A DNA stretch of 64,000 nucleotides from Cellulomonas sp. Y8 (lineage in GTDB: Bacteria; Actinomycetota; Actinomycetes; Actinomycetales; Cellulomonadaceae): assembly GCF_008033115.1 (NCBI RefSeq), contig NZ_CP041203.1, forward strand, positions 930,001 to 994,000, read 5' to 3'. The position numbers were made by a program, and so were the translations under genes. This document shows positions 1 to 64,000 of the stretch, piece after piece. Under the pieces are notes generated by a model, which had not been told where the DNA came from, did no database searches, and saw only the letters and a list, made by a program, of their open reading frames with translations. Numbering within the stretch: the stretch's first letter is position 1; the number at the start of each line of letters is the position of its first letter.

Positions 1-334
1 TCCTGCCGAACCTGCTCCCGGTGCTCGCGTCGCAGTTCGTGTACGCGGTGATCGCGGCGATCCTCGGCGAGGCGGGGCTGTCGTTCCTGGGCCTCGGCGC
101 CTCGAACGCCTCGACCCTCGGCACGATGCTGTTCTACGCGCAGAACGGCTTCGCGCTCCCGCTCGGCGCCTGGTGGTGGTTCGTGCCGCCGGGGCTCGTG
201 ATCGCCCTGTTCGGCATGGGGCTGTCCCTCGTCAACTTCTCGATCGACGAGATCATCAACCCCCGCCTGAAGAACGCCCGCACCGCCCGCCGTCGCGCGA
301 AGGCGGCCGCCCGCGTCGCCAGGAAGGCCGCCTG

Positions 335-335
<1 letters not shown>
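1..335 (+). CDS. ABC transporter permease, Dpp/Opp type (3' end)
   Basis: This is the C-terminal end of an inner-membrane permease; its 5' part lies before the window, and the first complete codon is at position 3. The visible residues include a conserved stretch reading GEAGLSFLGLG and a final hydrophobic helix ending near NFSIDEIINPRL. That is the normal end of DppC/OppC-type permeases, just after the EAA loop that contacts the ATPase subunits. A short Arg/Ala-rich tail follows. The stop codon shares one base with the start of the next ATPase gene, so the genes are translationally coupled. Family assignment is secure. The substrate is inferred to be an oligosaccharide from the glycosidase genes downstream, although peptide is the commonest family substrate. 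Confidence 0.9.
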
Positions 336-1221
<886 letters not shown>

Positions 1222-1222
<1 letters not shown>

Positions 1223-2160
1223 TGACCAGCGTGCACGTGACCAACCTGACCAAGGACTACGCCCTGCGCTCCGGCCTGCGCCGCAGCACCCTGCGGGCCG
1301 TCGACCGGGTGTCGTTCGACCTGGTGCCCCGGCGCACCGTCGCCCTGGTGGGCGAGTCGGGCTCCGGCAAGTCGACGATCGCCAAGCTGCTCACCCGGAT
1401 GGAGAAGCCGACCTCCGGGCGGATCGACGTGCAGCTGGACGACCGGACGCCCGTGATGGGCTCGGTGTACCAGCGGCACGTGCAGATGGTGTTCCAGGAC
1501 CCGTTCGCCTCCCTGAACCCGTTCCACTCGGTCGAGCACCACGTGGCCCGGCCGCTGCGGATCCACCGCCGCACCCACGACGCGGCGTCCACCCACGCCC
1601 GGGTGCTGGAGATGCTGGAGCGGGTCAACCTGCACCCCGCGGAGGACATGGCCGCGCGCCGGCCGCACGAGCTGTCCGGCGGGCAGCGGCAGCGCGTCGC
1701 GATCGCCCGGGCGCTCGCCCCGGGCGCGCAGGTGCTGATCGCGGACGAGCCGGTGTCGATGCTCGACGTGTCCATCCGGCTCGGCGTGCTCAACCTGCTC
1801 GGCCGGCTGCAGCGCGAGGACAACCTCGCGGTCCTCTACATCACGCACGACCTGGCGACCGCGCGGCACTTCTCCGACGAGATCCTGGTGCTCTACCGCG
1901 GCCGGGTGGTGGAGCGCGGGCCGGCGGACGCCGTGATCCTGGACCCGCACCACGACTACACGAAGCTGCTCGCGATGGCCGCGCCCGACCCGGACCGGGT
2001 CGGCAGCGTCGGGCGCGAGGGCGACACCGCCGTGGCGCGCGACGCGATCGACAACTCGGTCTGCTACGACCACACGCTCGGGGCGTGGGTGCCGATCGAC
2101 GAGGCGGAGGCCGCGGCCGTCGCCGCGTCGTCGGTCGCGAAGGAGCGCGCGCGTGCCTGA
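1222..2160 (+). CDS. ABC transporter ATP-binding protein, DppF/OppF type
   Basis: The second ATPase subunit of the importer, 312 residues. Walker A GESGSGKST is at residues 44-52; LSGGQRQRV and the Walker B IADEPVSMLD follow, then ITHD. The C-terminal region with the YTKLL motif and a short acidic tail is typical of DppF/OppF. Its ATG overlaps the preceding stop (ATGA), and its own last 8 bases overlap the GTG start of the beta-galactosidase gene. Transporter and glycosidase are therefore almost certainly one transcript. This coupling is the best evidence that the transporter imports a beta-linked oligosaccharide rather than a peptide. Confidence 0.92.
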
Positions 2161-4195
2161 GTTCGTCAGCGCGGTCGTCCCGCCGCCGCCCGCCGCCGCA
2201 CCCCCGCCGGTCCGCCTGGTCGACGGCCTCGCCTACGGCGGCGACTACAACCCCGAGCAGTGGCCCCGCGCGGTGTGGGACGAGGACGTCGCCCTGATGC
2301 GCGAGGCCGGGGTCAACCTGGTGACCCTCGGGGTGTTCTCCTGGGGCCTGGTCGAGACCTCCGACGGCGCGTTCGACTGGACCTGGTTCGACGAGGCGGT
2401 CGAGCTGCTGCACGCCCAGGGCATCGCGATCGACCTGGCCACGCCGACCGCCGCGCCGCCGTCCTGGCTGCACACCGCGCACCCCGAGGTGCTGCCCTAC
2501 GACGCTGACCTGTACCAGCAGCCGCCCGGCGGCAGGCTGGCGTGGTGCCCGAGCAGCGCGGTGTTCCGGCGGTACGCGCTGCGGTACGTCGAGGCGCTGG
2601 CGCGGCGGTACGGGCACCATCCCGCCGTGCGGCTCTGGCACGTGAGCAACGAGCTCGGCGGCGGCAACGCCCGGTGCTACTGCGACGTGTCCGCGGCGGC
2701 GTTCCGGGACTGGCTGCGCGCGGGGTACGGGTCCCTCGACGCGGTGAACGCCGCGTGGGGCACGGCGCAGTGGGGGCACCGGTTCGGCGCGTGGGACGAG
2801 ATCCTGCCGCCGCGCGGGAAGCACGGGGCGCCGAACCCCGGCCTGTACCTCGACTACGAGCGGTACTCCTCGGACGCGCTGCTCGCGCACTACCTCGCCG
2901 AGAAGGAGGTGCTGGAGCGGCACTCCGATGCGCCCGTGACCACGAACATGATGGTCGGGCCCGGCGCGCAGGTCGTCGACTACGCGTCGTGGGCCCCGCA
3001 CACCGCCGTCGTGGCGAACGACCACTACACGCTGGTCGACGACCCGGACCGGGAGCAGGACCTCGCGTTCGCCGGCGACCGGATGCGCGGCATGTCGGCG
3101 GGTCGCCGGCCGTGGCTGCTCATGGAGCACTCCACCGGGGCGCCCTCGTGGCAGCAGCGCAACCGCGCCAAGGACCCCGGCGAGATCGCCCGGAACGCCC
3201 TGGGGCACGTCGCCCGCGGCTCCGACGGCGCGCTGTTCTTCCAGTGGCGCGCCTCGACCGCGGGGGCCGAGCAGTTCCACTCCGCGATGGTGCCGCACTC
3301 CGGGACCCGGTCGCGGATCTGGCGGGAGGTCGTCGCCCTCGGGCGCGACCTCCGGTCCCTCGCGGAGGTGCAGGGCACCGTGGTCGAGCCCGCGCGGGCC
3401 GCGATGGTCGTCGACGACGCGGCCGGCTGGGCGCTGCAGCACGGGCTGACCCCGCACCGGGCGCTGCGGTACGGGCGCGAGCTGCGTACCTGGCACCGCG
3501 CGCTGTGGGAGCGGCAGGTGCTGTGCGACGTCGTGCCGCCCGGGACCGACCTGGGCGGCTACGACCTGGTGCTGGTGCCGACGCTCCAGGTGCTGTCCGA
3601 TGCGGAGGCGGACCGGCTGCGCGCCGTGCCCGAGCGCGGCGGGACGCTGCTGGTCACCTACCTGTCCGGGGTCTGCGAGCCGAGCGGCCGGGTCCGGCCC
3701 GGGCTGGACGCGCTGCAGGACGTGCTCGGCGCGTGGACCGACGAGTTCTACCCGCTCCAGGCGGGCGAGCGCGTCCTGCTGGACGACGGCGCGGAGGTCG
3801 CGGACTGGACCGAGCGGGTCGAGCTGGACGGCGCCGAGGCGGTCGTCCGGTACGCCACGTCCTCGCTGGCGGACGGGCCGGCCGTGACCCGGCGGTCCCT
3901 CCCCGGCGGCGGGGCCGCCTGGTACGTCGGGGCAGCGCTGCCCCGGGAGGCCGTCGACCGGGTCGCCGCCCGGCTCGTCGAGGAGGTGGGGCTGCCGCGC
4001 ACCGCCCAGGCCGACCCGGGCGTCGAGGCGGTCCGCCGCGTCGGCGACGGGTCCTCGTACCTGTTCCTGCTCAACCACACCGGCGCGGACCGCACGGCCA
4101 CCGCGTCCGGGACCGACCTGCTCACCGGCGCGGAGGTCGGGCCCGTCACCACGGTGCCGGCGGGCGGCGTGCGCGTCGTCCGCGAGCGCCGCTGA
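2153..4195 (+). CDS. beta-galactosidase, glycoside hydrolase family 42
   Basis: A 680-residue cytoplasmic GH42 enzyme that releases terminal beta-galactose from oligosaccharides. The N-terminal TIM barrel begins with the family motif GGDYNPEQWP. The proton donor is Glu167 in HVSNELGG and the nucleophile Glu325 in LMEHSTG. A trimerisation domain and a small C-terminal beta domain follow, giving the normal family length. No signal peptide is visible, so the substrate must be imported, which fits the upstream transporter. The GTG start at 2153 lies inside the end of the ATPase gene; no better start gives the full barrel. Substrate may also include alpha-L-arabinopyranosides, as in some family members. 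Confidence 0.92.
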   Translation: MPEFVSAVVPPPPAAAPPPVRLVDGLAYGGDYNPEQWPRAVWDEDVALMREAGVNLVTLGVFSWGLVETSDGAFDWTWFDEAVELLHAQGIAIDLATPTAAPPSWLHTAHPEVLPYDADLYQQPPGGRLAWCPSSAVFRRYALRYVEALARRYGHHPAVRLWHVSNELGGGNARCYCDVSAAAFRDWLRAGYGSLDAVNAAWGTAQWGHRFGAWDEILPPRGKHGAPNPGLYLDYERYSSDALLAHYLAEKEVLERHSDAPVTTNMMVGPGAQVVDYASWAPHTAVVANDHYTLVDDPDREQDLAFAGDRMRGMSAGRRPWLLMEHSTGAPSWQQRNRAKDPGEIARNALGHVARGSDGALFFQWRASTAGAEQFHSAMVPHSGTRSRIWREVVALGRDLRSLAEVQGTVVEPARAAMVVDDAAGWALQHGLTPHRALRYGRELRTWHRALWERQVLCDVVPPGTDLGGYDLVLVPTLQVLSDAEADRLRAVPERGGTLLVTYLSGVCEPSGRVRPGLDALQDVLGAWTDEFYPLQAGERVLLDDGAEVADWTERVELDGAEAVVRYATSSLADGPAVTRRSLPGGGAAWYVGAALPREAVDRVAARLVEEVGLPRTAQADPGVEAVRRVGDGSSYLFLLNHTGADRTATASGTDLLTGAEVGPVTTVPAGGVRVVRERR

Positions 4196-4251
4196 CACCT
4201 GCGACACCCCTGCGCCACCCTGAGCCACCCCTGCGACACCCGGGAGCACCC

Positions 4252-6815
4252 GTGCAGCACCACACCCTCGCCGACGGCTGGACCGTCACCGCCACCGCCG
4301 GCCCCGTGCCCGACGCCGTCCTCGCCGCGGGCCCGCTCGCCGCCGACGTGCCCGGCTCGGTGCACACCGACCTGCTCGCCGCGGGCCTGATCCCCGACCC
4401 GTACCTGGACGCGCACGAGGAGTCGGTGCGCTGGGTCCACGGCACGGACTGGCGGTACGAGCGGGCGCTCGCGCTGGAGCCGGCCGCGGACGGCGAGCGG
4501 GTCGACCTCGTGCTGCACGGCATCGACACCGTGGGCACCGTGGCGCTCGGCGGGCGGGTGCTCGGGACGACGGCGAACATGCACCGGTCGTACCGGTACG
4601 ACGTGCGGGACCTGGCGGACGGGGCGCCGCGCGCGCTCACCGTCGACCTGCGGTCCGCCACCGCGTACGCCGACGAGGTGCGGGACGCCCTGGGCGACCG
4701 GCCGTCGGCCTACAGCCCGGTGCCGTACAACTTCGTCCGCAAGATGGCGTGCTCGTTCGGCTGGGACTGGGGGCCCGACCTGCGCACCGCCGGGCTGTGG
4801 AAGCCGGTGCGGGTCGAGCGCTGGTCGGTGGCCCGGCTCGCTCGGGTGCGGCCGCTGGTCACGCTCGACGCGGACGGCACCGGCCGGGTCGCGGTGCACG
4901 TGGACGTGGAGCGGTCGGGGCTGGTCCCGGACGCCGCGCTGACCGTCCGGGCGGCGGTGCTGGGGGTGTCGGCCTCCGTGACCGTGCCGGCGGGCGACTC
5001 CGCGGCGGCCGTCGAGCTCGCGGTCCCGGACGCCCCCGTGTGGTGGCCGGTCGGGCACGGCGAGCAGCCGCTGGTGGACCTGGACGTGACGCTGGCGCCG
5101 GCCGGCGGCGGCGACCGCGCCGCGCTCGACACCTGGCGCCGCCGGGTCGGCTTCCGGTCGGTGGCCCTCGACACCGCCGACGACGAGCACGGCACCCGGT
5201 TCACCCTCGTGGTCAACGGCCGCCCGGTCGCCGTGCGCGGCGCCAACTGGATCCCCGACGACCACCTCCTGACCCGGATCACCCGCGAGCGCCTGGTGCG
5301 CCGGCTCGACCAGGCGGCGGACGCGCACCTCAACCTGCTGCGGGTCTGGGGCGGCGGGATCTACGAGTCCGAGGACTTCTACGAGGCGTGCGACGAGCGC
5401 GGCCTGCTGGTCTGGCAGGACTTCCTGCTCGCCTGCGCGGCGTACCCCGAGGAGGAGCCGCTGCGCTCCGAGATCGAGGCGGAGGCGCGGGAGAACGTGG
5501 TGCGCCTGATGCCGCACCCGTCGCTGGTGCTGTGGAACGGCGGCAACGAGAACGTCTGGGGCCACGAGGACTGGGGCTGGAAGGCGCAGCTCGGCGACGC
5601 CACATGGGGCCGGTGGTACGCCGAGGAGCTGTTCCCGGCCGTGCTGGCGGAGCTGGACCCGACCCGCCCGTACGCCACCAACAGCCCGTTCACCCCGCGC
5701 CGCGACCCCGAGGACGTGCACCCCAACGACCCCGACCGCGGCACGCACCACCAGTGGGAGGTGTGGAACCGCGTCGACTACACGGTCTACCGCTCGGAGA
5801 TCCCGCGGTTCTGCTCCGAGTTCGGGTTCCAGGGGCCGCCGGCCTGGCGCACCCTCGTCGACGCGGTGCACGCCGTCGACGGCGGCCCGCTCGCGGACGC
5901 GCCCGTGCCGCAGGAGGACCCCGTGTTCCTCGTGCACCAGAAGGCCGAGGACGGCAACGGCAAGCTCGACCGCGGCATGGCGCCGCACCTGGGCGTCCCC
6001 CGCGACTTCGCCGACTGGCACTGGGCGGCCCAGCTCAACCAGGCGCGCGCGGTCCGGCACGCGGTCGAGCACTACCGCGCCTGGTGGCCGCGCACCGCGG
6101 GCTGGATCGTCTGGCAGCTCAACGACTGCTGGCCGGTCACGTCCTGGGCGGCCGTCGACTCCGCCGAGCGGCCCAAGCCGCTCTGGTACGCCTTGCGCGC
6201 CGCCGGCGCCCCGCGCACGCTGCTCCTCGCCGAGCGCGACGGCGGATCGTGCTGGTCGCGACCAACGACACCGACGAGCCCTGGGCCGGCACCGCGCACC
6301 TGCGCCGGGAGACGCTCGGCGGCGTGACGGCCGCGGCGGCGGGCGTGCCCGTGGCGGTCGAGCCGCGGTCGGTGGCCGTCGTGCCGGTGCCGGCGGACCT
6401 GGCGACGCCCCGCGACCCGGCCGGCGAGGTGCTGGCGGCGCGGCTGCCGGACGGCGGCTCCGAGCGGCGGGCGACGCACGTGTTCGTCGAGGACGTCGAC
6501 CTGCGGCTCGACCCGGGGGCGGTGCGGGCCACCGCGGCGCGCGAGCCCGGCGGCTACCGGGTCGAGGTCGTCGCGCGGTCCTACGCGGCCGACGTCACGC
6601 TGCACGCCGACCGGCTCGCGGCGGACGCGCTCGTCGACGACGCCCTCGTCACGCTGCTCGCCGGCGAGCGGGCGACGTTCCACGTGACGACGGACGCCGT
6701 GCTCGACCTGGCCGACCTGACGGCCGCGCCCGTGCTGCGGTCGGCGAACGACCTGCGGGGCGTGCCGGTCGCGGGTGACCCGGACCTCGAGGCCGACCTC
6801 GAGGCGGCCCGGTGA
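4252..6815 (+). pseudogene. beta-mannosidase, GH2 (one-base frameshift)
   Basis: A GH2 beta-mannosidase that would be 854 residues if one base were restored. It opens at GTG 4252, runs with an N-terminal sugar-binding domain, an immunoglobulin-like domain and a TIM barrel holding proton donor Glu433 (GGNENVWG) and nucleophile Glu523 (SEFGFQG). Near position 6242 the frame breaks: the first frame continues only to a stop at 6327, while homologous coding continues one base out of register (IVLVATNDTDEPW) to the stop at 6815. A single base is missing in a run rich in GGC. The catalytic barrel is intact, but the last 190 residues of beta-sandwich are lost. It may be real inactivation or a sequence error. 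The 3' end overlaps the GH1 gene start. Confidence 0.85.
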
Positions 6816-8320
6816 GCGGGGCGCGCCGGTTCCCCGACGGCTTCCTCTGGGGCGCGGCCACGGCCGCGTACCAGGTGGAGGGCGCGACGGACGCGGACGG
6901 CCGCGGCCCGTCGATCTGGGACACGTTCTCCCGGACCCCCGGTGCGGTGCTCGGCGGCCACACCGGCGACCTCGGCACCGACCACTACCGGCGGTTCGCC
7001 GACGACGTCGCCCTCATGGCCGACCTCGGCCTGGGCGCCTACCGGTTCTCCGTCGCGTGGCCCCGCGTGCAGCCGACCGGACGCGGGCCGGCGAACCAGG
7101 CCGGGCTGGACTTCTACCGGCGGCTGGCCGACACCCTGCTGGCGCACGGCATCGACCCGGTCGTCACGCTCTACCACTGGGACCTCCCCCAGGCGCTGGA
7201 GGACGCCGGCGGCTGGCCCGAGCGGGACACCGCCTGGCGGTTCGCCGACTACGCGGGCCTCGTGGCGGGCGCGCTCGGCGACCGCGTCGCGCTGTGGACC
7301 ACGCTGAACGAGCCGTGGTGCTCCGCCTACCTCGGGTACGCGTCCGGCGAGCACGCCCCCGGCGTGCAGGACCCCGCCCGGGCGCTCGCCGCGGTGCACA
7401 CGCTCAACCTGGCGCACGGGCTCGGCGCCCGCGCGGTGCGCGCCGCCGCGGGGGACGCGGCGCCGGTGTCGATCACGCTGAACCTCCAGGTGAACCGGGC
7501 CGCGTCGGCGGCGCCCGCGGACGCGGCCGCGAAGGCGCGGCTCGACCGGGTGGCGAACGAGGTGTTCCTCGGGCCGCTGCTCGACGGCGCCTACCCGGAG
7601 GAGGCCGTCGCGGAGACGGCGCACCTGACCGACTGGTCGTTCGTGCGCGACGGCGACCTGGAGCTGGTCCGGACGCGGCTGGACGCGCTCGGCGTGAACT
7701 ACTACACGACCGCGCTCGTCGGCGCGGATGGGGGCGCGGCCGGGCCGGCCCACCGGGCCGGGGACGCCACGGCCGGGCAGGCCGACGTGCAGGCGGCCTC
7801 GCCCGCGGGCGCGACCCGACCGCCAGCCAACCTCGTCGAGGGCGTCCGCTGGCGCCACCAGCCGGGCCCGCGGACCGCGATGGGCTGGGTCGTCGACCCG
7901 TCCGGGCTGACCGAGCTGCTGGTCGACCTGCACCGCCGCCGCCCCGGCCTCCCGCTGCACGTCACCGAGAACGGGGCGGCGTACCCCGACGTCGTCGCGC
8001 CCGACGGGGGCGTGCACGACACCGACCGCGTCGCGTACCTGCGCGCGCACGTCGAGGCGGTCGGCGCGGCGCTGGACGCCGGGGCCGACGTCCGGGGCTA
8101 CTTCGCGTGGTCGCTGCTGGACAACTTCGAGTGGGCGTACGGGTACGAGCGCCGGTTCGGGATCGTGCACGTCGACTACGCGACGATGGCGCGCACCGTG
8201 AAGGACTCGGGGCACTGGTACCGGCGGCTCGCGACCACGGGCGTGCTGCCGCCGGTCGCCGGGGCCGCGGTCGCCGTCGGTGCGGGCACGGGTGCCGGTG
8301 CGGGCGCAGGGGCCGGCTGA
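6812..8320 (+). CDS. beta-glucosidase, glycoside hydrolase family 1
   Basis: A 502-residue GH1 enzyme hydrolysing terminal beta-glucosyl (often also beta-galactosyl or beta-fucosyl) residues in the cytoplasm. The N-terminal family signature [14 protein letters not shown] is near residue 10. The proton donor is Glu167 in TLNEPW and the nucleophile Glu386 in HVTENG. The late [16 protein letters not shown] block is typical. The GTG start overlaps the stop of the GH2 gene (GTGA), so it is the last gene of the oligosaccharide operon. A Gly/Ala-rich C-terminal tail of about 25 residues is unusual and low in complexity. Confidence 0.94.
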
Positions 8321-8419
8321 GCCACCCCCTCTTGCCGGGTCGGGGCGGCGCGAGCATCCTCGTGCCGTCCCGCCCGGCCGCCCCCTCGACGACCGGCCGC
8401 CCGCGCCGCAGGAGGCACC

Positions 8420-10000
8420 GTGCTCACGCTGGAGCTCATCGTCGTCGTGCTGCTCGCGCTCCTGGCCGGAACGGCCCTGGGGCGCCGGCTCGGCGTCGCG
8501 CCGCCGCTGGTCCTGCTCGTCCTCGGGATCGGCCTCGGGTTCCTCCCCGCGTTCCGCGGGCTCACGGTGCCGCCGGAGCTGGTGCTGCTGGTGGTGCTGC
8601 CCGCGCTGCTCTACTGGGAGAGCCTGACGACGTCGCTGCGCGAGATCCGCGCGAACCTGCGGGTCATCGTGCTGTCCAGCGTGCTGCTCGTGGTGGTGAC
8701 CGCGGGCGTGGTCGCCGTCGTGCTGCACGCCCTCGGGATGCCGTGGGGCCCGGCGTGGATCCTCGGCGGCGTGCTCGCGCCCACCGACGCCACCGCGGTC
8801 GCCGGCGTCGCCCGCGGCATGCCGCGCCGCACCCTCACCACCCTGCGCGCGGAGAGCCTGGTCAACGACGGCACCGCCCTGGTCATCTACGCGATCGCGG
8901 TGCACGCCGTCGCCGAGCCGGTCACCGGCGGCTACCTCGCGGGCCGGTTCACGCTCTCCTACCTCGGCGGCGCGGCCGCGGGGGTGGTGGTGTGGTGGCT
9001 GGCGGTCCAGCTGCGCGAGCGCATGCACGAGGCGATCCAGCAGAGCGTGATCAGCGTGCTGACCCCGTTCGCCGCGTTCCTCCTCGCCGAGCTCGTCGAG
9101 GCGTCCGGCGTCCTCGCCGTGGTCGTCGCCGGCCTGCTCATCAGCCAGAGCGGGCCGCGCCTCATCCCCGCCGCCGCCCGGGTGCAGTCGCAGTCGTTCT
9201 GGGCGGTCGTCAGCCACGTGCTGAACGGGGCGCTGTTCGTGCTCGTCGGGATGCAGCTCGTCACCGCCGCGGACGGGCTGACCTCCGCCCGGCTCGCCGA
9301 GGCACTGGGGTGGACCGCGGCCGCGTTCGGAGCGGTGATCGGCGCCCGGATGCTGTGGTTCCACACGACGCCCTACGTCGTCCGGGCCCTCGACCGCCGC
9401 CCGGTGCAGCGCACCCGGCGCGTGTCCTGGCGGCACCGGATGCCCGGCGCGTGGGCGGGGTTCCGCGGTGCGGTGTCGCTGGCCGCGGCGCTGGGCGTGC
9501 CCGAGACCACCGGGGACGGCGCGCCGTTCCCCGGGCGCGACGTCATCATCTTCATCACCGGCGGCGTGATCCTGGCGACGCTGCTCGTCCAGGGGCTCAC
9601 GCTGCCGGCAGTCGTCCGCTGGGCCCGGCTCCCCGCCGACGACGGCGTCGACACCGAGCGGCACCACGCGGAGAAGGTCGCGACCCGGGCCGCGCTGGAC
9701 GCCCTCCCGGTCGAGGCCGAGCGGCTCGGGCTGACCGGCAAGGTCGTCGCCAAGCTGGAGGCGGAGTACCGGATGCACGCGGAGGCGCTGGCGGAGGCCG
9801 GCGACGGGCCCGCCGACGACGGCCGCCCGCGCGAGGCCGACTTCGACGCGCTCCGGCTGGCGGTGCTCGCGCACAAGCGCGCGGCGGTGGTGCGGCTGCG
9901 CGATGAGCGGACGATCGACGACATCGTGCTGCGCGAGGTGCAGGCCCAGCTCGACGCGGAGGAGGTCCGGCTCACGCGGGGCACCCTGTCCCCCGAGTGA
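8420..10000 (+). CDS. sodium/proton antiporter, CPA1 family
   Basis: A 526-residue membrane protein exchanging Na+ (or K+) for H+. The first 400 residues hold about 12 hydrophobic helices; the conserved PTDATAVAG and ESLVNDGTALV motifs, with the transport aspartates, identify the CPA1 (NhaP/NHE-like) family. The last 120 residues are soluble, charged and helical and probably regulatory. A GGAGG box at 8411-8415 precedes the GTG start by 4-5 bases. It stands about 100 bases after the glycosidase operon and is probably transcribed separately. Ion preference cannot be told from sequence. Confidence 0.9.
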   Translation: MLTLELIVVVLLALLAGTALGRRLGVAPPLVLLVLGIGLGFLPAFRGLTVPPELVLLVVLPALLYWESLTTSLREIRANLRVIVLSSVLLVVVTAGVVAVVLHALGMPWGPAWILGGVLAPTDATAVAGVARGMPRRTLTTLRAESLVNDGTALVIYAIAVHAVAEPVTGGYLAGRFTLSYLGGAAAGVVVWWLAVQLRERMHEAIQQSVISVLTPFAAFLLAELVEASGVLAVVVAGLLISQSGPRLIPAAARVQSQSFWAVVSHVLNGALFVLVGMQLVTAADGLTSARLAEALGWTAAAFGAVIGARMLWFHTTPYVVRALDRRPVQRTRRVSWRHRMPGAWAGFRGAVSLAAALGVPETTGDGAPFPGRDVIIFITGGVILATLLVQGLTLPAVVRWARLPADDGVDTERHHAEKVATRAALDALPVEAERLGLTGKVVAKLEAEYRMHAEALAEAGDGPADDGRPREADFDALRLAVLAHKRAAVVRLRDERTIDDIVLREVQAQLDAEEVRLTRGTLSPE

Positions 10001-10168
10001 GCCGGGCCCGGCCGCCGTTCCCGTCCCCACCCGATTCTCGCGACGCCACCGGGTCCTGGCGTGCGCTTCGCGACGATCGGGTGGGGTCGCCGCCGGGGCG
10101 GGGCCGGGCCGGGACGCCGCTCTCGTCGCCCGCGGGCGCGTGTCGGTGGTCGGCGGCAGGATGACGAC

Positions 10169-11707
10169 GTGCTGCTCGCCGACGTCGCCGCCACCAGCGC
10201 GGGCCTGGCCGCGACCCGCTCGCGCCTCGCCAAGCGCGCGCTGCTCGTCAACCTGCTCCGCCGCACCGGCCCGGACGAGGTGCCCGTCGTCGCGCGGTAC
10301 CTCGCGGGCGAGCTCCGGCAGCGCCGCACCGGCCTCGGCTGGCGGTCCCTGCGCGACCTGCCGCCGCCCGCGGCCGAGCCGTCCCTCGACGTCCTCGCCG
10401 TGGACGCGACCTTCGAGCGCATGGCCGGGCTGTCCGGCCCGGGCTCCGCCGGCGCGTGATCGGCGCTCGCGGCGGAGCTGTTCGGCGCGGCCACCGCCGA
10501 CGAGCAGCGGTTCCTCGCGGGCCTCGTCGCCGGCGAGGTGCGCCAGGGCGCGCTCGACGCGCTCCTGCTGGACGCCGTCGCCGAGGCCGCCGGCGTGCCG
10601 GTCGCGACAGTCCGGCGGGCGGCGATGCTGGCAGGAGCGAGCGAGCCGGTCGCCGGGGCGGCGCTCGCGGCACCGACCCCCGAGGCGGCGCGGGCCGCCC
10701 TGGACGCGTTCGGCCTGGCGGTCGGCCGCCCGGTGCGGCCGATGCTCGCCGCCTCGGCGCCCGACGTCCCCGCCGCGGTCGCGGGGTTCGACGGCCGGGC
10801 GGTCGTCGTGGACGCCAAGCTCGACGGCATCCGGATCCAGGTGCACCGCGACGGCGACGACGTGCGCGTCTACACCCGCAGCCTCGACGACATCACCACC
10901 CGGGTGCCCGAGGTCGTCGCGGCGGCGATGGCCCTGCCGGTGCGCTCGGTGGTGCTCGACGGCGAGGCCCTGGCCCTGGACGCCGACGGCCGGCCGCGCC
11001 CGTTCCAGGAGACCGCCGCGCGCAGCGCCACCCGGGACGCCGAGCTCGCCGCGACCACCGCGCTGCACCCGTTCTTCTTCGACGTCCTGCACCGCGACGG
11101 CGTCGACCTGCTCGACGCCCCGCTGACCGACCGGCTGGCCGTGCTCGACGCGATCGCCCCGGACCACGCCGTCGAGCGGGTCGTCACCGCGGACCTCGAC
11201 GTGGCGCAGGAGGCGTTCGCCGGCTGGGTCGCCGCCGGGCAGGAGGGCGTGATCGTCAAGGACGCCGCCGCGCCCTACGAGGCCGGCCGGCGCGGCGGCG
11301 CCTGGGTCAAGGTCAAGCCGCGGCACACCCTCGACCTGGTGGTGCTGGCCGTGGAGCGCGGCTCCGGCCGCCGGGTCGGCTCCCTGTCCAACATCCACCT
11401 CGGCGCGCGGGACGGCGACGGCGGGTTCGTCATGCTCGGCAAGACGTTCAAGGGCATGACGGACGAGATGCTCGCCTGGCAGACCGCGCGGTTCCGGGAG
11501 CTCGAGGTCGCCGACGACGGCTGGACCGTGACGCTGCGGCCCGAGCAGGTGGTGGAGATCGCGTTCGACGGGCTGCAGCGGTCCACCCGGTACCCCGGCG
11601 GGCTGGCGCTCCGGTTCGCGCGGGTGCTGCGGTACCGGGAGGACAAGTCCGCGGCGGAGGCCGACACGATCGACACGGTGCGGGCGCTGGCGGCACCGGC
11701 GGGCTGA
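10169..11707 (+). pseudogene. ATP-dependent DNA ligase, LigB type (in-frame stop)
   Basis: A 513-codon reading frame for an actinobacterial LigB-type ATP-dependent DNA ligase, broken by a TGA at codon 97 (10457-10459). Both sides are in the same frame. The N-terminal DNA-binding domain starts LLADVAATSAGLAATRSRLAK, continues past the stop with the same domain, then the adenylation domain with nucleophile Lys217 in AKLDGIR and the OB-fold domain ending near 11700. The stop could be one C-to-T change from CGA (Arg) or a change from TGG. Reinitiation at GTG 10538 would give a 389-residue protein keeping catalysis but missing part of the DNA-binding domain. Real nonsense mutation versus sequence error cannot be decided here. 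Confidence 0.85.
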
Positions 11708-11797
11708 GACCGGTGGGCGCGGGCGGGCCGGCACCCGCGGGACGAGTGCGGAGCGGGGAGCACCGGCCCGAGCCGCGGCGGACGTCACCCGCGGACC

Positions 11798-11811
11798 GGG
11801 ACCCTGGTCCC
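11798..11811. promoter_or_regulatory. DosR/DevR-like palindrome
   Basis: A palindrome GGGAC-N4-GTCCC lies in the gap between the ligase and the small gene at 12016. It matches the core spacing of the DosR/DevR redox-responsive box. A second copy lies at 14034-14047. Function is inferred from the motif alone. Confidence 0.4.
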
Positions 11812-12015
11812 TTCCGCACCCGCTCGCCCCGGGCCGTCGTGGTGCGCGGACGGGTGATCCACCCCCAGGTCAGCGGCCCCGTCGTCCCTCGCGCGCGAGA
11901 GGATGGACCCGTGGACCACCACCCCCGGTCCACGGGCCGCGAGGACGCGACCGCCTCCCTCGCGGCGACCCAGCCGGTGGCGCGACCCGCCACCCGAACC
12001 GTGCAGGAGGACCCC

Positions 12016-12180
12016 GTGCACCCCGACCTGTTCCTCGTCGTGTACCGCCAGCAGGAGCGCGAGCTCGAGCACCGGCTCGAGCACCGGCGCTCGCAGGCCG
12101 CCCGGGGCGACGACCCCGGACGCCGGCCGCGGCAGCGCCGCCCGCTCGCCGCCCTCGCCGCCGCCCGCCGCCGCTCCTGA
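12016..12180 (+). CDS. small basic helical protein, unknown
   Basis: A 54-residue protein beginning with a GTG 6 bases after a clear AGGAGG at 12005-12010. The first 30 residues are charged and likely helical (YRQQERELEHRLEHRR); the C-terminal half is Arg/Pro-rich. Short proteins that begin similarly occur near stress genes in related actinobacteria, which is a loose resemblance only. The frame stays open upstream, and GTG 11911, 7 bases after a possible -10 element GAGGAT, would add 35 residues. The ribosome binding site favours the shorter form. A DosR-like palindrome lies about 200 bases upstream. Confidence 0.55.
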   Translation: MHPDLFLVVYRQQERELEHRLEHRRSQAARGDDPGRRPRQRRPLAALAAARRRS

Positions 12181-12231
12181 CCCCGCACCCCGGCCCGCCG
12201 GGCCTCCCGGCGCCGAGGTCGTCACATCCGC

Positions 12232-12263
12232 ACGAGGTCGTCACTCACGGGTGACGACCTCGT
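12232..12263. terminator. hairpin between convergent genes
   Basis: A 13-bp perfect stem (12232-12244 pairing with 12251-12263) with a 6-base loop lies between the convergent small gene and the PE-POL gene. No T-run follows on either strand. It contains the GAGGTCG word seen in other hairpins of this window. Confidence 0.55.
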
Positions 12264-12302
12264 CGCGTTCCACCGACCTCGTCGCCCCGGCCGCCCGTGC
12301 GG

Positions 12303-13955
12303 TCACGCCAGCCGCGGCAGCACCTGCCCCGGCCCGAGCAGCGCGCGGAACGGGTCCCCCCGCTCCGCCACCCGGTCCAGCACCGTGCGGATCGTGAACG
12401 CGTCGGGCCGGAGCCACGGCTCGTCGAGCTCGTCCCAGGTGATCGGCGCCGACACCGGCGCCCCCGCACGCGCCCGCGGGCTGTACGGCGCGACCAGCGT
12501 CTTGTTGATCGCGTTCTGCGTGTAGTCGAGCCGCGCCTGCCCGCCGCGGGCCTTGACCTCCCACTTCCAGCTCACCAGGTCCGGCACCACCGCGCCGACG
12601 GTCCGCGAGACCCGCTCGACCCAGGCGCGGGTGTCGTCGAACGACGGGCCGGTCGCGATCGGGATCCAGATCTGGATCCCGCGCTGCCCGGTCACCTTCG
12701 GCGCCGCGCGCACGCCCAGGTGCTCGAACGCGTCCCGGTGCAGCCGGGCGAGCAGCAGCACGTCCTCCCAGGCGGTCGACGGCCCCGGGTCGAGGTCGAC
12801 GAGCGCGTAGGTGGGTTGCCGCGGCGCGTCGGTCCGAGAGGTCCACGCGTGCCACTCCAGCGCCCCGAAGTTGGCCGCCCAGATCAGTGCGGCCGGCTCG
12901 TCGACGACCAGGTACGTGCGGCTGTCGCCGGAATCGGCCTCGGGGTTGTCCCAGCGCGGCAGCCAGTCGGGCGCGTGCGACGGCAGCTCCTTGTGCCAGA
13001 ATCCCGCGGTGCCGGCGCCCTGCGGGAACCGGTGCATGTTGAGCGCCCGGCCGTGCAGGTACGGCAGCACGACGGGCGCGACCCGCGCGGCGTACCGGAG
13101 CAGCTCGCGCTTGGTCACGGGCTCCTCGCCGTCGCGCGCCGGGAACAGCACCTTGTCGAGGTTCGTGACCTTGAGCCGGCGACCGTGCACCTCCCAGGTC
13201 CCGCCGTTCGGGCCGAGGTCGTCGAGCGCGGCGAGCTCGTCGTCGGTCGGCGGCCCGGCCTGCGGCGCCCGCAGGTCGACGGACGCCTCGGCGGCGGGGC
13301 GGTCGGACCGCCACAGCCGGTCGGGGTCGGCCTTGACCTCGTCGTTGGTCCGGCCGCTCAGCACGGACCGTGGGTGGTCCTCGGCATCCCAACCCTTCTC
13401 GGCGTGCTCGTCGTGCTTGTGCACGAGGATCCACTGCTCCTTGCCGTCCGCGCCCGGCTCGCCGCGGCGCACCAGCACCAGGCGGCCGCGCAGCTTCTCG
13501 CCGTGGACGTCGGCGTGCAGCTCGCCCGCCGCGATCGTCGCCGCCGGGTCGTCGGTGCCGTGCGGCTCCCAGGTGCCGCGGTCCCACACGATGACGTCCC
13601 CGCCGCCGTACTCCTCCGCCGGGATCACGCCCTCGAAGTCCTCGTACTCCAGCGGGTGGTCCTCGACGTGCACAGCCATGCGACGCACGTCCGGGTCGAG
13701 CGTCGGGCCGCGCGGCACCGCCCAGGACACCAGCACGCCGTCGACCTCGAACCGCACGTCGTAGTGCAGCCGCCGGGCGCGGTGCCGCTGCACGACGAAC
13801 CGCCGCGGGGCCCCGGGGTCGGTCGGCGCCGGGGTCGCCGCGCCCGCGGGTTCGGCGGTGCGGTCGAAGTCGCGCATCGACCGGTAGGTCTCCAGGCCGC
13901 GCCCTCGGTCGGAGCCCTTCTCCACCGACGTCGCGCGGCGCCGCCGCTCCGGCAC
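12303..13955 (-). CDS. LigD-like PE-POL repair protein
   Basis: A 550-residue protein joining the two non-ligase domains of bacterial LigD. The N-terminal 3'-phosphoesterase domain (about 25-200) shows HRARRLHYD and HVEDHP with the metal-binding histidines, and EEYGGGD. The C-terminal primase-polymerase domain (about 250-545) has the catalytic aspartates in VDLDP (387, 389), the GQRGIQIW strand, and the third aspartate in LDYTQN (477). The domains occur in the order PE then POL, and no ligase domain is attached. It probably processes and fills DNA ends in non-homologous end joining. I chose GTG 13955, preceded by GGAAGGGG; a longer form to ATG 14111 would swallow the regulatory palindrome at 14032. 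Confidence 0.85.
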   Translation of the reverse strand: MPERRRRATSVEKGSDRGRGLETYRSMRDFDRTAEPAGAATPAPTDPGAPRRFVVQRHRARRLHYDVRFEVDGVLVSWAVPRGPTLDPDVRRMAVHVEDHPLEYEDFEGVIPAEEYGGGDVIVWDRGTWEPHGTDDPAATIAAGELHADVHGEKLRGRLVLVRRGEPGADGKEQWILVHKHDEHAEKGWDAEDHPRSVLSGRTNDEVKADPDRLWRSDRPAAEASVDLRAPQAGPPTDDELAALDDLGPNGGTWEVHGRRLKVTNLDKVLFPARDGEEPVTKRELLRYAARVAPVVLPYLHGRALNMHRFPQGAGTAGFWHKELPSHAPDWLPRWDNPEADSGDSRTYLVVDEPAALIWAANFGALEWHAWTSRTDAPRQPTYALVDLDPGPSTAWEDVLLLARLHRDAFEHLGVRAAPKVTGQRGIQIWIPIATGPSFDDTRAWVERVSRTVGAVVPDLVSWKWEVKARGGQARLDYTQNAINKTLVAPYSPRARAGAPVSAPITWDELDEPWLRPDAFTIRTVLDRVAERGDPFRALLGPGQVLPRLA

Positions 13956-14031
13956 GCTGACCACCCCTTCCCCGGGTCGGACGTCCGGCACCAGCGTGGC
14001 CGAGACCGGCGCCGTGCGCGCGTCGACGCGT

Positions 14032-14049
14032 CTGGGACCAAAGTCCCAG
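14032..14049. promoter_or_regulatory. DosR/DevR-like palindrome between divergent genes
   Basis: A perfect inverted repeat CTGGGAC-CAAA-GTCCCAG sits about 80 bases from the starts of both the chemoreceptor gene (+) and the PE-POL gene (-). It fits the DosR box layout (GGGAC, four mostly A/T bases, GTCCC). It could regulate both divergent promoters. Confidence 0.45.
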
Positions 14050-14128
14050 GTGTCGGCGGCCGCCCTGCCGATGGGTCGGGCACCGGGGTGCAGGGGGCGC
14101 CCCGCGCGCACGCCCGGAGGAAGATCCC

Positions 14129-15763
14129 GTGACCACCACCACCGTCACCGTGGGCGCCCGGCGCCCGTCCGTCCTGTCCTGGCTCGGCGACCGCGGCGTT
14201 CGCGCCCGGATCCTCGCCGCCGTCCTGCTCGCGGCCGCCGTCGGCGCCCTGGTCGGGGTCGTCGGCCTCGTGGCGCTGGGGTCGACGAACGCCGCCACCA
14301 CCGCCATGTACGCCGAGAACGTGGTCGGCCTGCAGCAGGCCGCGACCCTGCGGCGGGCGATGGTCCAGATGCGGCTCGACGTCACCAACCACGCGCTGTC
14401 CACCGACGACGCCGTCATGGCCCGGTTCGAGGACAGGATCGCCGCGAGCGAGGCGGAGCTCCGCGAGGCGCTCGCCGCCTACGCCGCGCTGCCGCTCGAC
14501 GACGACTCGCGGGGCGCGCTGCAGGACTTCGAGGCGGCGCTCGCCGACTACCTCGAGGTCCGTGACGGCCAGCTGCTCGTCGCCAGCCGCGCGCACGACA
14601 CCGCCGCGTTCGCCGAGGCCCGGGACACGGTCGCCCAGCCCATCATCGACGCGATGTCCGCGAGCGCCACCGCGCTCGTCGAGCGCGAGGAGTCCGACGC
14701 CGCCGCGGCGGTGGACCGCGCCGGTGCCGACTACCGGACGAGCCGCACCCTCGTGGTCGTGCTGCTCGTCACGGGCACGGCGCTCGCGCTGGGCCTGGCT
14801 GCCCTCGTCGCCCGGTCGATCGTGCGGGGCCTGCAGCGGGTCCAGGTCGTGGCCGCCGCGCTGGAGCAGGGCGACCTCACGGTGACGTCCGGCCTGACGA
14901 GCCGCGACGAGGTCGGCCGGATGGGCGCCGCCCTCGACGCGGCCGTCGGCACGCTGCGCGGGGTGATCGGCACCATCGACCGGTCCTCGACGGCGCTCGC
15001 CTCCGCCGCCGAGCAGATGTCCGCGAGCAGCGGGCAGATCGCGGCCTCGGCGGAGGAGACGGCCGCCCAGGCGGGCGTCGTCTCCGCCGCCGCGGAGCAG
15101 GTGTCCCGGAACGTCCAGACCGTGGCGGCCGGTTCCGAGCAGATGGGCGCCTCGATCCAGGAGATCGCCCGGAGCGCGTCGCGGGCCGCCGAGGTCGCCG
15201 GCCGGGGCGTGTCCGCCGTCGGGACGACGACAGCGACCGTCGACCGCCTGGGCGAGTCGAGCAAGGAGATCGGCAACGTGGTGAAGCTGATCACCTCGAT
15301 CGCGGAGCAGACCAACCTGCTGGCGCTCAACGCCACCATCGAAGCGGCCCGCGCGGGCGAGGCCGGCAAGGGCTTCGCGGTCGTCGCCGGCGAGGTCAAG
15401 GAGCTCGCGCAGGAGACCGCGCGGGCGACCGAGGACATCGCACGCCGCGTCGAGTCGATCCAGGCGGACACCGCGGGCGCGGTCGCGGCGATCGACGACG
15501 TCGCCGGCATCATCACCCAGATCAACGACTTCCAGCTGTCCATCTCGTCGGCCGTCGAGGAGCAGACGGCCACCACGGCCGAGATGAACCGGAGCGTCGC
15601 CGAGGCGGCCACCGGCACCGGCGAGATCGCCGGCAACATCGCGGGGGTCGCGGGCGCGGCGGACCTCACCACCCAGGGCGCCGCCGAGTCCCGCCGGGCG
15701 GTGACGTCCCTCGCAGAGATGTCCACGGACCTGCAGCGGCTGGTGGGCGGCTTCCGGGTCTGA
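14129..15763 (+). CDS. methyl-accepting chemotaxis protein
   Basis: A 544-residue transmembrane chemoreceptor. TM1 spans about residues 20-45. The periplasmic-side four-helix sensor (about 48-205) resembles the small MCP sensor domain, TM2 lies at about 208-232, then HAMP and a long coiled-coil signalling domain. The hairpin tip that binds CheA/CheW reads [19 protein letters not shown], followed by [17 protein letters not shown] box at 14115-14120 precedes the GTG start. No other chemotaxis or flagellar gene is in the window, so it is a stand-alone receptor here. The ligand is unknown. Confidence 0.93.
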
Positions 15764-15773
15764 GCCGGGCGCG

Positions 15774-15840
15774 CGAGGTCGAGGGTTCCCGGCGGGGCCG
15801 ATGGTTCCTCCCCCGCAGCGGCGGGACGCCCTCGACCTCG
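15774..15840. terminator. long-loop inverted repeat between convergent genes
   Basis: The 12-bp arms CGAGGTCGAGGG (15774-15785) and its complement (15829-15840) enclose 43 bases containing a smaller GC-rich hairpin. It lies between the convergent chemoreceptor and CYTH-CHAD genes and probably ends both transcripts. Confidence 0.5.
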
Positions 15841-15856
15841 GCCGCCGCGGGTGCGG

Positions 15857-17434
15857 CTAGCCGAGCCAGCGGCGGAGCCCGCGCTTGCCCGCCGCGCGGG
15901 CCACGCCCCGTGCCGCCCGCTCGGTCTCCCGCCCGCGCGCCTCCTCCAGGGCGTGCAGCCGGCCGTACAAGAACGCCACCTCGGTGCTCGGCGCGTGCCG
16001 GGCGAGGTCCCGGAGCCGCGCCCGGGTGACCACCGAGTCGTGGTGCTCGCCGAGCACCTCCTGGAGGTCCTCCATCCGGCGCGCGTACCGGGCGGCGTCC
16101 GTCCCGAGGACGCCCGCGACCGACTCGCCCGCATACCGGGCGGCCTTGGCGGCCTTGCGGGCGTCGTGCAGCGCGTCGTCGCGGCGCCGCCCCTCGGGCA
16201 CCCGGCGCGCACGCCGCAGCCGCCGCCGCACCTGGCGGTCCCGCCGGGCGACCTGGGCGGGCAGCACGCGCCGCGCCCGGCGCCGCCCCTCGTCGGAGTA
16301 GCGCGGCTCCGCCACGAACGCCGCGAGGTCGCGCAGCAGGCGCCGGTACCGGTCACCGTCGAGCTCGCCGAGGAGCGCGTCGAGCGCGTCCCGCGCCGCC
16401 TGGCCGAGCTCCGCGTCCGCGGCCACCGCGACCGCGTGCGTCCCCGAGCCGACGGCCTCCTCCGCGCCGGGGCCCTCGACCGCGGACCGCACCCGCTCGC
16501 GCAGCACCTCCGCGTCGCGGGCCCGGCCGAGCACGTCCGCGAGCCAGCCGAGCTCGTCCCGCAGCGGCCGCACGACACCGGGCTCGAACAGCCGGCGGAA
16601 CGTCCGCAGCGCGTTGCGCACCCGCCGGGCGGCGACCCGCATCTGGTGCACCGCGTCGGGGGCGCCGAGCCGGACGCGCAGGTCCTGCTCGCGCAACCGG
16701 TCCAGCTGGTCCGCGACGTAGCCGAGCACGACGTCCCCGGCGGGGGACTTCGGCGTCGGCCGGCCGCGGGTGGTCGCGTGCTCGTCGGCCGGCCCGAGCA
16801 CCCGCTCCAGCTTGGAGCGCTGCTCCGCCGGGCGCACGCCCAGGGCGGCGAGCCGCTCCTCGACCGCGTCCAGCAGGTCGCCCGCGCCCTCGACCAGCTC
16901 GACCTCGACCTCGCGCCACTCCTCGGGCGCGCCGACGACGTCGACCGTCGAGCCCGACGGACGGACCCGGCGCGCCGTGACCCGGTCGTCGACCAGCTCG
17001 AGCAGCACCCGGCCGGTCGCGTCCGCCAGCCGGTGCACCGCCCGCGACGTCCGCACCTCGGCGACCGGCCGGAGCGTCGCACCCAGCGTCGCGGCGTGCA
17101 CGAACGCGCGCAGCGGCGCGGGCACGGTGTGCACCGCCCGCCCCGGCGGCAGCCGGACCTCGGACCGCTCGTCCGGGCCTGCCGGGACCTTGAGGTGCCA
17201 GCCCGCGTCGTCGCCTCCGGTGCGCCGGCGCAGCGTCAGCCCGGCCGCGGCGAGCCGCAGGTCGGCGGTGTCGAAGTAGGTCGCGACCAGCTCGACGGCG
17301 TCGTCGCTCGTGGCGACCGGGGTGCCGCCGTCGGGCAGCCCGGTGGTGCCGGCCAGTAGCTCGGTCAGCGCCGGGAGCTCGACGTCCGGGCCGGTGGCGT
17401 ACTTGCGCTCGATCTCGCGGTGCACGTCAGCCAT
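15857..17434 (-). CDS. CYTH and CHAD domain protein
   Basis: A 525-residue cytoplasmic protein. The N-terminal CYTH domain (about 5-200) starts with the EIERKY metal-binding signature at residues 7-12 and has the triphosphate tunnel's charged strands (LTLRRR, WHLKVP). The C-terminal CHAD domain (about 220-520) is helical and rich in conserved His and Arg, starting VHQMRVAARRVRNALRTFRR. CYTH enzymes bind triphosphates or polyphosphate, and CHAD domains bind polyphosphate. A role in polyphosphate or triphosphate metabolism is therefore likely, with the exact reaction unknown. ATG 17434 is the natural start because it directly precedes the signature. Confidence 0.92.
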   Translation of the reverse strand: MADVHREIERKYATGPDVELPALTELLAGTTGLPDGGTPVATSDDAVELVATYFDTADLRLAAAGLTLRRRTGGDDAGWHLKVPAGPDERSEVRLPPGRAVHTVPAPLRAFVHAATLGATLRPVAEVRTSRAVHRLADATGRVLLELVDDRVTARRVRPSGSTVDVVGAPEEWREVEVELVEGAGDLLDAVEERLAALGVRPAEQRSKLERVLGPADEHATTRGRPTPKSPAGDVVLGYVADQLDRLREQDLRVRLGAPDAVHQMRVAARRVRNALRTFRRLFEPGVVRPLRDELGWLADVLGRARDAEVLRERVRSAVEGPGAEEAVGSGTHAVAVAADAELGQAARDALDALLGELDGDRYRRLLRDLAAFVAEPRYSDEGRRRARRVLPAQVARRDRQVRRRLRRARRVPEGRRRDDALHDARKAAKAARYAGESVAGVLGTDAARYARRMEDLQEVLGEHHDSVVTRARLRDLARHAPSTEVAFLYGRLHALEEARGRETERAARGVARAAGKRGLRRWLG

Positions 17435-17512
17435 GCCCCCCGTTGTATCCCGGGACCGTCGCCGCGGCGACCGTGCCGCCGCGCGGTCGTCCCGCCGAGC
17501 CGGCTGCGAGCG

Positions 17513-18106
17513 TCAGGGTGCCGGGCGCAGACCCACCGCGTCGTGCCTCCAGAACACGTCCGGGTACACCAGCGTGCCGGACATCCACGGCCGGGCCGCG
17601 GGCAGCCGGGCCACCTGGAACGCGGCGTCGGGGATCCGCAGCGACGGCTTCCGGAAGCCCTCCGGCCCCGCGGGGTGGAAGCCCAGCCTCCCGTAGTACC
17701 CCGGGTCCCCCTCCAGGAACACCAGCGGCGCACCCTGCGCCTCCGCCCGGGCGAGCGCGTGGGCGACGAGCGCGGCGCCCGTGCCCCGCCGCTGGTGGTC
17801 CGGGTGCACCGCCAGCGGGCTCAGCACCAGCACGTCGACCAGGCGTGCGGGCGCGTCCACCAGGGCCGGGGTCAGCATCACGTGGCCGGCGACGGTCCCG
17901 TCGGGCGCGGCGGCGACCCACGACCCTCCGCGAACCGTGCCGGGCGCCCCGGGACGGCCGGCACCGGCCCCGTCGAGCAGCGTCGCCCGCAGGTCGTCCG
18001 TCAGGTCGGCGACCGTAGCGCCGTGGTCGCCGAACGCGGCCGCGTGCAGAGCGCGGACCGCGTCGTGGTCGGTGGGTCCCTCGCGGCGCAGCAGCACGAG
18101 CGCCAC
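17513..18106 (-). CDS. GNAT family N-acetyltransferase
   Basis: A 197-residue acetyltransferase. The fold elements are in order: the N-terminal helix region, then the acetyl-CoA binding signature LAVHPDHQRRGTGAALV at about residue 105, then the late GYYGRLGFHPAG block. This combination is typical of the YhbS-like GNAT subgroup. The substrate is unknown. The start is uncertain: GTG 18106 has no clear ribosome binding site, though TACCGT just upstream could drive a nearly leaderless transcript. It is divergent from the epoxide hydrolase gene. Confidence 0.85.
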   Translation of the reverse strand: MALVLLRREGPTDHDAVRALHAAAFGDHGATVADLTDDLRATLLDGAGAGRPGAPGTVRGGSWVAAAPDGTVAGHVMLTPALVDAPARLVDVLVLSPLAVHPDHQRRGTGAALVAHALARAEAQGAPLVFLEGDPGYYGRLGFHPAGPEGFRKPSLRIPDAAFQVARLPAARPWMSGTLVYPDVFWRHDAVGLRPAP

Positions 18107-18296
18107 GGTACGGCCGGGCGGCGCCGCCGTCCCCGGATTTCGGACGCCCGGTCCGTCGGCGCGGGTCGCCCCGCCTCCCGCGTCACCTCCCCGGGACCCG
18201 GCCCGTCTCCGCCGTCGCGGGGTGGCCCGGTGTCGGTGCTCGGTGCCAGGTTGGTCCCGACCGCAGGACGGCACCACGACCGACGAGGGGACGCGC

Positions 18297-19391
18297 ATGC
18301 GCGAGCACGCCTTCGTCCGGGTCTCCCCGGACGCGCTCGACGACCTGACCGACCGGCTGGCCCGGACCCGCACGGTCCCGACGCCCGCCCTGGGCCGGCC
18401 GACCGGTGTCGACCGCGACGTGCTGGCCGCGCTCCTCGCGCACTGGCGCACCGGGTTCGACTGGCGCGCCCAGGAGGACCGGATCGCGGCCCAGCCCTGG
18501 TTCGAGACCGAGGACGCGGCGGTCCCGGTGCGGGCGATCGTGCGCCGCGGCGCTCCCGACGCCCCGGTCGTGGTCCTGCTGCACGGCTGGCCCGACTCGG
18601 TGCTGCGCTTCGAGCGGGTGCTTCCCGCGCTGGCGGACCTGACGGTGGTCGTCCCGGCGCTGCCCGGGTTCCCGTTCGCGGCACCGGTCGACGGGGGTGG
18701 CCTCTCCGCCGCCGACATGGCAGACGCGGTCGCGGGCGCGCTGCGCGAGCTCGGGTTCGAGCGCTACGTGCTGTCGGCGGGCGACGTGGGGTGCGACGTC
18801 GCGGAGGCGCTCGCCGCCCGGCACCCCGACGCCGTGACCGCCCTGCACCTCACGGACGTCTCCCAGTACCACTTCCTGGTCGACCTGCCCGATGACCTGT
18901 CGGAGGAGGAGCGGGCGTACGTCGCGTACGGGCACCGGTGGCAGGCGGAGCGGGGCGGCTACATGCACGAGCAGGCCACCCGGCCCGGCACGCTCGCGGT
19001 GGGGCTCGGCGACTCCCCCGCGGGCCTGGCCGCGTGGATCGTCGAGAAGCTGGTGGACTGGACGGACTCCGACGGCGACCTGGCACGGGCGTTCACGCCG
19101 GACGAGGCCCTGACCTGGGTCAGCGCGTACTGGTTCACCGGTGCGATCGGGACGTCCTTCACCCCGTACGCCGCCGGCGGCGCCAAGGACTGGCCTCGCG
19201 TCGAGGCACCCACCGTGTTCACCGTGTTCGGCCACGACCTCGTCAACGCCCCGCGCCGGTTCGCCGAGCGGTTCTTCGCGGTCGCGGACTGGCGCGAGCA
19301 CGCCCACGGCGGGCACTTCGCCGCCTGGGAGCGACCGGCCGACTACCTGTGGGGGGTGCGCCGCGCGGTCGAGCTCCGCCGGCAGGGCTGA
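18297..19391 (+). CDS. epoxide hydrolase (alpha/beta hydrolase)
   Basis: A 364-residue alpha/beta hydrolase with the N-terminal epoxide-hydrolase domain (FVRVSPDALDDLTDRLART). The oxyanion motif HGWPDS is near residue 97, the nucleophile is Asp163 in SAGDVGCD, and the catalytic histidine is in AHGGHFAAWE close to the C-terminus. Aspartate instead of serine as nucleophile supports epoxide hydrolase over esterase. The ATG at 18297 follows GAGGGG at 18285-18290. Its physiological epoxide is unknown. The next gene, a GlxA-type regulator 36 bases downstream, has its own promoter. Confidence 0.85.
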   Translation: MREHAFVRVSPDALDDLTDRLARTRTVPTPALGRPTGVDRDVLAALLAHWRTGFDWRAQEDRIAAQPWFETEDAAVPVRAIVRRGAPDAPVVVLLHGWPDSVLRFERVLPALADLTVVVPALPGFPFAAPVDGGGLSAADMADAVAGALRELGFERYVLSAGDVGCDVAEALAARHPDAVTALHLTDVSQYHFLVDLPDDLSEEERAYVAYGHRWQAERGGYMHEQATRPGTLAVGLGDSPAGLAAWIVEKLVDWTDSDGDLARAFTPDEALTWVSAYWFTGAIGTSFTPYAAGGAKDWPRVEAPTVFTVFGHDLVNAPRRFAERFFAVADWREHAHGGHFAAWERPADYLWGVRRAVELRRQG

Positions 19392-19426
19392 GCCGGGCGG
19401 GACCGGGCGCGCCCTACGCTGACGCC

Positions 19427-20383
19427 GTGCCCGCCACCCGACTCCGTCGCGTCGCCGTGCTCGTGCTCGAGGGCGCCAAGCCGCTCGACGTCGGCATCCC
19501 GGCCCAGGTGTTCACGAACCGGCCGAGCATGCCGTACGAGGTCCGCGTGTGCGGTCCGGCCCCGGGCCTGGTCCGCGGGGGCGACGGCCTGTCGTACCAC
19601 GTCGCGGACGGGCTCGACGCGCTGGCCTGGGCCGACGTCGTGTTCATCCCCGGCTACCGGCACCCCGACCAGGAGGACCCGCCGCCGGCCGTCGTCGCCG
19701 CGCTGCTCGCCGCCAACGCGCGGGGCGCCGACCTCGCCGCGATCTCCACGGGAGCGTTCGCGCTGGCCGCCACCGGTCTCCTCGACGACCGCCGGGCCAC
19801 GACGCACTGGCACTACACGCGGGCCTTCGCCGCCCGGTACCCACGGGTCACCGTCGACGAGAACGTGCTGTTCGTCGACGAGGGCCAGGTCCTCACCTCC
19901 GCGGGTGCGGCGTCCGGGATCGACCTGTGCCTGCACCTCATCCGGCGCGACCTCGGCGTCGCCCCGTCGAACCACGCCGCTCGCCGCCTCGTCGCCGCGC
20001 CCTACCGCTCCGGCGGCCAGGCGCAGTACGTGCCGCGGAGCGTCCCGGAGCCGCTCGGCGAGCGGTTCGCCGCGACGCGGGAGTGGGCCCTGCACCGGCT
20101 CGGGGAGCCGCTGACCCTGGAGGCGCTCGCCCGGCACGCGGCGGTGTCGCCGCGGACGTTCTCGCGTCGGTTCGTCGAGGACTCCGGGTACACGCCGATG
20201 GAGTGGGTGCTGCGGGCCCGGGTGGACGTCGCCCGCGAGCTGCTGGAGCGTTCGGCGCGGTCCGTGGAGCAGGTGGCCGTGGACGTCGGGCTGGGGACGG
20301 GTGCGAACCTGCGGCGGCACTTCCAGAGGGTGCTGGGGACGACGCCGAGCGAGTACCGCCGGACGTTCGCCCGGGGCGAGTAG
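19427..20383 (+). CDS. GlxA-family AraC-type transcriptional regulator
   Basis: A 318-residue regulator. Residues 1-190 form a DJ-1/PfpI-like (glutamine amidotransferase-like) sensor domain, beginning RRVAVLVLEGAKPLDVGIPAQVF. Residues 215-315 are an AraC DNA-binding domain with two helix-turn-helix units (LTLEALARHAAVSPRTFSRRF and a second ending SEYRRTF). In place of the nucleophile cysteine the sequence reads ISTGAF, so the sensor is probably not catalytic. A -10 box TACGCT ends 6 bases before the GTG, suggesting a leaderless transcript. The target is unknown; the adjacent epoxide hydrolase is a candidate. Confidence 0.87.
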   Translation: MPATRLRRVAVLVLEGAKPLDVGIPAQVFTNRPSMPYEVRVCGPAPGLVRGGDGLSYHVADGLDALAWADVVFIPGYRHPDQEDPPPAVVAALLAANARGADLAAISTGAFALAATGLLDDRRATTHWHYTRAFAARYPRVTVDENVLFVDEGQVLTSAGAASGIDLCLHLIRRDLGVAPSNHAARRLVAAPYRSGGQAQYVPRSVPEPLGERFAATREWALHRLGEPLTLEALARHAAVSPRTFSRRFVEDSGYTPMEWVLRARVDVARELLERSARSVEQVAVDVGLGTGANLRRHFQRVLGTTPSEYRRTFARGE

Positions 20384-20508
20384 CGCGGCGCGACCGCCCG
20401 GGAGGCTGGCGAGATCCGTGCGGACCATGGCGCTCGCGCCGCTGTCGGCGCCGCGCCCGCACGCCGAGGCTGGTGGCGTCACCCACGGACACCACCGGGA
20501 GGATCCCC

Positions 20509-21513
20509 ATGACCCGCGTCGCCATCAACGGCTTCGGACGCATCGGCCGCAACGTCCTGCGCGCGCTCCTCGAGCGCGGCAGCGACCTCGAGGTCGTCGC
20601 CGTCAACGACCTCACCGAGCCGGCCGCCCTCGCCCGCCTGCTCGCCTTCGACTCCACCGCGGGCCGGCTCGGCCGCCCCGTGTCCGTCGACGGCGACCAC
20701 CTGGTCGTCGACGGGCGGCGCATCGCCGTCCTGGCGGAGCGCGAGCCCGCCCGGCTGCCGTGGGCGGAGCTCGGCGTCGACGTCGTGCTGGAGTCGACCG
20801 GGCGGTTCGCGAGCGCCGCCGCCGCGCGCGGCCACCTCGACGCCGGCGCGCGCGCCGTGCTCGTCGGCGCGCCGTCCGACGGGGCGGACGTCACGATCGC
20901 GTACGGCGTCAACACCGACGCCTACGACCCGGCCGCGCACACCGTGATCTCGAACGCCTCGTGCACGACCAACGCCCTCGCGCCGCTGGCCCTCGTCCTC
21001 GACGAGCTGGCCGGCGTCGATCACGCGTTCATGACGACGGTGCACGCCTACACGCAGGAGCAGAACCTGCAGGACGGCCCGCACCGCGACCCCCGCCGCG
21101 CGCGGGCGGCCGCGGTCAACATCGTCCCGACGACGACCGGCGCCGCCAAGGCGATCGGGCTCGTGCTTCCGCAGCTCGACGGCCGGCTGTCGGGCGACTC
21201 GATCCGGGTGCCCGTCCCCGTGGGCTCCGTGGTCGAGCTGAACGCGACCGTCGCGCGCGACGTCACCCGCGAGGACGTGCTGGCGGCGTACCGCGCCGCG
21301 GCGGCCGGGCCGCTCGCCGGGGTGCTCGAGTACTCCGAGGACTTCCTCGTCTCGTCCGACATCGTCGGGAACCCGGCGTCGTCGGTCTTCGACTCGCACC
21401 TGACGCGGGTCGACGGGAGGCACGTGAAGGTCGTGGCCTGGTACGACAACGAGTGGGGCTTCTCGAACCGCGTGGTCGACACGCTCGAGCTGATCGGGCG
21501 GTCGCAGGGCTGA
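20509..21513 (+). CDS. gap: glyceraldehyde-3-phosphate dehydrogenase, type I
   Basis: A 334-residue glycolytic enzyme that oxidises and phosphorylates glyceraldehyde 3-phosphate with NAD(P)+. The Rossmann start INGFGRIGRN is at residues 6-15. The catalytic Cys152 is in SNASCTTNA and the base His179 in TTVHAYTQEQ. The C-terminal WYDNEWGFSNR is intact. GGGAGGA (20497-20503) precedes the ATG at proper spacing. Actinobacteria usually carry the main gap gene in a gap-pgk-tpi cluster; this one stands alone, so it may be a second isoenzyme. A strong palindromic terminator follows. Confidence 0.95.
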   Translation: MTRVAINGFGRIGRNVLRALLERGSDLEVVAVNDLTEPAALARLLAFDSTAGRLGRPVSVDGDHLVVDGRRIAVLAEREPARLPWAELGVDVVLESTGRFASAAAARGHLDAGARAVLVGAPSDGADVTIAYGVNTDAYDPAAHTVISNASCTTNALAPLALVLDELAGVDHAFMTTVHAYTQEQNLQDGPHRDPRRARAAAVNIVPTTTGAAKAIGLVLPQLDGRLSGDSIRVPVPVGSVVELNATVARDVTREDVLAAYRAAAAGPLAGVLEYSEDFLVSSDIVGNPASSVFDSHLTRVDGRHVKVVAWYDNEWGFSNRVVDTLELIGRSQG

Positions 21514-21523
21514 GCCGGGACGA

Positions 21524-21555
21524 CGAAGGCCCGGACCGTGCGGTCCGGGCCTTCG
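21524..21555. terminator. terminator after gap
   Basis: A 15-bp perfect inverted repeat (21524-21538 and 21541-21555, core GAAGGCCCGGACC) directly follows gap. It is symmetric and could also have ended the tRNA-fMet transcript from the other side before the elements integrated, since the first att copy lies only 22 bases further on. Confidence 0.8.
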
Positions 21556-21576
21556 CCACCGATCTGCATCGGCACT

Positions 21577-21591
21577 GTGTAGCGGGGGGAT
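21577..21591. repeat. att-like core, outer left copy
   Basis: The sequence GTGTAGCGGGGGGAT repeats the 3' end of tRNA-fMet (GTAGCGGGGG on this strand) followed by the element-specific GATCAC. It marks the junction between chromosome and the small element. Confidence 0.7.
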
Positions 21592-21720
21592 CACCGGGGC
21601 GGGCGAGCGGCCTGGTGGACCGACCACGTCTTCGCTGCTCAGCGAATTGTGCCTGTGCATCTGCCCACCCCTCGTCATGGTCACGAGATCATCGGAGCAG
21701 GCACGCAGGACACCGATCAT
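21591..21720. repeat. left-arm repeat, copy 1
   Basis: About 130 bases running inward from the att core are clearly similar (roughly 70% by eye) to 28718-28850. Shared blocks include GCCTGTGCATCTGC and GCAGGCACGC. The repeat likely holds integrase arm-binding sites. Confidence 0.65.
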
Positions 21721-21734
21721 TCCTGGACTCGCAG

Positions 21735-22490
21735 AGCGAGTCCGGGGTCCACTGAAGCCAGCGTTGGCTCCGAGTGCACGAGCAACGCCGTGGGTGACGA
21801 GTGGCGCCGCGAAGCTGGATCCCGACCCAGTCGTCAGCAGCCGGTCTCGACTTCGGCCCTCCGCGCCCAGCACCCCCGAGGACGCCTTCGACTGAGGAGC
21901 GGAGCTGACCCCGGTGCTCATCAGATGCCCGCCCGGCGTCACGAGCTCCGGCTTGATCATGTTCGCCGCCCCCGGTCCACGACGCGTCAATGGCGAGGGC
22001 GCATTCGCCGAACCGAACGGCAGCACGTCGACGGAGTCCTTCGCCTCTCGCACCCCTCGTCCCTCGTCGGCCCCGAGCGCGCCCACCGTCAAGGACAGTG
22101 CGCTCGTCGCCGAGTCAAGAGGCCCCGCGTCGTCTCCCCCGAGAAGTCGATCGGTGAACTTCTCGGCGCCTGCATCGCTGTCGTACACACCTGGGAACAT
22201 GTCGCCCGTACTCATCACCACGACGATGCCGTGCTCACGCACGAACGAATCGACCGTTGCAGCCAGCGGCGTCGGCCCGGTCGCCAGGTACGGGCGCCTC
22301 GAGTCTCCCAGCGAGAGGTTCACGACGCGCGCCCCTGCAGCGACGGCGGTCTCGAGTGCCCAGATCCGCTCGTTCTCCCAGCGCTCGTCATCCGGGAAGT
22401 TCGCGTCGTCATCCAGAACTCGCACGCTCAGCGGTCGACCAGCAAGCCGCACCGGTGTCCGGCGCTGAGCGACCACGCCTTCGAGCGAGC
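21735..22490 (-). pseudogene. subtilisin-like protease fragment (S8)
   Basis: An open stretch encoding the middle and the serine half of an S8 subtilase: a strand ending VRVLDDDANFPDD, the helix region ARVVNLSLGDS, and the catalytic-serine motif GSGSSFAAPLVTHGVA. The part carrying the catalytic Asp and His is missing upstream, where the frame holds unrelated residues and no start. The C-terminus is replaced by element left-arm sequence after about 21745. The fragment cannot be an active protease. Such long-insert bacterial subtilases often pair with an ATPase in defence-type loci, but no partner is present. Confidence 0.7.
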
Positions 22491-22773
22491 CGCGCCCGCG
22501 CGCCTGGCCCATCTGCCGTGCCGTCGCGGCACATCGACGGGCGAGCCCGGCTCGACATCCGCGCCGGGTGCGGCATTCGTCGCGACCGGCTACTCGTCTC
22601 GTGGGTCCGCCAGATGCCGGGTCCGCTCGGGAGTGTGATTCTTGACCCAACCGTCGTCAGCCGGCTCGACTCCCGGCGGTCGCACCCCCGGACGCATCCG
22701 GCGGGGGGTGCGCGCGCAGGCGGATGAGAACGACCACGTGCCGCAGAGATCCCGATCCGAGGACGCCCCTTCG

Positions 22774-23127
22774 ATGACGCTCACGGCTTTCCTCCTCGAG
22801 CGCATCGCCGAGAGCGAGGCTGCCGCCCGTCGTCAGTTGCAGGGCGGCGGTCACGGCGGACCCCGCCATGGAGCGGGTCGGACGGACGACGCCGTCTACC
22901 GCAGGGATCCCGCGGACCCGGTGCGCGTCCTGGCCGAATGCCGCGTCCGGCGGGAGCTGATCGTCCTCGCGGACGAGGCGACGGGCCTCGACGAGACCGT
23001 GGACATGGAGCGCGAGGCCGGTTCGCGGCACGACAGCGGCGTGCACTACGTCGGTGACCGGATCCTGCGCGCCATGGCGTCGCTGTACGAGGGGCACCCC
23101 GACTTTCGACCGACCTGGCGGGCCTGA
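22774..23127 (+). CDS. DUF6221 family protein
   Basis: A 117-residue protein with the typical DUF6221 layout: start MTLTAFLLERIAESEAAA, a central PVRVLAECRVRRELIVL helix, and a C-terminal SLYEGHPDFRPTWR. Members occur widely in actinobacterial phages and integrated elements; no activity is known. Start ATG 22774 matches the family N-terminus; the ribosome binding site is weak. The insertion of Gly/His/Arg-rich residues at 28-40 is not conserved. Its presence supports a mobile origin for this segment. Confidence 0.75.
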   Translation: MTLTAFLLERIAESEAAARRQLQGGGHGGPRHGAGRTDDAVYRRDPADPVRVLAECRVRRELIVLADEATGLDETVDMEREAGSRHDSGVHYVGDRILRAMASLYEGHPDFRPTWRA

Positions 23128-23486
23128 GCGGCAGGCCGTGCTCGCCCTCACGTCGACGTCATGGTCGTGGTCGGCGCGCCGCTAGGACGAGTATCAACCA
23201 GGTGAGAGGACTCGTCTCACCGTGCGATGCGGTGTGTCCGCACGTCAGGCGCTACATCGAGGACGCGCCGATGGCGTCGGGGCCGGTGCCCGGTCATGAC
23301 GTTGCACCAGGTCAGCAACCAGTTCTCTCATCAACTGCGAGTTTCTCGCGTCGAGTCGGCGCCTTCATGGAACCCGGGGCGGTTCACGCCCTGTCTCGGC
23401 GAGGCGCGGTGATCAGCGCAGACCCCGATCCCGGGGCGATGGCGCCGAGCGGCGGCCCGGGGCCTGGAGGCGTACGCTCGGAGTAA
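23128..23486. other. intergenic, no supported gene
   Basis: About 360 bases without a convincing frame. It contains a short inverted repeat GGTGAGAGGACTCGTCTCACC at 23200-23220, which could be an operator or hairpin. Confidence 0.5.
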
Positions 23487-23558
23487 CCCGGTGTCGAGGA
23501 CCTCTGAGTGAGGCGACGACCCGGATCCAGCATCGGAGGGCGTCATGCCCGTCCAGCC
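23487..23558. repeat. 72-bp inverted repeat, left copy
   Basis: Identical in inverted orientation to 27699-27770 except one base (G at 23506). It covers the promoter region, ribosome binding site (GGAGGG) and first codons (ATGCCCGTCCAG) of the LapA gene here and of its paralogue at the other end. Confidence 0.85.
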
Positions 23559-23901
23559 AGTCTCCCGCTCTCGCCCGCAGCATGGCCGTGAGCCGGTGCT
23601 GCCCGAGATCCGCGACCCCCAGGACGACGTGCGTCAGCGCGGCTCGGGCACCCGGACGAGCGCCGCGTGGTTCGGCATCACGGTCGGGGTCCTCATCATG
23701 ATCGCGCTGGTCGTGTTCATGCTGCAGAACACCGAATCCGTGACGGTGTCCTTCCTCGGCATGATGGGCGCGGCTCCGCTGGCCGCGATCCTGCTGATCG
23801 CGGCGTTGGGGGCGGCCCTGGTGGTCCTGCTCGTCGGCGGCCTGCGGATCGGGCAGCTGCGCCGCCGTCTGCGCAACAGCGAGCAGCGTCTCGCGCTCTG
23901 A
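23545..23901 (+). CDS. LapA-domain membrane protein (copy 1)
   Basis: A 118-residue protein with a hydrophilic N-terminus and a LapA (DUF1049) domain: two transmembrane helices (about 40-62 and 77-99) separated by VQNTESVTVSFLG-like residues, with a basic tail GQLRRRLR. LapA-domain proteins are small inner-membrane proteins, some acting in lipopolysaccharide assembly in Gram-negatives; the role in actinobacteria is unknown. ATG 23545 follows GGAGGG. It leads a probable operon with the next unknown gene and the desaturase, which hints at a membrane-lipid role. A paralogue in inverted orientation is at 27353-27712. Confidence 0.82.
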   Translation: MPVQPVSRSRPQHGREPVLPEIRDPQDDVRQRGSGTRTSAAWFGITVGVLIMIALVVFMLQNTESVTVSFLGMMGAAPLAAILLIAALGAALVVLLVGGLRIGQLRRRLRNSEQRLAL

Positions 23902-23955
23902 GCACGTCGGCGACGCCGTGCGTTCGCCGCCCACCCACCGGACCGAGGTCCTGCC

Positions 23956-24420
23956 ATGACCGCACTCTCGCCCGTCTCCTCCACCTCCCGGACCGACAAC
24001 ACCGCGGGTGACTTCCTGCGTGTGGTGTCCGTGCTCGAGTCCGGCCTCCCTGTTGAGCTCGGCACGGCCGCCCAGCCCGCCTCGTACACGGTCCCGCTGA
24101 TCTTCTCGCGCCGCGTGAGCCCGCACGAACGTCAGCACATCGAGGATCCGTGGACCGCGGCCAGCATCGCCGAGGAGTGCGGCGGGGGCCCTGGCCTGCA
24201 CCTGGTCGTGTCTGACCGGCGTCTGCTCGTCGAGGGCACCACGCTCGAGCAGCTCCGCGACGGGCTGGCCCGTGCGCTGAACGACATGCTCCAGGAGCTG
24301 GGGCGGGAGCTGCGCAGAGTCGGTGACGAACGTGCGGCGGCCGCCGAGGTGCATGTACAGGATGAACGCCGCCGCACCGCCACGGTGCATGCCGCGGTGT
24401 CGGCGATCACGTTCGAGTAG
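23956..24420 (+). CDS. unknown protein, paralogue of 26919-27356
   Basis: A 154-residue soluble protein I do not recognise. It aligns with the 145-residue protein at 26919-27356: shared features include SYTVPLIFSRRVS against QYTVPAVFSRQVS, VVSDRRLLVEGTTLEQLRDGLA against QVSDRRLLIGRTSLEQLEDGLA, and the final ITFE/IVFE. Each copy directly follows a LapA gene, so the two families belong together. The C-terminal third is probably coiled coil. The start ATG 23956 lies 54 bases after the LapA stop; the desaturase starts 6 bases after this gene ends. Confidence 0.75.
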   Translation: MTALSPVSSTSRTDNTAGDFLRVVSVLESGLPVELGTAAQPASYTVPLIFSRRVSPHERQHIEDPWTAASIAEECGGGPGLHLVVSDRRLLVEGTTLEQLRDGLARALNDMLQELGRELRRVGDERAAAAEVHVQDERRRTATVHAAVSAITFE

Positions 24421-24426
24421 GGCCCC

Positions 24427-25524
24427 GTGGACACCCGCACGTCAGCCCCGACCGGGAGGGCGCCGGTCCGGCCGGCACGGGAGCGGCAGGTCAGCGAGTT
24501 CACCGACCTGAGCCGCCAGGTGCAGGAGTCCGGTCTCATGCGCCGCCGCCACGGGTACTACTGGACGCAGTTCCTGGTGCTCACCGCCCTGCTGGTGGCC
24601 ACGGTCGTGACGTTCGTCGCCGTGGGCCCCTCGTGGTGGCAGCTGGTCACCGCCGCTGTCCTGGCCGCGGTGCTGGGGCAGGTGATGTTCCTGGGGCACG
24701 ACGCCGCCCACCGCCAGATCTTCGAGTCGGGGCGCTGGAACGACTGGTCGAGCCTGATCATCGCGAACCTGTACGCGGGGATGAGCTACGGCTGGTGGCA
24801 GCACAAGCACTCCCGTCATCACGCCAAGCCGAACCAGGTCGGCGCGGACCCCGACATCGCGACCGACGTCATCGTGTTCCACACCGAGGACCTGCCGGCG
24901 GCTCGCACCGGCCTCACGGGGTGGCTGACCCGGCGCCAGGGCTGGTTGTTCTTCCCCGTCCTGCTGCTCGAGGGCCTGAACCTGCACGTGTCCGGCGTGA
25001 AGACGATCTTCGGTCGCGGGCCGGTCAAGCGCCGCCCCGTGGAGATCGTGCTCATCACGCTCCGCCTGGGCGGGTACCTCGCGCTGGTGTTCTGGATGCT
25101 GCCGGTCGGGATGGCGTTCGCGTTCCTGGGCGTGCAGCTGGGGCTGTTCGGCCTGTACATGGGGGCCGTGTTCGCCCCCAACCACAAAGGTATGCCGCTG
25201 GTCCCGCGGGACGTGCGGATCGACTTCCTGCGCCGGCAGGTGCTCATGAGCCGCAACATCCGCGGCAACCGGGTCATCGACACGTTCATGGGCGGCCTGA
25301 ACTACCAGATCGAGCACCACCTGTTCCCCAGCATGCCGCGTCCGAACCTGCGCCGGCTGCAGCCGACCGTGCGCGCGTTCTGCGCCGCGCACGGCATCGC
25401 GTACACCGAGACCAGCCTGCACCGGTCCTACGGCATCGTCATCCGCCACCTCAACAAGGTCGGGCTCGCCGCCACCGACCCCTTCCAATGCCCGCTGGCT
25501 GCGCAGTACCGCTCGTCGCGGTGA
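24427..25524 (+). CDS. membrane fatty acid desaturase
   Basis: A 365-residue integral membrane di-iron desaturase. The three histidine boxes are present: GHDAAHR (near 91), HKHSRHH (126-132) and QIEHH (His297-298). Four to six hydrophobic helices alternate with them as the family requires. It resembles actinobacterial acyl-CoA/acyl-lipid desaturases (DesA3-like), which introduce double bonds with electrons from a ferredoxin-type partner; none is encoded nearby. GTG 24427 starts 6 bases after the previous gene, so it is probably cotranscribed with the LapA and unknown genes. Its location inside a mobile element is unusual. Confidence 0.9.
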   Translation: MDTRTSAPTGRAPVRPARERQVSEFTDLSRQVQESGLMRRRHGYYWTQFLVLTALLVATVVTFVAVGPSWWQLVTAAVLAAVLGQVMFLGHDAAHRQIFESGRWNDWSSLIIANLYAGMSYGWWQHKHSRHHAKPNQVGADPDIATDVIVFHTEDLPAARTGLTGWLTRRQGWLFFPVLLLEGLNLHVSGVKTIFGRGPVKRRPVEIVLITLRLGGYLALVFWMLPVGMAFAFLGVQLGLFGLYMGAVFAPNHKGMPLVPRDVRIDFLRRQVLMSRNIRGNRVIDTFMGGLNYQIEHHLFPSMPRPNLRRLQPTVRAFCAAHGIAYTETSLHRSYGIVIRHLNKVGLAATDPFQCPLAAQYRSSR

Positions 25525-25592
25525 CCCACCTCGCCTGACAACCCCTGGTCGATCCAACGCCTGGCCCTCAGGGTCGGAGAGGACCCAGCACC

Positions 25593-25820
25593 ATGAGCGC
25601 TACCACGCCTGTGCCGCACCCCGCACGCCGCGACGGATCGTCGGACGCGGTACCCGCGCCCTCGGCGAGCCCGGGAGCGAACCTCGACGACATCAACCCG
25701 TCCTACGACTCCCCGACCGATGCCGACCGCGACGCCGACGGCCCCGGTACACCTGGCGAGCCGCCGACCAGCCCCGGGCCCGACCCGGACGACATCAACA
25801 CGTCGCCCCGTACCGAGTGA
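25593..25820 (+). CDS. small acidic protein with DDIN repeats
   Basis: A 75-residue Pro/Asp/Ser-rich protein preceded by GGAGAGGA at 25575-25582. Two copies of a short motif, SPGANLDDINPS and SPGPDPDDINTS, are separated by an Asp-rich spacer. It is predicted to be disordered with no membrane segment. I recognise no family. It follows the desaturase by about 70 bases and may share its transcript. Confidence 0.55.
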   Translation: MSATTPVPHPARRDGSSDAVPAPSASPGANLDDINPSYDSPTDADRDADGPGTPGEPPTSPGPDPDDINTSPRTE

Positions 25821-26249
25821 CGAGCGGTCCACCTCGCCCGGACGGCCGGGGTCAGGTCTGCAGGAGCCGCGTCGTCGGTGCCGGGGGTGGAACGGGTCCG
25901 GCGCGCGCGTCCGGCCTCCCGACATGCACGGAGCGCACGAGGGCCGCTACGGGGCCCGTGGAACAGCGCGTGGGTGTTACTCAGCCGCGCATGCGGCGCC
26001 GGCTCGCGGCTCGACGCCCCGCCCTGCGCGTGCGGGGCCGCCGCGACGATTGCTGAACCACCACCGCGTCGCCCCGAGCTTGGTGGCCCGGAGGGACTTC
26101 ATCTGCTGCGAGCTACTACGGGGGCCCGATGTCCAGCTCGACCACGCCAGCAAGGCCGCAGCAGCCGCTCAGGTCCGTCCCGAGTGCGTCGGTCACCGTC
26201 CCGTGGGGAGCGTGACGCGCACGGCGAAACTCGATGAGGATGGTGTGAA
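25821..26249. other. intergenic, no supported gene
   Basis: About 430 bases in which the open frames have no homologous look, start or codon pattern. No hairpin of note. Confidence 0.5.
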
Positions 26250-26591
26250 GTGCCCACGATGCAGGAGCCAGGCTGGCGTGACTACACCGCCGACCACACG
26301 TACTGGACGGGTCGTCAGCGAGGTGAGTACGTCGAGGTCGTCCGCCTCCACAGCGGGACGTTCGCGGAGGAGGAGATCTGGGGGTCGTACCGCAGCACCG
26401 GCGCAGCAGTCGGAGCAGCAGCACAGCTCGCCTACCTGCAGGGCAAGGCCGACGCAGAGCGGGAGCTCAAGACCCGCCTGCACGAGGTGCTCGACTCGAT
26501 CGGCCTCGGTGCGCTGCCGGTGGTTGCACCCGATCTGACGCCTCACGAGACGGCGCAGCTCCCTGCTGACGACCTCGGATCCGGGCGCTGA
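26250..26591 (+). CDS. small hypothetical protein
   Basis: A 113-residue soluble protein starting at GTG 26250 (or ATG 26259), with GAGGATG about 10 bases upstream. The N-terminal half is aromatic-rich (YTADHTYWTGRQRGEYVEVV); the second half looks helical (LAYLQGKADAERELKTRLHEVLDSIG). No family recognised. It stands alone between non-coding stretches. Confidence 0.5.
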   Translation: MPTMQEPGWRDYTADHTYWTGRQRGEYVEVVRLHSGTFAEEEIWGSYRSTGAAVGAAAQLAYLQGKADAERELKTRLHEVLDSIGLGALPVVAPDLTPHETAQLPADDLGSGR

Positions 26592-26918
26592 GGCCCGCCG
26601 ACGCGCGGTGACAGCCGAAAGTCCCCCCGAGCCACGCACCTCGTGGCCTGTTGCGTCGGGCTGACGCGGCGGGATGGGGAGGCTCGCGGGTACGCCCGAG
26701 ATCACCCGCGCCGCGCTTCGCCGCGGTCGGTGACTCGAACCACCGCTGCGCCCGGGCTACTCGTCGCAACTTGATACGTCTCTGTACCAGTCGAGCTCGC
26801 CCGCGGACCCCCTGCGCCCGCGGACGAGCCGAGCAGCGTGCGCTGTGGCGCGGCCGCCGGCCGCCGGCGCCTCGGATCGAACGGGCTCGACCCGGATCGC
26901 GCCGTCGAACGGCGACGC
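26592..26918. other. intergenic, no supported gene
   Basis: About 330 bases downstream of two convergent genes. No gene or clear terminator is visible. Confidence 0.45.
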
Positions 26919-27356
26919 TTACTCGAAGACGATGCGGTCCACCGACCGCTGCACGTCGACCGCGCGGTCCGCCTCCACGGACTGACGCGCGGTCGCTGCG
27001 GCCGCTCGCTCGTCGCGCTCACGGGCGACGGCGCGCCCGATGTCGGTCAGCGTCAGCGCGATCTCGTGCGCGAGCCCGTCCTCGAGTTGCTCGAGGCTGG
27101 TGCGGCCGATGAGCAGGCGCCTGTCCGAGACCTGCAGCGTCACCTGCGGGTAGCCGCGCTCGGTGAGCCGGCGGACGGTCTCCGGTCCCTCGATCGCGGT
27201 CTTCTCGGGCACGGACACCTGGCGGGAGAACACGGCCGGGACCGTGTACTGCGTCGGCGCCTGGCTCGTTCCGAGCAGCGCAGGCAGGGCGCTGGTCAGG
27301 ATCGACGCGAGCCGGAGCGGCTGCTCGCTGGTGGCGAGCTCGCCGTAGGCGGTCAC
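26919..27356 (-). CDS. unknown protein, paralogue of 23956-24420
   Basis: A 145-residue protein of the same unrecognised family as 23956-24420 (see shared VSDRRLL and SLEQLEDGL motifs). The C-terminal part is charged and helical and ends DRIVFE. GTG 27356 overlaps the stop of the upstream LapA gene (GTGA), so the pair is translationally coupled. That tight coupling here, and the same order at the other copy, indicates that LapA and this protein act together, probably at the membrane. Confidence 0.75.
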   Translation of the reverse strand: MTAYGELATSEQPLRLASILTSALPALLGTSQAPTQYTVPAVFSRQVSVPEKTAIEGPETVRRLTERGYPQVTLQVSDRRLLIGRTSLEQLEDGLAHEIALTLTDIGRAVARERDERAAAATARQSVEADRAVDVQRSVDRIVFE

Positions 27357-27712
27357 CGTCGTGCTCCGGTCGGGTGGCCGCTGGCGGAACGGCGGCGGAG
27401 CTGGCCGATGCGCAAAGAGGCGAACACCAGGACCACGATGCCCACGCCGAGGCCTGCGATGAGCAGCGTCAGGGCAAGCGGAGCTGTCCCGGTCATGCCG
27501 AGGAAGGAGACCGCGACGGGGCCGGTGTTCTGCACCATGAACACGACGAGCGCGGCCAGGACCAGGACGCCGACGCAGATGCCGAACCATGCGGCGCTCG
27601 TGCGGGTTCCCGACGCCCGGGTGGGTTCGCTGGGGCGAGGTGCCCGGACCGTGGGCTCGAGGGGCTGCCGGCTGCGGGCGGGTGTGGAGTGGGAAGCAGG
27701 CTGGACGGGCAT
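27353..27712 (-). CDS. LapA-domain membrane protein (copy 2)
   Basis: A 119-residue paralogue of 23545-23901: same MPVQP start, SGTRTSAAWFGI before helix 1, VQNTGPVAVSFLGM between the helices, and SLRIGQLRRR at the end of helix 2. The N-terminal region before the first helix has diverged, while the 72 bases around the start codon are almost identical in both copies. The gene leads a two-gene operon with the unknown protein. Confidence 0.82.
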   Translation of the reverse strand: MPVQPASHSTPARSRQPLEPTVRAPRPSEPTRASGTRTSAAWFGICVGVLVLAALVVFMVQNTGPVAVSFLGMTGTAPLALTLLIAGLGVGIVVLVFASLRIGQLRRRSASGHPTGARR

Positions 27713-27770
27713 GACGCCCTCCGATGCTGGATCCGGGTCGTCGCCTCACTGAGAGGTCCTCGACACCGGG
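27699..27770. repeat. 72-bp inverted repeat, right copy
   Basis: Inverted copy of 23487-23558 with one mismatch. The two copies face each other across 4.1 kb, so recombination between them would invert the desaturase segment. Confidence 0.85.
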
Positions 27771-27774
27771 CTGA

Positions 27775-28179
27775 TCAACAGTCTACGCCCGCAGACTCGG
27801 TTCTGACCTCCCGGTTCCCAGCCCGGTGCCCGGGTCTGCGGCGTTGGGTCGGCCGTCTGGACAGACCCGGAAGGGGCGGGAGGGTCTGCTGCACGAGTAG
27901 GTGACACCCATGTGTGGTGCCGGTAGGCGCCGCTGGATGGATGTGCCCCGTGCCCGGCTCGCTGACCTGCGGCTCGAGGACCGACTCGGAGATCTTGCCG
28001 AGATCGATGAGGTCGCCGAGCTGCAGCAGCACCTTGCCGTTCTCACCCGAGCGCGTCCGCAGCGCGTTGTCCCGCTGCAGCCGGCGCACGGTGTCCTCCG
28101 TGCGACCCATCAACCCGGCGATCTCGTCCCGGGTCAGCCACTCGTCGCGGTTCAGCCCGCGGATGGTGGTGCTCGACAT
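27775..28179 (-). pseudogene. truncated HTH (Xis-like) gene
   Basis: The first 73 residues match the intact HTH gene at 61074-61481 almost exactly (MSSTTIRGLNRDEWLTRDE, then DTVRRLQRDNALRTRSGENG). After the codon near 27960 the similarity ends abruptly and the frame runs 60 more codons of Pro/Arg-rich, non-homologous sequence. The coiled-coil C-terminus and the adjacent integrase are gone. It marks a deletion end point in the smaller element. Confidence 0.75.
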
Positions 28180-28644
28180 GGCGTCAGTCCCTCGTGCGGC
28201 GGCCCCACTGGCCGCGTTCGCAGGGCGACCGTGAGTCGTACGCAGAACCCCGCAATGTCCGCACGCGCCGGACCTCCCCCTCGGTCCCGGCACACCCGTC
28301 GTCGCACTGCCCGTGCGACAACCGCACAGCCGAGCCAACGGACCCCTGTTGGTACGCGCGGCCGCCCCGCCGACGAGAGGCGTGAAGCCTCCACCTTCGG
28401 ACCGGCTCGCCTCCAGCCAGAGCCAGCGCACGGCGATCAGGCTCAACGGCTCGCCCTCGGTGCACACCCGGTGCGCAACCGGAGCGCGACCGGCCCACGG
28501 CTGACCCGCAGGTGAAGCCAGGGGTGGCAGTGGGTGGGCACCGCGACCGTGCCCAGGCACCTGGTGTGCAGCTGCACAGGCCGCAATTGCGGGGTCAGAC
28601 CCCAGATCCCCGGCCCACGGTGCGTCGAACCCGCGTGAAAACGC

Positions 28645-28678
28645 CGAAGGCCCCCAGGGAGATCCCTGGGGGCCTTCG
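28645..28678 (-). terminator. terminator-like hairpin, copy 1
   Basis: A perfect 16-bp stem (28645-28660 and 28663-28678). Read on the minus strand it is followed by a short T-rich stretch. The same hairpin lies next to tRNA-fMet at 61947-61980. Confidence 0.75.
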
Positions 28679-28703
28679 CCCAAACCTGCGCTGGCAGGTC
28701 TGC

Positions 28704-28717
28704 GTTGTAGCGGGGGG
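28704..28717. repeat. att-like core, middle copy
   Basis: GTTGTAGCGGGGGG repeats the 3' end of tRNA-fMet. To its left it matches the tRNA-proximal flank (62000-62018), and to its right it matches the inner side of the outer core at 21587. It is therefore the junction between the two elements. Confidence 0.75.
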
Positions 28718-28850
28718 ATCACGAGGGCTTGCGAGCGACCTGGCGGCCATTCGGCGTTCTCGCTGATCAAGGCGTCATGCCTGTGCATCTGCACACCCGT
28801 TACGGTCATGGATCCATCGAAGCAGGCACGCGGGACACCGATCACACGGC
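28718..28850. repeat. left-arm repeat, copy 2
   Basis: Matches 21591-21720 (about 70% by eye), ending with the shared block GACACCGATCA. Probably the left arm of the larger element. Confidence 0.65.
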
Positions 28851-29052
28851 CAGCGCCTCGACGGCTACCGCCAGGCCCAGACATTGCGAGCCCAGGCAAT
28901 GCGGCTGTGAGACGACTTCCTCTCGAGTTCACGCGGCCTAGCACCCGAGCCAAGGGCCCCGAGGCGGCTGGCGCGCTGGCTCCGCAGCCTGCGCCCGGCA
29001 CCACCGCACCAAACCGACCGGGGCCGGGACGCCGCCGTCCTACGCTCGACGC

Positions 29053-29310
29053 ATGCGCACCGTCACCGCTACCCGCGCGGCCCGGCACCTGTCCGGTCTG
29101 CTGGACGCAGTCGCGCGCGGCGAGACGTTCACGATCACCCGGTCGGGCCGGGTGGTCGCGGAGCTTCGGCCCGCCGGAGCTGCGCCGACGGCCGGAGCGC
29201 TCCGGCGGGCGTTGGCCGGGCTCCCGCCGCTGGACGACCAACTCGAAGCGGACATCGGCTCGGCGACGCGGCTGCTGACGTCGCAGGTGAGCCAGCAACC
29301 CGACCGCTGA
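29053..29310 (+). CDS. Phd/YefM-type antitoxin
   Basis: An 85-residue protein with the Phd/YefM N-terminal DNA-binding fold: TATRAARHLSGLLDAVARGETFTITRSGRVVAELRPA reads as the family pattern in sequence order. The C-terminal tail, which normally wraps the toxin, is present, but no PIN, Doc or RelE toxin follows; the next gene is convergent. It may be a solitary antitoxin. A -10 box TACGCT lies 6 bases before the ATG, so the mRNA is probably leaderless. Confidence 0.75.
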   Translation: MRTVTATRAARHLSGLLDAVARGETFTITRSGRVVAELRPAGAAPTAGALRRALAGLPPLDDQLEADIGSATRLLTSQVSQQPDR

Positions 29311-29406
29311 TCCGCCAACACGCGGAACTCGCCCCAACCGACGCCAGGCGATCAGGCCGGCCGCGTCAGCGGCCGTGCTGAGTGAGGCGCCCCGGGAAGC
29401 TGGCGT

Positions 29407-29634
29407 TCAGCTCCCGAGCTTGACCCGGTAGACCGGGCCGAAGGTGTCGTGCGTGATCTCCTCGACGACAGCGGCCACGTACCGTCCGCCCTCGTCGAGG
29501 ATCTCGATTCGGTCCAGCTCGGCGAGGTTCTCGTCGCCGTCGAGCTGGGCCTCATGGATGTAGAAGTGCCCGTTCGGGCGCGCCTGCGGCGGCACCTCGA
29601 CCGACACCACGGCCTTGGTGAGCGAGGTCGACAT
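29407..29634 (-). CDS. small hypothetical protein
   Basis: A 75-residue, beta-rich acidic protein. ATG 29634 is preceded by a strong GGAGGA at 7-base spacing. It reads like a small barrel or PRC-like fold (HFYIHEAQLDGDENLAELDR, then VEEITHDTFGPVYRVKL), which is only an impression. It is convergent with the antitoxin gene. Confidence 0.6.
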   Translation of the reverse strand: MSTSLTKAVVSVEVPPQARPNGHFYIHEAQLDGDENLAELDRIEILDEGGRYVAAVVEEITHDTFGPVYRVKLGS

Positions 29635-29985
29635 GAGCGTTCCTCCAGTCCTTGTGCTCACGCTACTGGGCACCTCTGGTGGACGGTCGGCGAGCAGGCA
29701 GCGCCTGCGGCTCGCCGAGGTCCGCCAGGACGCGTTCGAACGTCGGAGCGAGCCGGCCTCGGGCGGCTCAACGCTGTGCGGGCGAGACCGTCAGCTGGCG
29801 GCCGGGGTTCAGGTCTGGTCTGGCGGTCACGACGAGGTCGTAGTGCACCTCGTCGCGGGGGTCGGGACGCCCCGGCGCGCAGGTGGGGGCATGGAAGCGC
29901 CGTCAGATGCCCTCGCTCGGTCCACACGGGGTCATCCGCGAACGGGCGCTGCCCCGCACAGTTGTGCGGGGCTGCGGTGCTGCCC
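29635..29985. other. intergenic, no supported gene
   Basis: About 350 bases between two minus-strand genes. No supported frame or repeat. Confidence 0.45.
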
Positions 29986-30216
29986 TCAGGCCGCAGCGGG
30001 CACGAAGCGCCCGACCGCCTGCTCGACCGGTCCGCCCAGCATTTGCCGAAACAGGACGTCGAGCTGCATGGCGACTGCGGCGTCGAGGTACACCTCGCCG
30101 CAGTTGTCGCAGATCTCCACGGGCACGTCACGCACGACCGCGAGGCGGCCGTCGCGCTCGACGACCCGGGGACGCGTGGCCGGCACCCGTGTGCCGTCGC
30201 ACCTGGCGCAGTCCAT
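29986..30216 (-). CDS. YgiT-type zinc finger protein
   Basis: A 76-residue protein with two CxxC pairs (CARC at 3-6, CDNC near 36-39) in the YgiT/MqsA N-terminal zinc-finger arrangement, followed by a helical tail ending VGRFVPAAA. This domain is usually the antitoxin half of a toxin pair (for example with a DUF4258 toxin). No toxin is found next to it. The ATG at 30216 follows AAAGGAGG at good spacing, so expression is likely. Confidence 0.75.
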   Translation of the reverse strand: MDCARCDGTRVPATRPRVVERDGRLAVVRDVPVEICDNCGEVYLDAAVAMQLDVLFRQMLGGPVEQAVGRFVPAAA

Positions 30217-30403
30217 CAGCGCCTCCTTTCGCTGTGGCCCGGCTTCGAGTGTGCCAGGCGTGCACGTCAACCAAGCTGCGCCCCGGCACGACAGCGTCAT
30301 CCCGTGACGCTTCGCGGCCGAGTCCGTCATCGTGCTGCGTAGCTCACCGCAAGCCGTGCCTGCGGTATCTGAACGGATACGCTCGTTGGTGGAGGTGGTC
30401 GAC

Positions 30404-30919
30404 GTGATCACGTCGGTGGTGCGCGGAGCGCGCGAGCGCGCCGGCCTCACGCAGGGCGAGCTGGCACGTCGGGCCGGGACGTCACGCCCGACTGTGTCGG
30501 CGTACGAGGCCGGCAGGAAGTCCCCGAGCCTGGCGACCGCGCAACGGCTGCTCGCCGCCCTTGGGGCCCACCTGGTCGCCGAGGACGACATCGTGTTCAC
30601 CGACGTCCCCGTCGGCAGAGGCCGCACCGTCGCCGTCCCGAACCACCTGCCACGGCTGCCCGTCGAGCAGGCGCTCGCAGTCGTGGAAATGCCGCTGCAC
30701 GTGTCGTGGTCTACACCGGACCGACGTGTGAACCTGGCTGACCGTCACACGCGAGCCCGAGCGTACGAGCAGCTGCTCATCGAAGGAACCGCCCCGGACA
30801 TCGCCGCGATGATCGACGGGGCGTTGCTCGCGGACCTGTGGGCACAGCTGGTCCTACCCCTTGCGGTCCGCGAAGCATGGGCGCCGCTGATCACGGCAGC
30901 AACGGGTCGCGTCGCGTGA
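30404..30919 (+). CDS. XRE-family transcriptional regulator
   Basis: A 171-residue protein: an XRE helix-turn-helix at 8-65 (ARERAGLTQGELARRAGTSRPTVSAYEAGRKSP) followed by an unassigned helical domain. GTG 30404 is 8 bases after GGAGG (30391-30395); an in-frame upstream GTG at 30332 has no site. The last 29 bases overlap the end of the convergent gene on the other strand. Proteins of this form often regulate a nearby toxin or nucleotidyltransferase gene; the upstream YgiT-type gene is divergent. Confidence 0.75.
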   Translation: MITSVVRGARERAGLTQGELARRAGTSRPTVSAYEAGRKSPSLATAQRLLAALGAHLVAEDDIVFTDVPVGRGRTVAVPNHLPRLPVEQALAVVEMPLHVSWSTPDRRVNLADRHTRARAYEQLLIEGTAPDIAAMIDGALLADLWAQLVLPLAVREAWAPLITAATGRVA

Positions 30920-31643
30920 ACGGCCGCCCATCGGGTAGTCCCACAGCGGGGAACGTCGTCCACACGGCGAGCTCCCCACACGTCCCCGCAGGCGCTTCCC
31001 ACGCCGGCGCCTCGCTGTAGTCCAATGTCCAGAACGCCCTCTGCGGCATCCCACGCTCCTCAAGCGCACGATCCAGCATCCCGAGCGCCACCGATGCAAG
31101 CGCGTCCAACCCGCGCACGCTCGACGACTCCTCGGGCCGCAGCTCCTGGCGGTCAAGCACCTTGACCTCGTCATCCGACAGCACGAACTCGATCTCGGTC
31201 GGCGCGCCGTCCACCAGCTCCATGCGGACAGCAGCTCGTCTCATCGCACCGCGCACCGACCGCGTAGCCGGTCGTACCGCAACGGCAACCTCGACTTCGG
31301 CGCCGTCAGCGACGACATCCACCACAGCTGTGGCCCAATCCGCCGCGAGCCCGAAGAAGGCGAGGTCGAACTCCAGCGCGGCCCGAGCGCAGGCGACAGC
31401 TGACTCCGGCGAGCCACGGTCGGCGCCCCTACCAGCCCACACCCTCTCGGCGGCTGCCATGGCCTGGACCGACACGCTCGTTTGCCACGAAGCCTCCTCG
31501 CGCGCGAACAGGACAATGTCACCGTCCAGTGGGATCCGTCCGACTCCGCGATCGCCGAACGCCAGCCGGATCGACGCCGACGTGACCGCGTCGACGGCCG
31601 CGCTCGTGTCCTCGCCACGCTCCATCCGGCCAGACTGCACCAT
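30891..31643 (-). CDS. unknown protein, island family A (copy 1)
   Basis: A 250-residue soluble protein I do not recognise. It is clearly homologous to 46848-47564 in the same island: FGDRGVGRIPLDGDIVLF against FGDRGVGALPVDGDLTLT, EFVLSDD against EFVLSDA, and a C-terminal block FWTLDYSEAPAWE...WTTFP against FWSLSFGEGPAWE...WTTVP. Start ATG 31643 (AGAGG upstream) matches the paralogue length; ATG 31625 is an alternative. Predicted mixed alpha/beta, no membrane segment. Confidence 0.7.
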   Translation of the reverse strand: MVQSGRMERGEDTSAAVDAVTSASIRLAFGDRGVGRIPLDGDIVLFAREEASWQTSVSVQAMAAAERVWAGRGADRGSPESAVACARAALEFDLAFFGLAADWATAVVDVVADGAEVEVAVAVRPATRSVRGAMRRAAVRMELVDGAPTEIEFVLSDDEVKVLDRQELRPEESSSVRGLDALASVALGMLDRALEERGMPQRAFWTLDYSEAPAWEAPAGTCGELAVWTTFPAVGLPDGRPFTRRDPLLP

Positions 31644-31795
31644 CCACGCCTCTGCTCGCGGACGAGCACGACAGGTCGTGTGGATGGCCATCGCGCACGC
31701 GCGGATCATCGCGCGCTTCTGAACTGGGTGCACGACCCGGGAAGCCCGCGGGACGCAGCCGAGCCGACCCCCCACCGACGAGCGGCCTGCTGGCG

Positions 31796-31826
31796 TTGAC
31801 TCGGCCCGACCGAGACGGTCTACAGT
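31796..31826 (+). promoter_or_regulatory. putative promoter of the HipB-like gene
   Basis: TTGACT (31796-31801) and TACAGT (31821-31826) with 19-base spacing, followed by an unusually AT-rich leader (31827-31870) before the ATG at 31879. The AT-rich leader likely holds the operator. Confidence 0.45.
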
Positions 31827-31878
31827 GCTTATAAATCGCACGTTAGGCGTCTTATTCTCGGCTTATGAACGGTCCCGC

Positions 31879-32214
31879 ATGGTGAAGCAGGCTCGCACGT
31901 ACCTCCCCTCCACCAACTACGCCCTCATGGCGATCGGCGCGCAGATCGGCGCAGCCCGCCGGGAGCTGAGGTGGACCGCGTCCGACCTTGCGGGGCGGTT
32001 GGGCGTGACACCAGCCCTCGTCGCCCGCATCGAGAAGGGTGCTCCGGGAACGGCTGTGGGAACCGTGTTCGAGGCGGCGGTCGTGTGCGGCGTCCCGCTG
32101 TTCCAGGCTGAGCCCCTTGAGCTACAGCGAGTTGCCGAGCACGAGCGGATGCGTGTGGCTCTTCTGCCCCGAAGGGTGCGACACCGCCCACCCGAGATCA
32201 GCGACGACTTCTGA
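31879..32214 (+). CDS. HipB-like XRE protein
   Basis: A 111-residue protein with an XRE domain at about 20-75 (IGAARRELRWTASDLAGRLGVTPALVARIEKG). It resembles HipB-type antitoxins that sit immediately upstream of hipA kinases. Here no hipA follows: the next gene is on the opposite strand. The C-terminal 35 residues are Arg-rich. It could be a solitary regulator or a remnant. Confidence 0.7.
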   Translation: MVKQARTYLPSTNYALMAIGAQIGAARRELRWTASDLAGRLGVTPALVARIEKGAPGTAVGTVFEAAVVCGVPLFQAEPLELQRVAEHERMRVALLPRRVRHRPPEISDDF

Positions 32215-32370
32215 TCCGTAGTCAGATGCTGGGTGTGGTCGGCCCCGCGACCGGGGATTGTGCGGGGTGAGTCGAACGCGTCCACCAGGACCTACGTCGG
32301 CCATGTGTAGGTTCCAAGCCACAACGGTCCACCCCGCGGATGCGGCGGTCAACCCTCAGCACTGAGGTGT

Positions 32371-33216
32371 TCAGGCGGGATCGTCGAGTTCGTTCTGCTC
32401 CGCGCGTGTTGTCTCGCCAGCGGGCGCCGCGGGGGCGACCACGCGCGCCCAAGCGTCATCGAGCGGTTGCGTCAGATCAGCAGGCGCGGGGGTCCCCGGC
32501 GGCGCGACGTGCAGCGTTACCTCGCGCTCGTAGGCGGGATCAGCGACGACTGGGTCAGTCCACGCCCGGGGCGCGAGGGTGAGCTCGCCGTGCTTTTCGA
32601 GTTCGCGAACTGCGTCCAGGATGTTGAGCGACTCGACCATCATGTAGGCGATCAGGGGGACGGCCGCCCGGAACCGGTCACCGACGTCCCACCCCTTCGT
32701 CCGCTCGAGATGATCGACGTCGTGGTGAACCACGTCACCATAGATCCATGCTCTGGCGAGCTCGGCGTGGTCGGTCTGACCGCTTTCGCCCGTGGTCGTG
32801 GACTCCCACGTCGCGGAGAAGCCTGATGTCCCATCCGATGTCTCAGCGGTGCGGCGCTTCCACATCTTGCGCACTTTGCTGGTCCACTCACGGATGCCCT
32901 CGCGCTCGGAACTGCCCGCCGTGAGCGAGTCGATCGCTTTCAGGACAGCGAGGACGGAGACGTCGGTGAGCAGCAGCGGGCGAACTCGAGCTGCCGCGGA
33001 CTCCACCTGCTCCTCAGGCGGGAAGTCGTAGCGAAGGTAGGACTTCCCGTCCCGCTGGTTGAAGGTCATGGGCCCCGTGGAGAGCTGTCGCAGCTTGTCG
33101 AGATCGCTTGCCAGCGAGTGGGACTCGATGCGCCGCGCTCGCGCGACGAACGTCTCGAGTCGCGCAAGGTCGCGTCGCCGCTGCTGCTCGCGGGGATCGG
33201 AAACCGGGTCGCTCAT
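32371..33216 (-). CDS. hypothetical protein
   Basis: A 281-residue soluble protein with no family I recognise. It is mostly helical; the middle contains WIYGDVVHHD followed by a region (GDRFRAAVPLIAYMMVESLNILDAVREL) that may pack as a helical bundle. AGGAGA lies 8-9 bases before ATG 33216. The histidine-rich HHDVDH segment could bind metal, which is speculative. The next gene upstream (DUF3892) is 76 bases away in the same direction and may be cotranscribed. Confidence 0.65.
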   Translation of the reverse strand: MSDPVSDPREQQRRRDLARLETFVARARRIESHSLASDLDKLRQLSTGPMTFNQRDGKSYLRYDFPPEEQVESAAARVRPLLLTDVSVLAVLKAIDSLTAGSSEREGIREWTSKVRKMWKRRTAETSDGTSGFSATWESTTTGESGQTDHAELARAWIYGDVVHHDVDHLERTKGWDVGDRFRAAVPLIAYMMVESLNILDAVRELEKHGELTLAPRAWTDPVVADPAYEREVTLHVAPPGTPAPADLTQPLDDAWARVVAPAAPAGETTRAEQNELDDPA

Positions 33217-33292
33217 CAGGCTTCTCCTGTCGGCTCGTGGTCGTGGTGCGGTAGAAGCCGGCGCCGCCCTGCTGGCCGGCGCCGGCTTCTCC

Positions 33293-33547
33293 TCAGAGCC
33301 GCGGGAGGTTGTCGAGGTTGTTGCGCGTGATGGTGTCGGCGGTGCTGTGGAGGTACTCCGTGCCCCACCGAGTGCGGCCCACGACGATGTCGGCGTGGAC
33401 GGGGTAGTCCACGTAGTAGTTCTCGACGCCGCCCTTGATGCGGGAGATGGCGGTCGTCACCGGCAGCCGCCACCGGTCCTTGACGCCGATCGCGGTGATG
33501 TCACCGGACTGATCCTTGCTGACGTGCGTTACGCGGTACTTGTCCAT
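33293..33547 (-). CDS. DUF3892 family protein
   Basis: An 84-residue protein that follows the DUF3892 pattern: THVSKDQSGDITAIGV, RLPVTTAISRIKGG, YYVDYP, and the C-terminal DTITRNNLDNLP. Members are small, widespread in bacteria and mobile elements, and uncharacterised. A GAGGAGG lies upstream of ATG 33547. Confidence 0.8.
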   Translation of the reverse strand: MDKYRVTHVSKDQSGDITAIGVKDRWRLPVTTAISRIKGGVENYYVDYPVHADIVVGRTRWGTEYLHSTADTITRNNLDNLPRL

Positions 33548-34432
33548 GGCAGCCCCCTCCTCGGAGGCAGCGCGGCGAAGACCGGCGCTCCGGCCTCGCG
33601 GGCGCGCCCGATTGACGCTCCCGCGAGGCCCGGAGGTAGTGTCGACTTGTTCCCGCCAAAGAACGCCGTCGACCCCGAGCCAGCCCGCTTCCCACGATCA
33701 GCGGTCGCTGACCGGGGTCGTCGTGCTTCGCCTGACACACTACCTGTGGTGCCCGACATCGGAACCCAGCACTACTTCTGGTGTTACACGTGTGGCATTC
33801 GATCGGAAGACGCAGTGCTACTTCGTCCACAGGGGCGAGCGTGAGCGCGCGCTCAAGCAGTCCGCGCACTTGCTGGACGGTTGCACCTTCGTCCATAGGA
33901 GTTCCCAGAGCGATCCACAACTGCACGCACAAGACCGCGCGCTGGGAAGCGCGCGGAGGACACATCCAGATGGATACGCCGCTCTTCGGCGTGGCGTGCG
34001 CGCTTTGGCGTGTCGCGCTGGAGCAGCAGAGCTCGAAACCGGAGAACGGACCGGCTGTGGCGGCGGCCGTCCGGACCGTCGCGCCGAAGATCGCGCATCC
34101 GCATGGCTCTCGCGCTGCTCGCCAGCGAGGTCGCGATCGAGGCGCTGGATCTACCGCTGCAGCCGCAGCTGCTCCTCGCTCGCCGCGCCCCTCCTGCTGA
34201 TGGCGCTCGCTCTGGTGCTGGTCAAGAGCGCGGTAACCGGGGCGGACGCACCGGCGACGACGAGGCGATGCCCCGTTCGAGTCGATCTCGGCCGGCGGTG
34301 AGGGCAGGCAATGCCGCTCGAGAGGCACGGCATTCAACCCCATAACGTTCACCGCGCCCCCCCGCCGCGGGGGACCCGTCAGTTCGTAGTGCCGCAAGTC
34401 CGGCTGAATCTGCCACTCGAACACTTTGGGCG
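33548..34432. other. gene-poor stretch, no supported gene
   Basis: Nearly 900 bases with long but unconvincing frames on both strands. They have no recognisable domain, no ribosome site and poor codon use. It may be decayed DNA. The GC content is lower than in the flanking core genes. Confidence 0.45.
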
Positions 34433-35626
34433 GTGCAAGATCAGACTGTGAGCGACCCGCTGTTGCCCGATCCGCCCGCTGCGGCAGACCCGTCGGCCGT
34501 CTTCGACGGAGCAGACGTGGTGCTTGACGCGAACGTCCTGCTCTCGTTGTACCGGGTGAGCGCCACCACGCGGGATGCCTGGTTCGAGGCGCTCGACCGA
34601 CTCCATGACCGGCTGGTCATGCCCCATCAGGTCGCGATCGAGTTCATGCGCAACTCCGACTCGGTCCGCACCAGCCTTGCGGCCTCCTACATCGACCTCA
34701 TCAACGAGATCGAGAAGCTACCCAGCCGCCCCGCGGCGATCTTCGGCGGAGGACGTCACGTCCATGCCGACCGCATCGCCGACCTGCGAGCCACCGTGCA
34801 GCCCCACGTCGACGCCCTGCTCGTTGACCTTCGCGCGGCGCGCGATCAGGACCGCGCCCTTGTCGACGCCGATAACGACGTCGTCATGCACAAGGTCCGC
34901 GCGTTGTACGGCCGTCGCGTGCTGCGCCAGCCCACCAGCGATGTGCTTCGCGCGCGAGTGCGGGACTTCATGGACTATCGGCTACCGAACCGAATTCCAC
35001 CGGGCTGGAAGGACGGGGCCACCAAATCAATCCCGCGAAACGCAGCGGGCGACTACCTACTTTGGGCAGAGGTCCTCGAGCACGCCGCCGCGGTGCGGCG
35101 ACCGGTCCTGATGGTCACCGACGACGCCAAGGACGACTGGTGGCTCAAGCAGGCAGGCACGATGTCAGCCCAGCCCGAACTCGTAGAAGAGTTTGCCCGG
35201 GTTGTGGGACTGGAGTACGCGCAAGTGACCTCGAAGGACTTCCTCGAGCTCGCGCAGCGACAGCTCGGGCTTGGATCCGATCGCCAGGCAGTCGACGAGA
35301 CCGCCGAAGCGGCGCAGGCTTCGGAGAACGGCGGCCTGTCGATCGAGGAGTGGGTCGAGCGGTTCGACGAGATGTACGCCAGGCTTGCGGAAGACGAGCG
35401 GGAACGCCTTCTCCACGACCTCAGAATCGCCGGCCGCACCCGGTCGTGGGGCACGCCGCGACCGGGTCCAGCCCGGTTTCGTCTCGTGGCGGTTGCGGAT
35501 GCCACCGACGACGCCCGGAGGGAAGCACGCGACGAGGCCCTCCGGCAAGCATTGCTCCGCGTCGCCGAGTCCCACACGTCCAGCACCTCGACCGAACCCC
35601 CAGACAAGCAGAGCGACGAGTTGTAG
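34433..35626 (+). CDS. PIN-like nuclease domain protein
   Basis: A 397-residue protein whose first 250 residues form a PIN-like (PIN_8/DUF4935) domain. Acidic active-site candidates are Asp32 (VLDANVLL), Glu70 (HQVAIEF), Asp207 (GDYLLW) and Asp230/231 (MVTDD). The remainder is helical and ends in a charged tail. Domains of this class are metal-dependent RNases, and this long form occurs in defence islands; target RNA is unknown. GTG 34433 is used, and GTG 34448 is an alternative. It stands alone, with no obvious antitoxin beside it. Confidence 0.75.
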   Translation: MQDQTVSDPLLPDPPAAADPSAVFDGADVVLDANVLLSLYRVSATTRDAWFEALDRLHDRLVMPHQVAIEFMRNSDSVRTSLAASYIDLINEIEKLPSRPAAIFGGGRHVHADRIADLRATVQPHVDALLVDLRAARDQDRALVDADNDVVMHKVRALYGRRVLRQPTSDVLRARVRDFMDYRLPNRIPPGWKDGATKSIPRNAAGDYLLWAEVLEHAAAVRRPVLMVTDDAKDDWWLKQAGTMSAQPELVEEFARVVGLEYAQVTSKDFLELAQRQLGLGSDRQAVDETAEAAQASENGGLSIEEWVERFDEMYARLAEDERERLLHDLRIAGRTRSWGTPRPGPARFRLVAVADATDDARREARDEALRQALLRVAESHTSSTSTEPPDKQSDEL

Positions 35627-35769
35627 GCCGAGACGACCCACATCGCGATCACCTTCCCCCGCCTCAGCGCGCGCGGACCGGGCCGACACTCCGAGGGCTG
35701 CGAACCGCTGTCACCTATCCGTGCAGCAGACCCTTCGTGGCTTCCCTGCCCCAGGGCGATGCACGCTGG

Positions 35770-36537
35770 GTGGTGGCTCAGGGGATCCCTGACGTTCCGC
35801 TGCGCCGACCCCGCGATCTGCGGATCCTCACCGCGCACCTGCTCATCGACCGGGCGTGGCACTCACCGATCGCATCCGACGGCATCGGCCCACGCAGCGA
35901 GACCGCCGACGCGCAGACCCGCCGTGGTCTGCAGCGGTACGTCCGGGAGAGCTCACGTCCCACAGGCATGACCGACGCGACGATCCGTGCCCGCATCGAG
36001 GTGCACGGGGACGGCGCTGTGATGGTCGCGTTCACTCGCGGGGGCGCACTGCCGCGCGAGGGCCGGCAGCGTGGGCAAGTTCCGATCGACGACCTGGCGT
36101 CCACCGCGATCGACTTCTTCGCCCTGCTGTGGGAGGCCCGCACGACACTGCGGGTCGCCAGTGACTACACCGCCCGTCTCACCGTCACCCCGCCGACGGA
36201 GGTCTTCCGCCGCCCGGACCCGCAGACCCCCGGTGGTTACCTGCCGTGGGACGAGGAGCACCGCGTCCGCGGATACCTACCCGTCACGGGCCCGATCGTG
36301 GCCGGCGAAGGCCTGGAAGGCGCCGCGCGCTCTTGGTTCGACCTCGCGATCGACGCGATCAACCAGACGGGATACGCCTGGTGGCCGCGTGGGGTGGACG
36401 AACTCGTCGACCGCATGCAGCGCGGCCATCCCCGCCCAGACGGATCGGGCAGCCCCGCACCAGACACTGACCGACAGGACGCAGCGCTCGGGCGCCCGGT
36501 GACCAACGACAGGCTCGACGCGCGAAGGGCGACATAG
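35770..36537 (+). CDS. hypothetical protein, 5' end uncertain
   Basis: An unrecognised protein of about 255 residues if read from GTG 35770. Coding character (codon use and sequence such as RILTAHLLIDRAWHSP) begins before the first ATG (35968, which would leave 189 residues). Neither start has a ribosome site, so it may have lost its true 5' end. The segment IDFFALLWEARTTLRVASDYTARL and the following charged region look like a compact soluble domain. The C-terminal 40 residues appear disordered. Confidence 0.5.
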   Translation: MVAQGIPDVPLRRPRDLRILTAHLLIDRAWHSPIASDGIGPRSETADAQTRRGLQRYVRESSRPTGMTDATIRARIEVHGDGAVMVAFTRGGALPREGRQRGQVPIDDLASTAIDFFALLWEARTTLRVASDYTARLTVTPPTEVFRRPDPQTPGGYLPWDEEHRVRGYLPVTGPIVAGEGLEGAARSWFDLAIDAINQTGYAWWPRGVDELVDRMQRGHPRPDGSGSPAPDTDRQDAALGRPVTNDRLDARRAT

Positions 36538-36775
36538 GCGCGACCGACGCAGCACCACCGGACCGTCAAGTTCGTGCCCTGATCCCGCGGGAGCACCCCA
36601 GGCGGGCCTCGCTCTCGGGCCTTGGCCACCGCCAGGCCTGCTCGCAACGCGATGACCTCAAGTCACCCCCAAGAAGCGCAGGGCCCGGGCGTACTGCACC
36701 CTCCCGCGAGGTGGTTGACCGCCTTCAGGTCGCGTCGGCGAGCGGAACCGCGGCGACCTGGCCCATTCCTTCAGT

Positions 36776-36789
36776 CGAACGTGTGTTCG
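36776..36789 (+). promoter_or_regulatory. LexA/SOS box
   Basis: CGAACGTGTGTTCG matches the actinobacterial LexA operator CGAAC-N4-GTTCG perfectly and is palindromic to 16 bases. A -10 box TACGAT follows at 36791-36796 and the GTG of the next gene at 36803, so LexA would cover the promoter. Confidence 0.75.
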
Positions 36790-36802
36790 ATACGATCGGT
36801 TG

Positions 36803-37060
36803 GTGAGTCGCCCGACCAGTAGCACCCCATTCCCACAGCGAGCCAGGTCGCTGATGCCCAAGCAGTACGGCGCCGACGAGCACCGACCCGAGCGCGCCAT
36901 CCCGGTGCGCGCCTGGGTGCTCACCGTGAACGGCGAAGACCTCGAAGTCGACGGCGACGCCGTCGCATGGACCAAGAGAGCGGTCAGGATCCGGTTCGTC
37001 GATCGCTTCGACCACCTCGATCACGCATGGGTCTGGGTCGGTGCCGTCACGCGGCGGTGA
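36803..37060 (+). CDS. small SOS-controlled protein
   Basis: An 85-residue protein starting at GTG 36803, 6 bases after a -10 box, hence probably a leaderless transcript. The body has a beta-rich basic region (AWVLTVNGEDLEVDGDAVAWTKRAVRIRFVDRFDHLDHAWVWV, quoted here only by its limits 38-80) that resembles a small barrel. No family recognised. The perfect LexA box directly upstream predicts induction by DNA damage, which is often the cue for excision or activation of integrated elements. Confidence 0.6.
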   Translation: MSRPTSSTPFPQRARSLMPKQYGADEHRPERAIPVRAWVLTVNGEDLEVDGDAVAWTKRAVRIRFVDRFDHLDHAWVWVGAVTRR

Positions 37061-37431
37061 CGATGCGCTCAGTCGGACGGACCGCGCCGTTCCGATCTCG
37101 CACGAGATCAGCGCGCCGGCGTCGATCCCCCCGCACGTGCCGTCGTTCTCTGCAACGACTGTCTCCACTGACCGGCACGAGTCGGCGGGCCTGCGGCTCG
37201 CCAGACTGGGATCGAAGGAGGGTCGCCGCGGTCGTCGGACGCCGAGCAACACAAAGGTCGTCCGGACAGCGTCCGGACCACCAGGGCTGCTCCAACACAC
37301 CGACAACCGCGAGCATGAGCAGAACGGTCGGCGACGCGGCGAGAACGCGTGCGCCACGGGAGACGACGCCATCGACCCCGCCCCGCGCAGACCCACCTCC
37401 GCCTACTGTTGCCACAGATGGGAGGTGCCTG
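37061..37431. other. intergenic with one inverted repeat
   Basis: About 370 bases with no supported gene. A short inverted repeat GATCTCG-CA-CGAGATC lies at 37094-37109 and could be an operator or weak hairpin. Confidence 0.45.
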
Positions 37432-37869
37432 GTGGTCACCACGATGAAGGCGAACAACGCCGTCAAACGCGACCTCGACATGGTCGTCGAAGCAGCAACC
37501 CATCGGCTCTCCCCCACCTCGCCCGTGCTCGCTCTGCTACAGAACCTCGCCTCAGCCGTGACCCGCGGCGCAGACGTCACAGTGCTCCCGCACGACCAGG
37601 AGCTCACCCCGACCGAAGCCGCCTCCCTGATCAACATCAGCCGCCAGCACCTGCTTACCTACCTCAACTCCGGCGTGCTGACCTCCACCACAGTCGGAAC
37701 ACACCGCCGCATCAAGGTCGTCCACCTCCTCGACTTCAACGAACGCCGCAAGACGGCACGCGCAGACCTGGGCGACGCCCGCAAGAGCGCCCAAACAGCA
37801 CAACGACGCCACCCGGGCACACCACGACCACTCAGCGACGCCGCACTGACCACCCTCGACACGCTCTAA
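37432..37869 (+). CDS. excisionase-type HTH protein, antitoxin-like
   Basis: A 145-residue protein with a central excisionase/MerR-type winged helix (ELTPTEAASLINISRQHLLTYLNSG, then THRRIKVVHLLDF). This N-terminal helical plus HTH form is common in antitoxins paired with PIN toxins, where the toxin follows in the same operon; none follows here. GTG 37432 is preceded by GGAGG at 37421-37425. The Thr/Arg/Pro-rich tail after about 125 may be replaced sequence. Alternatively it regulates the element. Confidence 0.65.
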   Translation: MVTTMKANNAVKRDLDMVVEAATHRLSPTSPVLALLQNLASAVTRGADVTVLPHDQELTPTEAASLINISRQHLLTYLNSGVLTSTTVGTHRRIKVVHLLDFNERRKTARADLGDARKSAQTAQRRHPGTPRPLSDAALTTLDTL

Positions 37870-38058
37870 CGCAACGAACGCCCGGCCCACCACAAACTCG
37901 AGCACCCTCAACTCAACAGCTCCACCGTCACCACCCACCCCGCCACCAGCACCGGCGAAGCCCCCGCCGCTCGACATGCAAGCCCCGATCCCCGATCCCA
38001 GCGCGTGCGGCACACTCTCGCGCTAGGTCGCAGCCCGCTCACCGAGCCGGACCGGGAC

Positions 38059-40623
38059 CTAACTGAGGTACTTCTTGATCCGCTGACGCCACGCGCGGAT
38101 GCGGTCAAGCTCTTTCTCGAGCTCCTCGATCCCGGGAGCGACGAAGTTCGTCTCGAGCGCCTTGTCGTGCCGGCGCGCCCACAACGAGGTCGCCGCGAGC
38201 CCGTCCAGCACGTCCTGGTTGTCGCGCTCGTCGATCCGCGTGAGCAACCGGAACTTCATCAGGTGCACCTTCGAGGAACCACGATCGAAGACCTGATTCA
38301 CGATCTCGCCCGCCACACAGCGCTCCCACGTCTCAGACAAGTCACCCGCCCACGCCGCGACCCGCGCTTCCCAGTCACGCTGAGCAAGAGCGGGAAGGTC
38401 CCTCCGCATGCGCGCGAGCTCAGCCTCCAGGTCGCCGATCCGCGACCCCACACCCTTGGCCTTCCACGGGAACGTCTGCCAGCAGATGCCCGGCACGGTC
38501 CCGCCCCGACGCTCGACCGAACGCTCCGCGAGAGGAACACCATCTCGCTCCGCTGCAGCGGACAGGTCGCCCGTGAACGACGCATCGTGGGTGAACACGA
38601 CCACCTGACGATCCTTCGCCAGCCCCACGAGCCGATCAGCGACCTTTCGACGACGCTGATGATCCAGCGACGTGACCGGGTCGTCGAAGACGATCGTCGA
38701 GCGCGACTCGTCGAACACCGCCTCGGTGAAGAAGCCCGCCAGACCCAGCGCAGTCTGCTCACCCTCGCTCAGAACAGAAGGAGCAGCCGCGCTGGTCACC
38801 GCGTCGAGAAGGCCCGGCATCTGGTTCAGCTTGCCCTTCTGCCCGCCCATGTCCTGAAGAGTCACGCCACGCAGGTCCAACCGCTCGGTCTCGCGCGTGA
38901 ACTGATCGAGAATCCTCCGCGTGGCGTACTGCCGCGTCAGCGTCGAGGACTTCCTCGTGATGGCGTTGGTATCGGCCGCGGTCAACGCCGCACGAAGGCG
39001 ACCCAGCTCGACCAGGCGAGCGACCTCGCTATGCACCTTCTCGACAGCGTTTGCCAGCGTCGACGACGCCTGCAACGCCTCCTTCGCCCGAGTAGCGGCG
39101 CTCCGCGCCGCTAGGAACCCCACCACATCCGTGGCGTCCGCCTTGGCACGCAGGTCAGCCACGACACCCATCAACCGACCCGGCACCGCACTCGCCGGCA
39201 GAGGAGAAGGAGCGGGAGCGCCCTCACGCAGCTGCGCGACGAGAGCATCGCGGAAGGTCTGCGCCTCCGACAGCAGCGCCGTCGCCGCCGCAGCGAGATC
39301 CTCATCCACGGCGCTGACCGCGGCGATCGCCGCCGTGCGCTCCGGCGTCGCGAACGCCAGATCCGTCAACTCACGCACCGCCTCAGCCAGACGCCGCTCG
39401 GCCACGAGCGCATCGCGCTCGGTGGTGTCCGTCATGTACCGGTCGAACCGGCGCAACCGATCCTGAGCCTCGGCCCCGAGCTCCTGCTGACACAGCACGC
39501 ACACCGACCCCGAAGCGGCCACCGGGAACGCGTGGTCGTGGTACGCCTCGGCCACCGAGTACTCACGGGCAGCGACCCACAGCGCACGCCACGTGTCCGA
39601 ACCCACCCCCTCGAGCGGCTCCTGATCGAACGAACCGCGAGCCGCCATCGCGGCCGCCTCCCGCGCCGTACGCGCCGCATCACGCAGCGACACCCGCACC
39701 GCCACCCGCTCCGGAGCCAGTTCGTCCAACAGACCCGTCAGCTCGCCCAGCAGCGCATCCACCTGCCGCGCCAGAGCGAGCAGCCGGCTCTGCTCACGCT
39801 CAGAATCACTACCGGCCAGCCGAGCCTCCTCCTGCAGAGCCGCGGCCAGCGCCTCGTTGAAACCGTCCGGAAGGGCCGTCGCCTCCGCGATCTCCTCCGC
39901 AGTCGTCGTCGCAGCGAGACCACCGACGAACGCAGCAGCCGACGTCCCCACCGGCAGATCGAGATCGAGCGCGGCAGCCTGGGCAGCCTTGATCCGAACG
40001 GACACCTGCGCGCGAACGTCGTCACACACGGAGATCAGCCCGTCGAGCAACCGCAACGCCGACGGCCGGTACGAGATCGTCGACTGACGAGCCAGGTACT
40101 CGTCACCACAGTGCTCGTCGTAGAAGCTCACCTTCAGCAACTCCGCCGGCGGCTCCCCCGGGAACACGCACCTTCGCTCCTCCCCGTCGACCAAGTACCG
40201 CAGAACTCCCGAGGGAACAGGCGGGCTCTCCACGAACACGTTCGGCAGGATCTCCGCCCTGTGCCGGGCACTCACCAGCGACTTCACCAACCGGGCATAC
40301 CCGGACTTCCCGCTTCCGTTGTCCCCGTAGACCACGGTCAGACCCGTACTCCCGAACTCGAGAGTCTGCCCCCCGGCCAGGGCGTTGACCCCCACGAGGT
40401 CGCTGAGCGCGTACAGCCCGACCTGCTCCACCGCGCCCGACTTGATCTGGATCCGCTTCGCCTCGAGATTCGGCTCGGCACTCGCACCAGCAACGACCTG
40501 GTCGACCAGGTCGCTGATCGACGCGGGAGTGAACGTCACACCATCAGCGAGTGCAACGAGCACCTCCTGCTGCCAGGCCGGCCGCTCCAGAGCCCACTCG
40601 ATGATGTCGTCCTCGATCGCCAT
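38059..40623 (-). CDS. zinc-hook AAA ATPase, RloC/PrrC-like
   Basis: An 854-residue ABC/SMC-type ATPase. Walker A GDNGSGKS is at 100-107, then long coiled-coil arms broken by a CVLC pair (Cys375, Cys378) at the tip, as in the Rad50 zinc hook. The returning arm leads to the signature LSEGEQ (618-623), Walker B TIVFDDP (643-649) and the D-loop. This layout is that of RloC-type anticodon nucleases and related AAA_13 defence ATPases. The C-terminal region has WERCVAGEIVNQVFDRG and RRHD, but I cannot point to a proven nuclease triad. A role in sensing DNA damage or restriction alleviation by phages is therefore inferred. An ATG 3 codons upstream (40632) is an alternative start. Confidence 0.8.
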   Translation of the reverse strand: MAIEDDIIEWALERPAWQQEVLVALADGVTFTPASISDLVDQVVAGASAEPNLEAKRIQIKSGAVEQVGLYALSDLVGVNALAGGQTLEFGSTGLTVVYGDNGSGKSGYARLVKSLVSARHRAEILPNVFVESPPVPSGVLRYLVDGEERRCVFPGEPPAELLKVSFYDEHCGDEYLARQSTISYRPSALRLLDGLISVCDDVRAQVSVRIKAAQAAALDLDLPVGTSAAAFVGGLAATTTAEEIAEATALPDGFNEALAAALQEEARLAGSDSEREQSRLLALARQVDALLGELTGLLDELAPERVAVRVSLRDAARTAREAAAMAARGSFDQEPLEGVGSDTWRALWVAAREYSVAEAYHDHAFPVAASGSVCVLCQQELGAEAQDRLRRFDRYMTDTTERDALVAERRLAEAVRELTDLAFATPERTAAIAAVSAVDEDLAAAATALLSEAQTFRDALVAQLREGAPAPSPLPASAVPGRLMGVVADLRAKADATDVVGFLAARSAATRAKEALQASSTLANAVEKVHSEVARLVELGRLRAALTAADTNAITRKSSTLTRQYATRRILDQFTRETERLDLRGVTLQDMGGQKGKLNQMPGLLDAVTSAAAPSVLSEGEQTALGLAGFFTEAVFDESRSTIVFDDPVTSLDHQRRRKVADRLVGLAKDRQVVVFTHDASFTGDLSAAAERDGVPLAERSVERRGGTVPGICWQTFPWKAKGVGSRIGDLEAELARMRRDLPALAQRDWEARVAAWAGDLSETWERCVAGEIVNQVFDRGSSKVHLMKFRLLTRIDERDNQDVLDGLAATSLWARRHDKALETNFVAPGIEELEKELDRIRAWRQRIKKYLS

Positions 40624-40795
40624 GAGGCACATGCTGGCACCGCGGACCTTGGCCCCGCGGGCAAACGGCCAGGCAGATCAACCACACGCGATGCCCCAGG
40701 GCTCGAACGGACCACTCTGGCCAGAACTCACCGCCTCGCTGACACAACCGGCCGAGGACACCGCCGCCGCCAGCGCGCCACCCCCGGCCCGAGGG

Positions 40796-41722
40796 TCACC
40801 CTCCGCTGACGAACCGCGTCGCGCCGTACGCCAAGAGCGCCGCCACCGTCGGAGGGACCGCCGCCACCGACACCACCCCGAGGACCCGGGTCATCTGCGC
40901 CCAGGTGTGAGACCGCTGCTCCATCACCACACGCCCGTCCAACAGCTCGCCGGTGTCGTACGCGATCGCGATCTGCTGCAAGTCGCTACGCAGCGACGCG
41001 ACCCCGGCCGGCGTCCGGCTCGCGCGACTCGACACGGCAGCCACGACCGACTCCCGAACGTCCTGGCGCATCCCCGCGCGACGTGCGCAACCCGCCCAGC
41101 GACGGGTCGCCTCCAACAGACGACGGCGCGCCAGGGCCGTGGTGCTGTGCGGCCGCTGGAGCGCGCGCAGCACCTGCCTGGTCGCAAGCCCCACATTCCG
41201 ATCCCGGCCCCCGAACCGAAGGCTGATCGCGCCCCACGCCCAGATGAACACGAGCCACACGAGCGCGACGAACACGACCGTCATGAACATCGCCGCCGTC
41301 ATGGCAGCCAGGTCGGCCCCGGCCTGACCAGCGGCTGCCACCGCCTCAGAGGTCGGCTCCGCGTGCGCGCGGGCAACGGCGCGGCTGACCACACCATGAC
41401 CTTGGGCGAAGGTCATCACAACAGCGAAGACCAACCCCAGGGCCAGCATGACGCTGTAGGCAGTCCACAGGATCCAGGACTCCCGGGGGCGCAAGAAGTG
41501 CGCCGCGCGGCGCAGCGACTCCGCCTCACCCGGCGGATCGCTCAGCCCGAGACGGGCCAAGGACGCCCTGCACCGTGCCGCGCGCCTTCCTTCCCGCGAG
41601 TGCCGCCATGACCCGAGCAGTCCGCTGATGCCAGGTGCAGCTCGCGGCCGGCGAGGCACCCTTCCCTCGCCCGCGACCGCTCGTACGCCGCCCCCTACCG
41701 CCACGCCGGCCTCAGCGGCCAC
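40796..41722 (-). CDS. membrane protein, unknown
   Basis: A protein of about 308 residues with three predicted transmembrane helices: ILWTAYSVMLALGLVFAVV, a second around MTAAMFMTVVFVALVWLVF, and a C-terminal one ending YGATRF. Between the second and third lies a soluble helical region of about 100 residues. No family recognised. The start is uncertain: GTG 41722 or 41728, with GAGGGG upstream; the frame itself stays open further. It faces the zinc-hook ATPase gene in the same direction, 172 bases before it, and might be its partner. Confidence 0.6.
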   Translation of the reverse strand: MAAEAGVAVGGGVRAVAGEGRVPRRPRAAPGISGLLGSWRHSREGRRAARCRASLARLGLSDPPGEAESLRRAAHFLRPRESWILWTAYSVMLALGLVFAVVMTFAQGHGVVSRAVARAHAEPTSEAVAAAGQAGADLAAMTAAMFMTVVFVALVWLVFIWAWGAISLRFGGRDRNVGLATRQVLRALQRPHSTTALARRRLLEATRRWAGCARRAGMRQDVRESVVAAVSSRASRTPAGVASLRSDLQQIAIAYDTGELLDGRVVMEQRSHTWAQMTRVLGVVSVAAVPPTVAALLAYGATRFVSGG

Positions 41723-41884
41723 GCTCACCTGCCCCTCGATGCTCACCCGGGCCCGTTCCCTTCGTCGGATGCACGTGCTGCGGACCGTACCGACCCCCAC
41801 CGACAACGAGCTGCCAAGGACCCGGCCCGTGGCCACCCCACGCCAGGGCGGCCGCATCAGTCGGAACCGACGCCCTCGGACACC

Positions 41885-42550
41885 CGCCTCGATGCCGCCA
41901 CCGCAGCCGTTCGACCCGAACCAGACGCTCCTGACGCTGATCGGCCGCCTCCCCGGGCTCACCTCGGGCACGATCGAGGTCGCCTGCCTCGACGTCTCGC
42001 GGACATCGTCGGCAGATTTCGCCCGCGTGGTGGCAATCCTCCGCCAGGACCACTTCGCGGCTCGGCTCACCGTGCGGCAGCTCGTGGGCCTCAGGCGCTT
42101 CCGCACTCGCGCGGCCGACTCACTCCGCACGACGAGGAGGATCAGCAGGGCGGTCAACTTCCTCGACCTGACGGCGCTGGCGGCCGTTACCTCGACAAAG
42201 CTCTCGGGAGTCAGCGTCAGCGCGCCTACGTCGCATGGTGCTGTGCCAGCACACCTACTACGCGCTCCTCGACCAACCGCTGAACAACCTCGACATGCAG
42301 CACGCCGTGGCAGATGACGCAGCACCTGCGCCGGACCGCGCGCGAACTCGACACGACCATCGTGGTCGTCCTGCACGACATCGACGTCGCCGGTCACTAC
42401 GCCGACCTGATCTGTGCGGTCAAGGACGGACAGGTGCTGAGGTACGGCCCGCCGTCGGAGCTGTTCACCGACGAGGTGCTCACGCGCGTGTTCGAGACCC
42501 CGGCGCGGGTAATGGACGGACCAAGCGGCCCACTCACCGTCTACTACTGA
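41885..42550 (+). pseudogene. decayed iron-siderophore ABC ATPase gene
   Basis: Pieces of a FepC/FecE-type ABC ATPase run in order across three frames. A Walker A region is already degraded (LLTLIGRLPGLTSGTIEV remains), then ARVVAILRQDHFAARLTVRQLVG, then FLDLTALA, a QRQRAYVA signature remnant, LLDQPLNNLDM (Walker B and D-loop) and ELDTTIVVVLHDIDVAGHYADL through the end TVYY. At least two frameshifts are visible, near 42185 and 42310. It cannot make an active ATPase. No permease or binding protein is nearby. Confidence 0.75.
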
Positions 42551-42645
42551 GTGCCCGGGCATGTCGGTCGAGCTCATGGCAGGGCTCGAGATGCCACGAA
42601 CGGTTTCCTCCTGGACGGCGCCCGGCTGTCCAGGAGGAGACCGCC

Positions 42646-42816
42646 ATGCCCACCATCGCAGCACCCGGCACCACCCCGGAGGAGCGGATCGCGCACTGGC
42701 GTTCGCTCGGGTGGGAGCACCTCAGGACGATGATGGAGAGCACACCGACCGGCGGCCCGGCACCAGTCGCCCGCCTCACCGGCGCCGAGACGCGCGTCCG
42801 GGTCACGCCGCAGTAG
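42646..42816 (+). CDS. small hypothetical protein
   Basis: A 56-residue protein with an excellent AGGAGGAGA site before ATG 42646. It contains a short helical part (TPEERIAHWRSLGWEHLRTMM) and an unstructured tail. Its last 14 bases overlap the end of the large convergent gene. No family recognised. Confidence 0.55.
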   Translation: MPTIAAPGTTPEERIAHWRSLGWEHLRTMMESTPTGGPAPVARLTGAETRVRVTPQ

Positions 42817-45800
42817 CCAACGGCTGCGGCCGCCAGCCGGCACGGACCTCGCTGTCGAACTCCTCGAGATCGAACACCGGTACCCCGAGGTCGCGGGCTC
42901 GAGCGACCCGCGGATCGCGGCATCCTGCAGGCCCCGCCACCACTCCGGCCGCCGTCGCGCGGAGCCTCGTGGCGATCCGCCCGCCGCGGGACTCGACCAG
43001 CTCATGAAGACGAGCCAGCGAGCGCTCGTCGACACCCACGAACAGGAAAGACCGTCCAGCGAGCTGGGCGCCCTGCAACGCCTTGGCCACGTGCGTGCCG
43101 GGGAGGTTCCGCCGGGTCTCCGGACGCGGCCGCGCTCCGGTGTCTGCGAGCGGCGCGCCCGGCCCATGATCCGGACGCGCCGGGTCGAGGTGCGTCCCCA
43201 CGTGCTGGCGCTGCCTCGCACGGGCCCGGACCCCGAACCGGCCGCTCCACGGGCGCAGGTACGCCGAGGGAAACCGCACGCCCCCGAGCTCCGCGACCGG
43301 GAGCCGACGGCAGCTCGGGCACAGCACTCCGTGCCCGAGGACGGTCTCCGGCGTCGCCAGCACGTGGCTCGCGTACGGCGTCCTCCCGCGCAGACGCTCG
43401 GGGCAGTCCGCGTGCGGGCACTCGCGCAACGAGAGCCGCTTCTCATCCGCGGTCATCCACCGCGTGGATCGCACCCAGTTGCGCTCGAACGGAGAGACCG
43501 CATGGCGAGCCCGCACCTTCACCTCGCCCGGGCGCTGAGTGCCATTGACCCTCGTCAACGCGACCAGGTCATCGTGCGCCACCCCGAGGTCCGCCGAGAT
43601 CGCCAGCATCGACGCGGAACCTCCCGCGCGCAGCAGGTAGTCCGCCACCGACCGCGCCAGGTCGTGCGAGTCGTGGCACCACCCCCAGGTCTGCAGCCGT
43701 GCCGGGGTCGTGTACGTCGCGGCCACGTGTCGCACGAACCCCTCGTCGAGCCCGCGTACCGAGGCGTCGTCCCCCGTGACCGCCCACCACACGGCTCTGC
43801 GGGTCTCCGCCACCGGGCAGTCCAGCAGCGCGTTGACGTAGGTGGACTCGGTCACCTTCTCCCCGAGCCAAGCGCTCAGGCCCTTGTACAGGTAGGAGTT
43901 CTTCTTCCCGCTCCCGTCGATGCCACCACTGAGCACCCCGATCTCCGCCATCGAGGCACCCCGGTAGAAGAAGTGCCACGCCCAGACCTCCGAGCCGGTG
44001 GCCGCTCGCTCGGGTGACGCGCTGCTCGCGTTGGCCCGGTCGAAGATGCGTCCCGACAGCGGCATCGCGACCTCACGGGCGGCGCCGTCATCGGTCCGCA
44101 CCGGCAGCACCAGCATGCAGCTCCACTCCAGCTCCCGCCGCCCGGACCGCTGGCTCGTCGCCGGCGCCACACGCAGATCACGGAACAGCGACGCGCACGC
44201 ACGCTGCAGCCATGCAGGCGCCGACCCCGGGCTGGTCGAGAGCGCGGCCACGACGAACTCCACGGTCGCGGTCGACGCCCACGCCTCCTCGGGCTCGGGT
44301 TCGGCCTCGCGACCGCCGACCTCCAGCGCTGCGAGCTCTGCTCTCAGCCCCGCGAGCACCCACTCGGCTCGGTCCCATGCTCGCTTGGCCCGCTCTGCAC
44401 GCTGCTCGGCGGGAGCGGACTGATCTCTCATTGCCATCCCCCGCAGCTCGTTGTACGTCTCCACCGCTCCGTCGACCCGCATGTCCGCGTCCTTGATCTG
44501 CCGCTCCAGGCGGCGGCGATCGGCCTCAATCGCCGTCCGCGCACGAGAAGACCCGCGGCGCCCGGGCTCGTCCCACAGCGGGAGGATCACGTCTCCTACG
44601 GTCGACAGGGCGTCCTCGGCTGCCGCGGCCAAGCTCCGGTGCCATTCCCGCGGCCGGATGGTCGCCACGCGCTGCGCATCCCCGCACCACTTCTTCCACG
44701 CGGCGCCCGCCCGCTCGGGACCGACGTAGACCTTGTAGATGCTGCCGGCCGGCATGACCTTCCACGTCCCGCGCTCGTCCTGCCAGGGGTCGAGGCCGGC
44801 GAACGGCAGCACGTGCCCGCTGAGCTGCCGAGGCTTGCGGCCCTTCGGGTAGCGCAGCGCCAGGACCCGGTCCCACTCCTCATCCGACACCCCCCACCCG
44901 CCCTCAGGGAGCGGCATGTCGATGCTGCATACGACAACCCGCTTGCCGTCCTCCGCCCGCTCGAGCTCGAGGTCCAGCCCGTCGAGCTCAAGATCGACCT
45001 TCTGCTTCACGCGCTTGGTGAAGCGTCCGCTGCGCCAGCCCTCGATCCAACGCTCCGCGAACAGCGACCGGGCGGCCTCCGCCCAGCCGGACGGGTCCGT
45101 GTCCTGCAGGAGCAGCCCCCGCTTCCGGTTCGTGGGCAGGCGCGACTCCAGGCCCCGCTCCGCCATCAGCTCACCGACCGCATGCCAGTCGCTCGAGCCG
45201 GTGGCCTCTCCTGCGAGGATGCGATCCACCAGGAGCCGCAGCGTCCGGCGGGCGGCCTCAACGTCGTCGGTCACAGAGAGCCTGTGCTTGTCGACCGTCT
45301 CGACCGGCATGCCGTTGCGGCGGTCGCGTTCCCGCACGACCGCAGGTCCGTGGGTGAACGGGGCCAGCTTGATGTCCTCGTAGAACCGGCCGTGCGCCTG
45401 CATCACGACCTCGGCCCGGTTCATGCCCACGATCACGGCGCTCGCGTTGTTCGACGCCATCATCGAACCGAACTGGAACATCCCAGCATCGCGCGACCGG
45501 GTCATGTCGTACGTCTGCGGGATGTGCGCGATCGCCCGGCACCGCGTGAGCGTCTCCTTCAGGTTCTCGCCATGGCGGACGTCGCGCACGATCCGCTCGT
45601 GCTCGCGCGCGTACAGGTGGGGTCGGTAGTCGTCGTCGTTTCGACTCCCGAACGCCGCCATGGCTCGCACCACCGACGAGATGACCTCGGTCGAGGCGTT
45701 ACCTGCGCGGTCCTTGGTCTCGGCCTCGAGGTTGGAGGCCCGAGCACTGGAGAGCAGGTACACGAAGAAGGTGCGCCCCACGTGGAGGAGTACGCCGATC

Positions 45801-46135
45801 TGTGCGCGCTTGGACCCGCCAGGAGCGTGGTACTGGCGGATGACGAACACGGCGTCGCCGAGCTCCCGGCGACGCGCCTCGCCGGTGCTGTCGCGACGCA
45901 CCACGTCGAAACCGAGGTCGATCGCACTCGCGACATCGGGATCCCGCCGGTCCGCGGCCGCGAACGACGTGGCCGCCGAGGCGAGCCAGTCGTCGACGGA
46001 CGTGGACGAGGTCCGCATGGCGCGGACGGCTGAGATCAACCTGCCGGAGCGAGTGAACTCCTCCTCGCAGCGGCGCCGCAGCCACCGCTCCAGCTCCATG
46101 TGCCGACTGCCCTGGTACCGCGACCTGCTGCTCAC
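42803..46135 (-). CDS. 1110-residue zinc-ribbon and BRCT protein, unknown
   Basis: A very large protein of unrecognised family. GTG 46135 follows GGAGGG at 6-base spacing. Residues 1-300 form a globular region with no known motif; about 320-470 are Arg/Lys/Trp-rich and may bind DNA; 530-605 is a charged coiled coil; a zinc-ribbon-like set of cysteines lies at 906, 911, 939 and 942; and a BRCT-like domain occupies about 1026-1095 (RSFLFVGVDERS...GGRIATRLRATAAGVVAG). The order of a helical DNA-binding stretch, coiled coil and zinc ribbon recalls large serine recombinases, but I see no resolvase-type catalytic serine motif. A DNA repair, recombination or defence role is inferred. No partner gene is obvious. 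Confidence 0.65.
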   Translation of the reverse strand: MSSRSRYQGSRHMELERWLRRRCEEEFTRSGRLISAVRAMRTSSTSVDDWLASAATSFAAADRRDPDVASAIDLGFDVVRRDSTGEARRRELGDAVFVIRQYHAPGGSKRAQIGVLLHVGRTFFVYLLSSARASNLEAETKDRAGNASTEVISSVVRAMAAFGSRNDDDYRPHLYAREHERIVRDVRHGENLKETLTRCRAIAHIPQTYDMTRSRDAGMFQFGSMMASNNASAVIVGMNRAEVVMQAHGRFYEDIKLAPFTHGPAVVRERDRRNGMPVETVDKHRLSVTDDVEAARRTLRLLVDRILAGEATGSSDWHAVGELMAERGLESRLPTNRKRGLLLQDTDPSGWAEAARSLFAERWIEGWRSGRFTKRVKQKVDLELDGLDLELERAEDGKRVVVCSIDMPLPEGGWGVSDEEWDRVLALRYPKGRKPRQLSGHVLPFAGLDPWQDERGTWKVMPAGSIYKVYVGPERAGAAWKKWCGDAQRVATIRPREWHRSLAAAAEDALSTVGDVILPLWDEPGRRGSSRARTAIEADRRRLERQIKDADMRVDGAVETYNELRGMAMRDQSAPAEQRAERAKRAWDRAEWVLAGLRAELAALEVGGREAEPEPEEAWASTATVEFVVAALSTSPGSAPAWLQRACASLFRDLRVAPATSQRSGRRELEWSCMLVLPVRTDDGAAREVAMPLSGRIFDRANASSASPERAATGSEVWAWHFFYRGASMAEIGVLSGGIDGSGKKNSYLYKGLSAWLGEKVTESTYVNALLDCPVAETRRAVWWAVTGDDASVRGLDEGFVRHVAATYTTPARLQTWGWCHDSHDLARSVADYLLRAGGSASMLAISADLGVAHDDLVALTRVNGTQRPGEVKVRARHAVSPFERNWVRSTRWMTADEKRLSLRECPHADCPERLRGRTPYASHVLATPETVLGHGVLCPSCRRLPVAELGGVRFPSAYLRPWSGRFGVRARARQRQHVGTHLDPARPDHGPGAPLADTGARPRPETRRNLPGTHVAKALQGAQLAGRSFLFVGVDERSLARLHELVESRGGRIATRLRATAAGVVAGPAGCRDPRVARARDLGVPVFDLEEFDSEVRAGWRPQPLATAA

Positions 46136-46480
46136 TGCAACCCTCCGTCTCGTGCTGACGGAGGCACGGTGCCGGGTCGTCGACGCTGCGCAATGAGCTA
46201 CGGGAAACCGGGCCGTCGAGATCGAGCAGGACCGTTCGATGCGGACGAACCACTTCTCGCAGGTCAGCGATCATGCAGGTCAGGCCGGTAGGGGGCGGGC
46301 ATCACAGGGCGGAGTGGCGTCATCCTGGTGCGTCCGGAGCTCGCTGGATGTCGCGGCGACACGATGGCGGCCGCGAGCGAGCCGGCCGTGTTCGGAGCCG
46401 GGCAGGGATCCTCGCGAGATCGGCATCGCCGTCGGCTCCGGGCTCGGCTGGGTCGCCGCCGTCGAACGCGTACCGCGGCG
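46136..46480. other. intergenic, no supported gene
   Basis: About 345 bases upstream of the large gene; no supported frame. It should contain that gene's promoter. Confidence 0.45.
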
Positions 46481-46759
46481 CTACCGGATCTTCCAGCGCC
46501 GCCGCTCCGCGTCTCGGCCCTGACCACGGAGCCGGGCACGTGCAGCGGCGCGTGAAGCCAGCTCCGTCTCGATCTCCTCGCGGAGCGCCGCGAACTTCTC
46601 GGCCTGCGCCGCAGTGAGAGCGCGTCGGGGCAGACGCACTGGCCGGAACTCCATCGGCACGAAACCCTCCTTCAGCAGATCCCCGTCCTCGTTGGTGACG
46701 GTCGCCTCGCCGCCCTCGCCGTCGGTTCCGGACGACCGGACCACACGTCGCGGCATCAT
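46481..46759 (-). CDS. small charged protein
   Basis: A 92-residue hydrophilic protein (ATG 46759 or 46756). The second half is a helix rich in Arg/Glu (AAQAEKFAALREEIETELAS, then ARARLRGQGRDAERRRW). No family recognised. It precedes the 1110-residue gene in the same direction at 345 bases. Confidence 0.55.
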   Translation of the reverse strand: MMPRRVVRSSGTDGEGGEATVTNEDGDLLKEGFVPMEFRPVRLPRRALTAAQAEKFAALREEIETELASRAAARARLRGQGRDAERRRWKIR

Positions 46760-46847
46760 CGCGACGATAGTGCGCGCCAGCGGACAAGGGCGAGGGACGA
46801 CGTCGACAGGGCAGCCGGTCGAGACGCCGTCCTTGGGCGGAGGCCGC

Positions 46848-47564
46848 TCAGACGCCAGAAGCCCCTCCCCACTGCGGCACGGTCGTCCACACGCTCACCT
46901 CACCCGAGTGCGCCAACCCTCCCTCCCACGCCGGCCCCTCGCCGAAACTGAGACTCCAGAAGGTGCGCGCGGGCAAGCCCCACAGCGCTAGCTCAACGTC
47001 CAGCACCCTGAGACCAGCCGCCGCGAGCCGGTCGACGCCTGGCCCCCAGGACACGTCCACATCAACCACCTTCCGATCGCGCTCGATCCCCGCGGCATCG
47101 GACAGGACGAACTCGAACCGCTCCGGCCTGCCGTCCGTGAGCTCAGCGTGCACGGTCGCCCGTCCCACGGCGCGCGACGTCCCTCGAGGCTCCCGGCTCA
47201 CGGCGGCTTCCACCTGGATGACGTGGCCCTGCGAAACCACGGCGAACCGGGCTGACCGCCAGTCCACCGCCAGGCCGAGGAACTCGGCGTCCACATCGAT
47301 CGCGGCCTGGACACATGCGCGCACCTCGTCACGGGTCGGCCGACCCGCGGGACCGCGGTCCGCCCGCACACACCCAGCTGCCTCCAGAGCGTTCGAAGAC
47401 AGCTTCCCCCTCCACGGCGCGTCGCCGTCCACGGTGAGCGTGAGGTCTCCGTCGACGGGGAGGGCGCCCACACCTCGATCCCCGAAGAAGAGCTCCGCCT
47501 TCAACGAGGTCACTGACTCCACGGTCCGTCGCACGAACTCCCCTTCCTTCGGACTGGTCGCCAT
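46848..47564 (-). CDS. unknown protein, island family A (copy 2)
   Basis: A 238-residue homologue of 30891-31643 with conserved FFGDRGVGALPVDGDL, a central acidic-hydrophobic core, EFVLSDA, and the C-terminal FWSLSFGEGPAWE followed by VSVWTTVP. ATG 47564 is immediately preceded by an in-frame GTG; no clear ribosome site. Copies are about 30-40% identical by eye, so they have diverged for long and both appear intact. Both occur near small HTH or charged proteins. Confidence 0.7.
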   Translation of the reverse strand: MATSPKEGEFVRRTVESVTSLKAELFFGDRGVGALPVDGDLTLTVDGDAPWRGKLSSNALEAAGCVRADRGPAGRPTRDEVRACVQAAIDVDAEFLGLAVDWRSARFAVVSQGHVIQVEAAVSREPRGTSRAVGRATVHAELTDGRPERFEFVLSDAAGIERDRKVVDVDVSWGPGVDRLAAAGLRVLDVELALWGLPARTFWSLSFGEGPAWEGGLAHSGEVSVWTTVPQWGGASGV

Positions 47565-47695
47565 CACTCGCTAGTCAAGAAGAGCTGACCTGCTGCATGA
47601 TCCTGATAAGTCACACCAGCGCGCCCATGCTAACTGCCCAGCTCTCGCGAAGCCCTCGGCAGGCACGGAGGCGGCACGTACGAGAACGGAACCCC

Positions 47696-48118
47696 ATGGA
47701 CGACACGCCCGACGACAACCGCGGCGGCACGGCCCCCGCACTCCTGACGCTCACCATCACCCAGGCCTCCGGCATGTACCGGATCTCCTCCGCAGGAACC
47801 ACCAAGTACTACCTCGACCTCGGCAGCGAGCACCTCGTCGTGCGCGCGTGCGGCGCCGGCTCCGGCCGGTTCCCCTTCGACAACGAGTGGTCGACCCTGC
47901 TCAGCGTCTCCTCCTACAACCTGAGCACCCGACACCTCGACCACGGCACCATCCGCGTCGGCGAACGCCCCCGGTACACGTTCGACCCCGGACCGACCTG
48001 GCCCGACCACGAGTGGCGCTGGCAGCGCATCGTCGAGTCCATCGAGCTCCTGCCCCCGCACGAGGCTGCCACCACCCGCACCCAGTTCCCCCGAGCACTG
48101 CAGGGCGGACCCGCATGA
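47696..48118 (+). CDS. hypothetical protein, coupled pair (first)
   Basis: A 140-residue soluble, beta-rich protein (ALLTLTITQASGMYRISSAG, YYLDLGSEHLVVRACG, WSTLLSVSSYNL). No family recognised. Its stop codon overlaps the start of the following gene (ATGA), so the two are translationally coupled, a layout shared by toxin-antitoxin pairs. ATG 47696 is used; a weak AGAACGG precedes it. Confidence 0.6.
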   Translation: MDDTPDDNRGGTAPALLTLTITQASGMYRISSAGTTKYYLDLGSEHLVVRACGAGSGRFPFDNEWSTLLSVSSYNLSTRHLDHGTIRVGERPRYTFDPGPTWPDHEWRWQRIVESIELLPPHEAATTRTQFPRALQGGPA

Positions 48119-48534
48119 CCGGCACACCACGCCTTCCCGACCGCCCCCGCCCCACGCCCACGATCACCGACCCGCTCATCGGTCCGCTGTGGACCATCGA
48201 CGACGTCCTGGCGATCCTCGACAGCCACGACCGCCACCACGTCCACGCCATGGTCACCCGCGGAGACCTCCTCCAGGTCCGCACCAACGACGACTGGGCC
48301 CTCTACCCCGCCTTCCAGTTCGACTGGAGCGACGTCCACCCCCCGATCAGCGCCGCCCTCCGACACCTCCGCCGCGCACCCGTCGACGGCTGGACGATCG
48401 CCACCTGGTTCTGCCAGCCAGCAGCCGAACTCGCCAACCGATCGCCCCGCGAGTGGATCTACGACCGCAACCTCGACAACACGATCGCGATCCAACTCGC
48501 AGCCGACACCGCCGCCCGCTGGTCCACCACCTGA
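48115..48534 (+). CDS. hypothetical protein, coupled pair (second), MbcA-like C-terminus
   Basis: A 139-residue protein. The N-terminal half has LWTIDDVLAILDSHDRHHVHAMV, consistent with a helical DNA-binding or dimer region. The C-terminal half (WTIATWFCQPAAELANRSPREWI, then AIQLAADTAARW) resembles the toxin-binding domain of Xre/MbcA/ParS antitoxins (DUF2384). Because the partner upstream is not a RES-domain toxin, the assignment is tentative. Confidence 0.55.
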   Translation: MTGTPRLPDRPRPTPTITDPLIGPLWTIDDVLAILDSHDRHHVHAMVTRGDLLQVRTNDDWALYPAFQFDWSDVHPPISAALRHLRRAPVDGWTIATWFCQPAAELANRSPREWIYDRNLDNTIAIQLAADTAARWSTT

Positions 48535-48667
48535 CACCGTGCGACCCGACACGACCACCAGCGATCCCTGATCCGCGATCCCCGCGGCCGATCGCTGGCC
48601 ACGTCAGCGGAACGCTGGCGCCCCGCGATCACGTCCGGTGTCCCGAGCACCGACTACCAAAGTGCTC

Positions 48668-49474
48668 ATGACCCACGCACTGACCTGGCGATCGCCGATC
48701 CACATCCCCCACGCCACGATCCGGATCGCGGACGTCCACGCGCCCCTCACCAAGCAGGAGACCTGGCGAGCCGCGCTCAACGGCCACCTGTACCTGCTCG
48801 CCGGCACCAGTACCCACCCCGATCGCACCGATCGGATCGCCGGCTACGTCGGCATCAGCGAGCACCACACCAGTGGACGCGCCTGGGCCTCCCTCACCCG
48901 CTGGGTCCGATCCATCAGCGCACTCGACATCAAGACGATCGCCCTGGTCACCCTCGACAGTCCGCACCCCGATCCCGACGTCCTGCGAGTGATCGAGTGC
49001 TCCGTGATCCGGATGCTCAACCCCGAGATCGACCTGCTCAACACCGTCTCCGCCGCGACGACCGCCACCCAGGCGCTCGGGGACCGAGGCGCACACTGGG
49101 CCAGATACGGTCACGATCTCGGCACCCACCTGCAGCAACACGCGTTCAGCGGGCGCGCCAACCGGCAGCCATCCCCCGCCCACTCGCTGCGCGAGACCGC
49201 CATCCGCGTCGTGCTGGCCTCTCAGCGAGCACTGACGGCCGACGAGATCATCCACGGCGTCCGTGCGCTCGGGGGTCTCACCTACAGCGGGACGTCGCCG
49301 CAGGCCACGGTCCGCCGCGACCTGACCATCCGTGAGACGCACGGCCACCCCGGCCCACCGCGAGTGCTGACGACCCGGCACGCCGGCCGGTGCCTGTTCT
49401 TTCCCGCCAGCCTCACCGCGACCACCGCCGTCCAGAACTACCTCGATCACCACGCTGATCCCACCGCCGCCTGA
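48668..49474 (+). CDS. GIY-YIG-like nuclease with HARE-HTH domain
   Basis: A 268-residue protein. The N-terminal domain looks like a divergent GIY-YIG nuclease: LYLLAG and GYVGIS stand for the two tripeptide strands, followed by SGRAWASLTRWVR with an arginine and a glutamate in VIECSVIRMLN. The C-terminal 85 residues match the HARE-HTH pattern (TADEIIHGVRALGGLTYSG, then TVRRDL), a winged helix found fused to restriction enzymes. A restriction or modified-DNA-targeting role is inferred. ATG 48668 is chosen; an in-frame GTG 10 codons upstream is possible. Confidence 0.6.
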   Translation: MTHALTWRSPIHIPHATIRIADVHAPLTKQETWRAALNGHLYLLAGTSTHPDRTDRIAGYVGISEHHTSGRAWASLTRWVRSISALDIKTIALVTLDSPHPDPDVLRVIECSVIRMLNPEIDLLNTVSAATTATQALGDRGAHWARYGHDLGTHLQQHAFSGRANRQPSPAHSLRETAIRVVLASQRALTADEIIHGVRALGGLTYSGTSPQATVRRDLTIRETHGHPGPPRVLTTRHAGRCLFFPASLTATTAVQNYLDHHADPTAA

Positions 49475-49835
49475 CGAACCCGCGCCATCCCCAAGGAGCT
49501 TCTTGCTCCAGACCAACCGGCTGCCGCAACTCGGCTCACGCCCCACATGACTCCCCCGGATGCGCGCTTTTCCCCCGACGCACCCCGCACCCAGCCCCCG
49601 CGTTCACAGCTTCGCCCAGACCCCAAGAAGTCAGATAAAAGAGCAGCGATCCGCCCGGACACGTTATGCCGCAGGTCACGGCTGCGATCGAGACGCGAGC
49701 GCGGTCACGCGCGACCGGCCGCACCCGGCCGAACGAAGACACGCACAGCCGTGCGTCGACTGCGCCGACCACCCACCACCGGAACGGTGCCGACTCCACG
49801 ACCCGCACCGTGCGGGTCCGCTCTGGAGACGCATC
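49475..49835. other. intergenic before the Rep-like gene
   Basis: About 360 bases with no supported gene. It has one short AT-rich patch near 49635 (AAGTCAGATAAAAGAG). I see no iteron array. Confidence 0.45.
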
Positions 49836-50594
49836 GTGCAGCACCGCCCCCGACAGCTTCCCCCGACCGCACCCGTCCGCACCGACGGGCTGCTCGCCGA
49901 CCACTCCTGGGTGCGGGTCTACCCGCACCGGCTCACCGAGCTCGCACGCACCGGCGTCCTGTCGCCCGCAGCGCTCGAGCTCCTCCTGCACCTCATGACC
50001 AGGATCAAGCCGAACTCGGCCACCGTCAGCCCCTGGATCAGCGCCACGACCGCCGCCGAGCTCGGACGGCACCCAGACACCGTCAGCGCCGCTACCACCG
50101 AGCTCCGCACCAGCCACGTCCTGACCAAGGACTCCCTGCACGGCACCACGAGCCTCCGGCTCGACCCGACCCTGGTCTACCGGGGCGACAGCAGCGAGCA
50201 CAGGGACACGCTCCGGGCCTCGCACATCGCGCCGCCGCCCAACCGATGGGTCAAGGTGTTCACCCCCAGCCTGCGCCAACTCATTGCCGACGACCTCGCC
50301 GGGAGCCGCATCCGCGTACTCCTACGCCTCATCGCGCTCATCGACACCGGCAGCACCACCCCGGCACTCGGGTCGCCGCGCGCCGCCGCTGCGTACATCG
50401 ACATGAGCCGGGCCGCCTGGTCCGGCGCCCTTCACTCCCTCGAGCAGGCGGGGTACATCCACCGCACCGCCGCCAGCAACACCGGACCAGTCACCGTGCA
50501 CCCCGCATACGCATTCCGCGGCAGCTCAGACGCACGCAAAGACGCTCGAACCGCGTGGAACCGACCAGTACGGGACGCCGGACGAAGGGCCTAA
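49836..50594 (+). CDS. winged-helix protein, possible replication initiator
   Basis: A 252-residue protein with two helix-turn-helix-like halves. The first is ALELLLHLMTRIKPNSATV followed by AAELGRHPDTVSAATTEL; the second is RVLLRLIALIDTG followed by AAAYIDMSRAAWSGALHSLEQAGYIHR. Two similar winged helices in tandem are the architecture of Rep_3-type plasmid initiators and of some element regulators. GTG 49836 follows GGAG at proper spacing. Without iterons nearby I cannot prove replication; a regulator is the main alternative. Confidence 0.55.
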   Translation: MQHRPRQLPPTAPVRTDGLLADHSWVRVYPHRLTELARTGVLSPAALELLLHLMTRIKPNSATVSPWISATTAAELGRHPDTVSAATTELRTSHVLTKDSLHGTTSLRLDPTLVYRGDSSEHRDTLRASHIAPPPNRWVKVFTPSLRQLIADDLAGSRIRVLLRLIALIDTGSTTPALGSPRAAAAYIDMSRAAWSGALHSLEQAGYIHRTAASNTGPVTVHPAYAFRGSSDARKDARTAWNRPVRDAGRRA

Positions 50595-51009
50595 GCCCAT
50601 CCGCCATGCCCGTCGATCAAGAACGACGAGGAGACACGACCTCGCGGGACGAAGCACGATCGCGGTGCCGGTACGCATGAGCCAGGCCCCGCGGTCGTGG
50701 CTCACCGTCGATGCCCCGGGCTAGCTCGACGCCCTCAGCAACCGCCAGGCACTGCGGTTCGTGCTCCAGCGCGTCGCCGGAAGCACTTTTCTCCACGAGC
50801 CTGAGGAACCGTCTCCGCCGTCTGGCGGTGCGAGCTCAACGCCGAGACGATGCGGAAGACTTCACCAGCGCGGAGCCGACGGCGCCCGAGACGAGTGCAA
50901 CCAACAGTGAGCCGGCTCCGGGGATCGAGACGCAGAAGGCACCGCAACGCACGCACCGGATGCGAACCGCTGCTCCCGACGGAGGGCGGGCCGCCTGTAC
51001 CGTCGCGTC
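50595..51009. other. intergenic, no supported gene
   Basis: About 415 bases. Frames on both strands are short and unconvincing. A -10 box TACCGT (50998-51003) at its right end serves the next gene. Confidence 0.45.
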
Positions 51010-51240
51010 GTGCACAACCCCGAGCAACAGCCGGCATGGCAGCGCGACTTCGGGTCGCGCCTCCAACAGCTGCGCACCGAGTCCGCCCTCACGCAGGAAC
51101 AGCTAGCCTCCGCCTCCGGGCTGGACCGGACCTACATCGCCGGAGTCGAACGCGGACGACGCAACCCCACCCTGGTCACGATCCGACGGCTCGCTATGAC
51201 GCTGGACATCAGCCCCGCCGACTTCTTCGAACGCCCCTGA
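51010..51240 (+). CDS. XRE-family regulator (C-protein-like)
   Basis: A 76-residue protein that is essentially one XRE domain: SRLQQLRTESALTQEQLASASGLDRTYIAGVERGRRNP is the recognisable core (spread over residues 15-53). Proteins of this size are controller proteins of restriction systems or phage-type repressors. GTG 51010 lies 6 bases after TACCGT, so it is likely translated from a leaderless transcript. The restriction genes lie 1.7 kb downstream on the other strand; a link is possible but unproven. Confidence 0.75.
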   Translation: MHNPEQQPAWQRDFGSRLQQLRTESALTQEQLASASGLDRTYIAGVERGRRNPTLVTIRRLAMTLDISPADFFERP

Positions 51241-51290
51241 TCTCAGGACCGCTCAAACGCCCCCGAACGGCCGGCGTCTAGGGTCTTCTC

Positions 51291-52409
51291 GTGAACGCGA
51301 ACCGAAGAACGGTGCGCCGCCAGCACACCGTCTCCAAGTTCTACCTCAAGGGCTTCGCCGCCGAGGAGAAGACCCTCACACGCCTCGTCCTGGAGACCGG
51401 CAAGTCGCACCCGATCTCCGTCAACGACGCCACCGTCGTCAAGGACTTCTACTCCGTCGAGGACGAAGGCCACCTCGACGACTTCTTCGAAAGACGATTC
51501 GCCGAGATCGAAGACCCCGCCGCCATCGCCCTACGCCATGCCATCGACCTCGCATGGCCCCTCGCGCCCCGTGAGCGAGAAGCCATGGCCACCTGGATCG
51601 CCCTGCAGCACCTGCGCGGCCACGCCTTGCGTGACGCCACGACCGAGATCCAGTCGCTCATGTACCAGCTCCTGGTCGGCTCGGCCGGCAAGCGCGCCCT
51701 GCGCCAGCACATCGAACGAGCCGAGAACACTCCCTGCTCGCCCGCCCGCGTGGACGCCGAGTGGGACGACCTCACCCAACCCGGTGGCACCCGCATCCGA
51801 CCCGACGCCCGCGACCACCTGCGCCTCATCGTCGACCTGCTCGAGACGACCCGCGAACGCCTGTCCAACCACCGATGGGCGCTGCAGGTCTTCGATCGGA
51901 GGACGCTCCTAACCGCCGACCACCCGGTCTCTTTGGTTGCCGCCGAAGACCACCCCAGCTGGCAGGGGGTCGGCATCGCCAACGCAGGCGGATTCGTCCT
52001 GCCGCTGTCCCGCCGGCGCAGTCTCGTCATCGTCCCGAGCGCACACCCGCAGCGCGACGTCCTCGGCCCCGGCACGACACACCTCGCGCGGGAGATCAAC
52101 GCTCTGACGCTCCAAACCGCACGACGCCACGCCTACCACCACCCCGCCGACGCAACGCTCGCCGCCCTACCCACTCGCTGGACGCCCCGCACTCGAGAAC
52201 TCCACCCCGACTTCGGCGACGACTTCATCAATCCAGACCGGGAACTCACCGAGACCTCCCCCGTCGACCAGGGACGCGTCGATCTGGGCGCGGGCGTCAC
52301 CCTCGCCGACTTGCCTTGGCCCATCCCCGGACGACAGTTCCGTTGGGCCGAGCCACGCCCGGCACCCGCCGACACCGACACCGACGAGCACGCGCCCGAG
52401 CCTGTCTGA
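51291..52409 (+). CDS. DUF4238 family protein
   Basis: A 372-residue protein with the DUF4238 N-terminal signature RRQHTVSKFYLKGFA, a middle region of helices (ATWIALQHLRGHALRD) and the late ALQVFDRRTLLTADHPVSL strand followed by FVLPLSRRRSLVI. The family is widespread, often next to defence genes, and may bind nucleotides or nucleic acid; no activity is established. GTG 51291 stands 6 bases after TAGGGT, suggesting a leaderless transcript. The Pro/Asp-rich last 30 residues look disordered. Confidence 0.8.
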   Translation: MNANRRTVRRQHTVSKFYLKGFAAEEKTLTRLVLETGKSHPISVNDATVVKDFYSVEDEGHLDDFFERRFAEIEDPAAIALRHAIDLAWPLAPREREAMATWIALQHLRGHALRDATTEIQSLMYQLLVGSAGKRALRQHIERAENTPCSPARVDAEWDDLTQPGGTRIRPDARDHLRLIVDLLETTRERLSNHRWALQVFDRRTLLTADHPVSLVAAEDHPSWQGVGIANAGGFVLPLSRRRSLVIVPSAHPQRDVLGPGTTHLAREINALTLQTARRHAYHHPADATLAALPTRWTPRTRELHPDFGDDFINPDRELTETSPVDQGRVDLGAGVTLADLPWPIPGRQFRWAEPRPAPADTDTDEHAPEPV

Positions 52410-52416
52410 CGGCGGC

Positions 52417-52733
52417 TCAGGCGGAGTCTTCGGTGTGGCATAGGCGGACGGCGGCGGTCGAGCAGCTCACGCTGCATGCTCGACAAAAGCTCTCCATCAT
52501 GGTGTTGTCCACGCTCGAGGCGACCCGGCCCATCGACCCGAGCAGCCCGGCTTGGCGCAGCCGGTGCCCGAAGATCCACGACGTGTACTGGCTGCCGCGG
52601 TCCGCGTGGACGATCGCCCCGGGTGCGGGGTGGCGCCGCCAGATCGCCATCTGTACCGCGTCGACGACCCGCTCGGAGCGCATGTGGTCGGCGATCGACC
52701 AGCGGGGTCTTCAAGGATTGCGGAGCAGCAGGT
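52417..52733 (-). pseudogene. IS3-family transposase fragment
   Basis: The C-terminal half of an IS3 OrfB (DDE) transposase: VHADRGSQYTS carries the second Asp, and DNTMMESF the Glu. After ESF the frame breaks and homologous sequence (SSMQRELLDR) continues one base out of register. The N-terminal half and intact ends are absent. It lies between the DUF4238 gene and hsdR and shows that this part of the island has been rearranged. Confidence 0.75.
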
Positions 52734-52967
52734 CAGCGCCCACTTTCTACGAAGCCGCGTGACGGTCCGCACCCGTCTCACCACGGATTCAGCACCCACC
52801 CATTTCGGGCGCGAACTGCGCCCCATAGGCACCGTCAGGAGCGAGCCGCCTGACTCCCGGAGCGTGAAGCACCGCTCCGGCCGACCGTGGAGCGGCTCCT
52901 CGAACTGACCCGCCCGGGGCGGTCCAGAGACCGACCCGGCCCGCCCGACCACGCGCTCCTGCAGTGG

Positions 52968-55900
52968 CTAAACGTCGCCACTCGACACGAGCTGCTGGGC
53001 CACGTGGCGAGCGAACACGGGGTCAGAGTGGATGCGCGCCACCACATCGTCGGCGATCCGGTTCACGTCAATGGGTCCGGCGAGCTCAACTGGCGGACCC
53101 TGCGAGAACTGGACGTCCACTCGTCCGTCGTACGCGCTCTCGCCGTTGTCGCCGTAGGCGGTGAGCACGTGATCCATGACGAGCTGCACCTTCGACGTGA
53201 AGATCTCGACGGTGTACGGCGTCTCGGGCAAGCCCTGGTCCAGGATGCGCCGAATCGTGCTGTCGACGTCGTTCTTGACGTCGACCTTGCGACGCCAGTC
53301 CTGGACGAGCTTGTCGTGGAGACGCTCCAGCAACTTCTTGGCGCTGGCCTTCACCGTCTCGCGCTCGTCGTCAGTCAGCACCGGTTCGGGCTGAGTCAAG
53401 AGGTCGAAGATCGCGAGCTCTTCCTCGGTTAGTCCCTCCCGTGCGCAACGCTCCTCTTCCTTCGTCAGGGTTTGGGACAGTTCGACCAGGCGGCGGAGGT
53501 ATTCGTCAATGTTCACGCTGCCGGCGTTGTAGTCGTCAATGAGCTGCTCGATCCGCTCGACCAACTCGTACCGGGTCGGGTTGCGCACCGCCGCGCCGAT
53601 CGCCTGCTGACGGAGCAACTGCGCCAGCCGATCGGTCTCTGCTCGCTCGCGGCCTGCGAACCTGGCGGCCAGGCCCTCGAAGTCGATCTGCGACAGATCA
53701 ATCAGGGGGTCCGGCTTCGTCCCCTCGGCCGCTGCCCGGATGACGTACTCCTCGGCACCCACCGACCGGTCGAGCAAGGCGTCGACCGCATCGGCGACGG
53801 CTCCGATGTCGGCCTCGGGCGGGCGCGTGACCTCCGCGACGCGTTCGGCGATCACCCGGATCGCGGCGACGTTGCCCTGCTGGGCAGCGGCTCTCGGATC
53901 GGGCAGCAGGGCCTTGAAGAGCTTGCGGGCCTGACGGGCCTTCTGCTGGAAGTCGGTGCGCGTCTCCTCGTCCACGAGTAGCGCCTCGACGGCGGCGTCG
54001 CGCTTGGCCACGTGGTCGAACCCTTCGGCGTCGCGCATCGCCGCGAGGTCCACTCCAACGCCCGAGCAGAAGTCGAACACCGCTGCCACGGCCGCATCCA
54101 GCTCGCCCGCGAGGGCGTCGATGATCTCGATGGGCGACTCGCCGGCGTTGGCGGCCCCGTAGATCGCCAGGGCCTTCTCCAGGTTCCTGAAGACGCCGAC
54201 GTAGTCGACGATGAGACCGTTGTCCTTCTCCGGGAAGACACGGTTGGCGCGGGCGATCGTCTGCATCAGGGTGTGGTTGCGCATCGGTCGGTCGAGGTAC
54301 ACGGTCGAGACGCTGGGAGCGTCGAAGCCGGTCATCCACATCGCGCAGACGAACACCAGCCGCAGCGGGTCGTCCGGGTCCTTGAACTTCTCGGCGAGGT
54401 CCTCCCGGTTCATCCGCTCGCGGTGCGGGCGGATGTCGAGACCGAGGTCGTCGAGCATCTTGAGCTCGTTCTGGCTCTGCGAGACCACCACCGCCATGTC
54501 GGTGGTCTCCATCAGCTCGATTCGCGACGCCAGCCAGGGGCGCTCCAGCTCGGGAAGCGCATCGTGCTCAGCCCTCAACTCGTCCAGATGTTCGGCCCAC
54601 GCCTCCCGGACCAGGTTGTACATCCGTACAGCGGCGGCCTTGTCGAGCCCGACGTACATCGCCTTGCCGCTGAATCCGCGGCCGACGAAGTGAGCGACAA
54701 GGTCCTTGGCGATGGTCTTCAGGCGCTCGGGACGGGTCAGCAACGTGTACTGGGTGCCGAAGGCGCGTGCCAGCTGGCCCTCGGCGTCTTCGTCGAGCTC
54801 GGCCTCCTCGAGGAGGGCATTGAGTTCGTCGGAGAAGTTCTCGTTGACCAGTTGGAGTTCGGGGATGCGGTTCTCGTAGTAGAGCGGGACCGTCGCGCCG
54901 TCCTCGATGGCGTCGCGGAAGTTGTAGACGCTGACGTAGTCGCCGAACTGCTCGCGGGTGGCCTGTTCCTCGCCGGCGATCAGCGGGGTGCCGGTGAAGC
55001 CCATCATCGAGGCGTGCGGCAGCGCAGTGCGCATGTTGAGGGCGAGTGTGTCGTACTGGCTGCGGTGCGCCTCATCGGTGATGACGATGACGTCGGAGCG
55101 ATTCGACAGCACCGGCATCTGCCGCTCCCCCAGCGCCTTGGAGGGCTGGAACTTCTGGATGAGTGTGAACACGTACCGGTGGTCGGCGGCCAGCAGCTCG
55201 CGCAGGTGCGCGACGGACTGGGCATGCACCCGGGCCTCGGGCGAGATCGCACCGGCGTCCGCGAACTCGCCGTGGAGCTGAGTGTCGAGCTCGGTGCGGT
55301 CGGTGACCATGACGAAGGTCCACTTGCCTGGCACCTGGCGCAGCACCTTCTGGGTGAACCACAGCATCGACAGCGACTTGCCCGAGCCTTGCGTGTGCCA
55401 GAAGACGCCGAGTCGCGTGTCCTGCTCGGCGCGCGCGCGGTGGAGGTTGTCGATGGCTGCGTTGACGCCGAGGTACTGGTGGGAGCGCGCCATGACCTTG
55501 ATCAGGCCGCCGGGGCGTTCCATGTACGCCATGAAGTTCTCGAGCAGGTCCAGCAGGACCGCGGGGTCGCAGGTGCCTCGTAGCGCCGTTTCCAGCGCGA
55601 CCGCCCCGCGGGCGCCATGGGCGTCGATGACCAACCAGTCGTTGAAGAACTCCCACGGCGCGTAGGTGGACCCGACCTTGGCCTGACTGCCGTTGGACAG
55701 CAGCACGAAGCAGTTCGGGATGAACAGCTTCGGAATGGTGTCGCGGTAGTCGGTCAGGTTGTTGTCGTACGCCGACTTGACCGACTCGTTGGGTTCCTTG
55801 AATTCCATCACCACCAACGGGATGCCGTTGACGAAAAGCGCGACATCGAGGCGCCGGCTGTGCAGGTTGCCCTTGACCCACATCTGCTGCACAGCCAGCA

Positions 55901-56291
55901 GGTCGTTGTTCGTCGGGAGACCAAAGTCCAGGAACCTGAGCGTCTCGATCTGTTGCTCGCCGCGGTCGTCCGTCCACTCGGCCCGGTAACCGTCACGGAG
56001 GAGTTCGTGCACCTCTCGGTTGGCACGCACCCGGTCCATGACCGTACGGTCCTTCGTCAGGGCCTCGATAGCCTCGTTGATCGCCGCGTCAGGGACGTGC
56101 TCGGGGTTGAGCTTGCGCATCGCGAACCGCAGCCGGTGAGTGAGCACGACGTCGTGCTGCGAGTCACGACCGACCGTTCCTTCCGGCCCGAGGACCTCGT
56201 GGAACGCGTCAACCGGCGCCCAGCCGAGCTGTTCCAGCAACTCCATGCTCGGCTTCTCCACGTACAGGTACTCCGCCCCCGTCGGCACCAT
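52968..56291 (-). CDS. hsdR: type I restriction enzyme, HsdR (motor and nuclease)
   Basis: A 1107-residue restriction subunit. The N-terminal PD-(D/E)xK nuclease has Asp149, Glu163 and Lys165 (LDVALFV then VMEFKEP). The SF2 translocase follows: Walker A QGSGKS at 301-306, DEAH at 406-409, then GFTGTP and later helicase motifs around PRMRNHTLMQTIARANR-type residues near 670. A long helical C-terminus serves for complex assembly. ATG 56291 shares a base with the HsdS stop, so the two are coupled. All key residues are present. With HsdS and a methylase it would cut DNA after translocation; no methylase gene is adjacent. Confidence 0.93.
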   Translation of the reverse strand: MVPTGAEYLYVEKPSMELLEQLGWAPVDAFHEVLGPEGTVGRDSQHDVVLTHRLRFAMRKLNPEHVPDAAINEAIEALTKDRTVMDRVRANREVHELLRDGYRAEWTDDRGEQQIETLRFLDFGLPTNNDLLAVQQMWVKGNLHSRRLDVALFVNGIPLVVMEFKEPNESVKSAYDNNLTDYRDTIPKLFIPNCFVLLSNGSQAKVGSTYAPWEFFNDWLVIDAHGARGAVALETALRGTCDPAVLLDLLENFMAYMERPGGLIKVMARSHQYLGVNAAIDNLHRARAEQDTRLGVFWHTQGSGKSLSMLWFTQKVLRQVPGKWTFVMVTDRTELDTQLHGEFADAGAISPEARVHAQSVAHLRELLAADHRYVFTLIQKFQPSKALGERQMPVLSNRSDVIVITDEAHRSQYDTLALNMRTALPHASMMGFTGTPLIAGEEQATREQFGDYVSVYNFRDAIEDGATVPLYYENRIPELQLVNENFSDELNALLEEAELDEDAEGQLARAFGTQYTLLTRPERLKTIAKDLVAHFVGRGFSGKAMYVGLDKAAAVRMYNLVREAWAEHLDELRAEHDALPELERPWLASRIELMETTDMAVVVSQSQNELKMLDDLGLDIRPHRERMNREDLAEKFKDPDDPLRLVFVCAMWMTGFDAPSVSTVYLDRPMRNHTLMQTIARANRVFPEKDNGLIVDYVGVFRNLEKALAIYGAANAGESPIEIIDALAGELDAAVAAVFDFCSGVGVDLAAMRDAEGFDHVAKRDAAVEALLVDEETRTDFQQKARQARKLFKALLPDPRAAAQQGNVAAIRVIAERVAEVTRPPEADIGAVADAVDALLDRSVGAEEYVIRAAAEGTKPDPLIDLSQIDFEGLAARFAGRERAETDRLAQLLRQQAIGAAVRNPTRYELVERIEQLIDDYNAGSVNIDEYLRRLVELSQTLTKEEERCAREGLTEEELAIFDLLTQPEPVLTDDERETVKASAKKLLERLHDKLVQDWRRKVDVKNDVDSTIRRILDQGLPETPYTVEIFTSKVQLVMDHVLTAYGDNGESAYDGRVDVQFSQGPPVELAGPIDVNRIADDVVARIHSDPVFARHVAQQLVSSGDV

Positions 56292-57541
56292 CACGCCACC
56301 GCACCCTCAACCAGCGTCCCGAGGTTGAGCGCCGACACGTCGATCTGCCCGGTCACCAGCTTCGGCAGCAAGAGGTCGCGGAGCGCGGTCAACCGACGAT
56401 TCTCAAACATCAGCGTCTCGGCCAGCCCGAGTTGGTCTCGCGCCATCCTAGTGAAAGCCGCGGACAGTCTCTCCGGGGGAACGGCGACCGGCCACTGACC
56501 GAGCACCTTCCAGTCGGCACGCGGCATCTTCGTCCCGTTGGAGGTTTGGGTGGCGTGAGCGACGAACTCAACGCTTGACGTCAGCATGACGACTTGGCCC
56601 CAGTGTGGTTCCAGCGGTCGGATGACGATCGCGTCGGTCGAGCTGATGCCATCTATCGGCGCGACGCTGACTTTGTGGAAGTAGGGCCTGATCTTCCCGA
56701 ACAGCACGTCGCCCTTCGTGAACACTGCCTTGCGGCTGCCCTGGTCCCCCGCTCTACCCCAGGCATCGAGGGTGATCTGCCCTCTGGGGATGTGCTCCAG
56801 TCCCACTGCGGCTATACCCGGATCGAGGGTAGACGGATCAACTGTGTCCTTGACGATGCGCACAAGGTCGTCAACGTTGCCCCACTCCCACCCCTCAGGG
56901 ATCGGGCCGATGGCGGAGTCGACCAGGGGCACGTCGCCGCGGCCGGGGTAGCGGAACTTCACGAACCACTCGCGGTAGATCGCCCGCGCCACCTCCTCCA
57001 GCACCTCAACCCGGCGCCGGTTGTTCTCGATCAGGTCGTCGAAGTGCTTGAGCACCTTCGCGATCCGCCGTTGTGTGTCGACGGCAGGGACCTCGATCTC
57101 CAACGCGGAGAGGTTGCCCCCAGTGATGCCCGACACAGCCGTGCGAGCCGCGATCGAGGCCATGCGAGCTCGACCCTGCGGCGATTTGAAGTAGTAGAAG
57201 AGGAATCGAGAGTCCGCCCGCTCGGGATTGGGACGCGCACGAATCATCGAAGACTCGAATGTCAGCGCTTCAGGCGGATCAACGACGATCGAGCACTTTC
57301 CTGCTCCTGCCAGGACGAAGGAGCGTCGGGCAAACAGGAGGTCGCCGTCGCGAAGCTCCGACTTCTTCCACTCGGTCGGCGTCAGTTCGATGCGGGAGTC
57401 GGGTTGGTCCGAGAGGGTGTCGAATGCGAACAACTCCTTCATGTTAACGAGCCGCACCCCGGAGCCGTGAAACTCCTTTGGCTTGTAGACGCCGTTTCGT
57501 ACCGGCTCGGCGAGCAGATCCTGGAACTGCACTCGGCTCAT
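56291..57541 (-). CDS. hsdS: type I restriction specificity subunit, HsdS
   Basis: A 416-residue DNA-recognition subunit with two target-recognition domains, each followed by a conserved helical spacer: the first spacer is DTQRRIAKVLKHFDDLIENNRRRVEVLEEVARAIY (about 180-215), the second near 370-395 (LMFENRRLTALRDLLLPKL). Recognition of a two-part site is the family function. ATG 57541 gives the usual length. HsdM normally precedes hsdS with a short overlap; here 187 non-coding bases and an unrelated gene lie upstream. Confidence 0.92.
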   Translation of the reverse strand: MSRVQFQDLLAEPVRNGVYKPKEFHGSGVRLVNMKELFAFDTLSDQPDSRIELTPTEWKKSELRDGDLLFARRSFVLAGAGKCSIVVDPPEALTFESSMIRARPNPERADSRFLFYYFKSPQGRARMASIAARTAVSGITGGNLSALEIEVPAVDTQRRIAKVLKHFDDLIENNRRRVEVLEEVARAIYREWFVKFRYPGRGDVPLVDSAIGPIPEGWEWGNVDDLVRIVKDTVDPSTLDPGIAAVGLEHIPRGQITLDAWGRAGDQGSRKAVFTKGDVLFGKIRPYFHKVSVAPIDGISSTDAIVIRPLEPHWGQVVMLTSSVEFVAHATQTSNGTKMPRADWKVLGQWPVAVPPERLSAAFTRMARDQLGLAETLMFENRRLTALRDLLLPKLVTGQIDVSALNLGTLVEGAVA

Positions 57542-57728
57542 GCGTCGAGAATCCCTTGAACAGCGCCACAGCGAGGCCGGACCCGGCATCAGCGCCTGCA
57601 CTCGCCACGACGGCCGACTCGCTGCGAGGAGCCTGCCCTCAACGTCGCGGGCACGCGCAAGGACCTGACCCTCGAGAGCTCGCACAGTCGTATGCCCCGT
57701 CCGCTTGCGTCACCGACGCGCGACGCCG

Positions 57729-58568
57729 TCAGTCGTCCGGATCACCGATCTCCGCGGCGAGGGTGCTCTTCGCCTGAACGACCTCGGCTGCCTCCCACTG
57801 AGCGTCCAGGAACGTCCGCACAGCGTCGGCCCCCGGCTCAGGCACAGGCGCGATCGTCGTGAAGTGCTTGTGCAGCCCGTTCAGGGACGCGCCGATCGTC
57901 GACACCGCTCCGTCCTCGGCCATGAGGTACCGGTCGTGCTGTGCCCTGGGGGGCAGGCACCGAACCTCAAGAGCACGTCCTTGGGCTTCAGCCGCGCCCA
58001 CGATCAGCTCGAGCACCGTCCGGTCCGATGCTGCGCGACATAGCAGCACCCGGTCGATGGATGTCGCGTCCATCAGCCACGGGAACAGGTCGTCCTTGAA
58101 GTACGGGTCGACGAGCATCCCGGCTTTGGCAGCCGCGACCGCACCGGTGAGCGTGACCAGGTTGAGCGGGTTCTCCGGGGAGAGGATGACCAGACCCTCC
58201 GGCGCATCAGGCGCCTCGGGCGCGGCCTGCTCGTGGGCGCTGACGATCGCTCGGCCGGCTTCGGTCAGCCATAGGGACGAGCCGTCCGCCCAGCCTACTG
58301 AGCGGAGGTACCCCCCGTATTGACGGCTCTGCATCAGGAGCCGCTCGATGCCGCTCGACAAAGACGTCGCGCCGAGAATCGGGATCTCGCCAGGAGGTGT
58401 CAGTGCGAGCCAAGCGTCAAGGTGCGCATCCGCGACCCCCGACCCGCCATCGTTCAGCATCCCGACGTATCGCAGAGCGCGTACGAGGTCGCTGGGTATG
58501 AGATCACCGATCACGCAGACAACGTATCGATCAGAGGCGGCTCCGGTTATCTCGATGGCGTCTCTCAT
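57729..58568 (-). CDS. PLD-like domain protein
   Basis: A 279-residue protein. The N-terminal half is helical and may be a winged helix (SSGIERLLMQSRQYGGYLR, then LWLTEAGRAIV). The C-terminal half resembles a phospholipase D-like nuclease module with one HxK-type variant: HDRYLMAEDGAVSTIGASLNG. A single such motif would require a dimer for catalysis. ATG 58568 is chosen. Its position where hsdM would be expected, between the restriction genes and the integrase, is notable, but it has no methylase motif. Confidence 0.65.
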   Translation of the reverse strand: MRDAIEITGAASDRYVVCVIGDLIPSDLVRALRYVGMLNDGGSGVADAHLDAWLALTPPGEIPILGATSLSSGIERLLMQSRQYGGYLRSVGWADGSSLWLTEAGRAIVSAHEQAAPEAPDAPEGLVILSPENPLNLVTLTGAVAAAKAGMLVDPYFKDDLFPWLMDATSIDRVLLCRAASDRTVLELIVGAAEAQGRALEVRCLPPRAQHDRYLMAEDGAVSTIGASLNGLHKHFTTIAPVPEPGADAVRTFLDAQWEAAEVVQAKSTLAAEIGDPDD

Positions 58569-58746
58569 CTGCGTCGCCCACGGCAACGCCTGTCGTCGGC
58601 GATCCGGCGTCGGGGCTGCACATCGGCACTGGCGATCGAGGGACGGAGCAGGTCCCCACGTCTTGCGCCGGGTTCGTGCGTGCTCTCGTCGGCTCGCGGG
58701 ATGTCTGGGCGTGCGCATCCCGCCGGCCTTCACGCCACATGCCACG

Positions 58747-61077
58747 TCATGCCGCGACCGCCGCTCGGCCGAGTTCGCGCACCACGGTGTTGGACAGACC
58801 CCTGCTGCCGGCGTACTCGAGAAGCGAGGTCATGCCGACATGCTGACGGCGGTTGATCGTCGTGGCCGTCAGCCACCCGAGCCCGATCAGGTCGGACATC
58901 TGATAGCGGGTCAGACCGAGCGCCCGCCTCGCGTCGTGCAACGGCACGAACCGCTCGTCTCGGCCGCCACGCACCCGCTTCATGCGCCGGGAGTGCTCGG
59001 CCACCGAGGACACGGTGACATGCCGACGCCGAGTACCCCGCGGGTCGTCTGCGAGCACCAGATCTCCGGAACGCACGAGCTTCTCCACCTGACCCACGGG
59101 AAGTCCGAGCTGGTCTGCGGCGGCCTGGAGATCGACGACATCCCGGGATGCTTCCCGCACCCGATCCATCTCCACCTCGACCTTGGCCACGGCTTCCGGG
59201 CCGAGCCGGATCGTGGTCCCCTTCTCCCTGCTCGTCGAAAGCACGCCGAGCCGCAGGCACAGGTCGCGTGCCTGGTGGTAGTTCAGCCCGATCCGCGCGG
59301 CGACGTCGTGCAGCGACGAGCCACTCCTCGCCTCCAGGTACACCCGCAGATCGCGCTCGTCCACCCGCCACGTCTGGGCCCCAGACACCAGCACCTTCGC
59401 GCCGCGGATAGCACCGCTCTGCAGCATCCGACGGACCTCGGCCTCGTGCTTGCCGACGGCCTCGGCGACCTGGCGGGTACTCAGTAGGACCGCGTCTGCT
59501 TCGACGCCCTCCGACGCAGCGAACCACCCGCGCGCGGCCATCCGTGCCAGCAGCGCCTCACGCTGGCGCCCGAGCACCGTGTCCCTCCCCCACCCCTCCC
59601 GCTTGTCCGTCGGCACGATGAGCGCGCTGATGCCTGCGGCCGCCAGCAGGTCAGCCATCGCGTCGGTCGCAGGGGTCTGCAGCTCGACTGGGACACCGTC
59701 GTCGTAGCCGGCGTGCACAGTCCGCTTCTGCTCGCCGTGCCCGACGTAGTACTCCCCGAGCCGATCGTCGACCCCGGCGTTGCGGTGGTCCGTGATCACG
59801 AACCCACGCATGTCATGCGGCACCGACTTCACAAGCCCCGCCGCCGCCTGCGCGCCGTCGAGCGCCGACCGGAAGGACGACATGCCGGAGGCCTGGTCCT
59901 TCCCCAGGCCCGGGATCAGACGGTTCTCGGCGAGCACCACCCCGTCCCGGGTGTGGAACACCTCGATCACCTCGTGCAGCAGACTCGCGAGCAGCTTCGG
60001 CACCCGGATGGTGCGCATGGACTGCTCAGTCTTCGTGCCCTCCTTGTACGGCTGGTAGACGAACCGGCCGGTGTCGCCGTCGCGCACGAGCTTCCACTCC
60101 CCGCCCTGCTTCTCGATGCGCAGCGCCCACGACCCGTCACTCACCTGGAAGAAGTCCTTGACCAGCAGACCGAACGCCTCGCCGATCCGCATGCCCGTCA
60201 GACGCAGCAGCCACAGAGTCAGCTGGTGGACCACGCTCAGGTGCCCCGCGACCAGACGGGCGGCGTGGACCGGCACGTACCCCGGGTCGATGCGTGGCTG
60301 TCGAGCCAGGTCCTTGCGGGCGGGCGTGAGGGCGTTCAGCCGCGTGTAGTTGCCGCGTATTGCCACCCCGTGGTCGTGCGCACGGAGCATCGCCTGCTTC
60401 AGCACGAACAGGACGTTCTTCGCCGACTCGCGCTTCATCCCGTGGGGCTTCTCCGGCTCGACGAGCAACCCGGCTGCTCGCAGCTCAGCAGCCTGGACGA
60501 GGATGGGTCCACGGCCCTGCTTTCGAGCCACGACTTTCCCCTCGGCGCAGGCGTCGCTGACTGCCTTCAGCCCACCATGGCTGACCTCGCCGGCCTCCTG
60601 CATCGTGAGCCAGACGCACGTGACCGCCGCGCGCTTGAGGACGTCGCCTGCGACGGTCGCGGCCGGCAGCTCGCGCTTGCCCGCCAGCGTCAGCGCAAGC
60701 GCCTGGGCCTGCGCGAAGGTCAGGTCCTCCACCGTGCGCCTGTCGGCGGGAGCGGCGAGAGCGGTCTCGATGAGGTGGGGAAGCACGTAGCGGCGCGTGT
60801 ACGAGATCAGACTCTCGGCTCGTTCCCCGTCCGTGCGGGCGTGCGTCCCCTCGTACTCGATGAACCAGTCCAGGGCCAACTGCGCCGCCGTCGCCCGCGA
60901 GACGTCCGCGTCCAGGTCGAGCACCTGCTCGCCGGCGTTCGCCAAAGCGACGAGGTCGACGTCCTCCTCGCTCACGCGAACCGGCTCAAGTGCGACCAGC
61001 GCGAACAACGGCGAAGTCGACGACGTCTCGGACACAGCGCCCGCGGCGCTCTTCACCAGGCGCAGCGACGCACTCAC
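58747..61077 (-). CDS. tyrosine integrase with C-terminal HTH array
   Basis: A 776-residue site-specific recombinase. The catalytic domain (about 265-470) has Arg297 (TGMRIGEAFG), His421 and Arg424 (HDMRG), His447 (VGHGEQ) and the nucleophile Tyr458 (HAGYDDG). The N-terminal 260 residues include a SAM-like core-binding region. The last 245 residues hold four excisionase-like winged-helix modules in tandem (about 531-582, 587-637, 648-695, 710-757), each with a short turn and an Arg-rich wing. That extension is unusual for an integrase. GTG 61077 overlaps the stop of the HTH gene upstream. It lies next to its probable target, tRNA-fMet. Confidence 0.88.
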   Translation of the reverse strand: MSASLRLVKSAAGAVSETSSTSPLFALVALEPVRVSEEDVDLVALANAGEQVLDLDADVSRATAAQLALDWFIEYEGTHARTDGERAESLISYTRRYVLPHLIETALAAPADRRTVEDLTFAQAQALALTLAGKRELPAATVAGDVLKRAAVTCVWLTMQEAGEVSHGGLKAVSDACAEGKVVARKQGRGPILVQAAELRAAGLLVEPEKPHGMKRESAKNVLFVLKQAMLRAHDHGVAIRGNYTRLNALTPARKDLARQPRIDPGYVPVHAARLVAGHLSVVHQLTLWLLRLTGMRIGEAFGLLVKDFFQVSDGSWALRIEKQGGEWKLVRDGDTGRFVYQPYKEGTKTEQSMRTIRVPKLLASLLHEVIEVFHTRDGVVLAENRLIPGLGKDQASGMSSFRSALDGAQAAAGLVKSVPHDMRGFVITDHRNAGVDDRLGEYYVGHGEQKRTVHAGYDDGVPVELQTPATDAMADLLAAAGISALIVPTDKREGWGRDTVLGRQREALLARMAARGWFAASEGVEADAVLLSTRQVAEAVGKHEAEVRRMLQSGAIRGAKVLVSGAQTWRVDERDLRVYLEARSGSSLHDVAARIGLNYHQARDLCLRLGVLSTSREKGTTIRLGPEAVAKVEVEMDRVREASRDVVDLQAAADQLGLPVGQVEKLVRSGDLVLADDPRGTRRRHVTVSSVAEHSRRMKRVRGGRDERFVPLHDARRALGLTRYQMSDLIGLGWLTATTINRRQHVGMTSLLEYAGSRGLSNTVVRELGRAAVAA

Positions 61078-61481
61078 GCCGGCACCTCCGCCGCCTGCTG
61101 CGACCTCAGGACGGAGACCAGGGTGTTGAGCGTCGCGATGTGCGCAAGCAGCTCGGACACCCGCTCCTCGTAACCGGCGAGACGCCCGGCGAGCTCGCAC
61201 CGCTCCTCGCGCACGTCCTGCAGCTCCCGCCGCACCGCGACGGCGTCAGCGACCTCGCGCGCGCTGACCTGCGGGTCGAGGACCGACTCGGAGATTTTGC
61301 CAAGATCGATGAGGTCCCCGAGCCGCAGCAGTACCTTGCCGTTCTCACCCGAGCGCGTACGCAGCGCGTTGTCCCGCTGCAGCCGGCGCACGGTGTCCTC
61401 CGTGCGACCCATCAACCCGGCGATCTCGTCCCGGGTGAGCCACTCGTCGCGGTTCAGCCCACGAATGGTCGTGCTCGACAT
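61074..61481 (-). CDS. HTH protein, probable recombination directionality factor
   Basis: A 135-residue protein. The N-terminal 45 residues form an HTH (RDEWLTRDEIAGLMGRTEDTVRRLQRD), followed by GKVLLRLGDLIDLGKI and a coiled-coil C-terminus (VRRELQDVREERCELAGRL). Its stop overlaps the integrase start, so they are coupled. Small HTH proteins in this position usually act as excisionases or regulators of the integrase. A truncated copy sits at 27775-28179 beside the middle att core. Confidence 0.8.
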   Translation of the reverse strand: MSSTTIRGLNRDEWLTRDEIAGLMGRTEDTVRRLQRDNALRTRSGENGKVLLRLGDLIDLGKISESVLDPQVSAREVADAVAVRRELQDVREERCELAGRLAGYEERVSELLAHIATLNTLVSVLRSQQAAEVPA

Positions 61482-61946
61482 GGCGTCGGTCCTTCGTGCG
61501 GCGGCCCGACTGGCCGCGTTCGCAGGGCGACCGTGGGTCGTACGTCGAACCACGCAATGTCCGCACGCGCCGGACCTCCCCCTCTGTCTCGGCACACCCG
61601 TCGCCTCACAGCCCGTGCGACAACCGCACAGCCGAGCCAACGGACGCCTTCCGGAACGCGCGGCCGCCCCGCCGACGAGAGGCGCGACGACACCACCCGC
61701 GGACCGGCTCTCCTCAACCCCGAGCCAGCGCACGGCGATCAGATCCAACGGCTCGCGCTCGATGCGCACCCAGTAACCAGCCAAAGCGCGACCGGCCCAC
61801 GGCTGACCCGCAGGTGAAGTCAGCGGTGGCAGCGGGTGGGCACCGCCACCGTGCCCAGGCACCCGGTGTGCAGCTGCACAGGCCGCAGTCGCGGGCTCAG
61901 ACCCCAGATCCTCGGCCCACGGTGCGTCGAACCGGCGCGAAAACGG

Positions 61947-61980
61947 CGAAGGCCCCCAGGGAGATCCCTGGGGGCCTTCG
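61947..61980 (-). terminator. terminator downstream of tRNA-fMet
   Basis: A perfect 16-bp stem with a 2-base centre (61947-61962 and 61965-61980). Read in the direction of tRNA-fMet transcription it is followed by CGCCGTTTTCGC. The element therefore supplies the terminator of the tRNA gene it occupies. Confidence 0.8.
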
Positions 61981-62005
61981 GCCAAACCTGCGCTCGCAGG
62001 TCTGC

Positions 62006-62018
62006 GTTGTAGCGGGGG
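62006..62018. repeat. att-like core, tRNA copy
   Basis: GTTGTAGCGGGGG lies across the 3' end of tRNA-fMet (acceptor strand and position 73) and two flanking bases. The same core occurs at 28704 and, with one change on the left, at 21577. Confidence 0.75.
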
Positions 62019-62083
62019 CAGGATTTGAACCTGCGACCTCTGGGTTATGAGCCCAGCGAGCTACCGAGCTGCTCCACCCCGCG
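62010..62083 (-). tRNA. initiator tRNA-fMet (CAT)
   Basis: A 74-base tRNA gene without encoded CCA. The anticodon CAT sits in the loop CTCATAA, flanked by the initiator-type three G-C pairs (GGG and CCC). The first pair of the acceptor stem is mismatched (C1 with T72), the initiator hallmark. The TTCAAAT T-loop is intact. The sequence closely resembles actinobacterial initiator tRNAs. It is the integration site of both elements, and the element end restores its 3' terminus. Confidence 0.97.
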
Positions 62084-62177
62084 TCGGTGATCACTACGTT
62101 ACGCCAGGGTGACGGCCAGTCCAAATCCAGCCCCCGTGCCCTCGGTCACACCGGGCCCGCGGCGCGCGGCCCGCCGC

Positions 62178-62247
62178 GTCGAGGTCGGCGGCTCCGGCCG
62201 CCCGACCCCCGGCGCAACCGCCGACCTCGGGCGCAACCGCCGACCTC
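62178..62247. repeat. GAGGTCG/CGACCTC repeats
   Basis: A tandem pair of the 18-base unit GGCGCAACCGCCGACCTC (62211-62228 and 62230-62247) follows an inverted GTCGAGGTCGGCGG at 62178-62191. Either unit can pair with it to form a hairpin. Confidence 0.6.
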
Positions 62248-62280
62248 GTACGCGCGAGCGCGAGCTCGGCCCGGACGCGG

Positions 62281-62318
62281 CGGCGGGCCGGCTCCCCCGC
62301 TGGGGAACCGGCCCGCCG
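62281..62318 (-). terminator. terminator of the UPF0182 gene
   Basis: A 17-bp stem with one mismatch (62281-62297 and 62302-62318) and a 4-base loop, 22 bases after the stop codon of the minus-strand UPF0182 gene. Confidence 0.75.
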
Positions 62319-62340
62319 CCGTCGTGCGTGCGCCCCGGGC

Positions 62341-64000
62341 TCAGCCGCCCGAGCCGCCCAGCTCCGCGTCGGCCGCCGCGGCGTCCTCCAGGGCGGCCTG
62401 CAGCCGCGACTGCGCCTCGCCGTAGGCGGCGAAGTCGCCGTCCGCGAGCGCGGCCTGCCCGTCCTGGTACGCCTGGGTGGCCCGGTCGATCGCCTGCGTC
62501 AGCCGGGTCTGGGCGTCGGCCGCGCCGGCGCCCGTGTCACCCGTCGGGGCCGGGGTCGGCGCGGGCGTGGCGGTGCCGTCGCCCGTCCCGGTGCCGTCCC
62601 CGGTGTCCCCGCCCGTGTCGGGCGGCGTGATCTCGTTGCCGGCGTCGCCCGCGGACGTGCCGTCGTCACCGCCGAACACCTGGTCCAGCGCCTCGTCGAG
62701 CGTGCTCGCGAAGCCGATCTGGTCACCGAACGACACCAGCACGCGCTGCAGCAGCGGGAACTGGGTACCGCTCGCCGCCTGGACGTACACGGGCTGCACG
62801 TAGAGCAGGCCGCCGCCGACGGGGAGCGTGAGCAGGTTGCCGCGGATGACCTGGGAGTCGCCGCGGGCCAGGATGTTCAGCTCGTTCGACACGTCCGGGT
62901 TGGACGAGAAGTTGTTGTTCATCTGGTTCGGGCCCGGGACCGTGGAGTCGCGTGGCAGCTCCAGCAGCCGGATCTTGCCGTAGCCCTCCGCGGGTTCGCC
63001 CTCGGTCGACCCGGCCTCCGCGTCCACCGCGATGTACCCGGTCAGCACGTCACGGGCGTTGCCGCCCGCGGGCACGTACGTGGACATCAGCGAGAACGTG
63101 GCCGCGTCCTGCGTCGGCATCTCGAGCGTCAGGTAGTACGGCGGCTGCGCGACGCTCTGCCCGGAGGCCGTCGGGTCGTTCGGGGTGCGCCACGCGTCGT
63201 TGCCCGAGAAGAACTGGCCCGGGTCGGTCACGTGGTAGGTGCCGAGCAGGGTGCGCTGCACCTTGAACAGGTCCTCGGGGTACCGGATGTGGCTCATGAG
63301 CTCGGAGCTGATCTCGGACACCGGCTCCAGCGAGGTGTCGAAGACGTTGCTCCAGGCCTGCAGGACCGGGTCGGAGGAGTCCCAGGCGTACAGCGTGACG
63401 CTGCCGTCGTAGGCGTCGACCGTGGCCTTCACCGAGTTGCGGATGTAGTTGACCTTCTCGGGCTGCAGGGCCGCGATGGTGGTCGACGTCTCGGTGAGCG
63501 AGTCGACGGTGGCGTCCTCGAGGGACTGCGCCGCGGCGTACGGGTACTGGTTCGACGTCGTGTAGCCGTCGACGATCCACTTGACCCGGCCGTCGACGAC
63601 CGCGGGGTACACCCGGCCGTCGAGCGTGAGGTACGGCGCGACCTTCTGGACGCGGTCGACCGGGTCGCGGTCGTAGAGGATCTGCGACTCGGCCGTCACG
63701 CGGTCGGAGAACAGGATCTGCTCGGAGCCGAACTTGATCGAGTAGAGCAGCTTGCTCCAGAACGTCCCGATCTCCGGGCCCGCCGAGATCTCGTCGGTCG
63801 GGAACGAGGTGTTCACCGCGCCGCCCGACTCGTCGTCCGGGTAGTCGAGCTCCCACTCGGAGCCCTCGGGCGCGCCGACGATCGAGTAGCTCGGCGAGCT
63901 CTGGCCGAAGTAGATCCGCGGCTCGTACTCGCCCATCTCGCCGGACGACGGGATGCCGCCCTCCCAGAACTCGGGCGCGCCGCTCGACGTGGTGGTGTTG
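62341..64000 (-). CDS. UPF0182 family membrane protein (3' part)
   Basis: The C-terminal 553 residues of a UPF0182 protein; the multi-helix N-terminal membrane domain lies beyond the window. The visible part is the large external domain: GEYEPRIYFGQSSPSYSIVG near the window edge, then RVQKVAPYLTLDGRVYPAVVDG, YIRNSVKATVDAYDG and the YVQPVYVQA block. A Gly/Thr/Pro-rich linker and a final helix (RLTQAIDRATQAYQDGQAAL) end the protein. Members are large actinobacterial membrane proteins of unknown function, about 900-1000 residues in full. The frame is open to the window end. Confidence 0.92.
   Translation of the reverse strand, partial: NTTTSSGAPEFWEGGIPSSGEMGEYEPRIYFGQSSPSYSIVGAPEGSEWELDYPDDESGGAVNTSFPTDEISAGPEIGTFWSKLLYSIKFGSEQILFSDRVTAESQILYDRDPVDRVQKVAPYLTLDGRVYPAVVDGRVKWIVDGYTTSNQYPYAAAQSLEDATVDSLTETSTTIAALQPEKVNYIRNSVKATVDAYDGSVTLYAWDSSDPVLQAWSNVFDTSLEPVSEISSELMSHIRYPEDLFKVQRTLLGTYHVTDPGQFFSGNDAWRTPNDPTASGQSVAQPPYYLTLEMPTQDAATFSLMSTYVPAGGNARDVLTGYIAVDAEAGSTEGEPAEGYGKIRLLELPRDSTVPGPNQMNNNFSSNPDVSNELNILARGDSQVIRGNLLTLPVGGGLLYVQPVYVQAASGTQFPLLQRVLVSFGDQIGFASTLDEALDQVFGGDDGTSAGDAGNEITPPDTGGDTGDGTGTGDGTATPAPTPAPTGDTGAGAADAQTRLTQAIDRATQAYQDGQAALADGDFAAYGEAQSRLQAALEDAAAADAELGGSGG

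Follow-up and report, generated by a model that had tools for sequence, protein, structure and literature searches.

What occupies the DNA beside the tRNA-fMet gene of Cellulomonas sp. Y8, a single island or two mobile elements in tandem, and could the smaller, integrase-less part be moved by the integrase of its neighbor? The locus was analyzed within a window of 64,000 nt, the whole stretch of DNA studied here, and all coordinates are positions in that window. It is probable that two elements belonging to a single att family have integrated and accreted at the 3' end of the genome's sole tRNA-fMet gene, and that the smaller, element 1, is of the CIME type.

Cores and attachment arms at tRNA-fMet

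The core of the site is the 11-mer TGTAGCGGGGG, which has three exact matches in the window and no fourth copy. With 0.02 matches expected and three found in none of 100 shuffles, a chance origin of the cores is rejected. An earlier note on this DNA had claimed three copies of the tRNA 3'-end core, bounding segments of 7.1 and 33.3 kb; the copies are confirmed, and their spacing measures 7,128 bp (cores 1 to 2) and 33,302 bp (cores 2 to 3). The outer cores, 1 and 3, delimit a composite of 40,430 bp, which agrees with the note's view that excision between them removes both elements, an event that is itself predicted from these boundaries. The target is a single-copy gene, as two other matches in the genome are just 73% and 76% identical to it.

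20509..21513, + strand: GAPDH gene, left host flank
21578..28705: element 1, 7,128 bp, without integrase
21578..21588, + strand: core 1, left end of element 1, exact TGTAGCGGGGG; its flank matches that of the uninterrupted site in sister genomes
28643..28680: terminator-like hairpin adjoining core 2 (inverted pair I3; putative terminator)
28706..28716, + strand: core 2, junction of elements 1 and 2, exact TGTAGCGGGGG
28706..62007: element 2, 33,302 bp, with integrase
61947..61980: terminator-like hairpin, a self-complementary stretch 27 bp from core 3; probably the end of the tRNA-fMet transcript
62008..62018, + strand: core 3, overlapping the tRNA-fMet 3' end, exact TGTAGCGGGGG
62009..62083, - strand: tRNA-fMet, target of integration, with no second copy in the genome
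62341..63936, - strand: UPF0182 gene, right host flank

Each element is bounded by a left and a right arm, and the earlier note's matching left arms and same-family right arms are both found. The right arms are identical at 695 of 769 aligned columns, and the left arms are about 72% identical across 150 bp, with 76, 72, and 68% identity in the first three 50-column windows and 32-54% beyond. All four arms have in common a 19-bp site, GCCTGTGCAKCTGCNCACC, with four matches, every one of them exact, where 0.36 would be expected even with as many as 3 mismatches allowed. Together, the cores and matching arms bear out the note's two related elements in tandem. A profile search at E 1 found no further left ends inside element 2.

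21578..21740, + strand: left arm of element 1 (11 left ends aligned; match to a profile built with this arm)
21651..21669, + strand: shared arm site GCCTGTGCAKCTGCNCACC, in the element 1 left arm
27957..28705: right arm of element 1, including the 5' part of the HTH gene (repeat D1 and alignment)
28563..28581, - strand: shared arm site, inverted, right arm of element 1
28706..28853, + strand: left arm of element 2 (11 left ends aligned; match to a profile built with this arm)
28779..28797, + strand: shared arm site, in the element 2 left arm
61259..62007: right arm of element 2 (repeat D1 and alignment)
61865..61883, - strand: shared arm site, inverted, right arm of element 2

Gene content and the integrase

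The smaller element had been described as lacking an integrase and retaining a truncated HTH gene. None of the genome's four Phage_integrase (PF00589) matches falls in element 1, and tblastn found no integrase remnant there (best E 2.0). The HTH gene keeps 73 codons of its element 2 counterpart, with 9 synonymous and 2 non-synonymous differences, and diverges past codon 73, which would fit a deletion. No Pfam family of transfer genes was found among the scanned ORFs of element 1, some of which match nothing. Element 1 has three attributes of a CIME: attL and attR (core and both arms) common to element 2, no integrase gene, and no recognized transfer genes.

21748..22380, - strand: subtilase-like fragment (PF00082 profile positions 95-262 of 288; the first 94 are absent)
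22642..23127, + strand: DUF6221 protein
23545..23901, + strand: LapA-domain protein, paired with an inverted copy (27353-27712)
24427..25524, + strand: fatty acid desaturase (PF00487)
27353..27712, - strand: inverted LapA-like paralogue (its match lies under the Pfam cut-off)
27775..28179, - strand: truncated HTH gene (codons 1-73 match the element 2 gene)

Element 2 has an integrase and att sites, as expected of an ICE or IME. Its Pfam-scanned ORFs include no relaxase or conjugation genes, but several of the large ones are without any match and may include a novel one. Phage structural or packaging genes were likewise not found (10 proteins by PHROGs, other ORFs by Pfam only); the PHROGs scan of the 10 proteins returned integration/excision families, one regulator, one weak DNA-binding match, and one family of unknown function. 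No relatives of the integrase were found in viral_contigs either, and a prophage origin has no support. The DNA at 37387-37882 is 69% identical to a remnant in genome G062.

34433..35626, + strand: PIN_8 protein
36967..37869, + strand: second excisionase-domain protein (TIGR01764 over cut-off)
38059..40632, - strand: candidate defense ATPase PDC-S06 (PADLOC, 1e-154)
51291..52409, + strand: DUF4238 protein
52968..56294, - strand: type I restriction HsdR
56291..57685, - strand: type I specificity HsdS
58747..61077, - strand: tyrosine recombinase, 776 aa (PF00589, TIGR01764, alignment, model, fold matches, profile comparison)
61074..61481, - strand: small HTH gene upstream of the integrase (PHROG 2474, MerR-like, 6e-4; PHROG 1969, unknown function)

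The two elements have no alignable cargo in common (ORFs of at least 100 codons, E 1e-8), so element 1 was not derived from this particular element 2. They do have a 26-bp repeat in common (27881-27906 and 35709-35734). It was considered and rejected as a possible insertion-sequence end; within 3 mismatches it occurs at just these two places in the genome.

The element 2 integrase is unusual, as it joins a tyrosine recombinase and an excisionase-family domain in one chain, a feature absent from the earlier note. Xis is ordinarily a protein of its own, which sets the direction of recombination. PF00589 is over cut-off, and residues R297, H421, R424, H447, and Y458, which we take to be the catalytic residues (R, HxxR, H, Y), are invariant in all 11 aligned sequences, the query included. 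Behind the catalytic domain lies the excisionase-family domain (TIGR01764, residues 531-583, 29.4 bits against a cut-off of 28.8), and HTH_17 is also over cut-off. Four C-terminal HTH units are predicted by the model at 534-758, with wing strands clear in three; profile comparison of the units gave 86.6% for D1-D3, 96.3% for D3-D4, and only 7.2% for D1-D4, and the best link of the unit at 589-644 was 42.9%. Tyrosine recombinases made up all 50 of the matches listed in a fold search with the integrase model, with no wHTH protein among them, and neither the integrase alignment nor a 1,110-aa ORF has sequence relatives among solved structures at E 0.01. Of 18 loci with relatives of the integrase, 7 have the gene downstream of a tRNA (4 of them Met, 2 Tyr, and 1 Ala). 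Among the papers listed by searches of open-licence PMC literature, judged from titles and abstract openings, none was recognized as describing this integrase or these arrays, and passages of a paper describing simple and arm-binding recombinases mention no excisionase fusion (PMC8138268).

Empty sites and related segments in other genomes

The earlier note had proposed comparing the locus in sister strains; the comparison here is between species, in a sample of one genome per species, of which 200 family genomes were searched. Three sister loci (L029, L033, and L034) have an uninterrupted site, where the window's left flank runs into an intact tRNA-fMet and the 21 bases before the core are identical to those of the window. 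A probe of the core plus GATC matched 7 of the 200 genomes at 10 places (reversed control, 0), and six genomes of the sample other than this one carry left ends of the family, which the earlier note had not reported. Left arms are recognizable in all 11 aligned left ends, the majority of which belong to segments that lack this integrase. With the core and GATC excluded, the nine foreign left arms were each matched or beaten by 1-8 of 2000 random pieces, which came from the same loci and may contain arms themselves. A plain DNA search of 81 genus genomes with the element 2 left arm gave clear matches just in its own genome and G062, because the other arms are too divergent for such a search.

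The integrase itself occurs in 6 of the 200 genomes, three of which hold partial copies only, giving three full-length integrases against eight left-arm segments without one; four of the seven probe-positive genomes are without this integrase (E 1e-20). The eight segments are element 1, one each in G027, G034, G231, and G234 (contig C168), the G062 remnant, and two in G241. Both arms are present without an integrase in element 1, in G034 (5.8 kb, alone within the fetched part of its contig), and in G234 (2.9 kb, with a different tyrosine recombinase gene beyond its tRNA-side core, C168:298-852). Those of G231 and G027 and the two small ones of G241 end on the right in a host-like terminator, not the window's right arm. 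G241 repeats the layout seen here, with 4.1- and 2.6-kb segments lacking an integrase followed by a segment of about 32 kb that carries hth and an integrase fragment and adjoins tRNA-fMet.

Origin and possible movement of element 1

We propose that the element 2 Int would recombine the 11-bp core, aided by the left and right arms of both elements, and that element 1 is an integrase-less relative in which the core, the two arms, and the beginning of the HTH-int operon are retained. Element 1, or an intact ancestor, would have integrated first, a deletion would then have removed most of hth and int, and element 2 would have integrated last, at the att site on the tRNA side. Any two of the three cores should be usable by Int, which would release either element by itself or the 40.4-kb composite. 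Binding of Int to the arms and excision are both deduced from sequence features, and excision of element 1 in trans by the element 2 Int is plausible on the basis of the cores and arms. The arm-bearing sister segments without an integrase fit trans-mobilization and also fit repeated integrase loss in place; the partial integrases in three of six genomes indicate that loss by decay is common, needing no trans-mobilization, and the recombinase gene next to the G234 segment could have moved that segment.

The main rival is that element 1 lost its integrase in place, no longer excises alone, and persists as baggage, which is a real possibility, though we give it less than an even chance. It is compatible with accretion and differs solely in whether element 1 still moves. 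The truncated HTH gene and partial subtilase of element 1, the frequency of partial integrases, and the remnant look of the G062 segment all speak for such decay, but the element 1 core is exact and its arms carry the same 19-bp site as those of element 2. The recognizable arms of all 11 left ends, mostly on integrase-less segments, also count against it, although they may be ancestral.

That the 40.4-kb composite arrived as one unit, in which only the outer cores count, seems unlikely. The outer cores are exact, and a precedent exists in Frankia, whose tandem pairs reportedly excise both one at a time and jointly (PMC3218068), but a lone two-arm segment is found in G034, a finding still compatible with joint movement here. 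We are similarly doubtful that homologous recombination between right arms, in place of the integrase, reshuffled the array and so produced the integrase-less segments. The likeness of the right arms noted above is enough for RecA-dependent exchange, but such exchange leaves unexplained the insertions, which join at the exact 11-bp core, and the left arms would be poor substrates. Less probable again is movement of element 1 by another tyrosine recombinase of the genome. Three further Phage_integrase matches exist, all far from this locus, and the G234 segment adjoins a different recombinase gene, but element 1 has the arm site and most of the right arm in common with element 2, making the element 2 integrase the first candidate. 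Finally, a single island whose middle core arose by chance or is a repeat derived from the host is highly improbable and is rejected, since no support for it was found and a right arm precedes and a left arm follows that core (arm match 28643-28853).

Accretion with an integrase-less partner resembles several known systems. The closest are the ICESt1-related CIMEs of Streptococcus thermophilus (PMC5704250), which likewise keep attL and attR without integration genes and have an integrase-bearing tandem partner on the target-gene side, in the same order as here. Host, integrase family, and cargo differ, and the scanned ORFs of element 2 include no recognized conjugation or mobilization gene, so its parent class could be either ICE or IME. 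The genomic islands at ssrA in Dehalococcoides also form arrays at one RNA gene, but the target is tmRNA and the integration proteins are DsiA and DsiB, which their authors compared with SCC (PMC3146451). In Frankia, Fean5518 and Fean5534 form an actinobacterial tandem at a tRNA gene and were found to excise alone as well as jointly, but both partners are AICEs encoding integrases (PMC3218068). PAISt of Streptomyces turgidiscabies has one internal and two flanking repeats and modular excision, comparable to the three repeats here, but uses an 8-bp palindrome at bacA and another integrase (PMC4057263). CALINs and other helper-dependent elements are integrase-less arrays relying on an integrase elsewhere, but use attC and integron integrases in place of a core and arms at a tRNA gene (PMC11389934). 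RdfS-type wHTH recombination directionality factors act with a tyrosine recombinase at attP, but RdfS is a separate, self-assembling protein, whereas the recombinase chain of element 2 itself contains an excisionase-family domain and, as modeled, four HTH units (PMC11963761).

A broader and unlikely reading is a cassette-like system, comparable to an integron but with tRNA att sites serving its cassettes. A rare integrase with its own excisionase-type domains would serve a pool of small segments, each with about one functional system and a conserved left arm, arrayed at the initiator tRNA and kept after integrase loss. Their cargoes would include a desaturase, GmrSD, an ADP-ribosylglycohydrolase, DUF6119, and glycan-use operons.

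Tandem islands with an integrase-less partner are an already known kind, and it is the integrase that is unusual. The eight integrase-less segments and three full-length integrases form a set for direct tests of trans-mobilization, and a recombinase with a built-in excisionase-type domain prompts one to ask what controls the direction of recombination.

Cores, target tRNA and host flanks

The Cellulomonas sp. Y8 genome is a single contig of 4.48 Mb, and the window (its bases 930001-994000) contains three exact copies of an 11-base core, spaced 7,128 and 33,302 bp apart, which delimit two elements:

21578-21588, 28706-28716 and 62008-62018: cores 1 to 3
21578..28705: element 1, without integrase
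28706..62007: element 2, with integrase
27775..28179 (-): truncated HTH gene of element 1
61074..61481 (-): HTH gene of element 2, upstream of the integrase

Core 3 overlaps the 3' end of tRNA-fMet, a single-copy gene in this genome, on the minus strand. The G+C content is 76.3% in the left host flank, 70.8% in element 1 and 68.9% in element 2. In four sister loci (L027, L030, L032 and L033), tRNA-fMet comes directly after the GAPDH gene and the terminator of that gene, and in L029, L033 and L034 the last 21 bases before a tRNA-fMet are those of the window's left flank, followed by an intact tRNA. Of the 13 fetched loci with an intact tRNA-fMet, 12 have UPF0182 beyond that tRNA, and the window has the same arrangement.

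Those four sister loci each contain a pair of tRNA-fMet genes, separated by about 1.9 kb, whereas this genome has one (window 21514-21588 and 62009-62083); the frame between the two in L033 resembles, by eye, an aldo/keto reductase. The window's left flank seems to combine parts of both upstream terminators, and this combination suggests a deletion.

Arms, integrase and cargo

The right arms of the two elements are identical in 695 of 769 alignment columns. The left arms share their first 150 bp, less closely than the right arms. Every arm contains the same 19-bp site, in direct orientation on the left side of each element and inverted on the right side. Over their first 73 codons, the two HTH genes differ by nine synonymous and two non-synonymous changes, and the genes are unrelated from codon 74 onward. 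Each of the eight aligned right ends has, as judged by eye, a hairpin near the core; because integration parts the tRNA from its own terminator, we infer that these hairpins probably replace it.

The element 2 integrase is a tyrosine recombinase of 776 aa whose start is overlapped by the upstream HTH gene (135 aa). At least 10 relatives were found among the best 8,000 candidates of 5.8 billion proteins, and a profile search returned the same 10. A relative is encoded in 18 of the 60 genome_contigs stretches that matched patterns (7 of the 18 with a tRNA upstream), in none of 23 viral_contigs stretches, and in 1 of 58 related genomes, namely this one. Residues 531-583 match the excisionase family (TIGR01764) above its curated cut-off. 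The structural model (11-row alignment, mean pLDDT 82.7, pTM 0.51, hence uncertain domain packing) has four HTH units at residues 534-758, and profile comparison supports the kinship of three of these C-terminal units. All 50 fold matches listed are tyrosine recombinases (best E 1.6e-4) that cover only part of the chain (TM-score by query 0.15-0.24), and the comparison speaks neither for nor against the HTH units of the model. The model also suggests an extra HTH-like unit at residues 153-201 (window 60475-60621), after the N-terminal helices and before the catalytic domain.

Alignment found nothing in common between the cargoes of the two elements. Pfam revealed no transfer genes in the selected ORFs scanned, and several large ORFs had no match at all. 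Element 2 encodes HsdR and HsdS (window 52968-57685); HsdM (PF02384) was not found in this genome at E 1e-3 by a search that was positive in 13 of 14 control genomes, and a divergent methylase may be present. An ORF of 1,110 aa (window 42803-46135) had no match in Pfam, PHROG, NCBIfam or PDB sequences, and its C-terminus weakly matches PDC-S48 in PADLOC (9.5e-6). Element 1 has two copies of a LapA-like gene together with the gene that follows it; the copies face each other (window 23487-24128 and 27205-27770), on both sides of the desaturase. A 26-bp repeat has one copy per element in inverted orientation (window 27881-27906 and 35709-35734), with no third copy in the genome within 3 mismatches.

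Left ends, segments and integrases in family genomes

The probe TGTAGCGGGGGGATC (core plus GATC) occurs at 10 places in 7 of 200 family genomes, and the reversed pattern, used as a control, in none of the 200; G241 has an additional left end with one core mismatch. With core and GATC left out, nine foreign left arms outscored, against the window's arms, almost every one of 2000 pieces drawn at random from those loci; 1 to 8 of the pieces, which may include the arms themselves, score as high. The likeness of the left arms may reflect continued use or common origin.

With the best five candidates per genome scored, the integrase profile matched in 6 of the 200 genomes at E 1e-20: this genome and G234 have the integrase at full length, G239 has it up to a contig end, and G115, G241 and G161 have part of it. 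Scoring of all candidates yielded nothing at E 1e-3 in G027, G062 and G231; in G034 it yielded one weak match (2.3e-4), on a different contig from the segment. Phage_integrase (PF00589) had no match within the segments of G034, G001, G062, G241, G231, G027 and contig C168 of G234. Several of the G-numbered assemblies are at draft stage, and in some places a segment stops where its contig stops. A natural integrase copy in G161 (L104, 2074-2808) consists of pieces 91-96% identical to the window's integrase, lacks the entire middle, catalytic domain included, and has a right arm 92-94% identical.

The 5.8-kb segment of G034 has both arms and retains 38-40 residues of the HTH gene; its cargo includes DUF6119 and DUF6932. 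The G241 array comprises a 4.1-kb segment (ADP-ribosylglycohydrolase), a 2.6-kb segment (GmrSD) and a stretch of about 32 kb leading to a right arm, HTH gene, integrase fragment and tRNA-fMet. The segments of G231 (8.5 kb) and G027 (7.6 kb) have a left arm, glycan-use genes and a host-like right end. In G062, a left arm is accompanied by a remnant that encodes a JetD C-terminal domain and includes DNA akin to that of element 2. In Actinotalea ferrariae (L047), a 3' fragment of tRNA-fMet adjoins the HTH-integrase pair, which suggests a position within an array.

A 9.1-kb insertion in G001 is missing from the sister genome G086, which is 98.2% identical to G001 over 5.8 kb. The insertion has the right arm, a 34-bp tRNA repeat and, by profile, no left arm; it may therefore be the work of another integrase. 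G234 has a 2.9-kb segment with both arms and, on a separate contig, an intact integrase. A different tyrosine recombinase lies directly beyond the small segment (C168:298-852), and another directly upstream of the HTH-integrase pair (C1:129601-130155). Since other tyrosine recombinase genes thus adjoin segments of the left-arm family (L091, from C168, 235-1356, and C1:129601-130155), the tRNA-fMet site may be shared by several integrase families.
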